A DNA stretch of 64,000 nt from Promicromonospora sukumoe 327MFSha3.1 (GTDB lineage: Bacteria; Actinomycetota; Actinomycetes; Actinomycetales; Cellulomonadaceae): NCBI RefSeq assembly GCF_000385135.1, contig NZ_ARQM01000012.1, forward strand, positions 1-64,000. The letters are read 5' to 3'. The translations under genes were made by a program, and so were the position numbers. Numbering within the stretch: position 1 is the first letter of the stretch; each line of letters starts with the position of its first letter. Of the stretch, positions 1-64,000 are shown piece after piece. The notes under the pieces were generated by a model. That model saw only the letters and a program-made list of their open reading frames with translations. It made no database searches and had not been told where the DNA came from.

Positions 1-342
1 AGGATCGCGGCCTGAACCGCGTCATCCTCGTTCGGAGGCAACCTCTGTAACTTACCCTACCACGCTCCCCGGCGCAAGCATCCTGTTCAGGATCCATGCA
101 TCGGGGTGCCTGTCTGGCAAGCCCACCCCCGGCTCCAGAGCGCACGAGGCCCCCTGAGATCTTGAGGTGGTTTCCGCCCCGGGACCGGCCAGTCACGCTC
201 TCGGCGCTTCCTGTCCGTCTCTCCCTGCCGGGCGAACAACCGGAACAGTACACAGCGATCGCGGTCCACGCAAAATCAGCTTGCGATGGGGCTCCCCGGA
301 CCCGTCCCGGTGCCCGAGGAGCCCCTCCAGAAGCCGGCCCCG
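1..342. other. Non-coding stretch downstream of glmS
   Basis: I see no convincing gene here. A possible minus-strand start (ATG at 25, with GAGG directly before it) would leave the window after eight codons. A promoter-like TAGGGT on the minus strand at 59-54 would fit such a gene. The open frames on both strands across 87-415 have no ribosome binding site and unconvincing composition. The only clear structure is the glmS terminator hairpin listed separately. Confidence 0.5.
288..325 (-). terminator. Hairpin terminator after glmS
   Basis: The arms GGGGCTCC (288-295) and GGAGCCCC (318-325) are perfectly complementary and enclose a 22-nt GC-rich loop, which contains further pairing. The hairpin lies 18 nt past the glmS stop. 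There is no T tract, which is common for actinobacterial terminators. Confidence 0.55.
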
Positions 343-2166
343 TCACTCCACGGTGACGGACTTCGCCAGGTTCCGCGGCTTGTCCACGTCGTGCCCCAGC
401 GACAGCGCCGCGTGATACGCCAGCAGCTGCAGCGGCACCGTCAGCAACAGCGGGTCGAGCTCCCGCTCGTTGCGCGGCACCTCGATGCGCTCCGCGCGCA
501 GCTCGCCCAGGTCCACTCCCGGGTGCGTCACGACCACGAGGGGGCCGCCGCGGGCGGCGATCTCGTGCAGGGCGGCCACGTTCCGGTCGGTCAGCTCGTC
601 GTCGGGCACGATCGCGACGCTGGGTACGTCCGGCGAGATGAGCGCCAGCGGCCCGTGCTTCAGCTCGGACATCTGGTACGCCTCGGCGTGCCGGTAGCTG
701 ATCTCCTTGAACTTCTGCGCGCCCTCACGCGCCACCGGGTACCCACGCACCCGGCCCACGAAGAACAGGCTCTCGGCCGCGGCCAGCGACTTGGCGGCCT
801 GGGCGATCCGCTCCTCGCCGTCGAGCACCTGCTCGATCTGGGCCGGCAGGGCCTGCAGGCCCGCCACGAGCCGGCGCCCGTCGGCGACCGAGAGGTCGCG
901 CACCCGACCGAGCTGGAGGGCCAGGAGCGCGAAGCCCACGAACATCGTGGTGAGCGCCTTGGTGGAGGCGACGGCGATCTCCGGCCCCGCGTGCAGGTAG
1001 ATCCCGCCGTCGCAGGCACGGGCGATGGCGGAGCCGACCACGTTGACCAGGCCGATCACGCGGCCGCCCTTGCGCTTGATCTCCTCGACGGCCAGCAGCG
1101 TGTCGATGGTCTCGCCCGACTGGCTCACCGCGACGTACAGGGTGTCCGGCTCGATCACGGGGTCCCGGTAGCGGAACTCGCTCGCGGCCTCGGCGTCGGC
1201 GGGGACGCGGGCGAGCTCCTCGACGAGCGAGGCGCCCATCTGGCCCACGTAGTACGCCGAGCCGCAGCCGAGGATCTTGACCCGGCGCACGGCCCGCAGC
1301 TCACGGGCGTCCATCTCGAGGCCGCCGAGGTGCGCGGTCGCGAACCGCTCGTCCAGCCGCCCGCGCAGCGCCCGCTCCACGCTGGCCGGCTGCTCCAGCA
1401 TCTCCGTGTACATGCGCGGCCGGCCGTCGATCTGTCCGTGCTCGTAGGCGCTGGGGTCGACGTCGACCTCGCGCGCCGTCGTCTGCGTGCGGGTCAGGTC
1501 GCGGCGGAACGTCGTGAAGCCCGCCGCCGTGACGGTCGCCAGCTCGCCGTCGGCGAGGTGGGCGACCGTCGTGGTGTGCCGCACGAGGGCGGCCAGGTCG
1601 GAGGCGACGAACATCTCCTTCTCCCCCACGCCGACCAGCAGCGGGCTGCCGTTGCGCGCCACCACCACCCGGTCGGGGAAACCGGCGTGCACGACGGCGA
1701 GGCCGTAGGTGCCCTCCACCGCGTCCAGCGCGTCGACGACCTTGCCCTCGAGCGTGTCCGCCCCCGACAGGGCCACGAGGTGCGCGAACACCTCGGTGTC
1801 GGTGTCGCTCACGAGCTCGACGCCCTGGTCGGTCAGGCGGCCGCGCAGCGCGGCGGCGTTGTCGATGATGCCGTTGTGCACCACCGCTACCGTGCCGCTC
1901 GCGTCCGTGTGCGGGTGGGCGTTCACGTCGGTCGCGGGACCGTGCGTGGCCCAGCGGGTGTGCCCGATACCCACCCGGCCGGACGTGCGCTTGGGCAGCA
2001 CCTCGGCCAGGTCACGGACCCGCCCGGCGCGCTTGGTGACCTTCAGCTGCGAACCGACGACGGCGACGCCCGCCGAGTCGTACCCGCGGTGCTCCAGCCT
2101 GCCGAGCGCCTCCACCAGCAACGGCGCCGCGTTCTGGCCGCCGACGTAACCGACGATTCCACACAT
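343..2166 (-). CDS. glmS: Glutamine-fructose-6-phosphate aminotransferase (isomerizing)
   Basis: GlmS makes glucosamine-6-phosphate from fructose-6-phosphate and glutamine, the first step toward UDP-GlcNAc for peptidoglycan. The 607-aa protein has the usual family length. The N-terminus MCGIVGYVG provides the catalytic Cys2 of the class II glutamine amidotransferase domain (about residues 2-215). Two SIS sugar-isomerase domains follow (about 285-425 and 455-595). The C-terminus ends in KSVTVE, the usual family ending. The start has a good AAGGAG seven bases upstream. A small unknown gene lies 35 nt upstream on the same strand and may be co-transcribed. Cytoplasmic. I am very sure of this call. 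Confidence 0.98.
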   Translation of the reverse strand: MCGIVGYVGGQNAAPLLVEALGRLEHRGYDSAGVAVVGSQLKVTKRAGRVRDLAEVLPKRTSGRVGIGHTRWATHGPATDVNAHPHTDASGTVAVVHNGIIDNAAALRGRLTDQGVELVSDTDTEVFAHLVALSGADTLEGKVVDALDAVEGTYGLAVVHAGFPDRVVVARNGSPLLVGVGEKEMFVASDLAALVRHTTTVAHLADGELATVTAAGFTTFRRDLTRTQTTAREVDVDPSAYEHGQIDGRPRMYTEMLEQPASVERALRGRLDERFATAHLGGLEMDARELRAVRRVKILGCGSAYYVGQMGASLVEELARVPADAEAASEFRYRDPVIEPDTLYVAVSQSGETIDTLLAVEEIKRKGGRVIGLVNVVGSAIARACDGGIYLHAGPEIAVASTKALTTMFVGFALLALQLGRVRDLSVADGRRLVAGLQALPAQIEQVLDGEERIAQAAKSLAAAESLFFVGRVRGYPVAREGAQKFKEISYRHAEAYQMSELKHGPLALISPDVPSVAIVPDDELTDRNVAALHEIAARGGPLVVVTHPGVDLGELRAERIEVPRNERELDPLLLTVPLQLLAYHAALSLGHDVDKPRNLAKSVTVE

Positions 2167-2200
2167 GTTGGTGCTCCTTCGAAGTGATGGGCGCGCGGGC

Positions 2201-2464
2201 TCAGCCGTAGATCATCCGGCGCAGCTGCCGCTCGCTGAGGCGGGGCGCCGCGACGACCCGCTGCTCCAGCTCGGCGGCGATCCGCGCGAAGATCTCGGGG
2301 TTCCTGACCCCGTGCGTCTTCAGCTCGGCGTGCCGCCGCCGGACGACGTCCTCCACCGGCTCGGCGTAGTAGGCGACGACGTCGCCGATCACGCGCGCCG
2401 CCTCGGCGGGCGTGAGTCCGGTGGTCGCCGCCACCTGGGCGACGAGGTCGGAAGACGTCCTCAT
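2201..2464 (-). CDS. Small conserved hypothetical protein, 87 aa
   Basis: I do not recognise a named family. The protein is charged and probably all-helical, with no signal peptide or membrane segment. It contains a TPAEAARVIGDVV helix and ends in a basic LRRMIYG tail. It lies 34 nt upstream of glmS on the same strand, so the two may share a transcript. The ATG at 2464 has only a distant GAGG about 11 nt upstream, so the start is moderately secure. The coding bias (G/C at third positions) fits a real gene. The function is unknown. Confidence 0.7.
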   Translation of the reverse strand: MRTSSDLVAQVAATTGLTPAEAARVIGDVVAYYAEPVEDVVRRRHAELKTHGVRNPEIFARIAAELEQRVVAAPRLSERQLRRMIYG

Positions 2465-2504
2465 GTCGCCGAGCCTCGCTCATCTCACGACCGAACGACA
2501 ACTT

Positions 2505-2524
2505 CTTGCCCGGAATCGGGCAAG
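2505..2524. promoter_or_regulatory. Perfect 8-4-8 palindrome upstream of the 87-aa gene
   Basis: CTTGCCCG-GAAT-CGGGCAAG lies 41 nt upstream of the start of the small gene before glmS, in the tyrS/small-gene gap. It could be an operator in that promoter or a stable 5' leader hairpin. I know no regulator for this exact sequence. Confidence 0.4.
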
Positions 2525-2579
2525 ATCCGACTTCACTGATTCGAGGGACAGGTCGGAGCAACCGGTCCGGGCAGACGAA

Positions 2580-2615
2580 ACGGCGGCCGCCCGCTTCGCA
2601 GCAGGCAGCCGCCGT
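2580..2615 (-). terminator. Hairpin terminator after tyrS
   Basis: ACGGCGGC (2580-2587) pairs perfectly with GCCGCCGT (2608-2615) across a 20-nt loop, 24 nt beyond the tyrS stop codon. It has no clear T tract. Confidence 0.6.
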
Positions 2616-2638
2616 CCGGCACCGGTGTGGTCAGGTGG

Positions 2639-3898
2639 TCACTCCGAGGCGGCGACCGCCAGGGTCTTCTTGCCTCGGCGCAGCACCGCGTACCGCCCGT
2701 GCAGCAGGTCCTCGGCGCCGAGCGCGGCGTCGTCGGACGTGACCTTGACGTTGTTCACGTAGGCGCCGCCCTCCGCGATCGCACGCCGCGCGGCGCCCTT
2801 GGACGCCACCAGGCCCGAGCCGACCATGAGGTCGGCGACCAGGTCGCCGGCCTTGGCCGTCACGCGCGGCAGCTCGGCCACCGCGCCGGCGAGCGTGCGG
2901 TCGTCCAGCTCGTCGAGCGAGCCGCGGCCGAACAGCGCCTGGCTCGCCGCGATGACCGCCTCCGTGGCCCCCGCGCCGTGCACCAGCGTGGTGACGTCGC
3001 CCGCGAGCGCCTTCTGCGCCTCGCGCGCGAAGGGCCGCTCGGCCACCTCGCGCTCGAGCTCGGCGATCTCCTCGCGGGAGCGGAACGTGAACACCTTGAG
3101 GTAGTTCACGACGTCGGCGTCGGCCTGGTTGAGCCAGAACTGGTAGAAGGCGTAGGGGCTGGTCATCTCCGGGTCGAGCCAGATGGAGCCGCCCTCGGAC
3201 TTGCCGAACTTGGTGCCGTCGGCCTTGGTGATCAGCGGCGTGGTCAGGGCGTGCGCGCTGACGCCCTCGGCCTTGCGGATCAGCTCGACGCCAGCCAGCA
3301 GGTTGCCCCACTGGTCGTTGCCGCCGAGCTGGAGGCTGATGCCGTGGCGGCGGTAGAGCTCGCGGAAGTCCATGCCCTGCAGCACCTGGTAGCTGAACTC
3401 GGTGAAGCTGATGCCCTCGTCCGAGGCGAGCCGCCGGGCCACGATGTCCTTGGACAGCATGGTGCCGAGGCGGAAGTGCTTGCCGATGTCGCGCAGGAAC
3501 TCGATCGCCGACATGGGGGCGGTCCAGTCCAGGTTGTTCACCATGCGCGCGGCGTTGTCGCCGTCGAACGACAGGTGCGGCTCGATCTGGGCGCGGATGC
3601 GCTCGACCCAGCCGGCGACCACCTCGGGTGAGTTGAGCGTGCGCTCGCCCGAGTCGCGGGGGTCGCCGATGAGGCCCGTGGCTCCGCCGACCAGCAGGTA
3701 GGGCCGGTGGCCGGCGTCCTGCAGGCGGCGGGCGGTGAGGACCTGGACGAGGTTGCCGATGTGCAGCGACGGGGCCGTGGGGTCGAAGCCCACGTAATAG
3801 TCCACGGTGCCCTCCGACAGTGCAGAACGCAGCGCGGCCTCGTCGGTGGACTGTGCCACCAGGCCTCGCCATTGCAGCTCGTCGAAGATGTGAGTCAC
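2639..3898 (-). CDS. tyrS: Tyrosyl-tRNA synthetase
   Basis: This enzyme charges tRNA-Tyr with tyrosine in the cytoplasm. The 419-aa protein has family-typical length and architecture: a class I Rossmann catalytic domain, an anticodon-binding helical domain and a C-terminal S4 RNA-binding domain (about residues 355-415). The HIGH-type motif is seen as SLHIGNLVQ near residue 45, and the KMSKS-type loop as KFGKSEGG near residue 225. The upstream sequence AAAAGGAGCATCCACGGTG supports the GTG start at 3898. I looked for a T-box leader upstream and saw none. Very confident. Confidence 0.98.
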   Translation of the reverse strand: MTHIFDELQWRGLVAQSTDEAALRSALSEGTVDYYVGFDPTAPSLHIGNLVQVLTARRLQDAGHRPYLLVGGATGLIGDPRDSGERTLNSPEVVAGWVERIRAQIEPHLSFDGDNAARMVNNLDWTAPMSAIEFLRDIGKHFRLGTMLSKDIVARRLASDEGISFTEFSYQVLQGMDFRELYRRHGISLQLGGNDQWGNLLAGVELIRKAEGVSAHALTTPLITKADGTKFGKSEGGSIWLDPEMTSPYAFYQFWLNQADADVVNYLKVFTFRSREEIAELEREVAERPFAREAQKALAGDVTTLVHGAGATEAVIAASQALFGRGSLDELDDRTLAGAVAELPRVTAKAGDLVADLMVGSGLVASKGAARRAIAEGGAYVNNVKVTSDDAALGAEDLLHGRYAVLRRGKKTLAVAASE

Positions 3899-4013
3899 CG
3901 TGGATGCTCCTTTTAGGGGGGTGGGTAGGACCGGCGTTGTCGGTCAGGTACCGCTCGGCGGGCTCGTCGGCCCGATGGTCATAGTCTGCCCGACGGCGGC
4001 GCGAGGCTCGCCC

Positions 4014-4421
4014 TCATTCCATCCCGCTCCGCTCCCGCGCCTGCGGGCTCGCGGGCGTGAACAGGTTCACCAGGGTGCCGTCGGGGTCACGCACGAGCAG
4101 TGACCGGTTGCCCCAGGGCATGGTGGTGGGCGGGGTCACGGTCACCACCGTGTCGCCGAGCCCGGTGAACAGCGCGTCCACGTCGTCGACGAGGAACTCG
4201 ACGATGGCCGTGCGGTTCGCCGCGGGGCTCGCGGAGCCGGGACCGAAGACCTGGACAGTGCGTGTGCTGCCGATCGCCAGGGTGCCCCGGCTCGTGCGCA
4301 GCTCGGCGAACTCGGGCGACGGCCGGTCCGCGGTGACGCCGGTGACGCGCTCGTAGAACGCGGTCAGCCGTTCGACGTCGTCGGTGATCAGGCGCACGGA
4401 GGCGAAGGTCGTGGGGCGCAT
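4014..4421 (-). CDS. VOC-family (glyoxalase/dioxygenase fold) protein
   Basis: A 135-aa single-module VOC protein with beta-alpha-beta-beta-beta repeats. It begins ASVRLITDDVERLTAFYERV, the typical first strand and helix of the fold, and a late segment SLLVRDPDGTLVNLF is the classic last strand. Such proteins bind a metal and act as lyases, dioxygenases or resistance proteins. The substrate cannot be told from sequence. The start has a GGAAGGACC Shine-Dalgarno region. The next gene upstream (a WYL regulator) is on the same strand 87 nt away and might control it, but this is inference from position only. Confidence 0.85.
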   Translation of the reverse strand: MRPTTFASVRLITDDVERLTAFYERVTGVTADRPSPEFAELRTSRGTLAIGSTRTVQVFGPGSASPAANRTAIVEFLVDDVDALFTGLGDTVVTVTPPTTMPWGNRSLLVRDPDGTLVNLFTPASPQARERSGME

Positions 4422-4508
4422 GGCGTGGTCCTTCCGGTCGTGGCCGCGGTCGGTCCACGGCTCCTGACCAGCGTGCAGTCGCTCCGCGACACCCTTGTGT
4501 CGGTGTTT

Positions 4509-5210
4509 TCAGCCGAGCAGCGTCAGGGTGCGCAGGTCGCCGTCAGGGACCTGGACGTCCTCCGGCCGGACGGTCCGGTGGGGCGCGCGCTCGCTGGTGG
4601 CCGTGACCCGGTCGACGCGGTCGAGGCGGAAGGCGCGGATCCCGTCGCGCAGCCGGCACCAGGCCAGCAGGTACCACCCCGTGGACGAGCCCACGAACCC
4701 GAGCGGCTCGACGTCACGCGTGGTAGCGGCGCCCGCCCGGTCGGTATACCGCAGGCGCAGGACCCTGCGCGCGGAGATCGCGTCGGTAAGGACGGCGGGG
4801 ACCGGCGGCACAGGCGGGGGCGCCCCGAGCAGGTGCACGCGGGCGGCGAGGTCGTGGGCGGCGGTCGCGTCGTCGTCCCGCATGGCCGCGAGGATCTTGC
4901 GGAGCGCTGTCGACCCAGCGGGCGCGAACGGCGTGCCGGCCAGGCCGCCCAGCGCCACCGCGACCGCGACCGCCTCGTCGGGGCTGAAGTTGACCGGCGG
5001 GAGCGTCCTGGCCCGGTCGAGGCAGTAGCCCCCGGTGCGACCCGGCTCCGCCCAGAGGGGAACCCCGGTCTGCTGCAGCGCGCCGATGTCGCGCTCGATG
5101 GTGCGGCGGCTGACCTCGAACCGGTCTGCCAGCCAGGACGCGCTCCGCGGGCGCGGGGCCACGGCTCGCAGCTCCTCGACGATCGCGTAGAGGCGGTCGG
5201 TCCGGTTCAC
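4509..5210 (-). CDS. DeoR-type HTH / WYL-domain transcriptional regulator
   Basis: A 233-aa DNA-binding regulator. The N-terminal winged helix-turn-helix spans about residues 4-60 (SWLADRFEVSRRTIERDIGAL). The WYL ligand-binding domain follows, including a GWYLLAWCRLRD segment and an FRLDRV core near residues 180-205. The start is GTG at 5210. A -10 hexamer TAGGCT (5222-5217) lies exactly 6 nt before it and there is no Shine-Dalgarno sequence, so the message is probably leaderless. It is divergent from the sugar transporter operon and could regulate it or the adjacent VOC gene. The GntR-type motif between them argues that a different protein controls the transporter. Confidence 0.9.
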   Translation of the reverse strand: MNRTDRLYAIVEELRAVAPRPRSASWLADRFEVSRRTIERDIGALQQTGVPLWAEPGRTGGYCLDRARTLPPVNFSPDEAVAVAVALGGLAGTPFAPAGSTALRKILAAMRDDDATAAHDLAARVHLLGAPPPVPPVPAVLTDAISARRVLRLRYTDRAGAATTRDVEPLGFVGSSTGWYLLAWCRLRDGIRAFRLDRVDRVTATSERAPHRTVRPEDVQVPDGDLRTLTLLG

Positions 5211-5216
5211 CCGCTG

Positions 5217-5222
5217 AGCCTA
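5217..5222 (-). promoter_or_regulatory. -10 element of leaderless WYL-regulator promoter
   Basis: TAGGCT on the minus strand ends 6 nt before the GTG start at 5210. The same hexamer and spacing recur at five other genes in this window (see the leaderless finding). Confidence 0.6.
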
Positions 5223-5244
5223 CGTGGGCCGGACGACGACGCAC

Positions 5245-5273
5245 TTCCCATCCCAACGATTATCGATTAGCCT
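5245..5273 (+). promoter_or_regulatory. Promoter and GntR-type operator of the sugar transporter operon
   Basis: TTCCCA (5245-5250), a 17-nt spacer and TAGCCT (5268-5273) form a plausible promoter. Its spacer contains CGATTATCGATTA (5257-5269), a 13-mer identical to the one before the beta-helix glycosidase gene (16271-16283). It closely resembles the palindrome CGATTGTCGATAAT before gntR. The implied transcript start near 5280 leaves an 80-nt leader before the lipoprotein gene. Confidence 0.6.
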
Positions 5274-5360
5274 CCCTGAGACGTCACTCCATTGCCGTAC
5301 CGCCACACGTCGCGGCCCACGCACAGCAGCGTCCCGCGGCACCCCCCGAGAGGATCAACG

Positions 5361-6620
5361 ATGATCAAGCACCGCAACCTCGCGAGCGTGGGCACGCTCA
5401 CGGTGGCCGCCCTCGCCCTGACCGGCTGCGCCGGGGACGGCGGCGACAGCGCCGGTGGCACCACCGAGCTGAGCCTGCTCGTCAACGTCACGCCCAACCT
5501 CACCGAGGAGTTCTGGAACGAGCTCGTCGCGCCGTTCGAGGAGGCCAACCCCGGGATCGACGTCGTCGTGCAGAACCCGGGCGCCGAAGGTGTGGCGGCC
5601 GCGCTCCCCCGGCTGCTGACCGCGGGCGACGCGCCCGACGTCGTGCAGTCGCTGCCGCCGACGGTCGACCTGGCGCCCGAGCTGGTGGACCTGTCGCAGT
5701 ACGACTGGGCCACGAGCGGCCCGCTGGCCGACCAGTACTCGATCGACGGCAAGTACTACATGGCGGGCATCGGCTTCCAGCTGCAGAGCCTGTGGTTCTA
5801 CAACAAGACCGCCTTCGAGGAGGCGGGGATCACCCAGACACCCGCGACCGTCGAGGAGCTCACCGCCGCGCTCGGCAAGCTGAAGGACGCCGGCTGGACG
5901 CCGATCCAGACCGGCGGCGACTGGATGACCAGCCACTCGCTGCAGACCCTGGGCCTGCCCACGGTCGTGGGCGAGGACCCGGACTGGTTCGCGAGCATGA
6001 GCGCCGGCGAGGAGACCTTCGCCGAGACGTACGGCCCGGCCGTGGAGACGTACGCCGGCTGGGTGGCCGACGGCTACGTGCCCAAGGACGCCCTGGGCAT
6101 CAAGTACCCGGACGCCGAGCAGGCGTTCCTGTCGGGCAAGAGCGCGATCTACCCGATGGGCAGCTGGTTCGCCGGGACCGAGGCCAAGGCCGAGGAGAAG
6201 GCCGAGATCGGCGTCTTCGCCGCCCCCGCGGCCGACGGCGTCGCGACCCCCGCCATGGGCGCCAACATCGCGAGCCCGTACTCGATCCTGAAGACGAGCG
6301 AGGACACGGACGCGGCGGCCAAGCTCGTCGAGTTCCTGGTGACCGACCAGACGGCGGTGGCCGACCAGCTCGAGGTCGACGGCAACTTCCGCGACGGCTA
6401 CGAGTACGAGATGGACGAGCTGGGCCAGGAGCTGCAGCAGATCGTGGCCGACACCCCCGCCGAGGCCTACACCCCGACCGGCCAGGGCTACGGCGAGCGC
6501 ACCCTGCCCACCGGCTACTCCGACGAGATCAACGCCCAGACCCAGGCCCTGATCGGCGGCACCGACGCCGCCGACGTCGAGAAGGCCATGGACGACTGGT
6601 TCGCCGCGACCATCGGCTGA
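5361..6620 (+). CDS. ABC transporter sugar-binding lipoprotein
   Basis: Extracellular solute-binding protein of the CUT1 carbohydrate type, 419 aa. It is tethered to the membrane by a lipid on Cys23: the signal peptide ends in the lipobox LTGC. The mature part has the family-1 periplasmic-binding fold, with aromatic residues typical of sugar binding (GSWFAGTEAK region). The ATG at 5361 follows GAGAGGATCAACG. An in-frame codon 69 nt upstream lacks a ribosome site and would spoil the signal peptide. It is first in a tightly packed operon of two permeases and sugar-oxidation enzymes, next to fucosidase genes. The likely ligand is L-fucose or a fucosylated oligosaccharide, by inference. No ATPase gene is present; a shared MsiK-type ATPase elsewhere is usual in actinobacteria. 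Confidence 0.93.
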   Translation: MIKHRNLASVGTLTVAALALTGCAGDGGDSAGGTTELSLLVNVTPNLTEEFWNELVAPFEEANPGIDVVVQNPGAEGVAAALPRLLTAGDAPDVVQSLPPTVDLAPELVDLSQYDWATSGPLADQYSIDGKYYMAGIGFQLQSLWFYNKTAFEEAGITQTPATVEELTAALGKLKDAGWTPIQTGGDWMTSHSLQTLGLPTVVGEDPDWFASMSAGEETFAETYGPAVETYAGWVADGYVPKDALGIKYPDAEQAFLSGKSAIYPMGSWFAGTEAKAEEKAEIGVFAAPAADGVATPAMGANIASPYSILKTSEDTDAAAKLVEFLVTDQTAVADQLEVDGNFRDGYEYEMDELGQELQQIVADTPAEAYTPTGQGYGERTLPTGYSDEINAQTQALIGGTDAADVEKAMDDWFAATIG

Positions 6621-6647
6621 CCCCCCGCTAGCTGACAGGTGACCGAC

Positions 6648-7574
6648 ATGGCAGACACGCTCACCGTCGTGCCGCACCCCCGCCGCCGCTCGGCGGCGCG
6701 GGTGTGGCGCGACCGCCTCCCCGGGATCGTCATGGGCGGCCCCGCCGTCCTGGTGTTCCTGGCGATGTTCATCGTCCCGATGTTCCTCGCGTTCGTGCTG
6801 AGCCTGACCGACTGGAACGGCTACAGCCTGAACTTCACGTTCATCGGGCTCGACAACTACGCGGAGGCGTTCCGCAACCCCCGCACGGTCGACGCCGCGA
6901 TCTTCACCGCCGTCGTGGCGTTCTTCGGCACGGTGCTGTGCAACGGCGTCGGGCTCACGATCGCGGCCCTCATCTCGGGCTCCGGCCGGGCGAACACGCT
7001 GATGCGCACGATCTTCTTCTACCCGTACATCATCAGCGCGCTGATCATCGGGTTCCTCTGGTCGGCCATGCTGGCGCCGGAGGGCGCCGTCAACGGCCTG
7101 CTCGGTCACCTCGGCGTGCCGCCGGTCCCGTTCCTCACGGAGGTCGCGTTCGCCAAGGCGAGCGTGATCCTCACGATCGTGTGGTCGCACTTCGGCTTCA
7201 ACATGATCCTGTTCCTGGCCGGCATCAAGTCCGTGCCGACCGAGTACTACGAGGCCGCCACGGTGGACGGCGCCTCGAGGTGGCAGCAGTTCCGCAACGT
7301 GACGCTGCCGCTGATCGCCCCCGTGTTCACCGTGAACCTGGTGCTCACGCTCGTGGGGCTGCTCAAGGTGTACGACATCGTGCTGGCCCTGACCGACGGC
7401 GGCCCCGCCGGGTCCACCCAGACGATCGTCTACCAGATCCTGCGGGACTCGTTCGCGCAGTCCGAGCTCGGGTTCGGCGCGGCGCAGTCCGTGATCCTGC
7501 TGCTGGTCACGGCCGTGCTCGGCCTCGCGGTGACGTTCGCCCGGCGGGGCGCGGAGCAGAAGGTGGCCGACTGA
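6648..7574 (+). CDS. ABC sugar transporter permease (MalF-like)
   Basis: Inner-membrane permease of 308 aa with six predicted membrane segments, preceded by a basic cytoplasmic N-terminus (PHPRRRSAARVWRDR). The EAA loop that docks the ATPase is clear (EAATVDGASRWQQF, near residue 205). The ATG at 6648 has AGGTG seven bases upstream; an in-frame GTG at 6639 lacks a ribosome site. It follows the binding protein by 27 nt, and its TGA overlaps the next permease ATG (TGATG). It forms a heterodimeric channel with that permease. Confidence 0.93.
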   Translation: MADTLTVVPHPRRRSAARVWRDRLPGIVMGGPAVLVFLAMFIVPMFLAFVLSLTDWNGYSLNFTFIGLDNYAEAFRNPRTVDAAIFTAVVAFFGTVLCNGVGLTIAALISGSGRANTLMRTIFFYPYIISALIIGFLWSAMLAPEGAVNGLLGHLGVPPVPFLTEVAFAKASVILTIVWSHFGFNMILFLAGIKSVPTEYYEAATVDGASRWQQFRNVTLPLIAPVFTVNLVLTLVGLLKVYDIVLALTDGGPAGSTQTIVYQILRDSFAQSELGFGAAQSVILLLVTAVLGLAVTFARRGAEQKVAD

Positions 7575-8443
7575 TGCGCAGATACCCGACCCCGCGACGC
7601 CGGCTGCGTGCCCCCGGCGTGGGCACCGTGCTCAAGTGGGTGCTGCTCGGTGCGGCCGCCCTGGTCATGCTGGTGCCGCTCTACATCATGGTGATCAACG
7701 CCTTCAAACCGCAGGAGGCGATCATCTCCTCGCCGCTGGCGATCGGTCCCGACACCTTCAGCCTGGAGTACCTGCAGGCGGCGCTGACCAGCGAGAAGTT
7801 CAACGTGGTGCGCGCGTACGGCGTCACGCTGCTGTTCGTGGCGCTGGTCAACGTGTTCGGCATCGCGCTGGCCGCGCCCGTGGCGTACGTGATCGCGCGC
7901 GGCCGGTCGAGGTGGCACCTGGGGCTGCTGCTCCTGTTCGTCTCCGGGCTGTTCATCCCGGGCCAGGTGACGCTGATCCCCGTCGTGTTCGTGCTGCGGG
8001 TGCTGGGGCTGATCAACACGATCCCCGGCTTCATCCTGTTCGAGACGGCCGCCACGCTGCCGGTCACGATCTTCCTGTTCGCCGCCTACCTGCGCACCGT
8101 GCCGCGGGACATCGACGAGGCCGCCGCGCTCGACGGCGCGGGCAAGATCCGGGCGTTCTGGGCCTGCATCTTCCCGATCATGCGGCCCGTCGTGGCCACG
8201 ATCGTGGTGCTCAACTCGATCAGCGTCTGGAACGACTTCGTGAGCCCGCAGATCATCCTGGGCCCCGGCTCCGGCATCTACACCGTGACCACCGGCGTGT
8301 ACGCGGCCGTGGGCGAGTTCTCGACGGACTACACCACGGTCTTCCCCACGCTGCTGCTCGCGGTGACCCCCGCGATCCTGTTCTTCGTCCTCATGCAGCG
8401 GCACATCATCGGCGGCCTGGTCGCCGGGGCGACGAAGGGCTGA
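7574..8443 (+). CDS. ABC sugar transporter permease (MalG-like)
   Basis: The second channel subunit, 289 aa, with six membrane helices. The EAA motif is DEAAALDGAGKIRAFW near residue 180. The start overlaps the preceding stop by one base, indicating translational coupling. The last helix and the short QRHIIGG tail match CUT1 MalG-type permeases. It acts with the lipoprotein at 5361 and the permease at 6648. The missing ATPase must be encoded elsewhere. Confidence 0.93.
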   Translation: MRRYPTPRRRLRAPGVGTVLKWVLLGAAALVMLVPLYIMVINAFKPQEAIISSPLAIGPDTFSLEYLQAALTSEKFNVVRAYGVTLLFVALVNVFGIALAAPVAYVIARGRSRWHLGLLLLFVSGLFIPGQVTLIPVVFVLRVLGLINTIPGFILFETAATLPVTIFLFAAYLRTVPRDIDEAAALDGAGKIRAFWACIFPIMRPVVATIVVLNSISVWNDFVSPQIILGPGSGIYTVTTGVYAAVGEFSTDYTTVFPTLLLAVTPAILFFVLMQRHIIGGLVAGATKG

Positions 8444-8447
8444 CGCG

Positions 8448-10430
8448 ATGCGGATCCCCACCACTCCCCTGACCGAGGTGCCCGCCTGGGCGGTGCTCGA
8501 ACGCCGCCTGTTCGACGCGACCGAGGAGGCCTGGCGACTCTTCGCCGCGCGGTACTGCGGCCCCGACGGCCGCATCCTGCACGCCGGCGGGTTCGAGCAC
8601 CGCGACGGCGTGGACGACCTCTACGAGCCGTTCTTCAACTGGCCGGCCTTCTACGCCCTGGGCGGCAGCGACGACGTGCTCGACGCCGCCAAGCACCACT
8701 TCGAGGGCGTGACGGCGCAGCTCACCGAGGCCGGCATGCTCAGCGGCGAGTACGAGAACGGGTACGACTGGTTCCACCAGGGCGAGTCGCTCCTGTTCTT
8801 CTACGGCCTGTGCGCCGCCGACCCGGGCGACGAGCGGTTCGCCGAGCGCGCCCGGCGGTTCGCCCGGCTGTACACCGACCCGGCCCACGGCAACTACGAC
8901 CCGGCGCGCAACATCGTCACCGCGCCGCACAACGGGGCCCGCGGCCCGCTCCCCGGGCTGGGTCCCGAGTGGCTGACCTACCCGGCCTCGCTCGACTACA
9001 TGGAGGCCTACGGCCTCCCGCTGCACGGGCTGCCGGGCATCACGCGCTGGTCCGACCTCGAGGACCCGGCCAGGGCCCAGCTCATGGGCGACGAGATGCA
9101 GCGCCGCGCCGCCGGCGACACCGCCGTCAACCTCGCTGCCACCTCCCTGGTGACCAACTCCTGGCTGTACGACGGCGACGCCGCGTCGGCCGGGTGGGTG
9201 GCCCGGTACGTCGGCGGGTGGCGCGAGCGGGCCGCCGCGGCAGGCGGGCTCATGCCCGACAACGTGGCGCCCGACGGCGTCGTCGGCGGCCTGCACGACG
9301 GCGCCTGGTACGGCGGGCACTACGGCTGGACCTGGCCCCACGGCCTGCACTCGGTGGGCATGAGCACGCTGATCGGCGCGATCAACGCGTCGTTCGTCTC
9401 GGGCGCGGCCTCGGGCCCCGACGGGGCCGGGGCGCGCGACGACGGCCCGCTCGACCTGGTGCGCACCATGCTCGACACGGTGCTGGACCAGGCGGTCACC
9501 GCGCCGGTCACCGAGACGCCGTTCAGCCTGCGCGGGAGCTGGCTGGAACGGCTCGGGCCGCACGCCGCCGAGCCCGCGCTGCTGGTGCCCTACCGATACG
9601 GCGCCGAGGGCTGGTTCGACTTCGGCCCCTTGCAGCTCGACCTGCCGACCTGGCTGTGGTGGTGGACCCGCGACCCGAACGACCGCGAGCGCCTGGACCG
9701 CGTGCTCGACGGCACGCCCGGCGCGCGCGAGGTGCGGCCGTTCCGCGACAAGGTGGAGGCGGGGCACGAGGGCCCGTGGCTCACGTTCCTCGACGGCGCG
9801 CTCCCGGACTACCCCGAGCGGGCGCTGTCGATGGCGCTGGGGCAGCTCGCGCGCCGGGTCGCGGTGATGGAGGCCGAGCCCGTGGACCCGGAGACGGTGC
9901 ACCTGCACTTCTGGCAGCGGGCCAACCCCGTGGTCACGGAGGTGCTGGGGCAGCTCGTCACAGGTACGCCCCAGACGCTCTACAACGGCGGGCTGCCGTT
10001 CGCCGCCGTGAGCTACACCGACGCCGACCGGTCGCGGCCGGGCCTGCCGCCGGACGTCGCGGCCCTGGTCACGCGGCTGGACGGCGACCCCCGGGCGGGC
10101 CAGGTGGAGCTGACGCTGGTCAACCTGTCGCCCACGCGTGCCCGGCGGGTGCGGGTGCGGCCGGGGCGGTTCGGGGAGCAGCGCCTGACCGGCGTCGTGA
10201 CCCGGGGCGAGACCGGCGGCGTCTACCCGGGGCCGTCGACGGCGTCGGCCGGGCGGGCGGGGACGCCCACCTCGGCGACCGTGCCGCTGGAGGCCGCCGA
10301 CCTGCTCGTGGAGCTGCCACCCTCCCACCGCGCCGACCTGGTGCTGCTGACCGCCCCCGCCACGACCGCGCCGCGCCACGAGCCCGCCGCGACCATCCAC
10401 CCCCAGCCCCGAGAAGGAGCATCCTCATGA
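8448..10430 (+). CDS. Uncharacterised 660-aa protein, probable alpha/alpha-barrel carbohydrate-active enzyme
   Basis: I do not recognise a named family. The protein has no signal peptide or membrane segment, so it should work on imported sugars. The first 430 or so residues look like an (alpha/alpha)6 toroid, rich in Trp, Tyr and acidic residues (DLYEPFFNWPAFYALGG, ENGYDWFHQGESLLFFYG, HYGWTWPHGLH). After about residue 530 it turns into beta strands (VELTLVNLSPTRARRVRVR), as in glycosidases with a C-terminal beta-sandwich. The gene starts 4 nt after the permease gene and overlaps the aldolase gene by 4 nt (ATGA), so it is part of the fucose operon. A glycosidase, lyase or epimerase role on a fucosylated oligosaccharide is inference only. 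Confidence 0.75.
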   Translation: MRIPTTPLTEVPAWAVLERRLFDATEEAWRLFAARYCGPDGRILHAGGFEHRDGVDDLYEPFFNWPAFYALGGSDDVLDAAKHHFEGVTAQLTEAGMLSGEYENGYDWFHQGESLLFFYGLCAADPGDERFAERARRFARLYTDPAHGNYDPARNIVTAPHNGARGPLPGLGPEWLTYPASLDYMEAYGLPLHGLPGITRWSDLEDPARAQLMGDEMQRRAAGDTAVNLAATSLVTNSWLYDGDAASAGWVARYVGGWRERAAAAGGLMPDNVAPDGVVGGLHDGAWYGGHYGWTWPHGLHSVGMSTLIGAINASFVSGAASGPDGAGARDDGPLDLVRTMLDTVLDQAVTAPVTETPFSLRGSWLERLGPHAAEPALLVPYRYGAEGWFDFGPLQLDLPTWLWWWTRDPNDRERLDRVLDGTPGAREVRPFRDKVEAGHEGPWLTFLDGALPDYPERALSMALGQLARRVAVMEAEPVDPETVHLHFWQRANPVVTEVLGQLVTGTPQTLYNGGLPFAAVSYTDADRSRPGLPPDVAALVTRLDGDPRAGQVELTLVNLSPTRARRVRVRPGRFGEQRLTGVVTRGETGGVYPGPSTASAGRAGTPTSATVPLEAADLLVELPPSHRADLVLLTAPATTAPRHEPAATIHPQPREGASS

Positions 10431-11257
10431 CCGAAGCGCTCACCAGGACCGGCGCCGACGGCCTGCCCACCGACCCCACGGCGGGTCTGGTCCGGCCGGA
10501 CGTCACGCTCCCCGTGCGGGGCGAGCCGTTCGAGCGGGCCGACGCCGGCACGCTGGCGCGGCTGGGCGAGGTGTCCTCGGCCACGGCCTGCGCCAAGCTG
10601 CACGGGCTGGGCATCCGCCGCTCGTTCGTCGAGGGCCCGCGCCCCCTGTCACCCGGGTACCGGGTGGTCGGCTCGGCCCTCACGCTGCAGTTCATGCCGC
10701 AGCGCGAGGACCTGGCCGCGGGCGACGAGCAGGAGTACGTGGAGCGGCACACCGCCCTGTGGCACGTGCTGGAGACCACGCAGCCCGGCGACGTGCTGGT
10801 GATCCAGGCGTTCGGCAGCCGCTTCTCGGGCTGCCTCGGCGACATCCTGGCTCGCTACTTCCAGCGCAAGGGCGGGGCCGGCGTCGTCGTCGACGGCCGG
10901 ATCCGCGACTCCGGGAAGATCCGTGACCTCGGGCTGCCCGTGTGGTCCACCGGCGTCACGCCGCACTACGCCTCCCAGTCCGAGCTGTTCCCCTGGGCGT
11001 TCGACGTGCCCGTCGCCGTGGGCGGCGTGCTCTGCATGCCCGGCGACCTCGTGGTCGCCGACGACGACGGCCCCGTCATCGTGCCGCGCGCGATGGCCGA
11101 CCAGGTGATCGACTCGGCCAGCGACCACGAGGAGTGGGAGGTGTTCAGCCGGCAGCGCCTTGACGAGGGCGCGCGGCTGAGCGACTACTACCCGCTGACC
11201 CCCGACACCCGAGGGGAGTTCGAGGCATGGCGTTCCGCGCAGCCCTCCGCCCGCTGA
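10427..11257 (+). CDS. RraA-like class II pyruvate aldolase
   Basis: This 276-aa protein has the RraA/HMG-aldolase fold. The metal- and substrate-binding signature GVVVDGRIRD lies near residues 145-156 and is the active-site motif of true aldolases of this family (4-hydroxy-4-methyl-2-oxoglutarate aldolase and relatives). In this operon the expected substrate is a 2-keto-3-deoxy-sugar acid such as 2-keto-3-deoxy-L-fuconate, giving pyruvate and lactaldehyde. This is inferred from context. The N-terminal 25 residues exceed the usual RraA start. The ATG at 10427 overlaps the preceding stop (ATGA) and has GAGAAGGAG upstream. Annotation as RNase E inhibitor would be misleading here. Confidence 0.85.
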   Translation: MTEALTRTGADGLPTDPTAGLVRPDVTLPVRGEPFERADAGTLARLGEVSSATACAKLHGLGIRRSFVEGPRPLSPGYRVVGSALTLQFMPQREDLAAGDEQEYVERHTALWHVLETTQPGDVLVIQAFGSRFSGCLGDILARYFQRKGGAGVVVDGRIRDSGKIRDLGLPVWSTGVTPHYASQSELFPWAFDVPVAVGGVLCMPGDLVVADDDGPVIVPRAMADQVIDSASDHEEWEVFSRQRLDEGARLSDYYPLTPDTRGEFEAWRSAQPSAR

Positions 11258-12219
11258 GCCCGGCGCCGAGCCACGTCGGGCACGAGCCCGGCCCCGAAGC
11301 GGCCGTGACGACCACGTTCGGCCTGGGCTGCGCGCCCATCGGCAACCTGTTCGTACCCGTGGCCGAGGCCGCCGCCGAGGCGACCGTGGGCCGCGCCCTG
11401 GACCGCGGCGTGCGGTTCTTCGACACCGCCCCGCACTACGGCGAGGGCGTCAGCGAGCGACGGCTCGGTGCCGCCCTGGCGGGCGTCGACCGCGACGGTG
11501 TCGTGATCGCCACCAAGGTGGGGCGCACCATCGTGGACGCCGACGGCGCCCCCGTGCCCGTCGGCGGTACCGGGGTCAGCACCGTCGGCGACCTGAGCCG
11601 CGACGGCGTGCTGCGCTCGCTGGAGGGCAGCCTGCTGCGACTCGGCACCGACCGCGTGGACCTGCTCTACCTGCACGACCCGCACGACGTCGACGCCGCG
11701 CTGCGTGGCGCCCTGCCCGCGCTCCTGGAGCTCCGCGACCAGGGCGTGGTGCGCGCGGTCGGCGTGGGCATGGGGCACAACGCGCCGGTCGCGCGCCTGG
11801 TGCGGGAGGCCGCGGACGCGCTCGACGTCGTCATGCCCGCCGGGCGGGTCACGCTGCTGGACCGCACGGCCGAGACCGACCTGCTCCCCGCCGCACGCGA
11901 GCGGGGCGTGGGCGTGATCGCCGCGGGCGTGTATAACTCCGGGGTGCTCGCCGACCCCGTGGGCGCGCCGTTCTTCGAGTACCACGCCGCCGGCCCGGAG
12001 CAGGTGGACCGGGCGCTGCACATGGCCGCCGCGTGCGCGGATGCCGGGCTGCCCCTGGCGGCGGCCGCCGCGCGGTACCCGTTGCGGGTCGCGGGGGTCG
12101 AGGCGGTCGTCGTGGGGGCGCGCACCCCGGCCGAGGTCGACGTCTTCGCCGACGCCGCCGCGGCCGACGTGCCCGAGGACCTGTGGGCCGCGCTGGACGC
12201 GGCCCCGGCCCGGGCATGA
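11227..12219 (+). CDS. Aldo-keto reductase, L-fucose (D-threo-aldose 1-) dehydrogenase type
   Basis: It probably oxidises L-fucose to L-fuconolactone with NAD(P)+ in the cytoplasm. The 330-aa TIM barrel shows the AKR tetrad: Asp66 and Tyr71 (FFDTAPHYG), Lys97 (ATKVGR) and His150 (YLHDPHD). The GLGCAPIGNLF start and DTAPHYGEGVSERRLG block resemble D-threo-aldose 1-dehydrogenases rather than general AKRs. The start chosen is ATG 11227, with GGGGAG upstream, giving a 31-nt overlap with the aldolase gene. A GTG at 11305 would remove a 26-residue tail that is not family-like and is a fair alternative. The next gene overlaps by 4 nt. Confidence 0.88.
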   Translation: MAFRAALRPLSPAPSHVGHEPGPEAAVTTTFGLGCAPIGNLFVPVAEAAAEATVGRALDRGVRFFDTAPHYGEGVSERRLGAALAGVDRDGVVIATKVGRTIVDADGAPVPVGGTGVSTVGDLSRDGVLRSLEGSLLRLGTDRVDLLYLHDPHDVDAALRGALPALLELRDQGVVRAVGVGMGHNAPVARLVREAADALDVVMPAGRVTLLDRTAETDLLPAARERGVGVIAAGVYNSGVLADPVGAPFFEYHAAGPEQVDRALHMAAACADAGLPLAAAAARYPLRVAGVEAVVVGARTPAEVDVFADAAAADVPEDLWAALDAAPARA

Positions 12220-13091
12220 GCGGGTCTCCCGGGGCGCGCGGCGGCCCGCCGGCCGGCGGGATCGTCGACGCCCACGTGCACCTCTGGGACACCGGTGCGA
12301 TGCGGATCTCCTGGTTCGCCGAGCACCTGGGCCTGCCCCGGCGGGTCGGCCCGGCAGACCTGGCCCGCGCCGTGGCGACCGCCCCGGTGCCGGTACGCGC
12401 CGCCGTCGCCGTCCAGGCCGCCGACACCGAGGGCGAGGCCCGCTGGCTCGCCGCACACGCCGCGGCCCACGGCCCGCTGCCCGGACCTGTCGTGCCGCAG
12501 TACGACGCCCGCCCCGGCGACCCGGACGCCTGGGCGGGCATGGCCCAGCCCCTGCTCGACGACGGCGTGCCCGTCGCCGGCCTCCGGCTCGCCGTCCCCG
12601 GCGCGGCCGCCGACCTGTCCGACGTCGCCGGGCTGGACGCCCTGTGCGCCGGGCTCGCCGGCACCGGCCGGGTGCTGGAGACGCTCGTGCGCCCCGCGCA
12701 GCTCCCCGCCGTCGCCGCGCTGGCCGACCGGCACCCGGCGCTGGACGTCGTCGTCTGCCACCTGGGGCTCGGCACCGGCCCGCCCGACGAGGCATGGCGC
12801 GCCGCGCTCGCCGACGCCGCCGAGCGCCCGCGCGTGCACGCCAAGCTGTCCGGCCTCCACACCACGGACCCCGAGGACGCCCGCCGGGTCGTCGCGGCCG
12901 CACGCGCCGCCGTCGACCTGCTGGGGACGGACCGGCTGCTGTTCGGCAGCGACTGGCCGATGTCGGCGCGGGTCGCGCCGTACGCCGAGATCGTCGGGCG
13001 CACCGCCCGCGCTCTCCCCCGGCTCGGTGACCCCGCGACGTCGGCCCTGTGGTCGGGTACGGCCGCGCGGCTCTACGGGATCACGGGTTGA
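12216..13091 (+). CDS. Amidohydrolase, probable L-fuconolactonase
   Basis: A 291-aa amidohydrolase-2 family TIM barrel. Metal-site residues are visible as the HxH of DAHVHLWD (near residue 21), the His of VVCHLGLG (near 183) and the Asp of FGSDWP (near 246). The DAHVHLWD...SWF opening is typical of L-fucono- and L-rhamnono-lactone hydrolases. It would open L-fuconolactone to L-fuconate, directly after the dehydrogenase whose gene it overlaps (ATGA). It ends the 5361-13091 operon and converges with a phosphatase gene 10 nt away. Confidence 0.85.
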   Translation: MSGSPGARGGPPAGGIVDAHVHLWDTGAMRISWFAEHLGLPRRVGPADLARAVATAPVPVRAAVAVQAADTEGEARWLAAHAAAHGPLPGPVVPQYDARPGDPDAWAGMAQPLLDDGVPVAGLRLAVPGAAADLSDVAGLDALCAGLAGTGRVLETLVRPAQLPAVAALADRHPALDVVVCHLGLGTGPPDEAWRAALADAAERPRVHAKLSGLHTTDPEDARRVVAAARAAVDLLGTDRLLFGSDWPMSARVAPYAEIVGRTARALPRLGDPATSALWSGTAARLYGITG

Positions 13092-13101
13092 CGGGAGCGC
13101 C

Positions 13102-14784
13102 CTACCAGGCGGCGGCGCGCACCATCACGATCGCCACGTCGTCCCCGGCCGAGCCGGAGAGCATGCCCGACAGCGCCACCTGCACGACGGCGGGGAGCTC
13201 CTCGGTGTGCGTCCCCGCGAGCACCTTGGCCAGCTGGTCCAGGCGCGCGCGGAGGCGGTCGTCACGCGTCTCGATCAGCCCGTCGGTGTAGAGCACCAGC
13301 GTGTCGCCGGGGCCGATGTCGACCGCGTGGTCCCGGCGCGCCACCCCGGGATCCATCCCGAGCAGCAGGTCGTTGCGAACCTGCAGGATCTCGCTCGTGC
13401 CGTCGGCCCGGACCAGGATCGGCGGCAGGTGACCCGCGCTCGACCACCGGACCGTGCGCGCCTCCTCCCGCGACCCCGCGGCCTTCTCGACGCGCGCCAC
13501 GAGGGCGGTAGCCGTCGCCGCCCGTCCGAGCGCGAGGCCGTCGATCGCCGCGTCGACGCGCTCAAGCACGCGCGCCGGCGTCTCCTGGCTGTCGTACCCG
13601 ATCGCGCGGACGAGGGCACGGAGCTGCCCCATCGCGACCGCCGCGTCCAGGTCGTGCCCGATGACGTCGCCGATCACCAGGGTCGCCGCGCCGTCACGCG
13701 TCGCGAACGCGTCGTACCAGTCGCCCCCGATGTCCCGCTCGACGGCGGCCGGCTGGTAGTGCACGACCACCTCCAGGTCGTCGAGCCGCGGCGGTTCGGT
13801 GAGCACGGCCTGCTGCAGCGCCAGGGACACCTCGGTGGCCCGGACCCGCTCCTCCTCCGAGTGCACGGCCCGCAGCCGCAGCGCGTCGTCGTGGACGCGC
13901 CGCCGGACGACGTCCCGCAGCGCGGAGGTGACCGTCGTCGCCAGGACCATCATGAAGCGGGCGTAGTCCGCGTCCCACGGCCGCACCACGCTGCCGCGCA
14001 GGACGAGCGCGGCGATGACGCCGCTGCCCTGGCCGGACTTCACGGGCTTGACCACCGTGCCCGGGACCACCTGGCGCCGGCCGGTACGGAGCGCGCGGAG
14101 GACGAGCGGCAGCTCGCTCGGCCCCGCGGCGTCCCCGGACTCCAGGATCGCCTCGGGACCGCTCGCGGCGTAGACCGCGACCCGGGCGACGTCCGGGCTG
14201 GCCGCCAGCACATCGACCACGGGCTGCGCGAAGCTCCGCAGGTCGGTGAACGTCGCGGGCAGGACTCCGTGCACGTTGCCCAGCAAGGCCAGGCGCCGCT
14301 GGTTCACCACCTCGAGCGTGGTCTCGGTCGCGATGTCCAGCACACCGACGACCCGGCCGTCGTCGTCGGACAGCGGGCTGTAGGAGAAGGTGAAGTAGGT
14401 CTCCTCGGCGTACCCCGAGCGGTTCATCAGCAGGTAGAGGTCGCGGCTGAGCGTCGGCTCGCCGGTCCTCAGCACGGCGTCGAACAGGGGGCCGATGTCG
14501 TCCCAGATCTCCGCCCAGATCACCCGGGCCGGCGCGCCCAGCGCGACGGGGTGCTTGTCCGTGCCGAGCATGTCCCGGTAGCCGTCGTTGTAGATCAGCG
14601 TCAGGTCCGGGCCCCAGACCATCATCACGGGGAACCGGGTCGAGTAGCACAGCCGCACGGCGTGCCGCAGCGACTCCGGCCATGCGTCGGGCGGACCGAG
14701 CGGCGTGGCCTCCCACGCGACGGTCCGGGCCTCGTGGCCGACGGCGCTGCGTGCCGTCGCCTCCTCGAACCACCCCGATTTCAC
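13102..14784 (-). CDS. PAS-GAF-PP2C (SpoIIE/RsbU-type) serine phosphatase
   Basis: A 560-aa signalling phosphatase. A PAS domain (about residues 40-165, containing MMVWGPDLTLIYND and an FTFSYSPL core) is followed by a GAF-like domain (about 175-310) and a PP2C/SpoIIE domain (about 345-558). Its metal-binding Asp residues are in DIGGDWYDAF, VIGDVIGHD and LYTDGLIE. Such proteins dephosphorylate anti-sigma antagonists in partner-switching stress circuits. No antagonist or anti-sigma gene is nearby. The GTG start at 14784 sits 6 nt after a TACGAT -10 hexamer with no Shine-Dalgarno sequence, so the mRNA is probably leaderless. It separates the two halves of the fucose locus without an obvious functional link. 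Confidence 0.92.
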   Translation of the reverse strand: MKSGWFEEATARSAVGHEARTVAWEATPLGPPDAWPESLRHAVRLCYSTRFPVMMVWGPDLTLIYNDGYRDMLGTDKHPVALGAPARVIWAEIWDDIGPLFDAVLRTGEPTLSRDLYLLMNRSGYAEETYFTFSYSPLSDDDGRVVGVLDIATETTLEVVNQRRLALLGNVHGVLPATFTDLRSFAQPVVDVLAASPDVARVAVYAASGPEAILESGDAAGPSELPLVLRALRTGRRQVVPGTVVKPVKSGQGSGVIAALVLRGSVVRPWDADYARFMMVLATTVTSALRDVVRRRVHDDALRLRAVHSEEERVRATEVSLALQQAVLTEPPRLDDLEVVVHYQPAAVERDIGGDWYDAFATRDGAATLVIGDVIGHDLDAAVAMGQLRALVRAIGYDSQETPARVLERVDAAIDGLALGRAATATALVARVEKAAGSREEARTVRWSSAGHLPPILVRADGTSEILQVRNDLLLGMDPGVARRDHAVDIGPGDTLVLYTDGLIETRDDRLRARLDQLAKVLAGTHTEELPAVVQVALSGMLSGSAGDDVAIVMVRAAAW

Positions 14785-14790
14785 ACGCGA

Positions 14791-14796
14791 ATCGTA
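14791..14796 (-). promoter_or_regulatory. -10 element of leaderless phosphatase promoter
   Basis: TACGAT on the minus strand is followed by 6 nt and the GTG start of the PAS-GAF-PP2C gene. Confidence 0.5.
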
Positions 14797-14871
14797 ACGA
14801 GAATCCCTCGCCGGTCTAGCCTTCCGAGGGGGTGAGCCCGGCTTGCCCCGGTTCGTTCCCCGCCCCTCCCC

Positions 14872-15543
14872 TCAGCCGGCGTCGCCGTCCTCGTCCAGCA
14901 GGGTCCCCGCCGCGTGCGCCTCGAACAGCGCCGACGCAGCGTCGGGGTCCCCGGCGTCCAGCACGTCGAGCAGGCTGCGGTGCCAGTCCGCCACCTGGTG
15001 CCAGTCCCCGGTGAACTCGGGGTCGCCGAGCAGGTGCATCGAGCGCAGGCTCGGCTCGATGATGTCCCACATGCGCGGCAGGTAGGTGTTGCCGCTCGCC
15101 TCGATGATCGCCCGGTGGAAGCCGAAGTCGAGCTCGCGGAACGCGGGCAGGTCCTGGGCCTCCACCGCGGTGTGCATCGCCGCGATGACCTCCTCGAGCC
15201 GGGCCCGCGTCTCCGCCGTCAGGCGGCCGCAGGTGAGCCGGCCCGCGAGCGCCTCCAGCGCCACACGGGCCTGCTTGGCCTGCTGGGCCTCCTCGTCGGA
15301 GTGCTTGGTCACGAAGTTGCCCTGGTGGCGCACGTGCGTGACCAGCCCCTCGTGCGCGAGCTGCTTGAGCGCGTCACGCACGGGGGCCTGGCTCACCCGC
15401 AGGCGGCGGGCGAGCTGGGACTCCACGAGCTGCTCTCCCGGGGCGAGCTGCGACGACTTGATCATCGACTTGACGAGGTCGTAGATCTGGTCGGACAGCA
15501 GCCCGCGCTCGAGACCCGGGATACCGCTCAGCGCATCAGTCAT
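14872..15543 (-). CDS. GntR-family (FadR/FCD subfamily) transcriptional regulator
   Basis: A 223-aa regulator, probably the local repressor of the fucose genes. The N-terminal winged helix (about residues 15-80) has the recognition segment VSQAPVRDALKQL. The C-terminal FCD domain carries the usual metal or acid ligand residues: Asp and His in LDFGFH, and His residues in WHRSL and FEAHAAG. The ATG at 15543 overlaps the upstream esterase stop (ATGA). A TAGGCT -10 element 6 nt before the ATG, inside the esterase coding region, suggests a second, leaderless promoter. The palindrome at 15561-15574 abuts that element, so autoregulation is likely. The effector is probably a fucose-pathway acid, by inference. 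Confidence 0.93.
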   Translation of the reverse strand: MTDALSGIPGLERGLLSDQIYDLVKSMIKSSQLAPGEQLVESQLARRLRVSQAPVRDALKQLAHEGLVTHVRHQGNFVTKHSDEEAQQAKQARVALEALAGRLTCGRLTAETRARLEEVIAAMHTAVEAQDLPAFRELDFGFHRAIIEASGNTYLPRMWDIIEPSLRSMHLLGDPEFTGDWHQVADWHRSLLDVLDAGDPDAASALFEAHAAGTLLDEDGDAG

Positions 15544-16205
15544 CCGGCCAGCCTAGCGCCATTATCGACAATCGTTTGTGCGTCGGACCGGTAGGCCGCG
15601 AGCCACGCGTCGGCGATGGCCCGCGAGCCGGTGGGCGTGGGGTGCACGCCGTCGGGCGCGAGCGACTCGGCCCCGGCGGGGCCCGCCGCCTCGGCGGCGG
15701 TGGTGAGCAGCGCGTGCAGCGGGACCAGGGCCGCCCCGGTCTCCGCGGCGAGGCGCGCCACCACGTCGCGCTTGCCCGCGAGGTCGTCGAGCCAGTCGTG
15801 CTGCTCGGCGCGCACCGGCAGCAGGAACGGCTCGATCAGCACCAGGCGCGGGGTTCCGGGAACGCGGTCCAGGAGCCGGCGGTAGGCAGCCTCGAAGTCC
15901 GCGGCGCTCGTGGGGTCGTCGCGGTCGAAGCGGCGCCACGTGTCGTTGACGCCCACGTACAGCGTGAGCACGTCGGGCGCCGAGCCGGCGATGTCCCGGT
16001 CCCAGCGCGCCTCCAGGTCGACGGCGCGGTCGCCACCGACGCCGAGGTTGCGTACCTCCGCCCCGGGCAGGTCGCCCGCGACGAGGCTGACGTAGCCGTC
16101 GCCGAGCGACGCGGCGTCCGCCCGGTCGCGGCCGGCGTCGGTGATCGAGTCGCCGACGAAGACGAGTCGTTCCGCGGCGCTGCCGCTGGTGGTACCGCTG
16201 GTCAT
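15540..16205 (-). CDS. SGNH/GDSL hydrolase (esterase), 221 aa
   Basis: A cytoplasmic-looking SGNH hydrolase with all four blocks: the nucleophile Ser in VGDSITDAG (residues 17-25), Gly in GVGGDRAVD, Asn in YVGVND, and the Asp/His pair in DGVHPTP near the C-terminus. It may deacetylate sugars. No signal peptide is seen. It is divergent from the beta-helix glycosidase and lies upstream of gntR with a 4-nt overlap. GAAGGAG upstream of the ATG supports the start. Its last codons (QTIVDNG) encode the GntR operator listed separately, so coding and regulatory sequence are shared. Confidence 0.9.
   Translation of the reverse strand: MTSGTTSGSAAERLVFVGDSITDAGRDRADAASLGDGYVSLVAGDLPGAEVRNLGVGGDRAVDLEARWDRDIAGSAPDVLTLYVGVNDTWRRFDRDDPTSAADFEAAYRRLLDRVPGTPRLVLIEPFLLPVRAEQHDWLDDLAGKRDVVARLAAETGAALVPLHALLTTAAEAAGPAGAESLAPDGVHPTPTGSRAIADAWLAAYRSDAQTIVDNGARLAG
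15550..15574 (-). promoter_or_regulatory. GntR operator and leaderless -10 element inside the esterase 3' end
   Basis: On the minus strand CGATTGTCGATAAT (15574-15561) contains the palindrome ATTGTCGATAAT. TAGGCT (15555-15550) follows 5 nt later, then 6 nt and the gntR ATG. The motif matches the two CGATTATCGATTA copies at 5257 and 16271. Position and symmetry point to self-repression by the GntR protein. Confidence 0.65.
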
Positions 16206-16263
16206 GGAGCACTCCTTCGTGTGATGAACAGGTCCGACCGTACCGGGAGCACTGGCCTGACCA

Positions 16264-16292
16264 TTGTCAGCGATTATCGATTAATGTAGCAT
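16264..16292 (+). promoter_or_regulatory. Promoter and operator of the beta-helix glycosidase gene
   Basis: TTGTCA (16264-16269) and TAGCAT (16287-16292) are 17 nt apart. The spacer contains CGATTATCGATTAATG (16271-16286), so a bound regulator would cover the promoter. The site could also affect the divergent esterase-gntR operon starting at 16205. The downstream leader is about 70 nt. Confidence 0.6.
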
Positions 16293-16367
16293 CGCTCGCG
16301 CTGCCAGCCGTAGGTCGACGTCGACCCGCAGTCCGTGACCATCACCGAAGAGGTCGGAGCACTCGCA

Positions 16368-19300
16368 ATGAAGCGACAACTGTCAGCCCTGCTCGCCGCC
16401 GCCGTCGCCACGTGCGTCGTCGGCGCGGCAGCCACCAGCGCGGCCGCCGCGGCGGTCCCGCAGACCGGGGTGCAGCACGCGCCCGCGATCACCACCGACG
16501 ACAGACCCGACAGACCCGACAGGCCCTCCCCCGGCAAGCAGGCCGGGCAAGGCAAGCAGGACGGCAAGGGCCACGGGAAGGGCCACGGGAAGCCGGGCAA
16601 GCCGAAGCCCGGTAAGCCGGGCAAGCCCGGCAAGGGCCCGCACGCCCCCGGCGCGCGGGGCACGATCTACCTCGCCCCGGACGGCGACGACGCCGCCGCC
16701 GGCACCGAGGCCGCCCCGCTCGCCACGCTGGAGGCGGCACGCGACGCCATCCGCGCGCTGCGCGCCGCGGACAACCTCCCGGACGACGGCGTGACCGTCT
16801 ACCTGCGCGAGGGCACGTACGAGCGGTCGGCGTCGTTCACGCTCGGGGCCGAGGACTCCGGCACCGCGGGCGCGCCCATCACGTACCGCTCCTACCCGGG
16901 CGAGACCGCCACGGTCTCCGGCGGCAAGGAGCTGCCGTACGACGGCTTCTCCCCCGTGACCGACCAGGCCGTGCTCGACCGCGTCATCGAGACGTCGGCG
17001 CGCGACGACATCCTGCAGATCGACCTGGGCGAGCTCGGCATCGACGACTACGGACAGCTCAGCCGGCACGGCTACTGGAAGGCCAACGACGTCAGCACCA
17101 CCCCGCCGATGGAGCTGTACGTCGACGGCCAGGACATGACGCTCGCCCGCTGGCCCAACGCCGGCGCCGTGCAGGACACCGTCCAGATGAACAAGATCGT
17201 CGATGCCGGCCCCACCAAGGACGACGCCGACCTGCAGGACCGGGGCGGCACGTTCAGCTACTCCTACGACCGGCCGCAGCACTGGGGCCAGGCCGACGAC
17301 ATCTGGCTGGACGGCATCTTCGGCCAGAGCTGGGAGTGGTCGTACAACAAGATCGAGTCGATCGACACCGACGCGCGCACCATCACGCTGCGCTACGGCG
17401 AGATGTCGGGCCTGATGAAGACCTGGTACCCCGACTTCCACTTCGCGCAGAACCTGCTGGAGGAGCTCGACGCCCCCGGCGAGTACTTCATCGACCGCGA
17501 CTCCGGCGTCCTGTACCTGGTGCCGAACGCGTCGTTCCTCGCCCAGCGGGGCGCACCCGTCGTCACCACGCTCGACGAGCCGATGATCCGCACGGACGGC
17601 ACCTCGTACGTGACGTTCGACGACCTGGTGCTCGACTACGGGCGCGCGAACGCCGCCGTCATCCTCGGCGGCAGCCACGTGACCGTCTCGAACAGCGACA
17701 TCCAGAACTTCACCGACGGCGGGGTGCTCATCAACTCCCCCGGCCGGTACACCTACGACGGCATCCCGGTGAACCGCGGCGGCACGGACCACGCCGTCGT
17801 CTCCAACGACATCCGCCACGTGGGCGGCGTCGGCGTGGTGCTGCAGGGCGGGAACAAGACCACCCTCGCGCCCGGCAACAACCGGGTCGAGGACTCCCAC
17901 ATCCACGACTTCGCCTACTACCACAAGGCCTACAACCCGGGCGTGATGTTCGACGGCGTGGGCAACGTGGCGCGCGGGAACGAGATCAACGACGCCCCGC
18001 ACCCGGGCATCATCGTGCACGGCAACGACCACCTGTTCGAGCAGAACGAGGTCTACGACGTCTGCAAGACGTTCCAGGACCTCGGCGCGATCTACATGAA
18101 CTCGGGCGAGACGCCGCAGCAGCGCGGCCACGTGTTCCGGCAGAACTACTTCCACGACGTGGGCCTGACGAAGCACGGCGTGGAGGGCATCTACGCGGAC
18201 AACTTCACGTGGGACCTGAACATCGAGCAGAACGTGTTCGTGAACATGGGCAACGACGCGATCAAGTCCGGCTCGGCCGACTACATCGACGCCGTGAACA
18301 ACGTGTTCGTCGACACCACCGTGCCGTACGACAACTACACGCAGTGGATGGGCGACGGCGAGGGCAACACCGTCGACCGGGTCTACATGCCCAAGTGGGA
18401 GAAGGTCTTCGCGGACAACGGCGACTTCGTCGGCACGCCGTACCTGACGAAGTACCCGGAGCTGGGCCGCTTCTTCGAGGACAACCACTACTTCCCGGAC
18501 CACAGCACGTTCGACCGGAACGTGATCTGGAACCCGAACCGCACCCGCAACCCCGACGTCAACGCCGAGGGCGCCCTGGACACGAAGAACCTGCTGAACT
18601 ACGGGGACAACTGGGTCACCGACGCCGACCCCGGCTTCGTCGACGCGGCGGGCGGTGACTACTCGTTCACCGCGGACGCCGACGTGTTCGACCAGATCCC
18701 CGGCTTCGAGGCCATCCCGTTCGACGAGATCGGCACCGACGGGCACGTGGGGCACTCGCAGACGCCGGACGAGGTGGCGCTGGAGTCCCTCGTACTCCCC
18801 GGCGACCAGCTCACGATCACCCTGGGCGACGAGCTCTCGGTGGCGGCGCAGGCCGTGCCGTGGAACGCGACGAACCAGGCCGTCACCTACGCCTCGAGCG
18901 ACCCGGAGGTCGCGACGGTCAGCGCGTCCGGCGTGCTCACCGCCATCGGGCCGGGCGAGCTGGTCGTGACCGTCGAGTCGAAGGCCGACCCGGACATCCG
19001 CGACGAGATGACGGTCACCGTGGCCGCCGGCGACGGCGTGCTGCACCGGACCGACTTCGAGTCGGGCGCGAACGGCTGGCCCACCGATGCCAACCGCGCG
19101 ATCGTCGACGACGGCACGGGCGACCACGTGCTGCGCATCAAGAACGGTGCCAACACCCAGCTCGACCGGCAGTTCTCGCAGTACGCGCTGGACTTCACCG
19201 TCACGACGCCGGCCGAGGTGCCCGAGGGCGGGCAGCTGCTCGTCTACGACCGCACCGGCGCGACACCGGGCGGGTACGTCCGGTACCGGCACGCGGCGGC

Positions 19301-20357
19301 CGGGTCCACGTGGACGATCTTCGACTCGGCATGGGGCACGGTAAAGCAGGTGACCTTGCCCGCGGGCGAGGGCTTGGCGCCGGGCACGCAGTACGACGTG
19401 CGCGTGGTCGTCACGGCCGACGGCGTGCGGGTCCTGCTCGACGGCGAGGTGGTCGTCGAGGGCGCCAACCCGGCGCCCACGGCCGCCGGCAAGGTCGGCT
19501 TCTACGTGCAGGGCTTCACGGCCCTGGACTTCGACGACGTGACGTTCTCGCTGGTGGGAGTGGACCCCACGAGCGTGACGCTCGCGCCGTCGGCCGCCAC
19601 GATCGAGCCGGGCGAGACGTGGGAGCTGGACGCCACGTTCACCCCGGCCGACGCGACCCGCACCGGCCTGGAGTGGGCCTCCAGCGACGAGACGGTGGCC
19701 ACCGTGGCGGACGACGGCACGGTCCGCGGCGTCGGGGCCGGCACGGCGACCGTCACGGCGACGTCGACGGCCGTGCCCGGCCTGACGGCGTCGTCCACCG
19801 TGACCGTGCGGGCGGCCGACCACCCGGTGACCGAACTGGGCGCGGAGATCCTCGACGCGGCGGCGTGGGCGCCGTCCGGCGGGGTGACCGTCGCGGACGG
19901 CGTGGCGAAGCTCGCCCCGCGCAGCGCCTCCGGGTTCGCGCCGACGACGTTCGGTGACGAGCTGCTGCGCTTCGACTCGTCGTTCGGCGACTTCAACGGC
20001 GGCTGGTTCGGGTTCTCGGTGCGCTCGAAGACCGCGGGCAACCCGGTGTGGACCAACAGCAGCTCGGGCTACCTCGTGGTCATCAAGGAGGACGTCATCG
20101 AGATGCAGCGGTGGAAGCCCGACGTCTTCATGATCGACGTGTTCCCCAACACGGTGATCGAGCCGAACTCGTCGCACGAGATCACGTTCGGCAGCGTGGC
20201 CGTCGAGGGCGGCACCCGCGTGGTGCTGCGCGTGGACGGCGAGCCGGTGTGGAGCTACCTCGACGACACCCCGGACAACCCGCTGGCGGCGCCGGGCTAC
20301 TTCACGGTCTATCGCCAGGGCCCGGCGGGCGAGATGAGCATCTCCCCGGCGAGCTGA
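16368..20357 (+). CDS. Secreted multidomain parallel beta-helix protein, candidate GH141-like glycosidase
   Basis: A 1329-aa exported enzyme candidate. Signal peptide about 1-29; a Pro/Lys/Gly/His-rich low-complexity linker about 45-97; a right-handed beta-helix catalytic-type region about 98-795, opening with IYLAPDGDDAAAGTEAAP and containing ITYRSYPGE, as in GH141-type and related beta-helix proteins. Then come a bacterial Ig-like (BIG_2) domain (804-884), a jelly-roll binding domain (891-1062), a second BIG_2 (1064-1148) and a similar jelly-roll at the C-terminus (1154-1329). The ATG at 16368 has GGAG eight bases upstream; an in-frame GTG 33 nt earlier would add residues before the signal peptide. 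It shares an operator motif with the fucose transporter, so an extracellular alpha-fucosidase role is attractive but inferred. There is no anchor, only carbohydrate-binding-like modules. Confidence 0.85.
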   Translation: MKRQLSALLAAAVATCVVGAAATSAAAAAVPQTGVQHAPAITTDDRPDRPDRPSPGKQAGQGKQDGKGHGKGHGKPGKPKPGKPGKPGKGPHAPGARGTIYLAPDGDDAAAGTEAAPLATLEAARDAIRALRAADNLPDDGVTVYLREGTYERSASFTLGAEDSGTAGAPITYRSYPGETATVSGGKELPYDGFSPVTDQAVLDRVIETSARDDILQIDLGELGIDDYGQLSRHGYWKANDVSTTPPMELYVDGQDMTLARWPNAGAVQDTVQMNKIVDAGPTKDDADLQDRGGTFSYSYDRPQHWGQADDIWLDGIFGQSWEWSYNKIESIDTDARTITLRYGEMSGLMKTWYPDFHFAQNLLEELDAPGEYFIDRDSGVLYLVPNASFLAQRGAPVVTTLDEPMIRTDGTSYVTFDDLVLDYGRANAAVILGGSHVTVSNSDIQNFTDGGVLINSPGRYTYDGIPVNRGGTDHAVVSNDIRHVGGVGVVLQGGNKTTLAPGNNRVEDSHIHDFAYYHKAYNPGVMFDGVGNVARGNEINDAPHPGIIVHGNDHLFEQNEVYDVCKTFQDLGAIYMNSGETPQQRGHVFRQNYFHDVGLTKHGVEGIYADNFTWDLNIEQNVFVNMGNDAIKSGSADYIDAVNNVFVDTTVPYDNYTQWMGDGEGNTVDRVYMPKWEKVFADNGDFVGTPYLTKYPELGRFFEDNHYFPDHSTFDRNVIWNPNRTRNPDVNAEGALDTKNLLNYGDNWVTDADPGFVDAAGGDYSFTADADVFDQIPGFEAIPFDEIGTDGHVGHSQTPDEVALESLVLPGDQLTITLGDELSVAAQAVPWNATNQAVTYASSDPEVATVSASGVLTAIGPGELVVTVESKADPDIRDEMTVTVAAGDGVLHRTDFESGANGWPTDANRAIVDDGTGDHVLRIKNGANTQLDRQFSQYALDFTVTTPAEVPEGGQLLVYDRTGATPGGYVRYRHAAAGSTWTIFDSAWGTVKQVTLPAGEGLAPGTQYDVRVVVTADGVRVLLDGEVVVEGANPAPTAAGKVGFYVQGFTALDFDDVTFSLVGVDPTSVTLAPSAATIEPGETWELDATFTPADATRTGLEWASSDETVATVADDGTVRGVGAGTATVTATSTAVPGLTASSTVTVRAADHPVTELGAEILDAAAWAPSGGVTVADGVAKLAPRSASGFAPTTFGDELLRFDSSFGDFNGGWFGFSVRSKTAGNPVWTNSSSGYLVVIKEDVIEMQRWKPDVFMIDVFPNTVIEPNSSHEITFGSVAVEGGTRVVLRVDGEPVWSYLDDTPDNPLAAPGYFTVYRQGPAGEMSISPAS

Positions 20358-20358
20358 T

Positions 20359-20410
20359 CGACGTGTCAGACGCTCAGATCCCTGGAGGGGTCTGAGCGTC
20401 TGACACGTCG
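20359..20410. terminator. Bidirectional hairpin, perfect 20-bp arms (family B)
   Basis: Arms at 20359-20378 and 20391-20410 (CGACGTGTCAGACGCTCAGA and its complement) enclose 12 nt. It fills the 58-nt gap between two convergent genes, so it probably terminates both. The arm and loop start are shared with the hairpin at 47250-47301. Confidence 0.7.
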
Positions 20411-20415
20411 TCTTA

Positions 20416-21261
20416 TCAGGAGGTGAAGGTGTGGGTCTGCCGGCCCAGGTTCTCGATCTCCAGGGTCACCTCGTCGCCGTCGCGCAGGTACGGGAAACGG
20501 CCGGAGAGGGCGACGCCCTCGGGCGTGCCCGTGCAGATCAGGTCGCCCGGCTCGAGCGCCATGTACTGCGACAGGTGGTGCACGATCGCGGCGACGTCGA
20601 AGATCATGTCCGCCGTCGACGAGTCCTGCCGCGGCTCCCCGTTGACGAAGGAGCGCAGGCGCAGGCCGCCCGGGTCCACCTCGTCGGCCGGCACGAGCGC
20701 CGGGCCGGTGGGCAGGAACCCCGGCCCGCACTTGCCCTTGGACCACTGGCCGAGCGAGTCGTCGAGCTGCCACGCGCGCTCGCTGACGTCGTCCACCACG
20801 GTGTAGCCCGCGACGTGCTCCCGCGCCGCCTCGACCGACGGCAGGTAGCTCGCGCGCCGGCCGATCACGACCGCAAGCTCCACCTCCCAGTCGACCTTCT
20901 CGGCGCCGGGCGGCAGGGGCACGGCGTCGTCCGGCCCGGCGACGGTGTTGGGGTGCTTGAAGAAGATGATCGGCAGGCGCGGCGGCTCCGCGCCCGACTC
21001 GCGCGCGTGCGCGGCGTAGTTCTGCCCGATGCAGACGACGGCGGCCGGGCGCGCGATCGGCGCCCCGCGGCGCAGCGCGTCCGCGCCGTCGAGCACGGGC
21101 AGCTCCCCCGTCGCCAGGGCGGCCCGGGTGCGGGCCACGCCGTCGGTGGCGAGGAACGCGCCGTCGACGTCGGCGGTCAGCGGGCGCAGGTCGTAGGTGA
21201 CGCCGTCGGAGGTGACGGCGGGGATCTCCTGGCCGAGGGGGCCCAGGCGGAGCAGGTGCAT
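20416..21261 (-). CDS. FAH-family hydrolase, probable 2,4-diketo-3-deoxy-L-fuconate hydrolase
   Basis: A 281-aa fumarylacetoacetate-hydrolase-fold enzyme. Metal ligands are seen in WEVELAVVIG (two Glu, near residue 126) and DDVSERAWQ (Asp). IGQNYAAHARE and ICTGTPEGV are family blocks lining the active site. In the non-phosphorylating fucose pathway such an enzyme cleaves 2,4-diketo-3-deoxy-L-fuconate to pyruvate and lactate. The neighbouring SDR would supply that diketo acid. The specific substrate is inferred from context. The ATG at 21261 has CGAGGA five bases upstream and lies 36 nt after the SDR stop, so the two form one minus-strand operon. Confidence 0.85.
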   Translation of the reverse strand: MHLLRLGPLGQEIPAVTSDGVTYDLRPLTADVDGAFLATDGVARTRAALATGELPVLDGADALRRGAPIARPAAVVCIGQNYAAHARESGAEPPRLPIIFFKHPNTVAGPDDAVPLPPGAEKVDWEVELAVVIGRRASYLPSVEAAREHVAGYTVVDDVSERAWQLDDSLGQWSKGKCGPGFLPTGPALVPADEVDPGGLRLRSFVNGEPRQDSSTADMIFDVAAIVHHLSQYMALEPGDLICTGTPEGVALSGRFPYLRDGDEVTLEIENLGRQTHTFTS

Positions 21262-21297
21262 CGTGTCCTCGTTCTCGGTTCGGGTGGGCAGAGGGGC

Positions 21298-22065
21298 TCA
21301 GGCCTGCTCGGGCGGCCGCACGCGCAGCTCGTGCATGCCGCCGTCGACCGCGAGCGCCGTGCCCGTGGTCGCCGTGGCGAGCGGGCTGGCGAGGTAGCAG
21401 ACGGCGTGCGCGACGGCCTGGGGGCTGACCAGCTTGCCCGTGGGCTGGCGGGCCTCGAGGGCGGCGCGCTCGGCGGCGGGGTCGGCGGCGGCGTCGAGCA
21501 GGCGGCCCACCCAGGGTGTGTCGACGGTGCCGGGGTTCACGCAGGTCACGCGGATGTTCTCGCGCACGTGGTCGGCGGCCATCGCGAGCGTGAGCGCCTG
21601 GACGGCGCCCTTGCTCGCGGAGTAGAGGGCGCGCTGCGGCAGGCCGGTCCAGGAGGCGATGGACGCCGTGTTGACCACCGCGGCGTGCTCGGACTCGCGC
21701 AGGTACGGCAGCGCGGCGCGGGTGACGCGCACGATGCCGAGCACGTTGACGTCCAGCACGCGCAGCCACTCGGCGTCGTCGTTGTCGGCGACGGTGCCCT
21801 GGGCGCCGATGCCGGCGTTGTTGACGACGACGTCGATGCCGCCCAGGCGCCGCGCGGCGGCCTCGACGGCGGCGCGGACGGCGGCGTCGTCGGTCACGTC
21901 GGCGACCTCGCCGCTCGCGCCCTCGGGCACGCCGTCGGCGGAGCGGTCGATCGCGACGACCTGGGCGCCGCGCTCCAGCAGGGCGGTCACGACGGCGGCG
22001 CCGATACCGGACGCCCCTCCCGTGACGATGGCGCGGACGCCGTCGAACTCAAGGGCTGTGGTCAC
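21298..22065 (-). CDS. SDR dehydrogenase, probable 2-keto-3-deoxy-L-fuconate dehydrogenase
   Basis: A 255-aa classical short-chain dehydrogenase. NAD-binding TGGASGIG lies near residue 14 and NNAG near 87; the catalytic Ser is in NTASIASW and Tyr/Lys in YSASK. The C-terminal GTALAVDGG is typical. The start is GTG at 22065 because a strong AGGAGGAG lies 6 nt upstream; an ATG 84 nt earlier has no ribosome site and adds non-family residues. It is the first gene of a two-gene operon with the FAH hydrolase, divergent from alpha-L-fucosidase. Expected to oxidise the 2-keto-3-deoxy acid at C4. The substrate is inferred from the locus. Confidence 0.87.
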   Translation of the reverse strand: MTTALEFDGVRAIVTGGASGIGAAVVTALLERGAQVVAIDRSADGVPEGASGEVADVTDDAAVRAAVEAAARRLGGIDVVVNNAGIGAQGTVADNDDAEWLRVLDVNVLGIVRVTRAALPYLRESEHAAVVNTASIASWTGLPQRALYSASKGAVQALTLAMAADHVRENIRVTCVNPGTVDTPWVGRLLDAAADPAAERAALEARQPTGKLVSPQAVAHAVCYLASPLATATTGTALAVDGGMHELRVRPPEQA

Positions 22066-22162
22066 GGGAACTCCTCCTGGAAAACGGCTGCGATGGCGAT
22101 TCATCCAATCTATAGCACCGATCCGTGCCAATTCGTAGGGCTCGATCACGTTCTGGACCCGC

Positions 22163-22168
22163 TAGGCT
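22163..22168 (+). promoter_or_regulatory. Candidate -10 element of the fucosidase promoter
   Basis: TAGGCT in the divergent gap matches the hexamer found at other genes here, but it lies 75 nt before the fucosidase ATG, so this transcript would have a leader with a Shine-Dalgarno sequence. The -35 is weak. No clear copy of the CGATTATCGATTA motif is present in this gap. Confidence 0.35.
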
Positions 22169-22243
22169 CGACCTACTCGAAGCGATACGTCATACCTCTG
22201 CCCGCGCTTCGGGTTCAACCGCTCGACGAGGAGTGATCCGCAC

Positions 22244-23566
22244 ATGTCCCAGCCGGCCGATTCCGCCCCGCAGCCGCACCTGGACCGGACCTGGTTCACC
22301 GAGGCCAGGTTCGGCCTGTTCGTGCACTTCGGGCTGTACTCCGCCGCGGCCCGGCACGAGTGGGTGATGAGCAACGAACGCCAGACCGTCGAGCAGTACG
22401 AGCGCTACGCGGAGGTGTTCGACCCCGACCTGTTCGATGCCCGGGCGATCGCGCGAGCGGCCAAGGACGCCGGGATGCGGTACGTGGTGCTGACCACCAA
22501 GCACCACGACGGCTTCGCCCTGTGGGACTCCGCCGTCAGCGACTACTCCGTCGCGCGCACGCGGGGGCGCGACCTGGTCGCGGAGCTGGCCGAGGCGGTG
22601 CGGGCCGAGGGGCTGCGCCTGGGGCTGTACCACTCGCTCATCGACTGGCACCACCCGGACTTCACCGTGGACTTCGTGCACCCCCGCCGGGACGACCCGG
22701 ACGCCCACGCCCTGAACGAGGGCCGCGACATGGCGCGGTACCGCACCTACCTGCACGCGCAGGTGCGCGAGCTGCTCACCGGGTACGGCGCCGTCGACTA
22801 CGTGTTCTTCGACTACACCTACGCCCACGACCGGGACGGGTGGCGCGGCAAGTACCCCGAGGACTGGGACGCCGAGGGGCTGCTCGCCCTGGTCCGCGAG
22901 CTGCAGCCGCAGGCCGTGGTCAACGACCGCCTCGGCATCCCGGGCGACCTGGTCACCCCGGAGCAGTACCAGCCGGACCAGCCCATGCGGGACGACGCCG
23001 GCACGCCCATCACCTGGGAGGCCTGCCAGACGCTGAACGGGAGCTGGGGCTACGACCGGGACAACACCCGGTTCAAGGACCCGGACCTGCTGGTGCGCAT
23101 GCTCGTGGACACGGTGGCCAAGGGCGGCAACCTGCTGCTGAACATCGGCCCGGACGGGCGCGGCGCGATCCCGGCCCGCGACGCGACCACGCTCGCGGCG
23201 CTCGGAGCCTGGACCCGGCTGCACGGCCGCTCCATCACGGGGGCGGGTCCCGCGGAGCCGGAGCTGGCCCAAGCCCTCGCGCCGGGGCTGCCGCCCGGCG
23301 TCGTGCTCACGCAGCGCGCCGACCGGCTGTACCTGCACCTGTTCGCGTGGCCGTTCGCGCACGTGCACCTGCGCGGGCTGGCCGACCGCGTGCGGTACGC
23401 CCAGCTGCTGCACGACGGCTCCGAGCTGCGCGCCACCCGCACCGACCCGGACCAGAAGGCGTGGAACACGACGCCCGGCGGGCAGCCGCCCGGCACCCTG
23501 ACGCTGCACCTGCCCGCGGCGCGGCCCGACGTCGCGGTGCCGGTGGTCGAGCTGTTCCTGCGATGA
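22244..23566 (+). CDS. GH29 alpha-L-fucosidase, cytoplasmic
   Basis: It hydrolyses terminal alpha-L-fucose from oligosaccharides. The 440-aa protein starts RTWFTEARFGLFVHFGLYS, the conserved GH29 opening. It carries YVVLTTKHHDGFALWDS and the nucleophile Asp in YVFFDYTY (near residue 190). The NLLLNIGPDGRG segment and a short C-terminal beta domain are also typical. No signal peptide is seen, so it acts on imported substrate. That fits the transporter at 5361-8443. The start has CGAGGAGTG about 11 nt upstream. It anchors the fucose assignment of the whole locus. Confidence 0.95.
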   Translation: MSQPADSAPQPHLDRTWFTEARFGLFVHFGLYSAAARHEWVMSNERQTVEQYERYAEVFDPDLFDARAIARAAKDAGMRYVVLTTKHHDGFALWDSAVSDYSVARTRGRDLVAELAEAVRAEGLRLGLYHSLIDWHHPDFTVDFVHPRRDDPDAHALNEGRDMARYRTYLHAQVRELLTGYGAVDYVFFDYTYAHDRDGWRGKYPEDWDAEGLLALVRELQPQAVVNDRLGIPGDLVTPEQYQPDQPMRDDAGTPITWEACQTLNGSWGYDRDNTRFKDPDLLVRMLVDTVAKGGNLLLNIGPDGRGAIPARDATTLAALGAWTRLHGRSITGAGPAEPELAQALAPGLPPGVVLTQRADRLYLHLFAWPFAHVHLRGLADRVRYAQLLHDGSELRATRTDPDQKAWNTTPGGQPPGTLTLHLPAARPDVAVPVVELFLR

Positions 23567-23663
23567 GGCTCCTGCGATGAGTTCGGGGGCGCGCCGTCGT
23601 CGGACAGGGCATGAACCTGAAAAAGCATCGGCGGCCCGCCCCCTCGTCAGGCAGGGTTGAGCC

Positions 23664-24989
23664 ATGAGCGACGTCGACATGCCCCGCTGGAAGCGCAACG
23701 TCGGGCTGTTCCTCGCCGGCCAGACCATCTCCCTGTTCGGGTCGATGGTGGTCATGTACGCGGTCATGTGGCACCTGACCATCGAGACGCGGTCCGGGTC
23801 GGTGCTCATGCTGAGCATCGTGTTCGGCATGCTGCCGCAGGCATTCGTGTCGATCTTCGGCGGGGTGTGGGCGGACCGGCACCACCGCAAGTTCCTGATC
23901 ATGGGCTCGGACACCGTCATCGCCCTGGCGACCCTGGCGCTCGCGCTGCTCATGGTCAGCGGCGTCGACTCGCTCTGGGTCATCTACGCCGCGCTGGCGG
24001 TGCGCTCCGTGTTCGCCGGCATCCAGACGCCGGCCGTGAGCGCGATGATCCCGCAGATCACCCCGACCGACCAGCTCATGCGCGTCAACGGAATCTTCCA
24101 GTCCATCCAGTCGGGCATGATGCTGCTCGCCCCGGCCCTGGCGGCCGTGATCTACGCGTCCTTCGACATCGTCACCGTCTTCTTCGTGGACGTCGTGACC
24201 GCGCTGCTCGGCGTCGGGATGCTCGCGCTGGTCGCGGTGCCGCGCCTGGTGCGGTCCGACGCCGGCGAGCCGGTCAGCTACTTCGGCGACCTCGCCGCGG
24301 GTGTGCGGTACATCCGGTCGAACGCGCCCGTGCGGTGGCTCATCACGCTGTTCGCGTTGGTCATGTTCCTGGTGGGGGCGCCGAGCTACCTCACGCCGCT
24401 CATGGTCACCCGCACGTTCGGCGACGAGGTGTGGAAGCTGACCGCCAACGAGCTGTTCTGGGGCGGCGGCATGCTGCTGGGCGGCATCATCATGGCGTCG
24501 GTCGGGCCCCGGGTCACGCGCCGGGTGCGCCTCATGGTCGGGTCGGTGCTCGCCACCGGCGTGCTGGTCGCCGGGCTGGGCGTGGCCACGAACATGTGGG
24601 TGTTCTTCGGGATCGGGCTGGTGATCGGCGTCATGTTCGCGGCGCTCAACACCCCCGCGCTGACGATCATCCAGGAGCGCGTGGAACCCGAGATGCAGGG
24701 CCGGGTGTTCGGCTTCGTGGGCATCGTGATGACCGTGGCGATGCCGCTGTCCATGGTGGTGTTCGGCCCGCTGGCCGACCAGTTCTCCGTCCAGGCGCTG
24801 CTGATCCTGGCCGGCGTGCTGCTGGTGGCGGTGCTGGGCGCGATCCTCGCGTTCCCCGGGGCGCGGCGCTCGCTCGGGCAGGTCGACGCGGCGCCGGCTG
24901 CCGCACCGGAGGAGGCTGCCGCGGATGCCGTCGCGGCAGCGGGGCCGGCGACGTCGGCTGTGCCACAGGACACAGCCGACCTGCGCTGA
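23664..24989 (+). CDS. MFS transporter, DHA3/macrolide-efflux type
   Basis: A 441-aa integral membrane protein with about 12 helices. The cytoplasmic loop 2-3 motif GGVWADRHHRK matches the MFS signature. The N-terminal helix FLAGQTISLFGSMVVMYAVMWHL and the second-half loop RVFGFVGIVMTVAMPLS match DHA3 drug exporters. A C-terminal Ala/Glu-rich tail of about 40 residues is cytoplasmic. AGGG about 8 nt before the ATG supports the start. It follows the fucosidase by 97 nt but probably has its own role in efflux. The substrate is unknown. Confidence 0.9.
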   Translation: MSDVDMPRWKRNVGLFLAGQTISLFGSMVVMYAVMWHLTIETRSGSVLMLSIVFGMLPQAFVSIFGGVWADRHHRKFLIMGSDTVIALATLALALLMVSGVDSLWVIYAALAVRSVFAGIQTPAVSAMIPQITPTDQLMRVNGIFQSIQSGMMLLAPALAAVIYASFDIVTVFFVDVVTALLGVGMLALVAVPRLVRSDAGEPVSYFGDLAAGVRYIRSNAPVRWLITLFALVMFLVGAPSYLTPLMVTRTFGDEVWKLTANELFWGGGMLLGGIIMASVGPRVTRRVRLMVGSVLATGVLVAGLGVATNMWVFFGIGLVIGVMFAALNTPALTIIQERVEPEMQGRVFGFVGIVMTVAMPLSMVVFGPLADQFSVQALLILAGVLLVAVLGAILAFPGARRSLGQVDAAPAAAPEEAAADAVAAAGPATSAVPQDTADLR

Positions 24990-25025
24990 CGGCGTGAAAG
25001 TATTGCTGGGTCCCATAGCCGTCAG
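24986..25025 (+). terminator. Weak hairpin after the MFS gene
   Basis: CTGACGGC (24986-24993) and GCCGTCAG (25018-25025) are complementary. The left arm overlaps the MFS stop codon and the right arm lies just before the ATP-grasp gene. It could be a terminator or part of the next gene's leader. Confidence 0.35.
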
Positions 25026-25046
25026 CCATCCGTGCGGAAGGTTCCT

Positions 25047-26027
25047 GTGAGCGCTCCGAAGATCTATGCCCTGCACGAGAACCCCGAGTGGTTCCCGCCG
25101 TTCGCCGAGGCCTTCGCGGCCGAGGGTGTCGAGTTCGAGGAGTGGGTGCTCACCGACGGCGTCCTCGACCTGGACGAGGCGCCGCCGGAGGGCATCTTCT
25201 GGTCGCGCATCTCGGCGAGCAGCCACACCCGCGACCACGGCCTGACCAAGGACTACTCGCGCGCGGTGCTGTCCTGGCTGGAGGCGTACGGCCGCCGCAC
25301 GGTCAACGGCCGGCGCGTGCTGGAGCTCGAGATGAGCAAGGTGGACCAGCTCACCGCGCTGCGCGCCGCCGGGATCGACACCCCGCGCACCGTGGCCGCC
25401 GTCGGCCGCGACCAGGTGCTCAAGGCGGCGCAGGGGTTCCCCACGCCGTTCGTCACCAAGCACAACCAGGGCGGCAAGGGCCTGGGCGTGCGCAAGTTCG
25501 ACTCGTTCGAGGACCTCGCCGAGCACGTCGCCTCCGACGAGTACGAGGAGCCGGTGGACGGCATCACGCTGATCCAGGAGTACGTCGTGGCGGCGGACGG
25601 CGGCATCACGCGCGTGGAGATCGTCGGCGGCGAGATGGTCTACGCCGTCCGCGGCGACACCGAGCGGGGCGGGTTCCAGCTCTGCCCGGCCGACGCGTGC
25701 GCCGTCGACCCGGTCACGGGCCGGCCGATCCCGCCGGTCGGCGCGACCATCTCCATGGCGCCCGACGACGAGTGGGGGCTGTTCTCGGAGCGCGAGGGCT
25801 ACGACGACCCGGTGGTGGCCAAGTACCTGGAGTTCACGCGGCGGCACGGCATCGAGGTGGCCGGCATCGAGAACATCCGGACGGCGGACGGCCGGGTGCT
25901 GACGTACGACGTGAACACGAACACGAACTACAACAGCGACGTCGAGCGAGGCACGGCGAGGTCGGGGCCGCGGGAGATCGTGCGCCACCTGGCGCGGGTC
26001 CTGAAGGAGACGTACCCGGCGACCTGA
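25047..26027 (+). CDS. ATP-grasp ligase (RimK/LysX-like fold)
   Basis: A 326-aa protein with an ATP-grasp fold. The glycine-rich lid TKHNQGGKGLGVRKF lies near residue 140, IQEYV near 180, and a C-terminal Mg-binding segment YDVNTNTNYN near 295. Members join an acid to an amine via an acylphosphate (RimK-like amino-acid ligases). The substrates are not evident. I chose GTG 25047 because GGAAGG lies 5 nt upstream; a GTG 15 nt earlier has no ribosome site. It stands alone between an exporter and a convergent membrane-protein gene. Confidence 0.85.
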   Translation: MSAPKIYALHENPEWFPPFAEAFAAEGVEFEEWVLTDGVLDLDEAPPEGIFWSRISASSHTRDHGLTKDYSRAVLSWLEAYGRRTVNGRRVLELEMSKVDQLTALRAAGIDTPRTVAAVGRDQVLKAAQGFPTPFVTKHNQGGKGLGVRKFDSFEDLAEHVASDEYEEPVDGITLIQEYVVAADGGITRVEIVGGEMVYAVRGDTERGGFQLCPADACAVDPVTGRPIPPVGATISMAPDDEWGLFSEREGYDDPVVAKYLEFTRRHGIEVAGIENIRTADGRVLTYDVNTNTNYNSDVERGTARSGPREIVRHLARVLKETYPAT

Positions 26028-26047
26028 CGGGTCGGGTGCGACCGTTG

Positions 26048-26118
26048 GTGCGCTTCTACCCAGTCATTGCGCCCGAAAACACGCTGTTTTCGGGCGCAAT
26101 GGCTGGGTAGAAGCGCAC
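26048..26118. terminator. Very long hairpin, 34-bp arms, between convergent genes (family A)
   Basis: Arms 26048-26081 and 26085-26118 are complementary except for one G-U-compatible position, with a 3-nt loop. The core TACCCAG-CATTGCGCCCGAAA is shared with the hairpins at 30735 and 42247. The position between two converging genes suggests bidirectional termination. There is no T tract. Confidence 0.7.
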
Positions 26119-26140
26119 TACCGGTCGAGCGGCGGGTAGG

Positions 26141-27550
26141 TCAGGCGAAGGCGAAGATCGGGCCGAAGGCGACCACGACGATCGTCGCCCACACCGCGTA
26201 GACCGGCAGGTACGCCGTCTGCCAGCGCTCGATCGCGCCGAACGTGCGCTGCCCGCGCACGAAGCCGGTCGCCAGCCACGCCGCCCACGCGAGGTGCACC
26301 AGGAGCACCAGGTTGAGCCCGAGCGCCGCGACCTTGTTGGCGGTGAACCCGAACTCGGCGATGCGGGTGAGCATCGCGGTCAGGGCCACGGCGTCCACCG
26401 CGAGCGCCGCACCGACCAGGACGAGCTGCAGCCAGTCGAAGATCCCGGGCGGGGCGTGCGGGTCGCGGGCCGAGATCGAGTACAGCAGCAGGAACAGGAC
26501 CAGCACGAGGATCGCGTCCATCAGGATCAGCAGCTCGCGGTCGACGTCGGTGAGCGGCCCGTTGACGAGCAGCACCACGAACATCGCGACCAGCATGACG
26601 ATGGTCAGCGGCGTGAACACGCGGGTCAGGACCGGGGCGATGTTCTCGACGACGTTCTTCTTGGCCTCCACCAGCCAGGCGCTGACCAGCAGCGCCCCCG
26701 GCAGGCAGAACGGCAGGAGCCAGTCCGCGAAGAACGGCTCGAAGTCGACGCCGACCAGGCTGAGCGTGCCGACGGTGAGCCCGATGAGCAGCCCGCCCCC
26801 GAGCGCGACGAGCGCGAGGTAGATGATGAGCTCGCCCGTGAACCGGACGAAGTCCATACGGCGCGCGCTCGACCGCCAGGCACCGCCGGCGTACACGACG
26901 CCGAGGAGGAGCCAGAGCACCACGGGCGTGTGGGTGATCGCGAGGAACTCGGTCATGCCGGGCTCTTGGTAGGGGCCGGACTCGAACGGGTAGAGGTTGA
27001 CCACGAGCGCGAGCGCCGTCGTGATCGCGAGCAGTACGGCGCTCACCCGCCACGACACGTGCCGCTTCCACACGAAGTACCCGGCCAGGAACGGCAGGAC
27101 GGCGAAGACGCCGTTGCGCACGAGCACCAGCTCGTTGCCGACGGTCGCGGCGAGCAGGACCTTGAGCACGATCCCGGCGCCGACCGCGAGGGCCAGGACG
27201 ACGGCCAGCTCACGCCAGCGTCCGCTGTCGCCGGGCTCCTCGGGCACGAGCACGAGCTGCTTCCAGAGCCGGTCGGAGTGCTCGCGCGCGAACTCGCGGG
27301 ACACCTCGTCGAGGTTGCCCATGCGCTTGACCGCGACGAGGAACGCCTCCTCGTCCTCCAAGCCACCGGCGGTCAGGTCGCTGACCTGGCCGCGCAGGTG
27401 GTCCTCCATCTCGTCGACGTCGGCAGCCGAGATCGCCCGACGGCGCTGGACGTACCCGCGCCACAGGTCGATCTGCTCCTCCAGCACGACGTGCTCGGCG
27501 GGCTCCGTCCGCTGGGCGGGTCCGGCGTCGTTCCCGTTCTGGTCGCTCAT
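26141..27550 (-). CDS. Permease-prefix-domain membrane protein
   Basis: A 469-aa integral membrane protein. Residues about 30-95 form a charged helical permease-prefix domain (QRRRAISAADVDEMEDHL...MGNLDEVSREF). About ten membrane helices follow, resembling DUF4153-type proteins. The ATG at 27550 overlaps the PadR stop (TGATG), so the two are translationally coupled; PadR/permease-prefix pairs are common. The function is unknown; a drug- or envelope-stress-linked membrane role is a guess. The same frame is open upstream into padR, but only as an antisense-free overlap without coding signal. Confidence 0.85.
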   Translation of the reverse strand: MSDQNGNDAGPAQRTEPAEHVVLEEQIDLWRGYVQRRRAISAADVDEMEDHLRGQVSDLTAGGLEDEEAFLVAVKRMGNLDEVSREFAREHSDRLWKQLVLVPEEPGDSGRWRELAVVLALAVGAGIVLKVLLAATVGNELVLVRNGVFAVLPFLAGYFVWKRHVSWRVSAVLLAITTALALVVNLYPFESGPYQEPGMTEFLAITHTPVVLWLLLGVVYAGGAWRSSARRMDFVRFTGELIIYLALVALGGGLLIGLTVGTLSLVGVDFEPFFADWLLPFCLPGALLVSAWLVEAKKNVVENIAPVLTRVFTPLTIVMLVAMFVVLLVNGPLTDVDRELLILMDAILVLVLFLLLYSISARDPHAPPGIFDWLQLVLVGAALAVDAVALTAMLTRIAEFGFTANKVAALGLNLVLLVHLAWAAWLATGFVRGQRTFGAIERWQTAYLPVYAVWATIVVVAFGPIFAFA

Positions 27551-27912
27551 CAGGCCCACCCCTCCGCGACGGCGGGGCCGGGCTGGACGTCCTGCCACAC
27601 CTGCTTGAGCGCGTCGGAGACGACGGCCCACTGCTGGCGGCGCTCCGCGAGCGCCTCCTTTCCCGACGCGGTGATCGCGTAGTGCTTGCGCCGGCGCCCG
27701 ACGTCGGACGTGCCCCACGTGGCCTTGACGTACTCGAGGCGCTCGAGCCGGTGGAGCAGGGGGTAGAGCATGCCGTCGGTCCACTCCATGCGGCCGCCGG
27801 AGAGCTCGTTGACGCGCTTGAGGATCGCGTAGCCGTACGACTCGCCGTCGGCCAGGATGCCGAGGACGAGCGGCGTGGCGGACGCCGCGACCAGATCCTT
27901 GTCGATGTGCAC
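27550..27912 (-). CDS. PadR-family transcriptional regulator
   Basis: A 120-aa winged-helix repressor. TPLVLGILADGESYGYAILKR begins the helix-turn-helix. MLYPLLHRLERLEYV is the recognition helix and wing start, and a C-terminal dimerisation helix follows (ALAERRQQWAVV). I place the start at GTG 27912, five bases after AGGAG. A GTG at 27918 would abut that sequence with no spacing. The gene is coupled to the permease-prefix membrane protein downstream. A large inverted repeat covers its ribosome site and upstream region and holds two copies of CCTAG-N5-CTAGG, probably its own operators. Confidence 0.93.
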   Translation of the reverse strand: MHIDKDLVAASATPLVLGILADGESYGYAILKRVNELSGGRMEWTDGMLYPLLHRLERLEYVKATWGTSDVGRRRKHYAITASGKEALAERRQQWAVVSDALKQVWQDVQPGPAVAEGWA

Positions 27913-27916
27913 CTGC

Positions 27917-27973
27917 ACTCCTATGCCTAGTGCTGCTAGGGATGCCTACCCTAGCAGCACTAGGCATAGGAGT
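27917..27973 (-). promoter_or_regulatory. padR operator region, perfect 24-bp inverted repeat
   Basis: Arms 27917-27940 and 27950-27973 are perfectly complementary around a 9-nt loop. Each arm contains a palindromic CCTAG-N5-CTAGG (27926-27940 and 27950-27964), an arrangement expected for two bound PadR dimers. The padR Shine-Dalgarno AGGAG lies in the proximal arm, so an RNA hairpin would also hide it. Confidence 0.65.
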
Positions 27974-28029
27974 CCTAGGTCAGGAACCAGGCAAGTCTCC
28001 GGGTCTGTGTTTTTCGGGGCCGCGGAGCG

Positions 28030-28671
28030 CTAGCGCCGGCGCGGGGTCGCGGCCCGGTAGGCCGAGACCGTCGGCTCGCCGTCGAGCCAGAAGCGCCACG
28101 GGTACAGGTCCGCGCGGCCGCCGTCTCCGCTCACACCCACGCGCGGCCCGGACAGCACGGTGCCCGACGGCGTCGCGGGGACTTCCAGCGCCACCGCACC
28201 TCCCGGGTCGGTGACGTCGGCGCCGTCGTCGGCCAGGTCGAGGCCGAGCGCGACGGCGAGCCGGGCCGGGCCGCGGGCCAGGTCGCGGTCGGTGCGCGCC
28301 ACGCCCGAGGCGAGGCGCCGGGTCCGGGCGAGCGCCAGCCCCTCGGGCCCGGGTCCCGTCACCTCGCCGGCGCGCAGCAGCACGGCCGACGCCGTCCCCT
28401 CGGGCCCGCAGACCACGTTGGCGCAGTAGTGCAGGCCCAGGTGCCGGTACACGTACAGGTGCCCGGGCCCGCCGAACATGGTCTCGTTGCGCCGGCTCGG
28501 GCCGCGGAAGGCGTGGGAGCCGGGATCGTTGGTGCCGTCGTACGCCTCGACCTCGGTGATCCGCAGCGTGACGGCGCCGTCAGGCGTGCGGCGGGTCAGG
28601 GTGGCGCCGAGCAGGTCGCGGGCGACGTCGACCACGGGGCGGGCGTAGAACTCGCGGACCGGGACGGCCAT
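28030..28671 (-). CDS. DNA-3-methyladenine glycosylase (AAG/MPG family)
   Basis: It excises alkylated purines as the first step of base excision repair. The 213-aa protein starts [20 protein letters not shown], typical for the family. It carries [16 protein letters not shown] with the catalytic Glu, [15 protein letters not shown], and LARGPARL. I placed the start at ATG 28671 because it gives the family-typical N-terminus, although no good ribosome site precedes it. GAGGAG lies 20 nt upstream and would suit a CTG start at about 28683. A farther in-frame ATG at 28764 falls inside a perfect palindrome. The start is therefore uncertain. Confidence 0.88.
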
Positions 28672-28753
28672 GGGTGCGTCGCTCAGCTTGACTCCTCGAT
28701 TCTCGCCGGGCAGACGGCGCGGGGAGAACCCATCCGCCCGGGCCGTGTCACCG

Positions 28754-28774
28754 ACAGTAGACATTGTCTACTGT
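28754..28774. promoter_or_regulatory. Perfect 10-1-10 palindrome upstream of the alkylpurine glycosylase gene
   Basis: ACAGTAGACA, a central T (28764) and TGTCTACTGT form a flawless 21-bp palindrome, 83 nt upstream of the chosen glycosylase start. Its symmetry and AT richness are typical of TetR- or BlaI-class operators. No regulator gene is adjacent. Confidence 0.6.
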
Positions 28775-28841
28775 GCGCAACCGACCCCGGCGGGAAGCAC
28801 ATTCCCGCCCGCCGCCGCACTCGGCTGCCGCGCGGTTCGTG

Positions 28842-30080
28842 TCAGAAGGACCCGTTGTCCATCAGCCTCTTGCGCCGGTCACCAAGCTCCGACCGCAGCA
28901 CATCGACCTGCACCTCCGCGCGGGCGACCACCTGCGCGTCCACGGTGTACGGCACCTCGTACGGGACGGAACAGCCGCACGCGTTGGCCTCCGCCTGGGC
29001 CTTGGCCCCCTCCCGCGCCTCGGCCGCGGCGAACACACCGCCCGCGCCCGGCGACGAGCAGCCCATCGACGACGTCCCCGTCAGCGGGAGCGCCGACGAC
29101 GTCCGGCAGGTCCCGGCGGCGCCGCCCTGCACCTGGAACACCGAGACGAGCTCGCCGGTCACCGAGCCGCCCGTCACCGTCCCCTGCGACGTGGCGACGT
29201 CGGTGGTCACCTCGACGCTCGACGAGCAACCTCCGGCAGCGCAGCTGACCTGGGCCTGACCGCCCATGTCGAACGTGATGCTCGGGTTCACCGCGCTCTT
29301 GAGCTGCTTGGTGAGGCCGATCATCTCGTCGAAGAGCTCGGCGACCTCGTCCTGCGACATCTGCGTCACCGCCGACGGCCCCTCGGCCGACCCACCGGAC
29401 CCCGACGCCGCGGGCGGGTCCACCCGGAGCACCTCGTACGGCGGCTCCTGCGTCACGTAGACCGGCCCGGCCGACGTCCGCACCCACCGCGCGGGCACGC
29501 CGTCGACCTCCACCTCCTCGACGGCGGCGTCCGACGACGGCAGCTCGCCCGCCCGGACCGCGGACCGGAGGTACTCCGCGTACTCCTGCGGGGTCTGCAC
29601 CAGGTCGCCGACAGGCAGGGCCGCGTCGCCCTCGTTGAGCAGCCACCGCTTGTCGAGCTCCCGCCGCATCTCCCGGGTCGCGCCCTCGGCCGCCAGCGTG
29701 CCGGACGGCGGCTTGACGTACTCCTGGTCACCGATCTTCAGGACGCGGTACTCGTCGCCGTCGACCGAGAACGACCCGAGCGCGTCGCCGTCAGAGGTGA
29801 CCCGGAGGTCGTAGTCGACGCCTGCGGTGGTCCCCCGGTGGTGGACGGCCGCCGTCTGCGCGAGCTCGTCGAGCGCGAGCTCGAAGGGCTGGCGCGCCTC
29901 CTCCTCCGCGGCGACGTCCTCCGCGAAACCCAGGAACGACGAGACCAGCGTGACGATGCCCGCGACCGCCAGCCCGAGGAGCACCACACCCCCGGCGATC
30001 AGCCAGACCCACCACTTGCGCCACCAGCGCACCGCAGCCACGCGTGTCCCCGTTCGGTCGACCCTCTCGGCGTCCCGCAC
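28842..30080 (-). CDS. Membrane-anchored hypothetical protein, 412 aa
   Basis: I do not recognise the family. A basic N-terminus (RWWRKWW) and one membrane helix (about residues 25-50, LIAGGVVLLGLAVAGIVTLV) precede a large outside domain. That domain resembles LppX/LprG-like or MucB-like folds in its first half (VDYDLRVTSDGDALGSFSVDG). A Ser/Gly-rich linker and several Cys residues follow (CAAGGCSS, CRTSS, GCSS, CGCSV), suggesting disulfides. The GTG start at 30080 is tentative; no clear ribosome site precedes it. It is monocistronic, with a putative promoter upstream around TCTAACGTT at about 30095-30104. A cell-envelope role is likely. Confidence 0.75.
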   Translation of the reverse strand: MRDAERVDRTGTRVAAVRWWRKWWVWLIAGGVVLLGLAVAGIVTLVSSFLGFAEDVAAEEEARQPFELALDELAQTAAVHHRGTTAGVDYDLRVTSDGDALGSFSVDGDEYRVLKIGDQEYVKPPSGTLAAEGATREMRRELDKRWLLNEGDAALPVGDLVQTPQEYAEYLRSAVRAGELPSSDAAVEEVEVDGVPARWVRTSAGPVYVTQEPPYEVLRVDPPAASGSGGSAEGPSAVTQMSQDEVAELFDEMIGLTKQLKSAVNPSITFDMGGQAQVSCAAGGCSSSVEVTTDVATSQGTVTGGSVTGELVSVFQVQGGAAGTCRTSSALPLTGTSSMGCSSPGAGGVFAAAEAREGAKAQAEANACGCSVPYEVPYTVDAQVVARAEVQVDVLRSELGDRRKRLMDNGSF

Positions 30081-30163
30081 GAGACACCGCGCGAAACGTT
30101 AGAGGGTCTACCGTACGGTGACAAGCGCCTCTGTGATGCGAGAGGCTCCGGGATCGAGCCCGG

Positions 30164-30715
30164 TCAGGTCAGCGCGCCGAACCCGTCCAGCCGCAGGTCA
30201 GCGCGCTCGCGGGTACGCTCCCGCGCGTAGTGCCCGGCCTCGTCGGCCATCCAGCGCAGCCAGTGCTCGCGCGCCTCCGCGCCGTCGCGCTCCAGGCCGC
30301 GGCGCAGCCGCTCGGCGTCGTCCGCCTCCACCCAGATACGGAACGCGCCGAGCGCGTCGACCTGGCGGGCGCCCGCGCCGCAGCCCTCGACCACGAGGTG
30401 GGGCGACGGCGGCACGTCGTGCCACTCGGCCCAGTCGCCCTCGAACCAGTCGTAGCGCCGGTAGCGCACCGGCTCCCCCGCGGCCAGCGGGTCCAGGACC
30501 CAGCGGCGGAGGTTGGCGGCGCCGCCGTCCGGGCCGGCGGCCCAGCCCTCGTAGAGGTCGTCCATGTGGATCACCGCCGCCTCCAGCGCGTCCCCGAGCT
30601 GGGCGGCAAGCGTCGTCTTGCCCGACCCGGCGGGGCCGTCGACGCACACCAGCCGCGCGTCGGCGACCCGGATCCGCTCCAGCACATCACCCAGCACCCC
30701 TGGCGTGACGGTCAT
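30164..30715 (-). CDS. P-loop nucleotide kinase-like ATPase (uridine-kinase type)
   Basis: A 183-aa protein. Walker [11 protein letters not shown] lies near residues 25-34; a DDLYEGW lid follows, and VVEGCGAG resembles the nucleoside-kinase Asp/Glu segment. The family includes uridine kinases and uncharacterised (d)NMP kinase-like ATPases. The substrate is unclear. GAGGGGAGTGGG before the ATG supports the start at 30715. It lies 94 nt after argH on the same strand, separated by a long hairpin, and is probably not part of the arg operon. Confidence 0.8.
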
Positions 30716-30734
30716 CCCACTCCCCTCATAGGTG

Positions 30735-30788
30735 TACCCAGCGATTGTGCCCGGAATCCACGTGGGATCCGGGCACAATCGCTGGGTA
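30735..30788 (-). terminator. Long hairpin after argH (family A)
   Basis: A perfect 21-bp arm pair (TACCCAGCGATTGTGCCCGG followed by A) at 30735-30755 and 30768-30788, with inner pairing to the centre. It lies 21 nt past the argH stop, so it probably ends the arg operon transcript. Confidence 0.7.
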
Positions 30789-30809
30789 GACGTCGGCCGA
30801 CGCCGCGCG

Positions 30810-33532
<2,723 letters not shown>

Positions 33533-33583
33533 GATTGACGATCTCTTTCCGGTGGTGGTGTCAGGTGCAATTCTTGTGCGTTC

Positions 33584-34092
33584 TCAGGCGCTGAGCGCGA
33601 GGAAGCGTTCGGCCAGCGCGGAGCCGTCGGCGTCGCGGGCGATCACCAGGATGGTGTCGTCCCCCGCGATGGTCCCCAGCATGCCGGGGAAGACGGAGTG
33701 GTCGATGGCGGAGGCCAGCAGGTTGGCGGCCCCCGGCGGGGTGCGCAGCACCACGAGGTTGCCCGAGGACTCCGCCGAGACCAGCAGCTCCTTGGCCAGC
33801 CGCGCGAGCCGCGCGGACAGGTACTCCTCGCTCGCGTCCGACTGCGCGCTGCGGTCGCCGCCCTCGCCGGGCACGGCGTAGACGAGCGTGCCGTCCGAGC
33901 CGCGCACCTTCTCGGCCTGCAGCTCGATCAGGTCGCGCGAGAGCGTGCCCTGGGTGACGCTCACGCCGTCCGCGGCCAGGGCGTCGGCGAGCTCGGCCTG
34001 GGAGTGGATGGCGTTGCGCGTCACGATCGCGGTGATCCGGGCGTGCCGGGCCGCCTTCGTGGTGGCGGTCGTCGCCGTCTGCCGGGCGACCA

Positions 34093-34093
<1 letters not shown>
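33584..34093 (-). CDS. argR: Arginine repressor ArgR
   Basis: The arginine-sensing repressor of the arg operon, 169 aa. The N-terminal winged helix (about 15-85) contains [25 protein letters not shown]. The C-terminal hexamerisation and arginine-binding domain carries [14 protein letters not shown] and [12 protein letters not shown], with the GDD motif that binds arginine. It sits inside the operon it controls; the ATG overlaps the argF stop (TGATG). Its target is probably the box before argC. Confidence 0.97.
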
Positions 34094-37275
<3,182 letters not shown>

Positions 37276-37279
<4 letters not shown>

Positions 37280-38457
37280 GAGCTGTAGGCGCTGTTCTCG
37301 TGCACGTAGTCGTGCGTGAGGTCGTTGGTCCACAGCGTGATCTCGGCGTCGCCGGCGTGCAGGTCGATCGTGAACGTCACGTCGCGGGACGCGGCCATGT
37401 CGACCTTCTCCGGGTCCTCGTGCGCGCCGCCGGCCTTGCAGACCAGGACGCCGTTGACGCTGACGTCGAGCTGGGCCGGGTCGTAGGGCGCGACGTCCTC
37501 GGGCACGGTGCCGACCTGGGACAGGATGCGGCCCCAGTTGGGGTCGTTGCCGAACACGGCGGCCTTGACCAGGTTGGACCGGCTGACGGCGCGGGCGACG
37601 GCGAGCGCGGCGTCCTCGGTGGTGGCGTTCGTGACGGTGATCGCGATGTCGTGGGACGCGCCCTCGGCGTCGGCCACGAGCTGGCGGGCCAGGTCGGCGC
37701 AGATCTCGGTGACGGCCGTGGTGAGCTCGTCCAGGCCGGGCGTGACGCCGGAGGCGCCCGAGGCCATGAGCACCACGGTGTCCGAGGTGGACATGGCGCC
37801 GTCGGAGTCGACGCGGTCGAAGGTGACGCGCGTGGCCGCCCGCAGGGCGGCGTCGGCGTCCGCGGCCGGGACGACGGCGTCCGTGGTCACCACGCACAGC
37901 ATCGTCGCCAGGGCGGGGGCGAGCATGCCCGCACCCTTGGCCATGCCGCCCACCGTGAAGGTGCCCTGCGACGTCTCGACCGTGCGCACCGCCGTCTTGG
38001 CGACGGTGTCGGTGGTCATGATGGCGGTGGCGGCGGCCTGCCCGGCGGCGTCGTCGGCCGCGAGCTCGCCGACGGCCACGGGGACGCCCGCGAGCAGCTT
38101 GTCGGCGGCGAGCCGCACGCCGATCAGGCCGGTCGAGGCGACGAGCACGTCGATGGCGCCGATGCCGAGCTCGCCGGCCACCTTCTCGGCGGTGGCGTGC
38201 GCGTCCTGGAACCCGCCCGGCCCCGTGCACACGTTGGCCCCGCCCGAGTTGAGCACGACGGCGCGGGCGGCGCCGTCCTTGACCGCCTGTCGCGACCACA
38301 TGACCGGCGCGCCGACCACACGGTTGCTCGTGAACACCGCGGCGGCGGCGAACTCGGGACCGTCGTTGACCACGAGGGCCAGGTCGGGGTTGCCGGAGGC
38401 CTTGAGGCCGGCGGTGACGCCGGCAGCCCGGAATCCTTGTGCCGCGGTGACGCTCAC
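37276..38457 (-). CDS. argJ: Bifunctional ornithine acetyltransferase / N-acetylglutamate synthase
   Basis: It recycles the acetyl group of N-acetylornithine to glutamate. A 393-aa ArgJ of usual length that self-cleaves before the nucleophile Thr. The site is [21 protein letters not shown] near residue 180. SGGANVCTG and the closing HENSAYSS are family blocks. The GTG start at 38457 overlaps argC by 4 nt (GTGA). Cytoplasmic. Confidence 0.97.
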
Positions 38458-39545
38458 GGGGCGACTCCTTCGGTGATGAGGCCGGCGGTCTCCCGCAGGC
38501 CGAGGGCGAGGTTCATGGACTGGACGGCGGCACCGGCGGTGCCCTTGACCAGGTTGTCGATGGCGGTGACCGTGACCACCCGGCGGGCGGCGGCGTCGAC
38601 GGCGACCTGGACCAGGGCGGTGTTGGCGCCGAGCGTCATCGCGGTGCTCGGCCACTGCCCCTCGGGCAGCAGGTGCACGAACGGCTCGTCGGCGTAGGCG
38701 GCCTCCCAGGCGGCCCGGACCTGCTCCGGGTCCGCACCCTGGGCCAGCGGGGCCGTCGCCGTGGCGAGGATGCCGCGCGCCATGGGCACCAGGGTGGGCG
38801 TGAAGCTGATGGTCACCTCGGGCGCTCCGGCGGCCCGCAGGTTCTGCTGGATCTCGGGGATGTGCCGGTGCGTGCCGCCCACCGCGTACGGCTGGGCCGA
38901 GCCGAGCGCCTCGCTCGCCAGCAGGTGCGGCTTGAGCGCCTTGCCGGCGCCGGAGTAGCCGTTGGCCAGCACCGCGACGATGTCGGTGGGCTCGACGACG
39001 CCCGCCGCCACGCCCGGCTGAAGGCCCAGGGTCACCGCGGTGACGTTGCAGCCGGGCACCGCGATGCGGCGCGCGCCGGGGAGCTTGTCCCGCTGGCGGG
39101 CGGCGGTGGCCAGGTCGGTCGCGGCGGCGCCCGGCGCCTCGGCGTGGATCAGCTCGGGCATGCCGTACGGCCAGGTCCCCGCGTGGGTCGAGCCGTAGAA
39201 CTGCTCCCAGTCGGCCGCGGACTCCAGCCGGTGGTCGGCGCCCAGGTCGATGACCAGCACGTCGTCGGGCAGCTGCGCGGCCACCTGGCCGGACGCGCCG
39301 TGCGGCAGGCCGAGCACCACGACGTCGTGGCCGGCGAGCGTGTCGGGCGTGGTGGGCTCCAGGATCCGGTGAGCGAGGCTGCGCAGGTGCGGCTGGACCT
39401 CGCCGAGGCTGGACCCGGCGCTCGCGTGCGCGGTCAGGGTGCCGATCTCGACGAAGGGGTGGGCGGCCAGGAGGCGCAGCACCTCCCCGCCCGCATAGCC
39501 GGAAGCGCCTGCGACGGCGACACGGATGAGCTGGCTGCTGGACAT
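38454..39545 (-). CDS. argC: N-acetyl-gamma-glutamyl-phosphate reductase
   Basis: It reduces N-acetylglutamyl phosphate to the semialdehyde with NADPH. The 363-aa protein starts [18 protein letters not shown] (NADP loop). It has the catalytic Cys in VPGCNVTAV (near 147) and His in GTHRHIPE (near 210). I place the start at ATG 39545: a TATAGT hexamer lies 7 nt upstream and no Shine-Dalgarno sequence is visible, so the mRNA is probably leaderless. A GTG at 39554 would lie before the expected transcript start. First gene of the arg operon. Confidence 0.95.
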
Positions 39546-39552
39546 ATTCCGC

Positions 39553-39581
39553 ACTATACATAGTTATGCAGCGGGGGCGAA
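39553..39581 (-). promoter_or_regulatory. argC promoter with ARG box
   Basis: On the minus strand TTCGCC (39581-39576), a 17-nt spacer and TATAGT (39558-39553) form a promoter. TGCATAACTATGTATAGT (39570-39553) overlaps the -10 and matches the AT-rich TGCATA/TATGTA half-sites of actinobacterial ArgR boxes. Bound ArgR would block transcription of argCJBDFRGH. Confidence 0.75.
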
Positions 39582-39602
39582 ACCCGTCTCGTGGTCGCGA
39601 CG

Positions 39603-39608
39603 TAGGCT
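39603..39608 (+). promoter_or_regulatory. -10 element of leaderless quinone oxidoreductase promoter
   Basis: TAGGCT followed by 6 nt and the ATG at 39615. There is no Shine-Dalgarno sequence. The argC promoter on the other strand lies only 45 nt away, so the two may interfere. Confidence 0.55.
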
Positions 39609-39614
39609 CGGCCC

Positions 39615-40598
39615 ATGCACGCAGTCGTAGCCCGTGAGGCGGGCGGCCCCGAGGTCCTGCAGTACACCGAGCTCCCCGACCCGACGCCGGGACCAGGTCA
39701 GCTCCTGGTCCGCGTCGCTGCGGCGGGCGTGAACTTCATCGACACCTACAAGCGCGCCGGCGTGTACCCGATGCAGTACCCGCACGTGGTGGGCGCCGAG
39801 GGCTCGGGCACCGTCGAGGCGCTGGGCGACGGCGTCACCGGCTTCGCCGTCGGCGACCAGGTGGCCTGGCACGACGGGCCGGGCTCCTACGCGGAGCTCG
39901 TCGCCGTGGACGCCGCCGGCGTCGTGCACGTGCCCGAGGGGCTCGACCTGACCACGGCCGCCGCACTGCCGCTCCAGGGCATCACCGCGCACTACCTGGT
40001 GCGGTCCACGTTCGAGGTGCAGCCCGGGCACGACGTGCTGCTGCACGCCGGTGCGGGCGGCGTCGGGCTGCTGGCCACGCAGCTCGCCGTAGCCCGCGGC
40101 GGGCGCGTGATCACCACGGTCTCGACGCCGGAGAAGGCGGCGCTGTCCGCCGCGGCCGGCGCCGCGCACACCATCGACTACGCCGCGATGTCCGACATCA
40201 CCACCGAGCTGCCCGCCCTGGTGCGCGAGCTCACCGACGGCCAGGGCGTGCACGTCGTGTACGACGGCGTGGGCCGCAGCACCTTCGAGGCGTCGCTGGC
40301 CTCGCTGCGCCCGCGCGGCATGCTCGTCCTGTTCGGCGGGGCGTCGGGCCAGGTGCCGCCGTTCGACCCGCAGCGGCTCAACAAGGGCGGCTCGCTGTTC
40401 CTGACCCGGCCCACGATCGCGCACTACACGCTCACGCGCGGCGAGGTCGAGTGGCGCACCTCGGAGGTGCTCTCGTCCGCGGCGTCGGGCGACCTGGACG
40501 TCCGCATCGGGGCCACCTACTCCCTGGCCGACGCCGCCGAGGCGCACCAGGCGCTGGAGTCCCGCGCCACGACGGGCAAGGTGCTGCTGGTCCCCTGA
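39615..40598 (+). CDS. NAD(P)H:quinone oxidoreductase (zinc-free MDR, QOR type)
   Basis: A 327-aa medium-chain reductase without the zinc-binding Cys set, as in E. coli QorA. GVNFIDTYKRAGVYP (near 34) and the nucleotide-binding LHAGAGGVGLLATQ (near 143) are characteristic. HVVYDGVGRSTFE and an HIGATYSLADAAEAH-like end are also present. It reduces quinones with NADPH. The message is probably leaderless. It is divergent from the arg operon. Confidence 0.92.
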   Translation: MHAVVAREAGGPEVLQYTELPDPTPGPGQLLVRVAAAGVNFIDTYKRAGVYPMQYPHVVGAEGSGTVEALGDGVTGFAVGDQVAWHDGPGSYAELVAVDAAGVVHVPEGLDLTTAAALPLQGITAHYLVRSTFEVQPGHDVLLHAGAGGVGLLATQLAVARGGRVITTVSTPEKAALSAAAGAAHTIDYAAMSDITTELPALVRELTDGQGVHVVYDGVGRSTFEASLASLRPRGMLVLFGGASGQVPPFDPQRLNKGGSLFLTRPTIAHYTLTRGEVEWRTSEVLSSAASGDLDVRIGATYSLADAAEAHQALESRATTGKVLLVP

Positions 40599-40627
40599 GG
40601 AGGGGCCCTGGGGCATCGCCAGAGTCA

Positions 40628-40701
40628 TCGGCAGTTGGCATTGAGATCGGCTCAGGCCTGAGCCGATCTCGATGCCAACTGCCGAGTTTGCCGGGCAAAC
40701 T
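40628..40701 (+). terminator. Two stacked hairpins after the quinone oxidoreductase gene
   Basis: TCGGCAGTTGGCATTGAGAT begins a 29-bp arm (40628-40656) that is complementary to 40657-40685 with one G-U-compatible position and no loop. A second small hairpin AGTTTGC-CGG-GCAAACT follows (40685-40701). They lie 29 nt past the stop. Confidence 0.65.
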
Positions 40702-40777
40702 GCCGACTCCGCCGACGCCGCCCCTCGTCGGATCGGTTTAACGTTGGATCTTTTTCGCCCTCGCTGAGGTCCAGGCC

Positions 40778-40806
40778 TTTACAGCGATCCGTGCGGTGGC
40801 GACAAT
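40778..40806 (+). promoter_or_regulatory. Promoter of the secreted GH43 gene
   Basis: TTTACA (40778-40783), a 17-nt spacer and GACAAT (40801-40806) resemble a sigma-70-type promoter. TTTAACGTTGGAT at about 40737-40749, centred on AACGTT, could be a LacI-family operator upstream. That reading is weak because the outer bases are not symmetric. Confidence 0.55.
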
Positions 40807-40842
40807 TCACCCGTCCGGTTCGTTCCAGCTCGGAGGTTCAAC

Positions 40843-42222
40843 GTGGTACTTCCCCGCTTCTCCCGCGCCCTGGCCACCGGGGTCGCCGTCGCCGCACTGG
40901 CGCTCGGCACCCTCACCACCGGTGCCGCCGTCGCGGCACCCGCGGACGACGCGCCCGCCGGCGACGTCTCCGTCCAGACGACGGTGCGCCCGAGCCTCGT
41001 GCTCGACCGCAACTTCCCCGACCCCGACGTCACGAAGTTCGGCGACACCTACTACGCCTATGCCACGAACGAGGGCAAGAACCTGCCCTGGGCCACGGCG
41101 CCGGACCCGGACGGGCCGTGGACCTACCAGTCCACCGACGCCCTGCCGACGCTCGGGGTCTGGGCCAAGACCGGCCGCACGTGGGCACCCGACGTCTCCC
41201 AGCGCGCCGACGGCAAGTACCTGCTCTACTACACGGCCTGGCACAACGCGTCCGGTCGCCAGTGCCTCGGCGCCGCGCTGGCCGACTCCCCCGGCGGCCC
41301 GTTCGTCCCGGTCGGCAGCGAGCCGCTCATCTGCCCGCTGTCCGACGGCGGCGCCATCGACGCGTCCAGCTTCGTGGACACCGACGGCACCCGGTACATC
41401 CTGTGGAAGAACGACGGCAACGCCATCGGCGCCACCACCTGGATCCACGTGCAGCGCGTGGCCGCGGACGGCATCACGTTCCAGGGCGGCGCCACCCAGG
41501 TGCTGCGCAACGACCGCGCCGACGAGGCCGGCATCATCGAGGCGCCCGTGGTGACCAAGGTGGACGGCAAGTACGTGCTCTTCTACTCGGCCGGCCCGTA
41601 CAGCACCAACTCCTACGGCACGAACTACGCCGTGGCCGACTCCCTCACCGGCCCGTACACCAAGGCCTTCCGGTTCCTCATGACCACCGACTCGCTCGAC
41701 GGCGCCGTGGCCGGACCCGGCGGCGCGGACGTGCTGCGCGACGCCGGCGGCGACAAGCTGATCTTCCACGGTCACCGGGACGCGGGCGGCCGCGGCATGT
41801 ACGTGGCCGACCTCGGCTGGGCCGGTGCCAACCCCGTGGTGCGCGGCAGCCGCGTGCGGTACGAGGCCGAGCGCGGCACCCTGAACAACTGCTCGGTGCG
41901 CGAGAACGCGGCCGGCGCCTCGGACGGCAAGGTCGCCGCGTACATCGACCACGCCGACAGCTCGGTCGACATCGGCGCGATCTACGTGCCGACGTCCGGC
42001 AGCTACACGCTGCACGTGGGCTACGCCAACGGCTCGGTGGAGACGGCGTCGCACACGGTGACGGTCAACGGGACCGCCGCCGGGTCGATCAGCTACCCGA
42101 TCACCGGCTGGGACAACTGGCGGCAGGCCAGCAAGGACATCACGCTCCAGGCCGGCTGGAACACCATCCGCCTGGGCAAGGGGACGGCGTTCACCGAGCT
42201 CGACTACATCGAGGTCGCGTAG
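40843..42222 (+). CDS. Secreted GH43 glycosidase with C-terminal CBM35/6-like module
   Basis: An exported arabinan/xylan-active enzyme, 459 aa. Signal peptide about 1-32 (LTTGAAVAAPAD). The five-bladed propeller is about 50-330: catalytic base Asp in DRNFPDPDVT, the pKa-modulating Asp in TWAPDVS, and the acid Glu in GIIEAPVV. A beta-sandwich carbohydrate-binding module (about 335-459) opens with VRYEAERGTLNN and ends FTELDYIEVA. Activity may be alpha-L-arabinofuranosidase, endo-arabinanase or beta-xylosidase; the sequence alone does not settle this. The GTG start has GGAGG six bases upstream. Confidence 0.9.
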   Translation: MVLPRFSRALATGVAVAALALGTLTTGAAVAAPADDAPAGDVSVQTTVRPSLVLDRNFPDPDVTKFGDTYYAYATNEGKNLPWATAPDPDGPWTYQSTDALPTLGVWAKTGRTWAPDVSQRADGKYLLYYTAWHNASGRQCLGAALADSPGGPFVPVGSEPLICPLSDGGAIDASSFVDTDGTRYILWKNDGNAIGATTWIHVQRVAADGITFQGGATQVLRNDRADEAGIIEAPVVTKVDGKYVLFYSAGPYSTNSYGTNYAVADSLTGPYTKAFRFLMTTDSLDGAVAGPGGADVLRDAGGDKLIFHGHRDAGGRGMYVADLGWAGANPVVRGSRVRYEAERGTLNNCSVRENAAGASDGKVAAYIDHADSSVDIGAIYVPTSGSYTLHVGYANGSVETASHTVTVNGTAAGSISYPITGWDNWRQASKDITLQAGWNTIRLGKGTAFTELDYIEVA

Positions 42223-42246
42223 CCGACGCCGCACCCAGCGGGTCGA

Positions 42247-42301
42247 CAGCCCAGCGATTACGCCCGAGACCGCCACCGTTCCGGGCGCAATCGCTGGGCT
42301 G
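42247..42301 (+). terminator. Long hairpin after the GH43 gene (family A)
   Basis: CAGCCCAGCGATTACGCCCG (42247-42266) pairs with 42282-42301 except at one A-C position, with a 15-nt loop. The sequence is closely related to the hairpins at 26048 and 30735. It lies 24 nt beyond the stop codon. Confidence 0.7.
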
Positions 42302-42321
42302 CGGCACGTTCCGCGCGTGAT

Positions 42322-42341
42322 GTATCTTGACATCAAGATAC
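42322..42341 (+). promoter_or_regulatory. Perfect 9-2-9 palindrome upstream of the methyltransferase gene
   Basis: GTATCTTGA-CA-TCAAGATAC lies 19 nt before the start codon. TATCTTGA/TCAAGATA palindromes are typical of MarR-family operators in actinobacteria. No MarR gene is adjacent, so the regulator would act from elsewhere. Confidence 0.6.
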
Positions 42342-42360
42342 TCGACGGCGAGGAGTTGTG

Positions 42361-43119
42361 ATGGCCGACTGGAACCCCGGCGCATACCTGCAGTACACGG
42401 ACGAGCGGTCCCGGCCGTTCACGGAGCTGGTCGCCCGCGTGCCCGGGACGCCGGCCACGATCGTCGACCTGGGCTGCGGCCCGGGCCACCTGACCCCGGT
42501 GCTCCGCGCCCGCTGGCCCGAGGCGCACGTGACCGGCGTGGACGCCTCCCCCGCCATGATCGAGCGCGCCCGGGAGGCGGACTCGGGCACGGAGTACGTG
42601 CTGGCCGACCTCGCCACCGACACGCACACCGCAGATCTCGTGATCAGCAACGCGGCGCTCCAGTGGGTCCCGGGCCACCGCGACCTCCTGACGACGCTCG
42701 CCGACCGGGCCGCGCAGACCTTCGCGTTCCAGGTGCCGGGCAACCACGACGCGCCCAGCCACGTGCTGCTGCGCGAGGTCGCGGCCCGCGCGCCGTACGC
42801 CGACGTCGTCGGGCCGGTGGAGCGGCGGGCCACCGCCGACCCGGCCGAGTACCTGGAGATCCTGGCCCGGCCGGGCTGGTCCGTGGACGCGTGGGAGACC
42901 ACCTACACGCACGTGCTGCACGGGCCGGACCCGGTGCTGCGCTGGATCTCGGCGACCGGGGCCCAGCCCACGCTCCAGGCGCTCGAGGCCAAGGACCACG
43001 CCCTGCGCGCCCGGTTCGAGGAGGAGTTCGGCGCGGCGCTGCGCGCGGCGTACCCCGAGCACGCGCACGGCACGCCGCTGGCGTTCCGCCGGGTGTTCGT
43101 GGTGGCCACGCGGGTCTGA
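42361..43119 (+). CDS. tam: Trans-aconitate 2-methyltransferase-like SAM methyltransferase
   Basis: A 252-aa class I methyltransferase. The SAM loop IVDLGCGPGHLTPVL lies near residue 35. VTGVDASPAMIERA, and the Tam-type NAALQWVPGHRDLL (near 100) and GNHDAPSHVLLRE, support trans-aconitate methyltransferase. This esterifies a spontaneous aconitase inhibitor. The ATG at 42361 has AGGAG five bases upstream; a GTG three bases earlier would be too close to it. A MarR-type palindrome precedes the gene. Confidence 0.9.
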   Translation: MADWNPGAYLQYTDERSRPFTELVARVPGTPATIVDLGCGPGHLTPVLRARWPEAHVTGVDASPAMIERAREADSGTEYVLADLATDTHTADLVISNAALQWVPGHRDLLTTLADRAAQTFAFQVPGNHDAPSHVLLREVAARAPYADVVGPVERRATADPAEYLEILARPGWSVDAWETTYTHVLHGPDPVLRWISATGAQPTLQALEAKDHALRARFEEEFGAALRAAYPEHAHGTPLAFRRVFVVATRV

Positions 43120-43136
43120 ACCGGGACGACGCCGGC

Positions 43137-43171
43137 CTGACGCCGGGCGCCGGCGCCGGTCCCGGCGTCAG
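43137..43171. terminator. Bidirectional hairpin between tam and the SRPBCC gene
   Basis: CTGACGCCGGG (43137-43147) and CCCGGCGTCAG (43161-43171) form a perfect 11-bp stem with a GC-rich loop. It overlaps the stop codon of the convergent SRPBCC gene. Confidence 0.6.
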
Positions 43172-43599
43172 CCCTGCCGGGTGACCCGCGCCTCGAGCCC
43201 GGCCAGCTCGGTGTCGACGTACTCCCGGGTGCGCTTGCGCACCATGCCGCCGACCAGCCACGCCAGCGAGCCGGTCTGGGTGATCGCGAGCGTCACCTTG
43301 GACCGGCCGTCCGGCAGCGGCTCGACCAGGTGCTCCGCCTGCGTGGTCACGCCCGGCGCCTCGGTGATCCAGGCGAAGTGCCGCGGCGGGTCCCACTCGT
43401 CCATCAGCCAGACCGCGAGCGGCAGCTCCGGCTGCTCGATCCGCACCTGGGTGCCGACGTCGGGCGGGTTGGGGCCGTCGATGATCTCGACCGACCTCAT
43501 CGACGACGTCCAGTCGGGCATGTGCTCGACGTCGGACAGGACCGCCCACACCTCCTCGGGTGTCGCGTCGATCTCGGCGGAGGTGCTGTAGTTCGGCAT
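43168..43599 (-). CDS. SRPBCC-family (polyketide cyclase/START-like) protein
   Basis: A 143-aa helix-grip protein that binds a hydrophobic ligand in a deep cavity. The start STSAEIDATPEEVWAVLSDVEHMPDW and the closing long helix are typical. The function is not predictable from sequence: lipid or metabolite binding, or an aromatase/cyclase-like activity. CAGGAGCACCG before the ATG supports the start. It lies downstream of tenA with 37 nt between them, possibly co-transcribed. Confidence 0.85.
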   Translation of the reverse strand: MPNYSTSAEIDATPEEVWAVLSDVEHMPDWTSSMRSVEIIDGPNPPDVGTQVRIEQPELPLAVWLMDEWDPPRHFAWITEAPGVTTQAEHLVEPLPDGRSKVTLAITQTGSLAWLVGGMVRKRTREYVDTELAGLEARVTRQG

Positions 43600-43636
43600 C
43601 GGTGCTCCTGTCCTCGGGTCGGCGCCGTCGGCGGCG

Positions 43637-44431
43637 TCACCCCCTAGTCTCGGCCTTCGGGGGCGGCGTCGGCCAGGCGGGGTGGGTCAGGCCCTGCTCG
43701 AAGAAGAGGTACTCGTGCACCGACGAGATCTCGAAGGCGCGCAGCATGCGTTCCCGCTGGTCCGGGGAGACCCAGCGGGCGGCGTCGTCCGCCAGGGCGC
43801 ACGCCTGCCGGGTCGCGACCTGGAAGCCCTCGTCGCCGTAGGTGCCGATCCAGGTGGCGTAGGGATGGCCGGCCAGCCCGCCGGGGCGGCGTCGAGCCAG
43901 GTCCACGAGCACGCCGCCGACGTGGGCGTAGAGCCAGTAGCAGGGCAGCAGCGCCGCGATGGTCTCCGCGTAGCTGCCCGACGCCGCGGCGTGCAGGTGG
44001 CCGGTGTACGCCGCGGTCACGGGCGAGGCCTCGACGGCGGCGACGTCGCCCGCGGCGAGCCCGGTATGCGCGCCGAGCCAGTCGCGGTGCAGCGCCGTCT
44101 CGACCTCCAGCGCCGAGACCGACGACCGGACGAGGAAGCCCTGCGCGGCCGGGTCGGGCGCGCTCTGCGCGGCCCGCGCCAGAACGCGCGAGTACTCACG
44201 CAGGTACGCGGCGTCCTGGGCGAGGTAGAACGCGAACGCCTCGGCGGGCAGCGAGCCGTCCGCGAGCGCCGCGATGAACGGCATGTGGTCGACGGCGTCG
44301 CGCCAGCCCGCGATGCGGTCCCAGGCCTCCTCGGTGAAGGGGCGGACGGCGCCGTCGTCGGGCGCGGTGCGGGCAGGGGTAACGGCAGGTGTCTCCGCGG
44401 AGACGGGTACGACAGAGGTCACGATGGACAT
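43637..44431 (-). CDS. tenA: Thiaminase II / aminopyrimidine aminohydrolase TenA
   Basis: It salvages thiamine degradation products by hydrolysing the aminopyrimidine. The 264-aa all-helical protein has the catalytic Cys in LLPCYWLYAHVG (about residue 164) and a Glu in VHEYLFFEQ near the C-terminus. FYLAQDAAYLREYSRVLA is a family block. An N-terminal tail of about 30 residues is low-complexity. The start is ATG 44431, inside the GGCGAAGGGATG end of a TPP riboswitch. A larger frame starting at 44572 crosses the riboswitch and is not used. Confidence 0.93.
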   Translation of the reverse strand: MSIVTSVVPVSAETPAVTPARTAPDDGAVRPFTEEAWDRIAGWRDAVDHMPFIAALADGSLPAEAFAFYLAQDAAYLREYSRVLARAAQSAPDPAAQGFLVRSSVSALEVETALHRDWLGAHTGLAAGDVAAVEASPVTAAYTGHLHAAASGSYAETIAALLPCYWLYAHVGGVLVDLARRRPGGLAGHPYATWIGTYGDEGFQVATRQACALADDAARWVSPDQRERMLRAFEISSVHEYLFFEQGLTHPAWPTPPPKAETRG

Positions 44432-44505
44432 CCCTTCGCCAGCATGATCTGGATCAGGTTCGACGGGTGTGGTCTCAGCCCTGGCAGGGCACCCCGTGTC
44501 ACGTG
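44427..44505 (-). ncRNA. TPP riboswitch (THI element)
   Basis: Read on the minus strand, it shows the conserved ACGGGGTGCCC, GGGCTGAGA, ACCTGATCCAGATCATGCTGGCG and GAAGGGATG blocks of the thiamin pyrophosphate aptamer, given here in pieces. P1 forms between GACA (44500-44497) and TGTC (44430-44427), and the latter includes the TG of the tenA start codon. TPP binding should therefore close the start codon and repress translation. Confidence 0.93.
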
Positions 44506-44537
44506 CCACTGAGGCTACCGGACGCCACGGGCGGTCG

Positions 44538-44543
44538 TAGGCT
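44538..44543 (+). promoter_or_regulatory. -10 element of leaderless LLM oxidoreductase promoter
   Basis: TAGGCT lies 6 nt before the ATG at 44550, as at 39603 and 5222. The tenA leader starts divergently close by. Confidence 0.55.
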
Positions 44544-44549
44544 GCGGCC

Positions 44550-45329
44550 ATGACAGACCGCCCCATCCGCATCGGAGTCCAGCTCCAGCCCCAGCACGCC
44601 GACTACTCGCAGCTTCGTGACGCGGTGCTCCGCGCCGAGGACGCCGGTGTCGACATCATCTTCAACTGGGACCACTTCTACCCGCTCAGCGGCGACCCCG
44701 ACGGCAAGCACTTCGAGTGCTGGACCATGCTCGGCGCGTGGGCCGAGCAGACCGAGCGCGTGGAGATCGGCGCGCTGGTGTCGGGCATCGGCTACCGCAA
44801 CCCCGACCTGCTGGCGGACATGGCGCGGACGGTCGACCACATCTCCGGCGGGCGGCTGATCCTGGGCCTCGGTGCCGGCTGGTTCGAGAAGGACTACGAC
44901 CAGTTCGGCTACGAGTTCGGCACGGCGGGCTCCCGGATCGCGAGCCTGGCCGACGCCATGCCGCGCATCAAGTCCCGGCTGGCGGCCGGCAACCCGGCGC
45001 CCACCCGCGAGATCCCGGTCCTGATCGGCGGTGGCGGGGTGCGCAAGACGCTGCGGATCGTGGCCGAGCACGCCGACATCTGGCACGCGTTCGGCGACGT
45101 GCCGACCCTGACCAGCAAGTCGGCGATCCTGGACGAGCACGGCGCCGCCGTCGGCCGGGACACCGCGAAGCTGGTGGAACGCTCGGTGCAGGCACAGGGT
45201 TCGCCCGAGGAGACGGGCGAGGCCCTGGTGGCGGCCGGCGCCACGCTGTTCACCATCGGGGTGACGGGGCCGGACTACGACCTGTCGACCGCGGAGCGCT
45301 GGATCGCCTGGCGCGACTCCCGCGGCTGA
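44550..45329 (+). CDS. LLM-class F420-dependent oxidoreductase
   Basis: A 259-aa luciferase-like (LLM) TIM-barrel protein of the class that uses coenzyme F420 in actinobacteria. IRIGVQLQPQHADY starts the barrel. NWDHFYPLSGDPDG and the GLGAGWFEKDYDQFGYEFG cofactor-binding block are typical. The substrate is unknown. The start is leaderless by spacing from TAGGCT. Its 3' end overlaps the convergent GH15 gene by 55 nt. Confidence 0.9.
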   Translation: MTDRPIRIGVQLQPQHADYSQLRDAVLRAEDAGVDIIFNWDHFYPLSGDPDGKHFECWTMLGAWAEQTERVEIGALVSGIGYRNPDLLADMARTVDHISGGRLILGLGAGWFEKDYDQFGYEFGTAGSRIASLADAMPRIKSRLAAGNPAPTREIPVLIGGGGVRKTLRIVAEHADIWHAFGDVPTLTSKSAILDEHGAAVGRDTAKLVERSVQAQGSPEETGEALVAAGATLFTIGVTGPDYDLSTAERWIAWRDSRG

Positions 45330-47188
45330 GGCTCGGCCGGGACGGCCGTGGTTCCGGGGCCGGCGGCGCGCTCGCCGTCGGCCCCGGGACCGGCGGCGCG
45401 CCCGGCGAGGCCCTGGCCGAGCCGCAGCGCGCTGTTGACCAGGCCGAGGTGGCTGAACGCCTGGGGCGTGTTGCCGAGGTGGCGCCCGGTACGCACGTCG
45501 TACTCCTCGCTGAGCAGGCCGAGGTCGTTGCGCAGGGTGAGCAGCCGCTCGAACAGGGCGACCGCCTCCTCGACGCGGCCGATGCCGTGCAGCGCGTCGA
45601 CGAGCCAGAAGTTGCACACCAGGAACGTCGCCTCGGAGCCGGGCAGGCCGTCCACCTGGTCGTCCGCCTCGTTGTGGTACCGCCGCAGGAGCCCGTTCTG
45701 GCCGAGCTCGCGCTGAACGGCGTCGACCGTGCCGACCACGCGTGGGTCGTCCCAGGGCAGGAACCCGACCTGCCCGATGAGCAGCAGCGCGGCGTCGAGC
45801 CCGTCGGAGCCGTAGAACTGGGTGAACGTGTTGCGCTCGGCGTCGAACCCGTTGGTGCAGACGTCCTCGTGGATACGGTCGCGGACGGCGCGCCAGCGGT
45901 CCACGGGCTCGTCGACCAGGCCGTACTTCTCGACGGCGCGGACGGCCCGGTCGAAGCCCGCCCAGGCCATGACGCGCGAGTGCACGAACGCGCGGCGCGG
46001 GCCGCGTACCTCCCAGAGCCCGTTGTCGAGGTCGTCCCAGTGCTCCTCCAGGTGCTCCAGGAGCGCGCGCTGCAGCCGCCAGACGTCCTGGTCCTGCTCC
46101 AGCCCTGCCTCCCTCGCCTGGTGCAGGGCGTCGAGCGTCTCGCCCCACACGTCGATCTGGAGCTGGTTCGCCGCCCCGTTGCCGATCCGGACCGGCGCGG
46201 AGCCCTCGAAACCGGGCAGCCACTCGATCGTGTACTCCGGCAGCCGACGGCGCCCGTCGAGCCCGTACATGATCTGCAGGTCCGCGGGGTCGCCGGCGAC
46301 GGCGCGCAGCAGCCACGCCCGCCAGTCCCGGGCCTCGTCGATGAAGCCCGTGCCGATCAGGGCCTGCAGGGTGAGCCCGGCGTCGCGCAGCCAGCAGTAC
46401 CGGTAGTCCCAGTTGCGCTCTCCCCCGATCTCCTCGGGCAGCGACGTCGTGGCCGCCGCGGCGATGGCGCCCGTCGGCGCGTAGGTCAGCGCCTTCAGCG
46501 TGATCAGCGACCGGTGGACGGCGTCGGGCCAGGGGCCGGTGTAGGTGCACCCACCGACCCAGGACCGCCAGAAGTCCTCCGTGTCCGCCAGCGCCGCGTA
46601 CGGGTCCACCGGGTCCTTCGTGGCCAGGTGCGACGCGTGGTAGTTCAGGACGAACGGCACCCGGTCCCCCGGCCCCACGGTGAACTCGGCGCGCAGCACC
46701 GAACCGTCGTTCGCGCCCGCGTGCTCCAACGGCACCGGCGAGTCGATCCGCACCGAGTCCGGGCCGGCGACGGCGCGCAGCGCGTCCCGGTCCCAGGTGA
46801 TCCAGGGCACGATGTCGCCGTAGTCGAACCGGAGCCGGAGCTCGGTGGTCATGGGCACGTGCCCGCTGACGCCCTCGACGATCCGGACCAGGTCGGCCTC
46901 CTCGCCGCGCGGCGGCATGAGGTCGATCACCCGCACCCGCCCCTCGGGCAGGTCCCACTCCGTCTCCAGGATCAGCGTGTCGCCGCGGTAGCGCCGGCTG
47001 GTGCAGGCGCCGCCCGACGTCGGGCCGAGCTGCCACGACCCGTGCCGCTCGTCACCGAGCAGGGCGGCGAAGCAGGCCGGGGAGTCGAACCTCGGCAGAC
47101 ACATCCAGTCGATCGAACCGTCCCGGCCGACCAGAGCCGCGGTCTGGAGGTCCCCGACCAACCCGTAATCCTCGATTCGGCGCGTCAC
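45275..47188 (-). CDS. GH15 glucoamylase/trehalase-like protein
   Basis: A 637-aa cytoplasmic protein of the bacterial GH15 type (glucoamylase or trehalase in mycobacteria). It opens IEDYGLVGDLQTAALVGRDGSIDWMCLPRFDSPACFAALLG, the N-terminal beta-sandwich domain. The (alpha/alpha)6 barrel carries the catalytic-region block GGERNWDYRYCWLRDAGL (near residue 265) and a second acid region near YNEADDQVDGLPG, given as fragments. I place the start at GTG 47188, which lies 6 nt after TAGTCT (47200-47195). A TTG two codons upstream is less likely. Trehalose or maltodextrin breakdown is the likely role. Confidence 0.9.
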   Translation of the reverse strand: MTRRIEDYGLVGDLQTAALVGRDGSIDWMCLPRFDSPACFAALLGDERHGSWQLGPTSGGACTSRRYRGDTLILETEWDLPEGRVRVIDLMPPRGEEADLVRIVEGVSGHVPMTTELRLRFDYGDIVPWITWDRDALRAVAGPDSVRIDSPVPLEHAGANDGSVLRAEFTVGPGDRVPFVLNYHASHLATKDPVDPYAALADTEDFWRSWVGGCTYTGPWPDAVHRSLITLKALTYAPTGAIAAAATTSLPEEIGGERNWDYRYCWLRDAGLTLQALIGTGFIDEARDWRAWLLRAVAGDPADLQIMYGLDGRRRLPEYTIEWLPGFEGSAPVRIGNGAANQLQIDVWGETLDALHQAREAGLEQDQDVWRLQRALLEHLEEHWDDLDNGLWEVRGPRRAFVHSRVMAWAGFDRAVRAVEKYGLVDEPVDRWRAVRDRIHEDVCTNGFDAERNTFTQFYGSDGLDAALLLIGQVGFLPWDDPRVVGTVDAVQRELGQNGLLRRYHNEADDQVDGLPGSEATFLVCNFWLVDALHGIGRVEEAVALFERLLTLRNDLGLLSEEYDVRTGRHLGNTPQAFSHLGLVNSALRLGQGLAGRAAGPGADGERAAGPGTTAVPAEPQPRESRQAIQRSAVDRS

Positions 47189-47194
47189 CGTCAA

Positions 47195-47200
47195 AGACTA
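47195..47200 (-). promoter_or_regulatory. -10 element of leaderless GH15 promoter
   Basis: TAGTCT on the minus strand, 6 nt before the GTG at 47188; no Shine-Dalgarno sequence is present. Confidence 0.5.
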
Positions 47201-47249
47201 GGGTCGGCGCGACCCGGGCACCATGGGTGTACGTCCGCGGATCGTGCTC

Positions 47250-47301
47250 GACGTGTCAGACGTACAGATCCCTCGGGTGACCTGTACGTCTGACACGTCG
47301 G
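47250..47301 (-). terminator. Long hairpin after the secreted unknown gene (family B)
   Basis: CGACGTGTCAGACGTACAG (47250-47268) pairs perfectly with 47283-47301. The loop begins ATCCCT, like the family B hairpin at 20359. It lies 7 nt after the stop of the upstream secreted-protein gene. Confidence 0.7.
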
Positions 47302-47308
47302 GCGGGGC

Positions 47309-48553
47309 TCAGAACGACGAGGCGTCCGCCGCGTACACCCACCGGTGGCCCGGGTACTCGCCGAGCGACCACAGGTAGTCTCGCGTCGGGTCGTAGGACA
47401 GGTCCTCGGCGCCGACCGTCAGCGCGTCGCCGTGGCGCACGATCGAGCCCGACGGCGCGACGAACGTGTGCAGGTCGCCGTCCGAGTTCGGGTTCGAGAA
47501 GTCGTCCCCGTCGCTCTGCGAGAAGAAGAACTCGCCGTTGATCGCCGTCGAGCCCTGCACGCTCTCCAGGTCCGTGCGGTATGCCTCGGTCGCCTTGATG
47601 ACGCCGTCCGAGGCCGGCTTCAGGTACCGGTTCGTGTAGTCGATCGGCACGCGGATGGTCCGCACCTGGGCCCCCTTCTCGAGCTCGTCCTTGCTGCGGT
47701 ACTCGCTGACGACCACCGAGTCCGGCGAGCTGCTGCGGTCCAGCGACACCGACGAGTGCTGCAGCTGCGCGTAGCCGCCCGCCGTCGAGTCCGTGAACTT
47801 CGCTGTCTGCGGCAGCACGTACTTGTAGTCGAACGCGTGGTACGAACCGTCGGACTGCCGCCCGATCTTCGACGCGCTGCCCGTCGAGACCTGCCACAGG
47901 TGGTCCAGGTCGAACACCCGGAAGCCGCCGCCCGTGTCCGCCACGTACAGCAGGTTTCCGTACCACATGATGCCGCCCGCGTGGATGTCGATCGGCTTGA
48001 ACGACGGCGCGGCCGCGGTGCCGCTCGGCTCCACCAGCAGCAGGTGCCGGTACGGCGGTGCCGAAGTGCTCGCCGACAGGTTGGACACGCTGATGCGGAC
48101 GCCCTTGTCGATGCCGTCCTCGGCGTGGTCGTACCAGCTCACCAGGTTGATCCGCTTGCCCTCGTAGGTGCCCGCGGCGAACGCGTCCGAGCTGGTGGTG
48201 ATGCCCTGCGGGTACCAGGCGCTCGTGTCCTGGTCGCCGTCGTTCCAGCAGTAGTACGCGGTGCGGTGCGTCACCGAGGGCGCGCTGCCGCAGGTCGGGG
48301 TGCGGTTGCCGTCGTCGGCCACGGTGCTCATCGAGACGTTCGGCAGGGCAGAGTCGAGGGCGCCGATCAGGGACGACGACGTCTCGGACAGCGTGTAGCG
48401 GAAGTTGCCCGCGGTGAGCGGCGTGGCGGCGGCTGCGAGGGACGAGGTTTGTTCGTCGGAAGCCTGGGTTGCGGCGGCCTGGCCCGCTGACGCGAGCAGG
48501 GCGACCACCCCCAGGCTCGCTACGGCAAGTGCGGAACGACGACGACGGCGCAT
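47309..48553 (-). CDS. Secreted protein of unknown function, 414 aa
   Basis: I do not recognise a named family. Signal peptide about 1-28 (SLGVVALLASAGQAAA). The mature part is beta-rich with repeated aromatic/Gly-Asp turns (GGIMWYGNLLYVADTGGGFRVFDLDHLW, YEGKRINLVSWYDHAEDGIDKG, TRDYLWSLGEYPGHRWVYAAD), suggesting a beta-propeller. Two Cys (PTCGS, YYCWN) may form one disulfide. It is divergent from the SGNH hydrolase gene at 48772. An extracellular binding or structural role is inferred only. Confidence 0.8.
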   Translation of the reverse strand: MRRRRRSALAVASLGVVALLASAGQAAATQASDEQTSSLAAAATPLTAGNFRYTLSETSSSLIGALDSALPNVSMSTVADDGNRTPTCGSAPSVTHRTAYYCWNDGDQDTSAWYPQGITTSSDAFAAGTYEGKRINLVSWYDHAEDGIDKGVRISVSNLSASTSAPPYRHLLLVEPSGTAAAPSFKPIDIHAGGIMWYGNLLYVADTGGGFRVFDLDHLWQVSTGSASKIGRQSDGSYHAFDYKYVLPQTAKFTDSTAGGYAQLQHSSVSLDRSSSPDSVVVSEYRSKDELEKGAQVRTIRVPIDYTNRYLKPASDGVIKATEAYRTDLESVQGSTAINGEFFFSQSDGDDFSNPNSDGDLHTFVAPSGSIVRHGDALTVGAEDLSYDPTRDYLWSLGEYPGHRWVYAADASSF

Positions 48554-48650
48554 GGTGGTCTCCTTGCTCGAAGGGACTTTCGCCCGCCCACCGTAGGGAC
48601 CAGCCGCCCGCAGACGCGAGCAAAAAGCGCCTTCGACGGCGATGACAGCG

Positions 48651-48679
48651 TTGACAGTCGGGTGCCCGGGTCATACGTT
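48651..48679 (+). promoter_or_regulatory. Near-consensus sigma-70-type promoter of the SGNH hydrolase gene
   Basis: TTGACA (48651-48656), a 17-nt spacer and TACGTT (48674-48679) lie about 90 nt before the start codon at 48772. It is the best-matching promoter I saw in the window. Confidence 0.7.
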
Positions 48680-48771
48680 CCGTCCGGCGGATGTTTCGTC
48701 CGGGGCGGCGCACGGGGTGCCGCGCCGCGTACTCGATCAGCGACGACTCGAGCAGCGAAGCAGGTGGACCG

Positions 48772-50049
48772 ATGGAGTTCCGAGACCTTGCACGTACCGT
48801 GATCACGCTCCTCACAGCGGTTGGACTCGCCGTGGGCGGGGCCGTCACCGCATCCGGGGATTCCGGGGCCGTGCCCGACGCCGACACGTGGTCGACGTCG
48901 TGGACGCAGTCGCAGCAGCGCAGCTCCGGGCTGAGCCCCGAGACGTTCCAGAACCGCTCGGTGCGGGTCGTGACCCGGCTGACGCAGGGCGGCTCGGCAC
49001 TACGGGTGCGGCTGCAGAACCAGTTCGGCACCGCGCCCCTGGTCGTGAACGCGACCACTGCCGGCCTGAGCGCCGGCGGTGCGGCGGTTCGGCCCGAGAG
49101 CCTGCGGGACGTCACCTTCGGCGGCTCGGCCTCCGTGTCGGTGCCGGCCGGTGGCCAGGTCTGGAGCGACCCGGTGCAGCTCTCGACGAGCTCCATGGAC
49201 GACCTGGCCGTGAGCTTCTACCTGGCGAACCCGACGCGCATGATGCTGCACGACCTGGCCGGCCGCACCAACTACTTCTCGGCCGTGGGCGGCGGGAACA
49301 CGACCGCCGACACCTCGGGCGGCGCCTTCCCCGACACCCACGGCTGGACGTACCTGGTCAGCGCGGTGGACGTGCTGGGTCCCGACAGGGCCGGCACGGT
49401 GGTCGCCTACGGCAGCTCGGTGGTCGACGGCGTGGGCGCGGACAACTGCGGCGCGGGCTGCCCGTCGCCGGCCGTCTTCCAGCGCTGGACCGACACGCTC
49501 GCGCAGCGTGTGGTCGACGAGCTGCCCGCCGACCGGCAGTTCGCCGTCGTCAACGAGGGGATCGCCGGAACCACGGCGGCGCCCGAGTGCGGGGGCGGCG
49601 GGCTGGACGGCGTCTCGCGCCTGGACCGCGACGTGCTCGCGCTGCACGACGTGCGGGCGGTCATCTACTACTACGGCACCAACGACCTCGCCAACAACTG
49701 CGACGCGGAGACCATCCTGGCGGCCTACCGGGACACGTTCGCCCGCCTGCGCGCGGCCGGGATCAAGGTCTACGTCACGCCGATCACGCCGCGCCCCGGC
49801 TACACGGCCGAGCAGAACGCGCGCCGCGCGGTGGTGAACGAGTTCGTCCGGGCGGGCGGCAACTGCTCGGGGACGTGCGACGGCGTCTTCGACTTCGACG
49901 CCGTGCTGCGCGACCCGGAGAACCCGAACTCCATCTACCCGCCGTACGACACCGGCGACGGGGTCCACGCGAACATCGCGGGGCAGACGGCGATCGCCAG
50001 GTCGGTGCCGCTCGGGCGGCTCTGGCGGGGCGTGCTGGCGGAGCGCTGA
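48772..50049 (+). CDS. Secreted SGNH hydrolase with GSS instead of GDS nucleophile motif
   Basis: A 425-aa exported esterase/deacetylase candidate. An N-terminal signal-anchor sequence (about 5-30) precedes a beta-rich domain (about 45-190), then the SGNH fold. Block I is VAYGSSVVDG (near 228), where GDS is replaced by GSS. GIAGTT is block II, YYGTNDL block III, and DGVHAN block V with Asp and His. The ATG at 48772 has AGGTGGA upstream; an upstream in-frame ATG is poorly supported. The substrate may be acetylated polysaccharide. Confidence 0.88.
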   Translation: MEFRDLARTVITLLTAVGLAVGGAVTASGDSGAVPDADTWSTSWTQSQQRSSGLSPETFQNRSVRVVTRLTQGGSALRVRLQNQFGTAPLVVNATTAGLSAGGAAVRPESLRDVTFGGSASVSVPAGGQVWSDPVQLSTSSMDDLAVSFYLANPTRMMLHDLAGRTNYFSAVGGGNTTADTSGGAFPDTHGWTYLVSAVDVLGPDRAGTVVAYGSSVVDGVGADNCGAGCPSPAVFQRWTDTLAQRVVDELPADRQFAVVNEGIAGTTAAPECGGGGLDGVSRLDRDVLALHDVRAVIYYYGTNDLANNCDAETILAAYRDTFARLRAAGIKVYVTPITPRPGYTAEQNARRAVVNEFVRAGGNCSGTCDGVFDFDAVLRDPENPNSIYPPYDTGDGVHANIAGQTAIARSVPLGRLWRGVLAER

Positions 50050-50094
50050 GGAGGCGGGCGGCCGCGGGTCGGGTCGTGTCCGCCGATCGCCTTC

Positions 50095-50148
50095 GAGGCC
50101 TAAGTTTCTTCGCTTTGCGTCGTCTCAAAGCGAAGAAACTTAGGCCTC
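50095..50148 (+). terminator. Long AT-rich hairpin after the SGNH gene
   Basis: A perfect 23-bp arm pair (GAGGCCTAAGTTTCTTCGCT start) at 50095-50117 and 50126-50148, with an 8-nt loop. The A/T-rich stem is unusual against its GC-rich surroundings. It is the only clear structure in the 239-nt gap 50050-50288, and may serve both converging genes. Confidence 0.65.
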
Positions 50149-50288
50149 AAAGCGGAGGTTGGCCGCGCCAGTTGCGACGGGCTGGGCCGGGGGCCGCGTG
50201 CCCGGTCAGCCGGCCGACCGCCCGGTCAACGAACGTCGCGCCCGGTTCGGTCGGCCACGTGTCGGGACCGCGCCCGCGAGAGCACGTC

Positions 50289-51191
50289 TCAGCGGCCCGT
50301 GAGGGCTCCCGTCAGGGGGTCGGTGCTGCCTGCCGGCAGCACGCGGAGCCGGCGCGCCGTCCGCTCCGTGCCCTCGGCCGCGACCTGCGCCGCGCGCTCC
50401 TTGAGCGAGGCCGGGGTGTCATCCGTGACACGCAGGAACCAGCCCGAGCACTCGTCGAGGTCGCCCGCCGCGATCGCGTTCACGACGTCGGTGACCCGCT
50501 CGACCGGGGTCCACTCCGTGCGGTTCTCGTGCAGCGTCATGCCCGTCGACATGTCGGTCTTCACGACGCCGGGCGCCAGCTCGAAGACGCGGATCCCGTG
50601 GCGGAAGCCCTCGTCGTGCAGGTTGGCGCCCATCCGTACCAGGGCGGTCTTGCTCGCGTTGTACGCCGAGCTGCCGCCGGACATCTCGTGCGAGCTCGCA
50701 CCCGAGGCCAGGTCGACGACCCGGCCCCCACCGCGCGCGATCATGCCGGGCACGGTGTTGCGGCTGAACAGGAAGGGCGCGCGCACGTTGGTCTCGAAGA
50801 CCGACCACCACTCGTCGGGGTCGGCCTCCCACAGCGGGTGCTCGGACTCGATGGCACCCGCGTTGTTGACGAGCAGGTCGATCGACCCGAGCGCCTCCTC
50901 GGCCTGCCCGACGGCGGCCCGCACCGCCGTCGGGTCGGAGACGTCGGCGCTGAGCACCACGACCGTCGCGGACCCGGCGGACCGCGCCTCGGCGGCGACG
51001 GCCTCGAGCCGCGCCGCGTCCCGCGCGAGCAGGGCGATGTCCAGCCCTGCCCGCGCGAGACCCAGCGCGATCTCGCGACCGATGCCGCGCGAGGCGCCCG
51101 TGACGAGAGCCGTGCGCGCGGGCGGCACGGCGGCGGGCACCTCCGCAGAGGTGTCCGCCGCCGCAGCGCCCGCCGCTGGCGCGTCAGCCAC
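50289..51191 (-). CDS. SDR-family oxidoreductase, 300 aa
   Basis: A classical short-chain dehydrogenase. TGASRGIGREIAL (near residue 31) binds the dinucleotide; NNAG lies near 110. Ser and YNASK (near 170) are catalytic. An Ala-rich N-terminal tail of about 25 residues precedes the fold. The C-terminus is extended by about 45 residues. The GTG start at 51191 overlaps the pheT 3' end by 8 nt, so it is likely translated by coupling to pheT. The substrate is unknown. Confidence 0.88.
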   Translation of the reverse strand: MADAPAAGAAAADTSAEVPAAVPPARTALVTGASRGIGREIALGLARAGLDIALLARDAARLEAVAAEARSAGSATVVVLSADVSDPTAVRAAVGQAEEALGSIDLLVNNAGAIESEHPLWEADPDEWWSVFETNVRAPFLFSRNTVPGMIARGGGRVVDLASGASSHEMSGGSSAYNASKTALVRMGANLHDEGFRHGIRVFELAPGVVKTDMSTGMTLHENRTEWTPVERVTDVVNAIAAGDLDECSGWFLRVTDDTPASLKERAAQVAAEGTERTARRLRVLPAGSTDPLTGALTGR

Positions 51192-53742
51192 GCAGCACCG
51201 CGCCGACCTTCTCCGACGCCGACTCCACGACGGCGTCGCGCACCGCGCGGACCTCCTGGGCCGACAGCGTGCGGTCCGCGGCGCGCAGGCGCAGCGAGTA
51301 CGCGAGGGACTTCTTGCCCTCGCCCACCTGCTCCCCCGTGAAGACGTCGAACAGGGCGACGTCCTCCAGGAGCTCACCGGCACCGGCCACGATCGCCGAG
51401 CGCACGGCCTCGGCCGGCACACCGCCGTCGACCACGAAGGCGAAGTCCTCCTTGGCCGCGGGGAACGCCGACACGGGCGTGGCGCTGACGGGCTCGCCGG
51501 AGGCCGCGCCGACCAGGACGGTCAGGTCGACCTCGAACGCCGCCGCGCGGGCGGGCAGGCCCAGCCCCTCGACCACCTTGGGGTGCAGCTCACCGGCGTG
51601 GCCGACGAGGGTGCCGTCCGCGAGCTCGAGACGCGCGCAGCGCCCCGGGTGCCACGGCATGTGCTCGGTGTCGGCGGTGACGACCACCTCGACACCGGCG
51701 CGCTCGGCCACGAGGCGGGCCGCCGCGAGGGCGTCCGCCCAGCCGGCGGCACGACCCGCGCCCCACCAGCCGGCGAGCTCCCGCTTGCCGGTCAGCACAC
51801 CGGCGACCCGGCGCGGCTGGTCCGGGACCGCCGCCGCGAGCGCGGCGAGCTGCTCGTCGGTGGGCCGCACGCCGCCGGGCAGCGCGGGCGCCGCGGGGGC
51901 ACCCGGCACCGGGCGGGTGACGAGCCCGATCTCGTAGACCGCGAGGTCGGTGAGCCCGCGCGACACGTTGCGCCGCACGGTGTCGAGCAGCGTGACCAGC
52001 AGGTTGGTCCGCATCAGCGGCTTGTCGTCGGCCATCGGGTTGACGAGGCGGAGCGCGTTGCGGCGCTCGTCGTCGGCGGGCAGACCGAGGGCGTCGTACT
52101 CGGGCGTGCCCACGAACGGGTAGCTGAGCGTCTCGACGAAGCCCGCCTCGGCCAGGGCGCGCGCGACGGAGCGCCGCGTGCGCTGCTCGGCCGTGAGCCC
52201 GCGACCGCCCGAGGCCGCCGGGAGCACCGACGGGATCTGGTCGTAGCCCTGGATGCGCACGACCTCCTCGACCAGGTCGGCCGGCTCGGTCAGGTCGGGC
52301 CGCCAGGACGGCGCGGTGACGGCGAGCACGCCGTCGCCGGCCGCCTCGACCGTGGCGCCGATCTCCTCGAGCGTGCTGCGCACCTGCTCGGGGGTGTACT
52401 CGACGCCCGAGAGCCGGGTGGGCTCGGTGACCTTGAGCGCGATCGGCTCGCGGCTGGTCGCGGCGGTGTGGTCGAGGTCGCTCACCGCGGGGTCGGCGGT
52501 GCCGCCGCCGAGCTCGACGAGCAGGTCGACCACGCGCTGCGCCGCGACCGCGGGCAGCAGCGGGTCGACGCCCCGCTCGAAGCGCTTGGCGGCCTCGCTG
52601 GAGAGCTTGTGTCGGCGGGACGTGCGCGCGACCGTGATCTGGTCGAAGTGCGCGGCCTCCACCAGCACGTCCGTCGTGGTGTCGCTGACCTCGGACGACG
52701 CCCCGCCCATCACGCCCGCGAGGCCGAGCACGCGGCTGCCGGGGCCCGCGGGCGAGTCGGTGATCAGCAGGTCCTCGGTGTTCAGGACGCGGTCGACGTC
52801 GTCGAGCGTCGTGAGGCGCTCGCCCGCCGTGGCACGGCGCACCATGATCGGGGCCGCGACCTTGGCCAGGTCGTAGGCGTGCAGCGGCTGCCCGAGGTCG
52901 AGCATCACGTAGTTCGTGATGTCGACCGCCAGGGAGATGGACCGCATGCCGGAGCCCTCGAGGCGGTGCTTCATCCAGGCGGGCGTGGGCGCGGCCGGGT
53001 CGATGCCGCGCACGATGCGCGTCACGAACCGGTCGCAGCCCGTCACGCCGTTGATCGGCGCGTCGTCCCGTACCTGCACCTCGAAGCCGTCCGGCGTGGC
53101 CGCCGGCTCGGCGCCGGTGGCCAGGCCGTGGTCGGTGAACTTGGCGCCCGTGGAGTGCGCGTACTCGCGCGCCACACCGCGGTAGCTGAACGCGTACCCG
53201 CGGTCGGGGGTCACGTTGATCTCCAGGACCTCCTCCCCGAGGCCGAGGAGTGCGATCGCGTCCTGGCCGGGGGTGAGGTCCTCGGCGGCGAACCCGTGGC
53301 GGGTCAGCACCAGGATCCCGTCGTGGTCGTCGCCGATGCCGAGCTCGCGCACCGAGCAGATCATGCCGTCGGACACGTGCCCGTAGGTCTTGCGGGCAGC
53401 GATCGGGAACGGACCGGGCAGCACCGTGCCGGGCAGCGAGACCGCGACGAGGTCGCCCACGCCGAAGTTGTGCGCGCCGCAGACGATGCCGCGCGCACCC
53501 TGCTCGTCGTTGTGCTCGGGGCCGACGTCGACCCGGCACCAGTTGATGGTCTTGCCGTTCTTCTGCGGCTCGGGGGTCATCTCGAGCACGCGGCCCACGA
53601 CGAGGGGGCCGGTGACGGCGGCCGGGTGGATCGCCTCCTCCTCCAGCCCCACCTTCACGAGGTCGGCCGCGAGCTGCTCGGCGGTCAGGCCGGCGGGCAG
53701 CTCGACGTGGTCGGCGAGCCAGTCCTTCACGATGAGGGGCAC
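51184..53742 (-). CDS. pheT: Phenylalanyl-tRNA synthetase beta subunit
   Basis: With PheS it charges tRNA-Phe. The 852-aa protein has the EMAP-like tRNA-binding domain (about 40-150, IVCGAHNFGVGD), B3/B4 editing domain (about 215-370), B5 domain (about 410-480), a catalytic-like core, and a C-terminal ferredoxin-fold anticodon-binding domain (about 760-852, SAFPAAKEDFAF). The GTG start at 53742 follows the pheS stop by one base. It starts MPLIVKDWL, as expected. Confidence 0.97.
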   Translation of the reverse strand: MPLIVKDWLADHVELPAGLTAEQLAADLVKVGLEEEAIHPAAVTGPLVVGRVLEMTPEPQKNGKTINWCRVDVGPEHNDEQGARGIVCGAHNFGVGDLVAVSLPGTVLPGPFPIAARKTYGHVSDGMICSVRELGIGDDHDGILVLTRHGFAAEDLTPGQDAIALLGLGEEVLEINVTPDRGYAFSYRGVAREYAHSTGAKFTDHGLATGAEPAATPDGFEVQVRDDAPINGVTGCDRFVTRIVRGIDPAAPTPAWMKHRLEGSGMRSISLAVDITNYVMLDLGQPLHAYDLAKVAAPIMVRRATAGERLTTLDDVDRVLNTEDLLITDSPAGPGSRVLGLAGVMGGASSEVSDTTTDVLVEAAHFDQITVARTSRRHKLSSEAAKRFERGVDPLLPAVAAQRVVDLLVELGGGTADPAVSDLDHTAATSREPIALKVTEPTRLSGVEYTPEQVRSTLEEIGATVEAAGDGVLAVTAPSWRPDLTEPADLVEEVVRIQGYDQIPSVLPAASGGRGLTAEQRTRRSVARALAEAGFVETLSYPFVGTPEYDALGLPADDERRNALRLVNPMADDKPLMRTNLLVTLLDTVRRNVSRGLTDLAVYEIGLVTRPVPGAPAAPALPGGVRPTDEQLAALAAAVPDQPRRVAGVLTGKRELAGWWGAGRAAGWADALAAARLVAERAGVEVVVTADTEHMPWHPGRCARLELADGTLVGHAGELHPKVVEGLGLPARAAAFEVDLTVLVGAASGEPVSATPVSAFPAAKEDFAFVVDGGVPAEAVRSAIVAGAGELLEDVALFDVFTGEQVGEGKKSLAYSLRLRAADRTLSAQEVRAVRDAVVESASEKVGAVLRG

Positions 53743-53743
53743 T

Positions 53744-55400
<1,657 letters not shown>

Positions 55401-55997
55401 TCAGCCCTCGAGCGACCAGGTCTGGACGATCTCGTAGCGCGGACCGCCCTGCGGCCCCTCCCCCGGGTGGGACTCCAGGAGGGCGAAGGAGTCGGCGGTC
55501 CAGCCCGGACCGGCGTACACGGAGAGCGCCTGGGCAGCGGGTTCCAGGGCCGACCTCGGCTCGGCACCCGCACGCTTGCCCCAACGGTCGCGTCCGCGCG
55601 GCGGCTTCACCTGACCGGCCCGCGCGCGGGCGATGGTCACGTGCGCCCGGTGCGGCTTCACATCGTCGGGCACCTCGCGGGGCGAGGCCGCGAGGCAGTC
55701 GGTCGCCAGGTCCTTCAGCTCGGCCGTGCCGCCGTCGACGCCGATCCACAGGACGCGGGCGCCGAACGAGCCCGCACCGCGCAGCCGCAGGTCGATCGGC
55801 CCGTGCTTGCGCGCGACGTCGGACAGATCGTCGCGCAGCTCCGGGACCGTCCCCTCGGGGAGGTCGGCGTAGAAGGCGAGCGTGATGTGCAGGCTCTCCC
55901 GGGGTACCCACCGCGGAGATGCCGGCACGCCGTCGATGGCGAGCCCGAGATGGTCAAGGACGCTCTGGGGCGGGATGACCGCCGTGAACAACCGCAC
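55401..55997 (-). CDS. thpR: 2'-5' RNA ligase family protein (ThpR)
   Basis: A 198-aa 2H-phosphoesterase with both catalytic HxTx motifs: HITL (near residue 38) and HVTI (near 120). Bacterial members hydrolyse 2',3'-cyclic phosphodiesters in RNA; the physiological role is unsettled. The GTG at 55997 follows TAGGAT (56009-56004) by 6 nt without a Shine-Dalgarno sequence, so it is probably leaderless. Confidence 0.92.
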   Translation of the reverse strand: MRLFTAVIPPQSVLDHLGLAIDGVPASPRWVPRESLHITLAFYADLPEGTVPELRDDLSDVARKHGPIDLRLRGAGSFGARVLWIGVDGGTAELKDLATDCLAASPREVPDDVKPHRAHVTIARARAGQVKPPRGRDRWGKRAGAEPRSALEPAAQALSVYAGPGWTADSFALLESHPGEGPQGGPRYEIVQTWSLEG

Positions 55998-56003
55998 CCG
56001 ACG

Positions 56004-56009
56004 ATCCTA
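56004..56009 (-). promoter_or_regulatory. -10 element of leaderless thpR promoter
   Basis: TAGGAT on the minus strand, 6 nt before the GTG at 55997. Confidence 0.5.
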
Positions 56010-56041
56010 GGGGCGCTCCCCGCGCTCCGGGGAGCCATTTC

Positions 56042-56500
56042 TCACCGGCGACGACGACGGCGCGTCAGGGCCCACGCGACCGCGGCGGCCGCGAGCACGA
56101 ACGCGATCTGGCCCCCGAGCACGATCCGGTTCACGTCGACGGCAGGCACCCAGCGCACACCCTCGTCGTCGACGACGAGCGCGCCCGCGGGCTCGGCGCG
56201 CCGGCCGAAGCCGAACCCGCCACCACCACCCTCGCCGAGGGCGCGCGGCTCGTCGCCTGCCTCGGGATCGGTCCCGGCGTCGGTACCCGGCGCGGCGTCG
56301 CCCTCGACGTCATCGGCCCGGGCGTGGTGGCCACCCGGCTCGGTGCCGCCTCCGGCGCCGGAGCCGCCGCCGGTCGCCACGCGCGCGGCCGGGATCACGA
56401 GGGTCCCCTCGCGCTCGATCGGCTCGCCGTACACCTGCCGGACGCCGAACGCCTCGGTCAGGGCCTCACTGATGCGGTTCAGATCAGGCATGTACCTCAT
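56042..56500 (-). CDS. YtfJ/GerW-like protein with C-terminal membrane helix
   Basis: A 152-aa protein of the YtfJ (GerW) type. The N-terminal ISEALTEAFGVRQVYGEPIEREGTLVIPAA (given in part) and GEGGGGGFGFGRR match the family core. A Gly/Asp-rich insert of about 40 residues splits them, and a C-terminal membrane helix ends in a poly-Arg tail. In Bacillus the family acts in spores; here it is a sporulation-independent homologue. The ATG at 56500 follows TACGGT (56512-56507) by 6 nt, so it is probably leaderless. Confidence 0.85.
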   Translation of the reverse strand: MRYMPDLNRISEALTEAFGVRQVYGEPIEREGTLVIPAARVATGGGSGAGGGTEPGGHHARADDVEGDAAPGTDAGTDPEAGDEPRALGEGGGGGFGFGRRAEPAGALVVDDEGVRWVPAVDVNRIVLGGQIAFVLAAAAVAWALTRRRRRR

Positions 56501-56506
56501 GCGATC

Positions 56507-56512
56507 ACCGTA
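56507..56512 (-). promoter_or_regulatory. -10 element of leaderless ytfJ-like promoter
   Basis: TACGGT on the minus strand, 6 nt before the ATG at 56500. Confidence 0.5.
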
Positions 56513-56584
56513 GGGGACCGTCCGCCGGGGCGATACAGCAGGAGCATTTGTCACCCGCTCGCCCGGCCCGCGCGGTGCGCGCGG

Positions 56585-57169
56585 TCAGCCCGCGGCCCAC
56601 CACCTGCGGGAGCACAGCGCCGCCAGCAGGCCACCGGCGACGTTCACCAGCACGTCGTCCACGGAGGTGACCCGGCCGAGCCCCAGCACGTACTGGAGCA
56701 CCTCGACGGTCACGGCCACCGCCGCGAGCACACCGCCGACCCGGAGCAGCACGGCCGCGGTGCGACCACGGGGCCTGGCCGGCACACCAGGCCCGGCCGG
56801 CATACCGAACCTGCCAGGCATGGACACCAGCGAGAACCGGACCGGCAGGAAGAAGCCGAGCGCCGCCAGCACGAGCAGATTGCCGCCTACCTGGACCACG
56901 GCCGACGACGTCGCGCCTGAGAACTGGGCCGCGAGGTCCTGGATCGGGACGAGCGAGAGCCCACCCTCTCCCGGCTGGGGCGTGAGGATCATCCACAGCC
57001 ACGGCGCCGTGCCGGCCACCATGCCGACCTCGGCCACGGAGTGCCGCCACGCGCGCGAGTGCGGCACGCCGCGCAGGCGGCGGACCCGGACGAGCAGGCG
57101 GATCGCCAGGACGGCGACCAGCAGGCCCACCACGGCGGGCCGCAGCACGTGACCCCACGCGCCCCACAC
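56585..57169 (-). CDS. VanZ-family membrane protein
   Basis: A 194-aa integral membrane protein with four to five helices and the VanZ block VTSVDDVLVNVAGGLLAAL at the end. In VanA operons VanZ contributes teicoplanin resistance; most family members are of unknown role. The GTG start at 57169 has no strong ribosome site, and a later GTG is possible. The gene lies 23 nt after the methyltransferase gene and is probably co-transcribed. Confidence 0.85.
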   Translation of the reverse strand: MWGAWGHVLRPAVVGLLVAVLAIRLLVRVRRLRGVPHSRAWRHSVAEVGMVAGTAPWLWMILTPQPGEGGLSLVPIQDLAAQFSGATSSAVVQVGGNLLVLAALGFFLPVRFSLVSMPGRFGMPAGPGVPARPRGRTAAVLLRVGGVLAAVAVTVEVLQYVLGLGRVTSVDDVLVNVAGGLLAALCSRRWWAAG

Positions 57170-57192
57170 GTCGGAGGCGGCGTCCGGCAGCC

Positions 57193-58062
57193 TCAGCGCT
57201 GCGCCCTGCTGCTCGCGTACAGGCAGACCGTCGCCGCCGTCGCCAGGTTGAGCGACTCGGCGCGCCCCCGGATCGGCACGCGCACCACGGCGTCGGCCAG
57301 GTCCCGGTCGGCCTCGGGCAGGCCCCAGGCCTCGTTGCCGAACACCCAGGCGGTCGGCCCGGCGAGGTCCGGGGCGGTGCCGCTCCCGGCGTCGTCGAGC
57401 AGGTCGTCCAGGTCGAGCGGCCCCGTGCCGTCGGCGGCGAGGACCTGGCAGCCCATGCCGCGCAGCTCCGTCAGGGCGGCATCCAGCGGGAGCCCCGTGA
57501 CGACGGGCAGGTGGAAGAGGGATCCGGCGGTCGAGCGCACCACCTTGGGGTTGTGCACGTCGACGCTCTCGCCGGCGAGGACCACGAGGTCGGCCCCGGC
57601 GGCGTCCGCGGCGCGGATGACCGTCCCGGCGTTCCCGGGGTCGCGGACGGTGGCGAGCACCGCCACGAGCAGGGGCCGGCCGGCCCGCTCCGGAGCGCGC
57701 GCGGCCAGGGCGTCGGCGAGCGAGGGCGCGCTGGAACGCACGACGGCGAGCACGCCCTGGGCGTCGGCACTCATCGCGTCGAGCACCTCGGGCGCGCCGA
57801 CGTGCAGGTACAGGCCGGCGGCGCGGGCGTCGTCGACGATCTCGGCGTAGCGCGCCGCCGCAGCGGGCGTCAGGTAGACGTCCCGGACCGACGACGCGGC
57901 GTGCCGCACCGCCTCCCGGACGCTCTGCGGCCCCTCGACCAGGAACTGGCCGTGCCGGGAGCGCGCCGAACGCCCGGCCAGTGCCCGCACCTGCTTGACC
58001 CGGTCGGCTCGCGGATTCGCGAGCGTCACGTCAAGCGGCGCGGAGGCCTCCGAGGAGGACAC
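57193..58062 (-). CDS. SpoU/TrmH-family RNA 2'-O-methyltransferase
   Basis: A 289-aa SPOUT methyltransferase. An N-terminal L30e-like substrate-binding domain (about 15-100, including HGQFLVEGPQSVREA) is followed by the knotted SAM domain. Its motifs are TVRDPGNAGTVIRAADAAGA, VFGNEAWGLP and IRGRAESLNLATAATV. It probably methylates 23S rRNA. The start is uncertain: GTG 58062 was chosen; TTG at 58087 and a later GTG are alternatives. It follows rplT closely (30 nt), so it is likely transcribed with the infC operon. Confidence 0.9.
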   Translation of the reverse strand: MSSSEASAPLDVTLANPRADRVKQVRALAGRSARSRHGQFLVEGPQSVREAVRHAASSVRDVYLTPAAAARYAEIVDDARAAGLYLHVGAPEVLDAMSADAQGVLAVVRSSAPSLADALAARAPERAGRPLLVAVLATVRDPGNAGTVIRAADAAGADLVVLAGESVDVHNPKVVRSTAGSLFHLPVVTGLPLDAALTELRGMGCQVLAADGTGPLDLDDLLDDAGSGTAPDLAGPTAWVFGNEAWGLPEADRDLADAVVRVPIRGRAESLNLATAATVCLYASSRAQR

Positions 58063-58091
58063 TGTCCGGGCGTCCGGTGAGATGCTCAACC

Positions 58092-58475
58092 TCAGGCAGC
58101 GGCCGGGGCGTTGACGTCCGCCGGCAGCGCGTCCTTGGCGACCTGGACGAGGGCGTTGAACGCGGCCACGTCGTTGACCGCGAGCTCGGCGAGCATGCGG
58201 CGGTCGACCTCGACACCAGCGGCCTTGAGGCCCTGGATGAGGCGGTTGTAGGTCAGACCCTGCGCGCGGGACGCAGCGTTGATGCGCTGGATCCACAGCT
58301 TGCGGAAGTCGCCCTTGCGCACCTTCCGGTCACGGTAGGCGTAGACGAGCGAGTGGGTGACCTGCTCCTTCGCCTTCCGGTAGAGGCGCGAGCGCTGGCC
58401 GCGGTAACCGGCGGCGCGCTCGAGGGTCGTACGGCGCTTCTTCTGGGCATTTACTGCCCGCTTCACGCGTGCCAC
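58092..58475 (-). CDS. rplT: 50S ribosomal protein L20
   Basis: A 127-aa rRNA-binding assembly protein, starting [32 protein letters not shown] and [21 protein letters not shown] are conserved (given in part). AAGGAG seven bases before the GTG supports the start. Third gene of infC-rpmI-rplT, 68 nt after rpmI. Confidence 0.98.
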
Positions 58476-58543
58476 GTGAGACTCCTTGTTACTTCGGGCT
58501 GGAAGGGTTCCTGGCGGCGCACGTCAGGCGCGCGCCACGGGGG

Positions 58544-58738
58544 TCACTTACCGAGCAGCTTCTTGATCTTCTTGACGTCGGCCGGTGCAACGACCTGGTC
58601 CACGGCCAGACGACGCGTACGACGGCTGGACTTGTGCTCGAGGTAGTGGCGGGCGTTGGTCTGCTCGCGCATGACCTTGCCGCTACCCGTGACCCGGAAC
58701 CGCTTCTTGGAGCCGGAGTGCGTCTTGTTCTTCGGCAT
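58544..58738 (-). CDS. rpmI: 50S ribosomal protein L35
   Basis: A 64-aa basic protein, starting [20 protein letters not shown], with [12 protein letters not shown] and [10 protein letters not shown] at the end. Typical length. It lies 102 nt downstream of infC in the conserved infC-rpmI-rplT order. Confidence 0.98.
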
Positions 58739-58840
58739 GACTGCCGTCTCTCCTCATGTCGGTCGACCGTTGCTGGAACGGCGACGTTTACCTGGGCCGG
58801 TAAGCCGGCCCGGTGTCGTGGTGGTCTTGGGGACCTGGCC

Positions 58841-59791
58841 TCAGCCGGCGTTGCGTGGTGCTCGCGGCTTGGGGGCCACGGGCTTCGGCACCGGCTTGGG
58901 GGCCGGGGCCGGCTTCGGAGCTGCCTTGGCGGCGGGCTTCGCTGCCGGCTTCGAGGCAGCCTTGGCCGCGGGCTTCGCTGCCGGCTTCGGCGCCTCCGCC
59001 GGGGCGGGGGCCTCCGCGACCGGCTCGGGCTCGGGCTCCGGCTCGACGACGGCTTCCTCGACGACCGGCTCCTCGACCGCGGGCTCCTCGACGGGCTCCG
59101 GCGCGACGACTGCGGCCGACTCCTCGACGGGGGCCTCGACGGCCTCGGTGACCTGGTCCTCGGCGAGCTCGTCGCCCTCGGGCGCCTCGGCCGCACGGGC
59201 CTGCGCCTTGGCCTCCGACTTGGTCATCCGGCCCGCGTTGATCTCCGTAGCGCGCTTGCGCTGCTCGACCTTGGCGTCAGCCTTCTTCTTGACCGGCCCG
59301 AGGACCATGGTCATGTTTCGGCCGTCCTGCTTGGGCATGGACTCGACGAAACCGAGATCGGCCACGTCCTCCGCCAGGCGCTCCAGCAGGCGACGACCCA
59401 TCTCCGGGCGCGACTGCTCGCGACCACGGAACATGATCATGACCTTGACCTTGTCGCCGGCCGAGAGGAACCGCTCGACGTGGCCCTTCTTGGTGCCGTA
59501 GTCGTGCGGGTCGATCTTGAGGCGGAACCGGATCTCCTTGAGGACCGTGTTCGCCTGGTTGCGCCGGGCTTCCCGCGCCTTCATGTCGGACTCGTACTTG
59601 AACTTGCCGAAGTCCATGAGCTTGGCGACGGGCGGGCGGGCGTCCGGCGCGACCTCGACGAGGTCGAGGTCAGCGTCCTGGGCGAGCTTCAGGGCGACCG
59701 CCGTGGCAACCACGCCGACCTGCTCCCCGCCAGGACCGATGAGACGGACCTCGGGGACACGGATCCGGTCGTTGATGCGAGGCTCGGTGAT
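58841..59791 (-). CDS. infC: Translation initiation factor IF-3 with long C-terminal extension; ATC start
   Basis: IF-3 binds the 30S subunit and checks the start codon. The 316-aa product is much longer than the usual 180: the N-domain ([20 protein letters not shown]) and C-domain ([24 protein letters not shown]) end near residue 180. They are followed by an acidic Glu/Pro/Val stretch and a Lys/Pro/Ala-rich basic tail ([18 protein letters not shown]). I place the start at ATC 59791, seven bases after AAGGAG (59804-59799). No ATG, GTG or TTG lies at a suitable distance. Non-AUG infC starts are known to allow IF-3 self-regulation. Confidence 0.95.
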
Positions 59792-60158
59792 GGTGATGCT
59801 CCTTGGAAGTCGTTGATCGACCACCAGGAACGGGAAATGGCCCCCGCCCTGAACACAGGTGGAGGCCATCACGAGGAAAGGACACGCTGCTCCGGCAACA
59901 GCACCGCCGGACCTTCGTACCCGACCAAGGACCCGGACTCTGTCGGCATCTTGCGATGCGCTGTCGTGACTCGGGTGGGATGGAATCCACTTTGCGCACC
60001 CGGCTCACACCGGGTCGGTCGTGCCTACACGGTACCAGCAGGAGGAGACCACTTGCCAGGCGGGCCGGTGTGAGGTGGGCCGCCTCACATTCCACCGGGC
60101 GAAACCTGTTGCCCGGCTCAACTGGAATGATTCCAGTTTAGGGCCTAGGCTCGGGTCC
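59792..60158 (-). other. infC leader and furA/infC divergent region
   Basis: This 367-nt gap holds the infC promoter and leader on the minus strand and the furA promoter on the plus strand. An imperfect 12-bp hairpin (59837-59848 with 59858-59869) lies 33 nt before the infC Shine-Dalgarno sequence and could be an attenuator. A small hairpin CCCGG...CCGGG is at about 60000-60015. No gene is supported; a plus-strand frame entering furA from 60021 lacks a ribosome site. Confidence 0.45.
60120..60151 (+). promoter_or_regulatory. Fur/PerR-type box and -10 element of furA
   Basis: AACTGGAAT-G-ATTCCAGTT (60120-60138) is a perfect 9-1-9 palindrome, the 7-1-7 layout of Fur-family boxes. TAGGCT (60146-60151) and a 7-nt spacing to the ATG follow, so the transcript is probably leaderless and self-repressed. 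Confidence 0.75.
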
Positions 60159-60623
60159 ATGACGTCCACCGCCCCAGCCGCCGCGACGCCCGAGGACCTC
60201 CTCCGCGGCGCCGGCCTGCGCGTGACCGCCGCCCGGGTGGCGGCGCTGCGCGCGGTGGGCGAGAACCAGCACGCCACGGCCGACGCCGTGCTGGGCTCGG
60301 TCCGCGCCGAGCTCGGCACGGTGTCCGTGCAGGCGGTCTACGACGTCCTGCACGCACTGACCGACGCCGGGCTCCTGCGCCGCATCGAGCCCGCCGGGCA
60401 CCCCGCCCGCTACGAGCGCCGCACCGGCGACAACCACCACCACATCGTCTGCCGCAGCTGCGGCGCCATCGGCGACGTGGACTGCACGGTGGGCCACGCG
60501 CCCTGCCTCACCCCGAGCGACGACCACGGCTTCGTGGTCGAGACCGCCGAGGTGACGTACTGGGGGCTGTGTCCCGACTGCCGCGACCAAGGCTCCGGTG
60601 CCGACCCCACCGCGCAGCCCTGA
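60159..60623 (+). CDS. Fur-family peroxide regulator (FurA/CatR/PerR type)
   Basis: A 154-aa metalloregulator, probably sensing peroxide and repressing the catalase gene next door. The winged helix contains [11 protein letters not shown]...[40 protein letters not shown] and a C-terminal CPDC form the structural zinc site (two CxxC). The position 73 nt upstream of katA and the palindrome in its own promoter support autoregulation. The ATG at 60159 is placed by TAGGCT spacing; the longer frame is not used. Confidence 0.93.
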
Positions 60624-60696
60624 CCGCAAGACCTTCCAGCCCCGCTGGAACCCCGCAAGAACCCCCGCAAGCAGCAGCAGAGGAAGGCACGTCTGA

Positions 60697-62145
60697 ATGA
60701 CTACTCCCTACACCACCACGCAGACCGGTACCCCGGTCGCCAGTGACGCACACTCGCTGACCGTCGGCGCCGACGGCGCCACGGTCCTCCACGACCGCTA
60801 CCTGGTCGAGAAGCTCGCGCAGTTCAACCGCGAGCGCATCCCGGAGCGGATCGTGCACGCCAAGGGCGGTGGCGCCTTCGGCGAGTGGGAGATCACCGGT
60901 GACGTGTCGCGGTACACGCGTGCGGCGGCCTTCCAGCCGGGCGCCAAGGGCGAGGTCGCGCTGCGCTTCTCGTCCGTGGCCGGCGAGATGGGCTCCCCCG
61001 ACACCTGGCGCGACGTGCGCGGTTTCGCGCTGCGCTTCTACACGACCGAGGGCAACCTCGACATCGTCGGCAACAACACGCCGGTCTTCTTCATCCGCGA
61101 CGCGATCAAGTTCCCGGACTTCATCCACTCGCAGAAGCGCCTCCCCTGGTCGGGCCTGCGCGACGCCGACATGCAGTGGGACTTCTGGACCCTGTCGCCG
61201 GAGTCGGCGCACCAGGTCACCTACCTCATGGGCGACCGCGGCCTGCCGGCCTCGTGGCGCGAGCTGAACGGCTACGGCTCGCACACCTACCTGTGGACGA
61301 ACGACGCGGGCGAGAAGTTCTGGGTCAAGTACCACTTCATCTCCCGCCAGGGCGTGAAGTTCCTCAGCCCGGAGGAGGGCGAGAAGATCGCCGGCGCCGA
61401 CGCGGACTACTACCGTCGCGACCTCTACGAGGCCATCGAGCGCGGCGACAACCCGGTCTGGGACATCAAGGTCCAGGTCATGCCGTACGACGACGCGAAG
61501 ACCTACCGGTTCAACCCGTTCGACCTGACCAAGGTCTGGCCGCACGCGGACTACCCGCTGATCCACTTCGGCCACTTCACGCTGAACCGGAACCCGAAGA
61601 ACCACTTCGCGGAGATCGAGCAGATCGCGCTGTCCCCGGCCAACCAGGTCCCGGGCACGGACATCTCGCCCGACAAGATGCTGATGGCCCGCGTGTTCTC
61701 CTACCCGGACGCGCAGCGCTACCGCGTGGGCACCAACTACCAGTCGGTGCCGGTCAACCAGCCGCACGCGGCTCCGGTGCACAACTACTCGCAGGACGGC
61801 TCGCAGCGCCACCACTTCAACGAGGTGGGCACGCCCAACTACGCGCCGAACTCGTTCGGTGGCCCCGTGGCCGACCCGGCCCGCGGGCACGACGGCTCCT
61901 GGGCGCAGGACGGTGAGCTGGTCCGCACCGCGGCCACGCTGCACAGCGAGGACGGCGACTTCGTCCAGCCGGGCACGCTCTACCGCGAGGTCTACGACGA
62001 CGGCGCCAAGGCCCGTCTGCTGGAGACCCTGACCGGCCAGGGCCAGTCGATCACGATCGACGAGATCCGTGAGCGCTTCTTCCAGTACTGGACGAACGTG
62101 GACGCCGAGCTGGGCGCCAAGCTGCGCGCGGCCGTCGCGGCCTGA
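60697..62145 (+). CDS. katA: Monofunctional heme catalase
   Basis: It breaks down H2O2 in the cytoplasm. The 482-aa small-subunit (clade 3) catalase has the active-site His in [15 protein letters not shown] (near 53) and Asn in [21 protein letters not shown] (given in part). The heme-ligand Tyr is in [17 protein letters not shown] (near 335). GAGGAAGG nine bases before the ATG supports the start. It is paired with the Fur-type regulator upstream, probably forming one peroxide-induced unit. Confidence 0.98.
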
Positions 62146-62160
62146 TCCAGCAGCACGCAA

Positions 62161-62195
62161 CCGAGGCCGGGCTCCCCTGGGGAGCCCGGCCTCGG
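62161..62195 (+). terminator. Perfect 17-bp hairpin terminator of katA
   Basis: CCGAGGCCGGGCTCCCC (62161-62177) and its complement (62179-62195) are separated by one base, 15 nt beyond the katA stop. Confidence 0.75.
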
Positions 62196-62214
62196 CCGTT
62201 CCCCGGGGTCACTC

Positions 62215-62295
62215 GCTGAGTCGTGTTCAGCAGGCCGGAGGCGACCGGAAACGGGCTGGTTCCGGCCGCCCGCGGCCTGCTGAACGTGACTCAGC
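62215..62295. repeat. 81-nt long inverted repeat between katA and the GH18 gene
   Basis: GCTGAGTCGTGTTCAGCAGG opens a 23-bp arm (62215-62237) that pairs with 62273-62295 with two G-U-compatible positions. An inner hairpin CCGGAA...TTCCGG is within. It follows the katA terminator and so is not needed for it; it may be a mobile palindrome or a second terminator. Confidence 0.6.
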
Positions 62296-62446
62296 CCGCG
62301 GTATGAGGGATTTCCACCGGGATCACCGGTGGTCCTTGTCCGGCCGTGGCGGCGGCGGATAGCGTCCCGAGGTGCTCCACAGCGCTTCGGCGCCGTCCGA
62401 GATGCCCACCGCACCGAGAACCGCACCGAGAACAAGGGAGCCGACC

Positions 62447-63406
62447 ATGCCCCGCTCGCTCGTCCGAATCGGCGCCGCCCTCGCGGCCGGCCTGCTGGCA
62501 CTGACCGCGGCCGCCGGCCCCGCCGCCTCCGCGCCGGACCCCGCCCCGGAACAGGCGCAGGCCCCGGCCGCCGCCTCCCACCGGGTCCTGGCCTTCTACC
62601 AGACGATCTACGAGACCGGGTCGGACGGCGTGCGCCGGTACGTCGACCCCAAGCCGCTGCTCGGCTCGGTCACCGACGTGAACGTGGGCGCGATCCACCT
62701 GAACTCCGACACGTCGCTCACGGTCAACGACATCCCGGCCGACCACGCCGAGCTCGGCGTCATGTGGGACGACCTGGCCACCATGCAGGACCAGGGCGTC
62801 ACGATCAGCGCGTTCCTCGGCGGGGCCGCACCGGGCACGTACCGCTACCTGCGCGAGGACTTCGACCGGTACTACCCGGTGCTCCGCGACTTCCTGCGCA
62901 CCTACGACCTGGACGGCGTGGACCTCGACATCGAGGAGACGTTCTCCCTGGCGGACACGGTGCACCTGATCGACGCACTGCGCGCGGACTTCGGCCCGGA
63001 CTTCATCGTGACCCTGACGCCGGTGGCGACCGACATGGCCGGCCGGACGAGCTTCTCCGGCGGCTTCTCCTACGCCGAGCTGGAGCGCCAGGCCGGCGAC
63101 CGCATCGACTGGTACAACACGCAGTTCTACTGCGGCTGGGGCGACCTGCGCACCACCACGGTCTACGACCAGATCCTCGCGAACGGCTTCACGCCGGACC
63201 GCGTGGTGGCCGGCACCGTCACCAACCCCGGCAACTGCAGCGGCTACGTGGACTGGCCCACGTTCGACGCCACGGTCGGCTCCCTGGTCGCGGCGCACCC
63301 GGACTTCGGCGGCGTCTTCGGCTGGGAGTACTTCAACTCCGTGGGGTACGACGGCGGCGGCCGGGCGTCCTGGTTCTCGCACGTACGGGACGTGGTGGGT
63401 TCCTGA
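62447..63406 (+). CDS. Secreted GH18 family glycosidase (chitinase / endo-N-acetylglucosaminidase type)
   Basis: A 319-aa exported protein. Signal peptide about 1-30 (AALAAGLLALTAAAGPAASA). The GH18 barrel has the catalytic motif DGVDLDIEE (DxxDxDxE, near 158), with the preceding ISAFLGGAAPGT strand. It ends in a VFGWEYFN strand with the expected Trp. It probably cleaves beta-1,4-GlcNAc linkages in chitin or glycoprotein N-glycans; short family members without extra domains are often ENGase-like. AAGGGAG seven bases before the ATG supports the start. Confidence 0.92.
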   Translation: MPRSLVRIGAALAAGLLALTAAAGPAASAPDPAPEQAQAPAAASHRVLAFYQTIYETGSDGVRRYVDPKPLLGSVTDVNVGAIHLNSDTSLTVNDIPADHAELGVMWDDLATMQDQGVTISAFLGGAAPGTYRYLREDFDRYYPVLRDFLRTYDLDGVDLDIEETFSLADTVHLIDALRADFGPDFIVTLTPVATDMAGRTSFSGGFSYAELERQAGDRIDWYNTQFYCGWGDLRTTTVYDQILANGFTPDRVVAGTVTNPGNCSGYVDWPTFDATVGSLVAAHPDFGGVFGWEYFNSVGYDGGGRASWFSHVRDVVGS

Positions 63407-63417
63407 CGACGTCGCGT

Positions 63418-63479
63418 GGTCGGTAGAAGGTCAGGTGGTCGGCAGCCCGGGCTGCCGACCACCTGACCTTCTACCGACC
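63418..63479. terminator. Perfect 62-bp palindrome between convergent genes
   Basis: Two 31-bp arms (63418-63448 and 63449-63479) are flawless complements with no loop; the outer ends read GGTCGGTAGAAGG and CCTTCTACCGACC. It lies 11 nt past the GH18 stop and 43 nt before the end of the oppositely oriented oxidase gene, so a bidirectional terminator is the simplest role. Confidence 0.7.
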
Positions 63480-63522
63480 GTCCTGATCAGCGGCGGAGCG
63501 TAGCGAGCGTCCGGGAAACGGA

Positions 63523-64000
63523 TCAGCGCGGGGCGACCCCGTCGTCGGCCAGGAAGCCGCCCGGGGCGAGGATGCCCGCGGGGTCGAGGACGGCCTTGAT
63601 CGCGCGCTGCAGGGCGACCTGCTCGGCGCCGAGCTCGTCGGCGAGCCAGCGCCGCTTGGCGATCCCGACGCCGTGCTCCCCGCTGATCGTGCCGCCGTGC
63701 GCGAGCGCGGCGCGGACCAGGGCGTCCGCGGCCTCGTGCAGCCGGGCCGGCGGTTCGGTCTCCCCGTGCCGGCGCGGCGTGCTCAGGCCGGGGTGCAGGT
63801 TGCCGTCGCCGGCGTGCGCGACGGCGGTCACCTCGACGTCGAACCGCCGGCCGATCTCCTCGATCGCCTCCAGGACGGGCACCAGCGCCGAGCGCGGCAC
63901 CGCGACGTCCTCGCCGACCGACCACAGGTCGGTGCGGTGGCCGCGGCCCGTGCGGCGCAGCTCGTAGTAGCGCTCGCCCTCGGCGTCGTCGAGCACCTGG
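63523..64000 (-). CDS. FAD-linked oxidase, C-terminal part (GlcD / D-lactate dehydrogenase type)
   Basis: The visible 159 codons are the C-terminal part of an FAD-binding oxidase (VAO superfamily); the N-terminal FAD-binding domain lies outside the window. VAHAGDGNLHP (near the middle) and SGEHGVGIAKRRWL with the metal or active-site His residues are family signatures. It ends LAPGGFLADDG. Such enzymes oxidise glycolate, D-lactate or 2-hydroxyacids and pass electrons to the respiratory chain. The substrate is undetermined. Confidence 0.9.
   Translation of the reverse strand, partial: QVLDDAEGERYYELRRTGRGHRTDLWSVGEDVAVPRSALVPVLEAIEEIGRRFDVEVTAVAHAGDGNLHPGLSTPRRHGETEPPARLHEAADALVRAALAHGGTISGEHGVGIAKRRWLADELGAEQVALQRAIKAVLDPAGILAPGGFLADDGVAPR

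Follow-up and report, generated by a model that had tools for sequence, protein, structure and literature searches.

Dispersed palindromes and U-less terminators in other bacteria

REP and REPIN elements, together with RAYT transposases, are described from gamma- and other Proteobacteria (PMC3733652, PMC2817692, PMC3116915), and dimers of REPs are able to form larger folded structures (PMC3733652). Stem-loop families lacking terminal tags are described from M. tuberculosis, Deinococcus, Bordetella, Brucella, and Cyanobacteria (PMC3733652, PMC2267715). I-shaped (U-less) terminators are reported in mycobacteria and low-U terminators in Streptomyces (PMC12288462, PMC12207403), and inverted DNA uptake sequences (DUSs) have been presented as terminators (PMC2267715). 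Titles cited by PMC12288462 indicate a dispute over whether the RNA polymerase of actinobacteria can stop where there is no U tract. A second dispute concerns REP-like repeats, which may be parasites or parts. The two questions, U-less transcript ending in high-GC actinobacteria and the role of such repeats, meet in the palindromes reported here.

These palindromes resemble REPs and REPINs, as portrayed in those accounts, in that they are dispersed, intergenic, represented by several families per genome, patchy across species, and located mostly between convergent or co-directional genes. They differ in their symmetric arms of 20–43 nt, whereas REP stems measure 6–13 bp (GTAG) or 8–9 bp (CGTC), and in showing no end-tag enrichment, whereas REPs carry a tag at one end (PMC3733652). 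Like the untagged families, which include one from an actinobacterium, they are stem-loops without terminal tags; unlike those families as described (PMC3733652, PMC2267715), they replace one another slot by slot and tend to exclude single-copy hairpins. They share with I-shaped terminators a stable hairpin soon past the stop codon, few or no U residues, and a high-GC actinobacterial host; however, I-shaped terminators are described as hairpins rather than as repeat families, whereas the present hairpins are copies of dispersed repeats. The likeness to the DUS terminators is a dispersed repeat in inverted pairs that would double as a terminator. Full-text literature searches, which leave subscription papers largely outside, gave no description of such palindromes among the matches listed.

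Palindromes at gene ends in the 64-kb window

The window, i.e., the whole 64-kb stretch of DNA analysed, had been predicted to contain nine long inverted repeats, each past a gene end or between convergent genes. A hairpin search recovered all nine, with starts agreeing within 9 bases; the arms were long, as predicted, and some exceeded the lengths first given. At a score of at least 12, the window contains 15 hairpins, compared with 1, 1, and 0 in three first-order Markov sequences of equal length that served as the chance control, in which every hairpin scored 12. Gene ends were called with a home-made codon-usage caller, and these calls placed all nine palindromes (9/9) in the predicted positions.

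Four of them, without an assigned strand, lie in convergent gaps: an F1 palindrome (20359..20410, core ACGTGTCAGACnnnCAGGTCAC; sample cluster n = 47); an F2 palindrome (26039..26127, core GTGCGCTTCTACCCAGtCATTgGGCCCG; sample cluster n = 17) between a RimK-like gene and gene 26141–27559(−), with 43-nt arms that are 93% complementary; an F3 palindrome (50091..50152, CTTTGAGGCCTAAGTTTCTTCGCTTTG; cluster n = 30) between a GDSL lipase gene and an SDR gene; and an F5 palindrome (63418..63479, TGGTCGGcAGAACGTCAGGTGGTCGGCA) with 31-nt, 100% complementary arms. The remaining five follow one gene and precede a co-directional one. F2-like palindromes are located 3′ of an argininosuccinate-lyase-like gene, 30810–32288(−) (30735..30788, − strand), and 3′ of a GH43 gene (42247..42301, + strand); an F4 palindrome (40628..40685, + strand, TCGGCAGTTGGCATcGAGATCGG; cluster n = 45) is 3′ of an alcohol-dehydrogenase-like gene, and a second F1 palindrome (47249..47300, − strand) is 3′ of gene 47309–48508(−). 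The fifth, at 62215..62295 (+ strand), is a low-copy palindrome with an inner hairpin, 36-nt arms of 86% complementarity, and 3 copies in the sample. Computed folding of the nine as RNA gave −46.7 to −84.9 kcal/mol, with z scores of −6.65 to −13.25 against shuffles. At the Rfam gathering threshold, no match was obtained at the window palindromes; a TPP riboswitch was matched elsewhere only.

The window palindromes belong to dispersed repeat families

We then counted palindromes in a sample of 1.80 Mb (29%) of the 6.25-Mb Promicromonospora genome, made up of consecutive rather than randomly drawn stretches. Among 375 intergenic palindromes with a score of at least 11, 218 fall in 12 families of at least three copies, which extrapolates to approximately 750 family copies in the whole genome. 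Copies are thus many rather than few, and the original prediction of a genome-wide class is borne out; its picture of a single hairpin class is not, as about a dozen repeat families stand beside a separate single-copy set (95 hairpins in the sample at a score of at least 13). F1 alone gave at least 78 strand-matches genome-wide, a count based on 40 scored candidates out of 194. All nine window palindromes belong to families of at least three copies; for eight, the family has 17 to 47 copies, and clustering places F4, F5, and F9 in a single cluster (n = 45). The window repeats are members of dispersed repeat families, not independent terminators.

That they are ordinary intrinsic terminators, unrelated to one another and merely long in a 73% GC genome, is a description that fits the single-copy set, with its T enrichment, but clustering into families refutes it for the family set. 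It also does not accommodate the comparison of non-orthologous copies, in which loops are 47–59% identical and arms more than 90% identical, the arms having been set in part by the search pattern. We regard this explanation as highly improbable.

A DUS is a short word that occurs mostly alone and in vast numbers; by contrast, the arms studied here are long and, F8 excepted, seldom alone. Outside F8, 29 of 373 arm matches in the 1.80 Mb had no partner within 90 bp, a rarity that makes it less likely that the arms are the ends of resident insertion sequences. F8 has many unpaired arms, 31/37 of them inside called genes (total 36–37).

Family copies lie shortly past stop codons and have few T tracts

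The 218 family copies are distributed over convergent (110), tandem (99), and divergent (9) contexts; counted by gap, 96/272 convergent, 92/996 tandem, and 8/271 divergent gaps hold one. Any palindrome was found in 114 of the 143 convergent gaps of at least 60 bp, and certain convergent gaps of 4–15 bp have no hairpin. In 1.0 Mb of G000 and in five congeners, the distance from stop codon to palindrome has a median of 26 nt and an upper quartile of 55 nt, which agrees with the I-shaped pattern as described, a U-less hairpin no more than about 50 nt from the stop codon (PMC12288462). Measured against a canonical intrinsic terminator, the stable hairpin near the stop codon is present and the U tract is missing. 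T tracts had been predicted to be nearly absent, and over the whole class, rather than copy by copy, runs of at least 4 T in 8 nt occur in 3.4% of family flanks (n = 319) versus 3.3% of random intergenic 8-mers (n = 1287). The mean number of T per 8 nt is slightly raised after family hairpins (1.44 vs 1.22 in the background, p 0.001), and single-copy hairpins are T-enriched (mean 1.80 T in 8; 11.3% with at least 4 T).

Some of these features would suit purely selfish REP- or MITE-like repeats that survive mainly at 3′ ends because they are harmful elsewhere and have no role at transcript ends. The same context, convergent as well as unidirectional, is described for REPs of other phyla (PMC3733652); T runs are at background, and family distribution is patchy, as is that of F3 within the genus. 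Moreover, an F1 palindrome in G010, with no such F1 in G000, G008, or G009, adjoins a recognisable, conserved single-copy hairpin, so that this slot already had a hairpin.

Family palindromes and single-copy hairpins tend to exclude each other

Among convergent gaps with at least 50 bp free, 5 hold both a family palindrome and a single-copy hairpin, 41 a family palindrome only, 32 a single-copy hairpin only, and 34 neither (OR 0.13, p 3.1e-5). The exclusion is weaker in those with at least 80 bp free (OR 0.31, p 0.058), and for tandem gaps the p values are 0.07 (30 bp), 0.09 (50 bp), and 0.02 (80 bp). Exclusion of single-copy hairpins from convergent gaps is not predicted for selfish repeats; the rarity of decayed half-elements, as measured by the unpaired arms outside F8, speaks against them as well.

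Families replace one another at orthologous slots

We compared 15 slots in five congeners within one region of about 200 kb, counting per slot. Of the 46 comparisons, 25 showed the same family, 14 a different palindrome, and 7 no palindrome. Hence, slots without the original family held another palindrome in 14/21 comparisons, versus 15/123 for gaps of at least 40 bp that are empty in G000 (Fisher p 4e-7, a value resting on non-independent comparisons); two of the 14 swaps involve diverged members of one cluster.

In the window, the slot at 20359 holds family X in G004 and F1 in G008, and that at 26039 holds family X or Y in 7/12 congeners, the other five having no palindrome and a different gene order. 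At 30735, the same type is present in 8/12 congeners, another palindrome in G005, and none scored in G006 and G012; at 42247, G010, G004, and G007 have the same type, and G008 and G009 another palindrome. F1 at 47249 recurs in G010, G008, and G004, four tandem units bearing F9-type palindromes occupy slot 40628 in G010, and 62215..62295 has no counterpart among the four relatives compared. F3 is found in G010 and G004 where the gaps of G000 and G008 measure 4–15 bp. Families replace one another at orthologous positions, an outcome not predicted for selfish repeats. Sister species that carry different hairpin families at one and the same gene end offer a natural experiment on the function of U-less hairpins.

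Exclusion and swaps would also follow automatically if the mover targeted the stems of old terminators, in which case both would reflect target choice rather than functional selection. At slot 30735 in G004, one old F2-like arm abuts a new F1 palindrome, as this explanation would have it. However, the outer flanks of seven families are not clearly complementary beyond chance (shuffles were as high in 16/200 cases for F2, the nearest, and in 31/200 for F1), which argues against nested remnants in general, and at two G010 slots F1 and X adjoin conserved hairpins instead of lying within them. On the flank result, we rejected the idea that elements generally insert into older hairpins, and we consider target choice quite unlikely.

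Arms are conserved and change in pairs

Between orthologs, identity is 797/918 in arms, 85/115 in loops, and 666/1049 in flanks, the arm value being favoured because ortholog pairs were retained only at arms at least 60% identical. Selfish repeats are not predicted to conserve arms above loops and flanks, and we judge the purely selfish explanation unlikely.

The F1 word TGTCAGAC is 95–100% conserved at its positions over 42 copies, a figure biased upward because the copies were picked by near match to TGTCAGAC. Such conservation of the arm sequence, and not of pairing alone, could indicate sites that act as DNA or cruciforms, with the arms bound by a nucleoid, gyrase-like, or recombination protein. 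A weak or absent sense-strand preference for G.U would suit this explanation as well: G.T versus A.C mismatches in family copies number 67:41 in G000 (p 0.016 counted by mismatch and 0.085 counted by element), 13:18 in relatives, and 55:49 in a first mixed set, and those in single-copy hairpins number 28:14 in G000 and 10:6 in relatives. However, a variable F1 triplet stays paired across the arms (0.90–0.93 observed vs 0.49–0.54 expected; symmetric in 29/37 copies, with 8 different triplets), which a protein with two half-sites would not need, and the exclusion of single-copy hairpins also speaks against DNA-level sites. We find this explanation very unlikely.

Self-complementarity had been predicted to be kept, and it is, via paired changes between copies. 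Pooled over family and single-copy pairs, and including slot 40599 with its differing subfamilies, 41 symmetric changes comprise 23 transitions and 18 transversions, and 65 one-sided changes comprise 52 and 13. With transversions at 18/41 versus 13/65, we rejected stepwise G–U compensation as the sole source of symmetric changes; replacement by another copy fits the symmetric transversions better.

Movement of copies and a proposed role at transcript ends

RAYT-like Y1 transposases (PF01797) were found in 0/13 genomes of the genus, in contrast to REP/REPIN systems, and the control search matched 5/14 named genomes, including E. coli; we accordingly rejected a RAYT/Y1 transposase as the mover. 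End tags were not enriched in the 218 family copies (GTAG 9 and CGTC 24, against 6 and 32 for the reverse-complement controls CTAC and GACG); the single-copy set gave 0/95 and 8/95, respectively. Within the paired arms, however, GTAG is present in F2, F6, F7, and family Y. Target duplications were sought by eye in 13 gaps and four window slots, where the congeners are too diverged for junctions to be placed. Mobility is supported by the F1 palindrome of G010 next to a conserved hairpin, the F3 palindromes of G010 and G004 at sites where G000 and G008 have short gaps, the F1 palindrome next to a leftover F2-like arm in G004, and the patchy distribution of F3. We infer that new copies are delivered by transposition or by recombination among existing ones. 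The palindromes also point to an unfamiliar way of copying near-perfect palindromes.

The reading we favour, and consider fairly probable, is that these are REP-like mobile palindromes that serve as transcript-end hairpins and are interchangeable in conserved slots. About a dozen families, each with fixed 20–30-nt arms and a loop of fixed length and free sequence, would have given rise to copies at hundreds of intergenic sites, retained mainly at gene 3′ ends. There the transcript would fold into a highly stable hairpin lacking a U run, and this hairpin would end or protect the mRNA; between convergent genes one palindrome could serve both directions. Indirect support for a role of the hairpin in RNA termination or protection comes from context, exclusion of single-copy hairpins, and slot conservation, and the slight rise in mean T after family hairpins counts in favour of the reading. 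Counting against it are the weak G.U bias, T runs that are at background in families but raised in single-copy hairpins, the weaker exclusion where more sequence is free, the nine copies in divergent gaps, the negative search for a mover, and the short convergent gaps that have no hairpin. Selection would preserve the slot and not its occupant: once a further copy, of whichever family, arrived, the old hairpin would become redundant and decay, and the family would be replaced. More tentatively, and at somewhat less than even chances in our estimation, the genus may draw its transcript ends from a shared pool of mobile palindromes, with conserved slots whose occupants are periodically swapped by a non-RAYT agent, so that a selfish repeat becomes an exchangeable terminator part.

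Two single-copy hairpins of the window

Two further hairpins, both single-copy, were absent from the original prediction. A GC-rich hairpin with 17-nt arms (62161..62195, + strand) lies 3′ of the catalase gene, and the low-copy palindrome at 62215..62295 begins 20 nt past it; the GC-rich hairpin has counterparts in G010 and G008, a similar hairpin in G009, and a different one in G007, and is a candidate ordinary terminator. The other, a palindrome with perfect 25-nt arms (27917..27973, no strand assigned), lies at the start of the PadR-regulator gene 27550–27918(−) and is present in 11/12 congeners. It is probably a PadR operator and falls outside the gene-end class.

Palindromes in the window belong to dispersed families

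All nine inverted repeats of the original prediction are present in the window, far above chance expectation: 15 window hairpins score at least 12, where three Markov sequences yield 1, 1, and 0, and 864 kb of the P. sukumoe genome (G000) contains 197 hairpins scoring at least 13, compared with 8 in a Markov control of one sequence per contig stretch. Their predicted RNA folding energies range from −46.7 to −84.9 kcal/mol. As proposed, all follow gene ends, which were called by codon usage with a home-written script; four lie in convergent gaps, and five lie after one gene and ahead of a co-directional gene.

We then sampled consecutive, non-random stretches totaling 1.80 Mb, or 29% of the genome (6.25 Mb, 18 contigs). 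Of five Promicromonospora loci compared with the sampled part, four match it at 85–96% nucleotide identity across hundreds to thousands of bases, which fits the genus. Here, 375 intergenic palindromes score at least 11, and single-linkage clustering on arm sequence, with an arbitrary score cut-off, assigns 218 of them to 12 families of at least three copies (47, 45, 30, 27, 17, 16, 10, 9, 7, 4, 3, and 3). The window palindromes starting at 20359 and 47249 belong to family F1 (47 copies); those at 26039, 30735, and 42247 to F2 (17 copies); those at 40628 and 63418 to F4/F5, part of the 45-copy family that merges the related sub-families F4, F5, and F9; that at 50091 to F3 (30 copies); and that at 62215 to a family of three. 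Extrapolation from the 218 copies gives approximately 750 per genome. The predicted genome-wide class is real, and larger in extent than first described.

Family copies lie mostly at gene ends and tend to exclude single-copy hairpins

The family copies in the 1.80 Mb lie mostly in convergent (110) and tandem (99) contexts, with nine in divergent ones; by gap, 96/272 convergent, 92/996 tandem, and 8/271 divergent gaps hold a copy. The median distance from stop codon to palindrome, measured in 1.0 Mb of G000 and five congeners, is 26 nt for family copies and 21.5 nt for single-copy hairpins, i.e., palindromes outside any repeat family. Among convergent gaps 60 bp or longer, 114/143 contain a palindrome of either kind.

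Family palindromes take the place of single-copy hairpins. Among convergent gaps that leave 50 bp or more free next to any family copy, five hold both kinds, 41 a family copy only, 32 a single-copy hairpin only, and 34 neither (OR 0.13, p = 3.1e-5). The exclusion is less marked at 80 bp or more free (5, 18, 17, and 19, respectively; OR 0.31, p = 0.058). For tandem gaps with 30, 50, and 80 bp free, the odds ratios are 0.48, 0.47, and 0.37 (p = 0.07, 0.09, and 0.024).

Slots are conserved and their occupants change

Slots (orthologous gene-end gaps holding a palindrome) were compared in one region, contig C12:1–204000 of G000, against collinear stretches in five congeners with mean protein identities of 88–97%. 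The 46 slot-by-species comparisons, at 15 slots, divide into 25 in which the relative has the same family, 14 with a different palindrome, and seven with none. Four of these seven concern the catalase slot, at which the relative carries only the single-copy hairpin or some other hairpin and was scored as none. At least one swap is seen at 8/15 slots; in two of the 14 swaps (40599 in G009 and 82392 in G008), the palindromes are divergent members of a single cluster. At palindrome-free G000 gaps of at least 40 bp, the relative has a palindrome in 15/123 comparisons.

The clearest swap is slot 26039, which holds F2 in G000, family X (GAGTGCTGGATcTTCGCCCTT) in five congeners (G001, G004, G008, G010, and G011), and family Y (GGTGTGTTGCGCaGCGTAGACA) in G007 and G009. 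At slot 30735, an F2-like palindrome is retained in 8/12 congeners, G005 has an unrelated palindrome, and G006 and G012 have no scored palindrome. In G004 (locus L094, C170, ~800–900), this slot carries an F2-like left arm only, abutted by a complete F1 palindrome, an arrangement that appears to be a family replacement caught midway. At 163262 and 159891, G010 carries F1 and X next to single-copy hairpins that are conserved. The best-supported reading is that REP-like palindrome families fill conserved putative transcript-end slots and replace one another; no RAYT, the Y1 transposase that moves REP elements in other bacteria, was found in 13 genomes of the genus.

Two further loci were noted. 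The G010 slot orthologous to 40628 (L085, C1, 611–1398) consists of four ~250-bp tandem units, each with an F9-type palindrome. Outside the window, the 4-bp convergent gap at C12:100096–100099 lacks a hairpin, as does the 15-bp gap of G008; the same position holds an F3 palindrome in G010 and G004 and a different hairpin in G007.

Pairing is maintained within the elements

In 20 orthologous pairs of family copies, 797/918 arm, 85/115 loop, and 666/1049 flank bases are kept, a count that favors arms by omitting slot 40599 and pairs with arms less than 60% identical. In non-orthologous copies, loops are 47–59% identical and arms more than 90%, the latter partly fixed by the search pattern. Loop length is invariant among pattern-matching copies (F1, 4 nt in 34/34; F2, 15 nt in 14/14; F3, 10 nt in 16/16).

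The prediction that self-complementarity is kept, including by G-U compatible changes, held in its first part, since 36 arm positions of orthologous family copies were altered in both arms yet remained paired (57 changed on one side, 10 were mispaired in both, and 433 were unchanged). With family and single-copy pairs pooled, transversions make up 18/41 symmetric changes vs. 13/65 one-sided ones, a pattern that fits copy replacement better than slow G-U compensation. The F1 central triplet is variable yet paired, being symmetric in 29/37 copies with eight different triplets. In the eight asymmetric copies, the arms differ at one position in four and at two or three (e.g., GTA with CCC) in the other four, which suggests recombination between copies.

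Features that weigh against a simple RNA-terminator role

The near absence of T tracts was borne out for the family class: runs of at least four T in 8 nt accompany 3.4% of family copies vs. 3.3% of background, and mean T content is slightly higher (1.44 vs. 1.22, p = 0.001). Single-copy hairpins are more T-rich (mean 1.80; 11.3% with at least four T). On the sense strand, G.T mismatches relate to A.C ones as 67:41 for family copies of G000 and 13:18 for those of relatives; the corresponding single-copy counts are 28:14 and 10:6. The T-run counts tell against a simple RNA-terminator reading. Mycobacterial hairpins without U-tracts are termed terminators in PMC12288462, which also cites a paper with a title to the opposite effect; Streptomyces termini have 3–4 U per 10 nt (PMC12207403).

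Distribution of families and other elements

Searches that scored 4–11 candidates per genome, which makes copy numbers minimum values and limits absences to that sensitivity, detected F3 in 3/81 genomes drawn from the host's taxonomic family, all Promicromonospora; three further congeners among the 81 gave no F3 match. F3 also occurs in G010, G008, and G004. F1 was detected in 6/81, one of another genus, and F8 patchily across the class (25/197 genomes, multi-copy in a few).

Outside F8, 29/373 arm matches lack a partner. Of the unpaired F8 arms in the 1.80 Mb, 31/37 lie within called genes (e.g., C11:122341 and 122374; C10:161755, 245249, and 245285). Three such genes were translated; the arm is in frame and stop-free, and two read LVEPVET-like. 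The encoded stretches look linker-like (LVEPVETP, GSGVSTGSTS). Palindromic repeats also occur within rickettsial proteins, which the F8 arms in genes resemble.

The 95 single-copy palindromes scoring at least 13 in the 1.80 Mb still include one at 27917–27973 (25-nt arms), where a PadR-family regulator gene begins. It occurs in 11/12 congeners (missing in G006), also where the neighboring glycosylase gene lies elsewhere, and is regarded as a candidate operator, not as a terminator. The window also contains a TPP riboswitch on the minus strand at 44414–44506 (71 bits).
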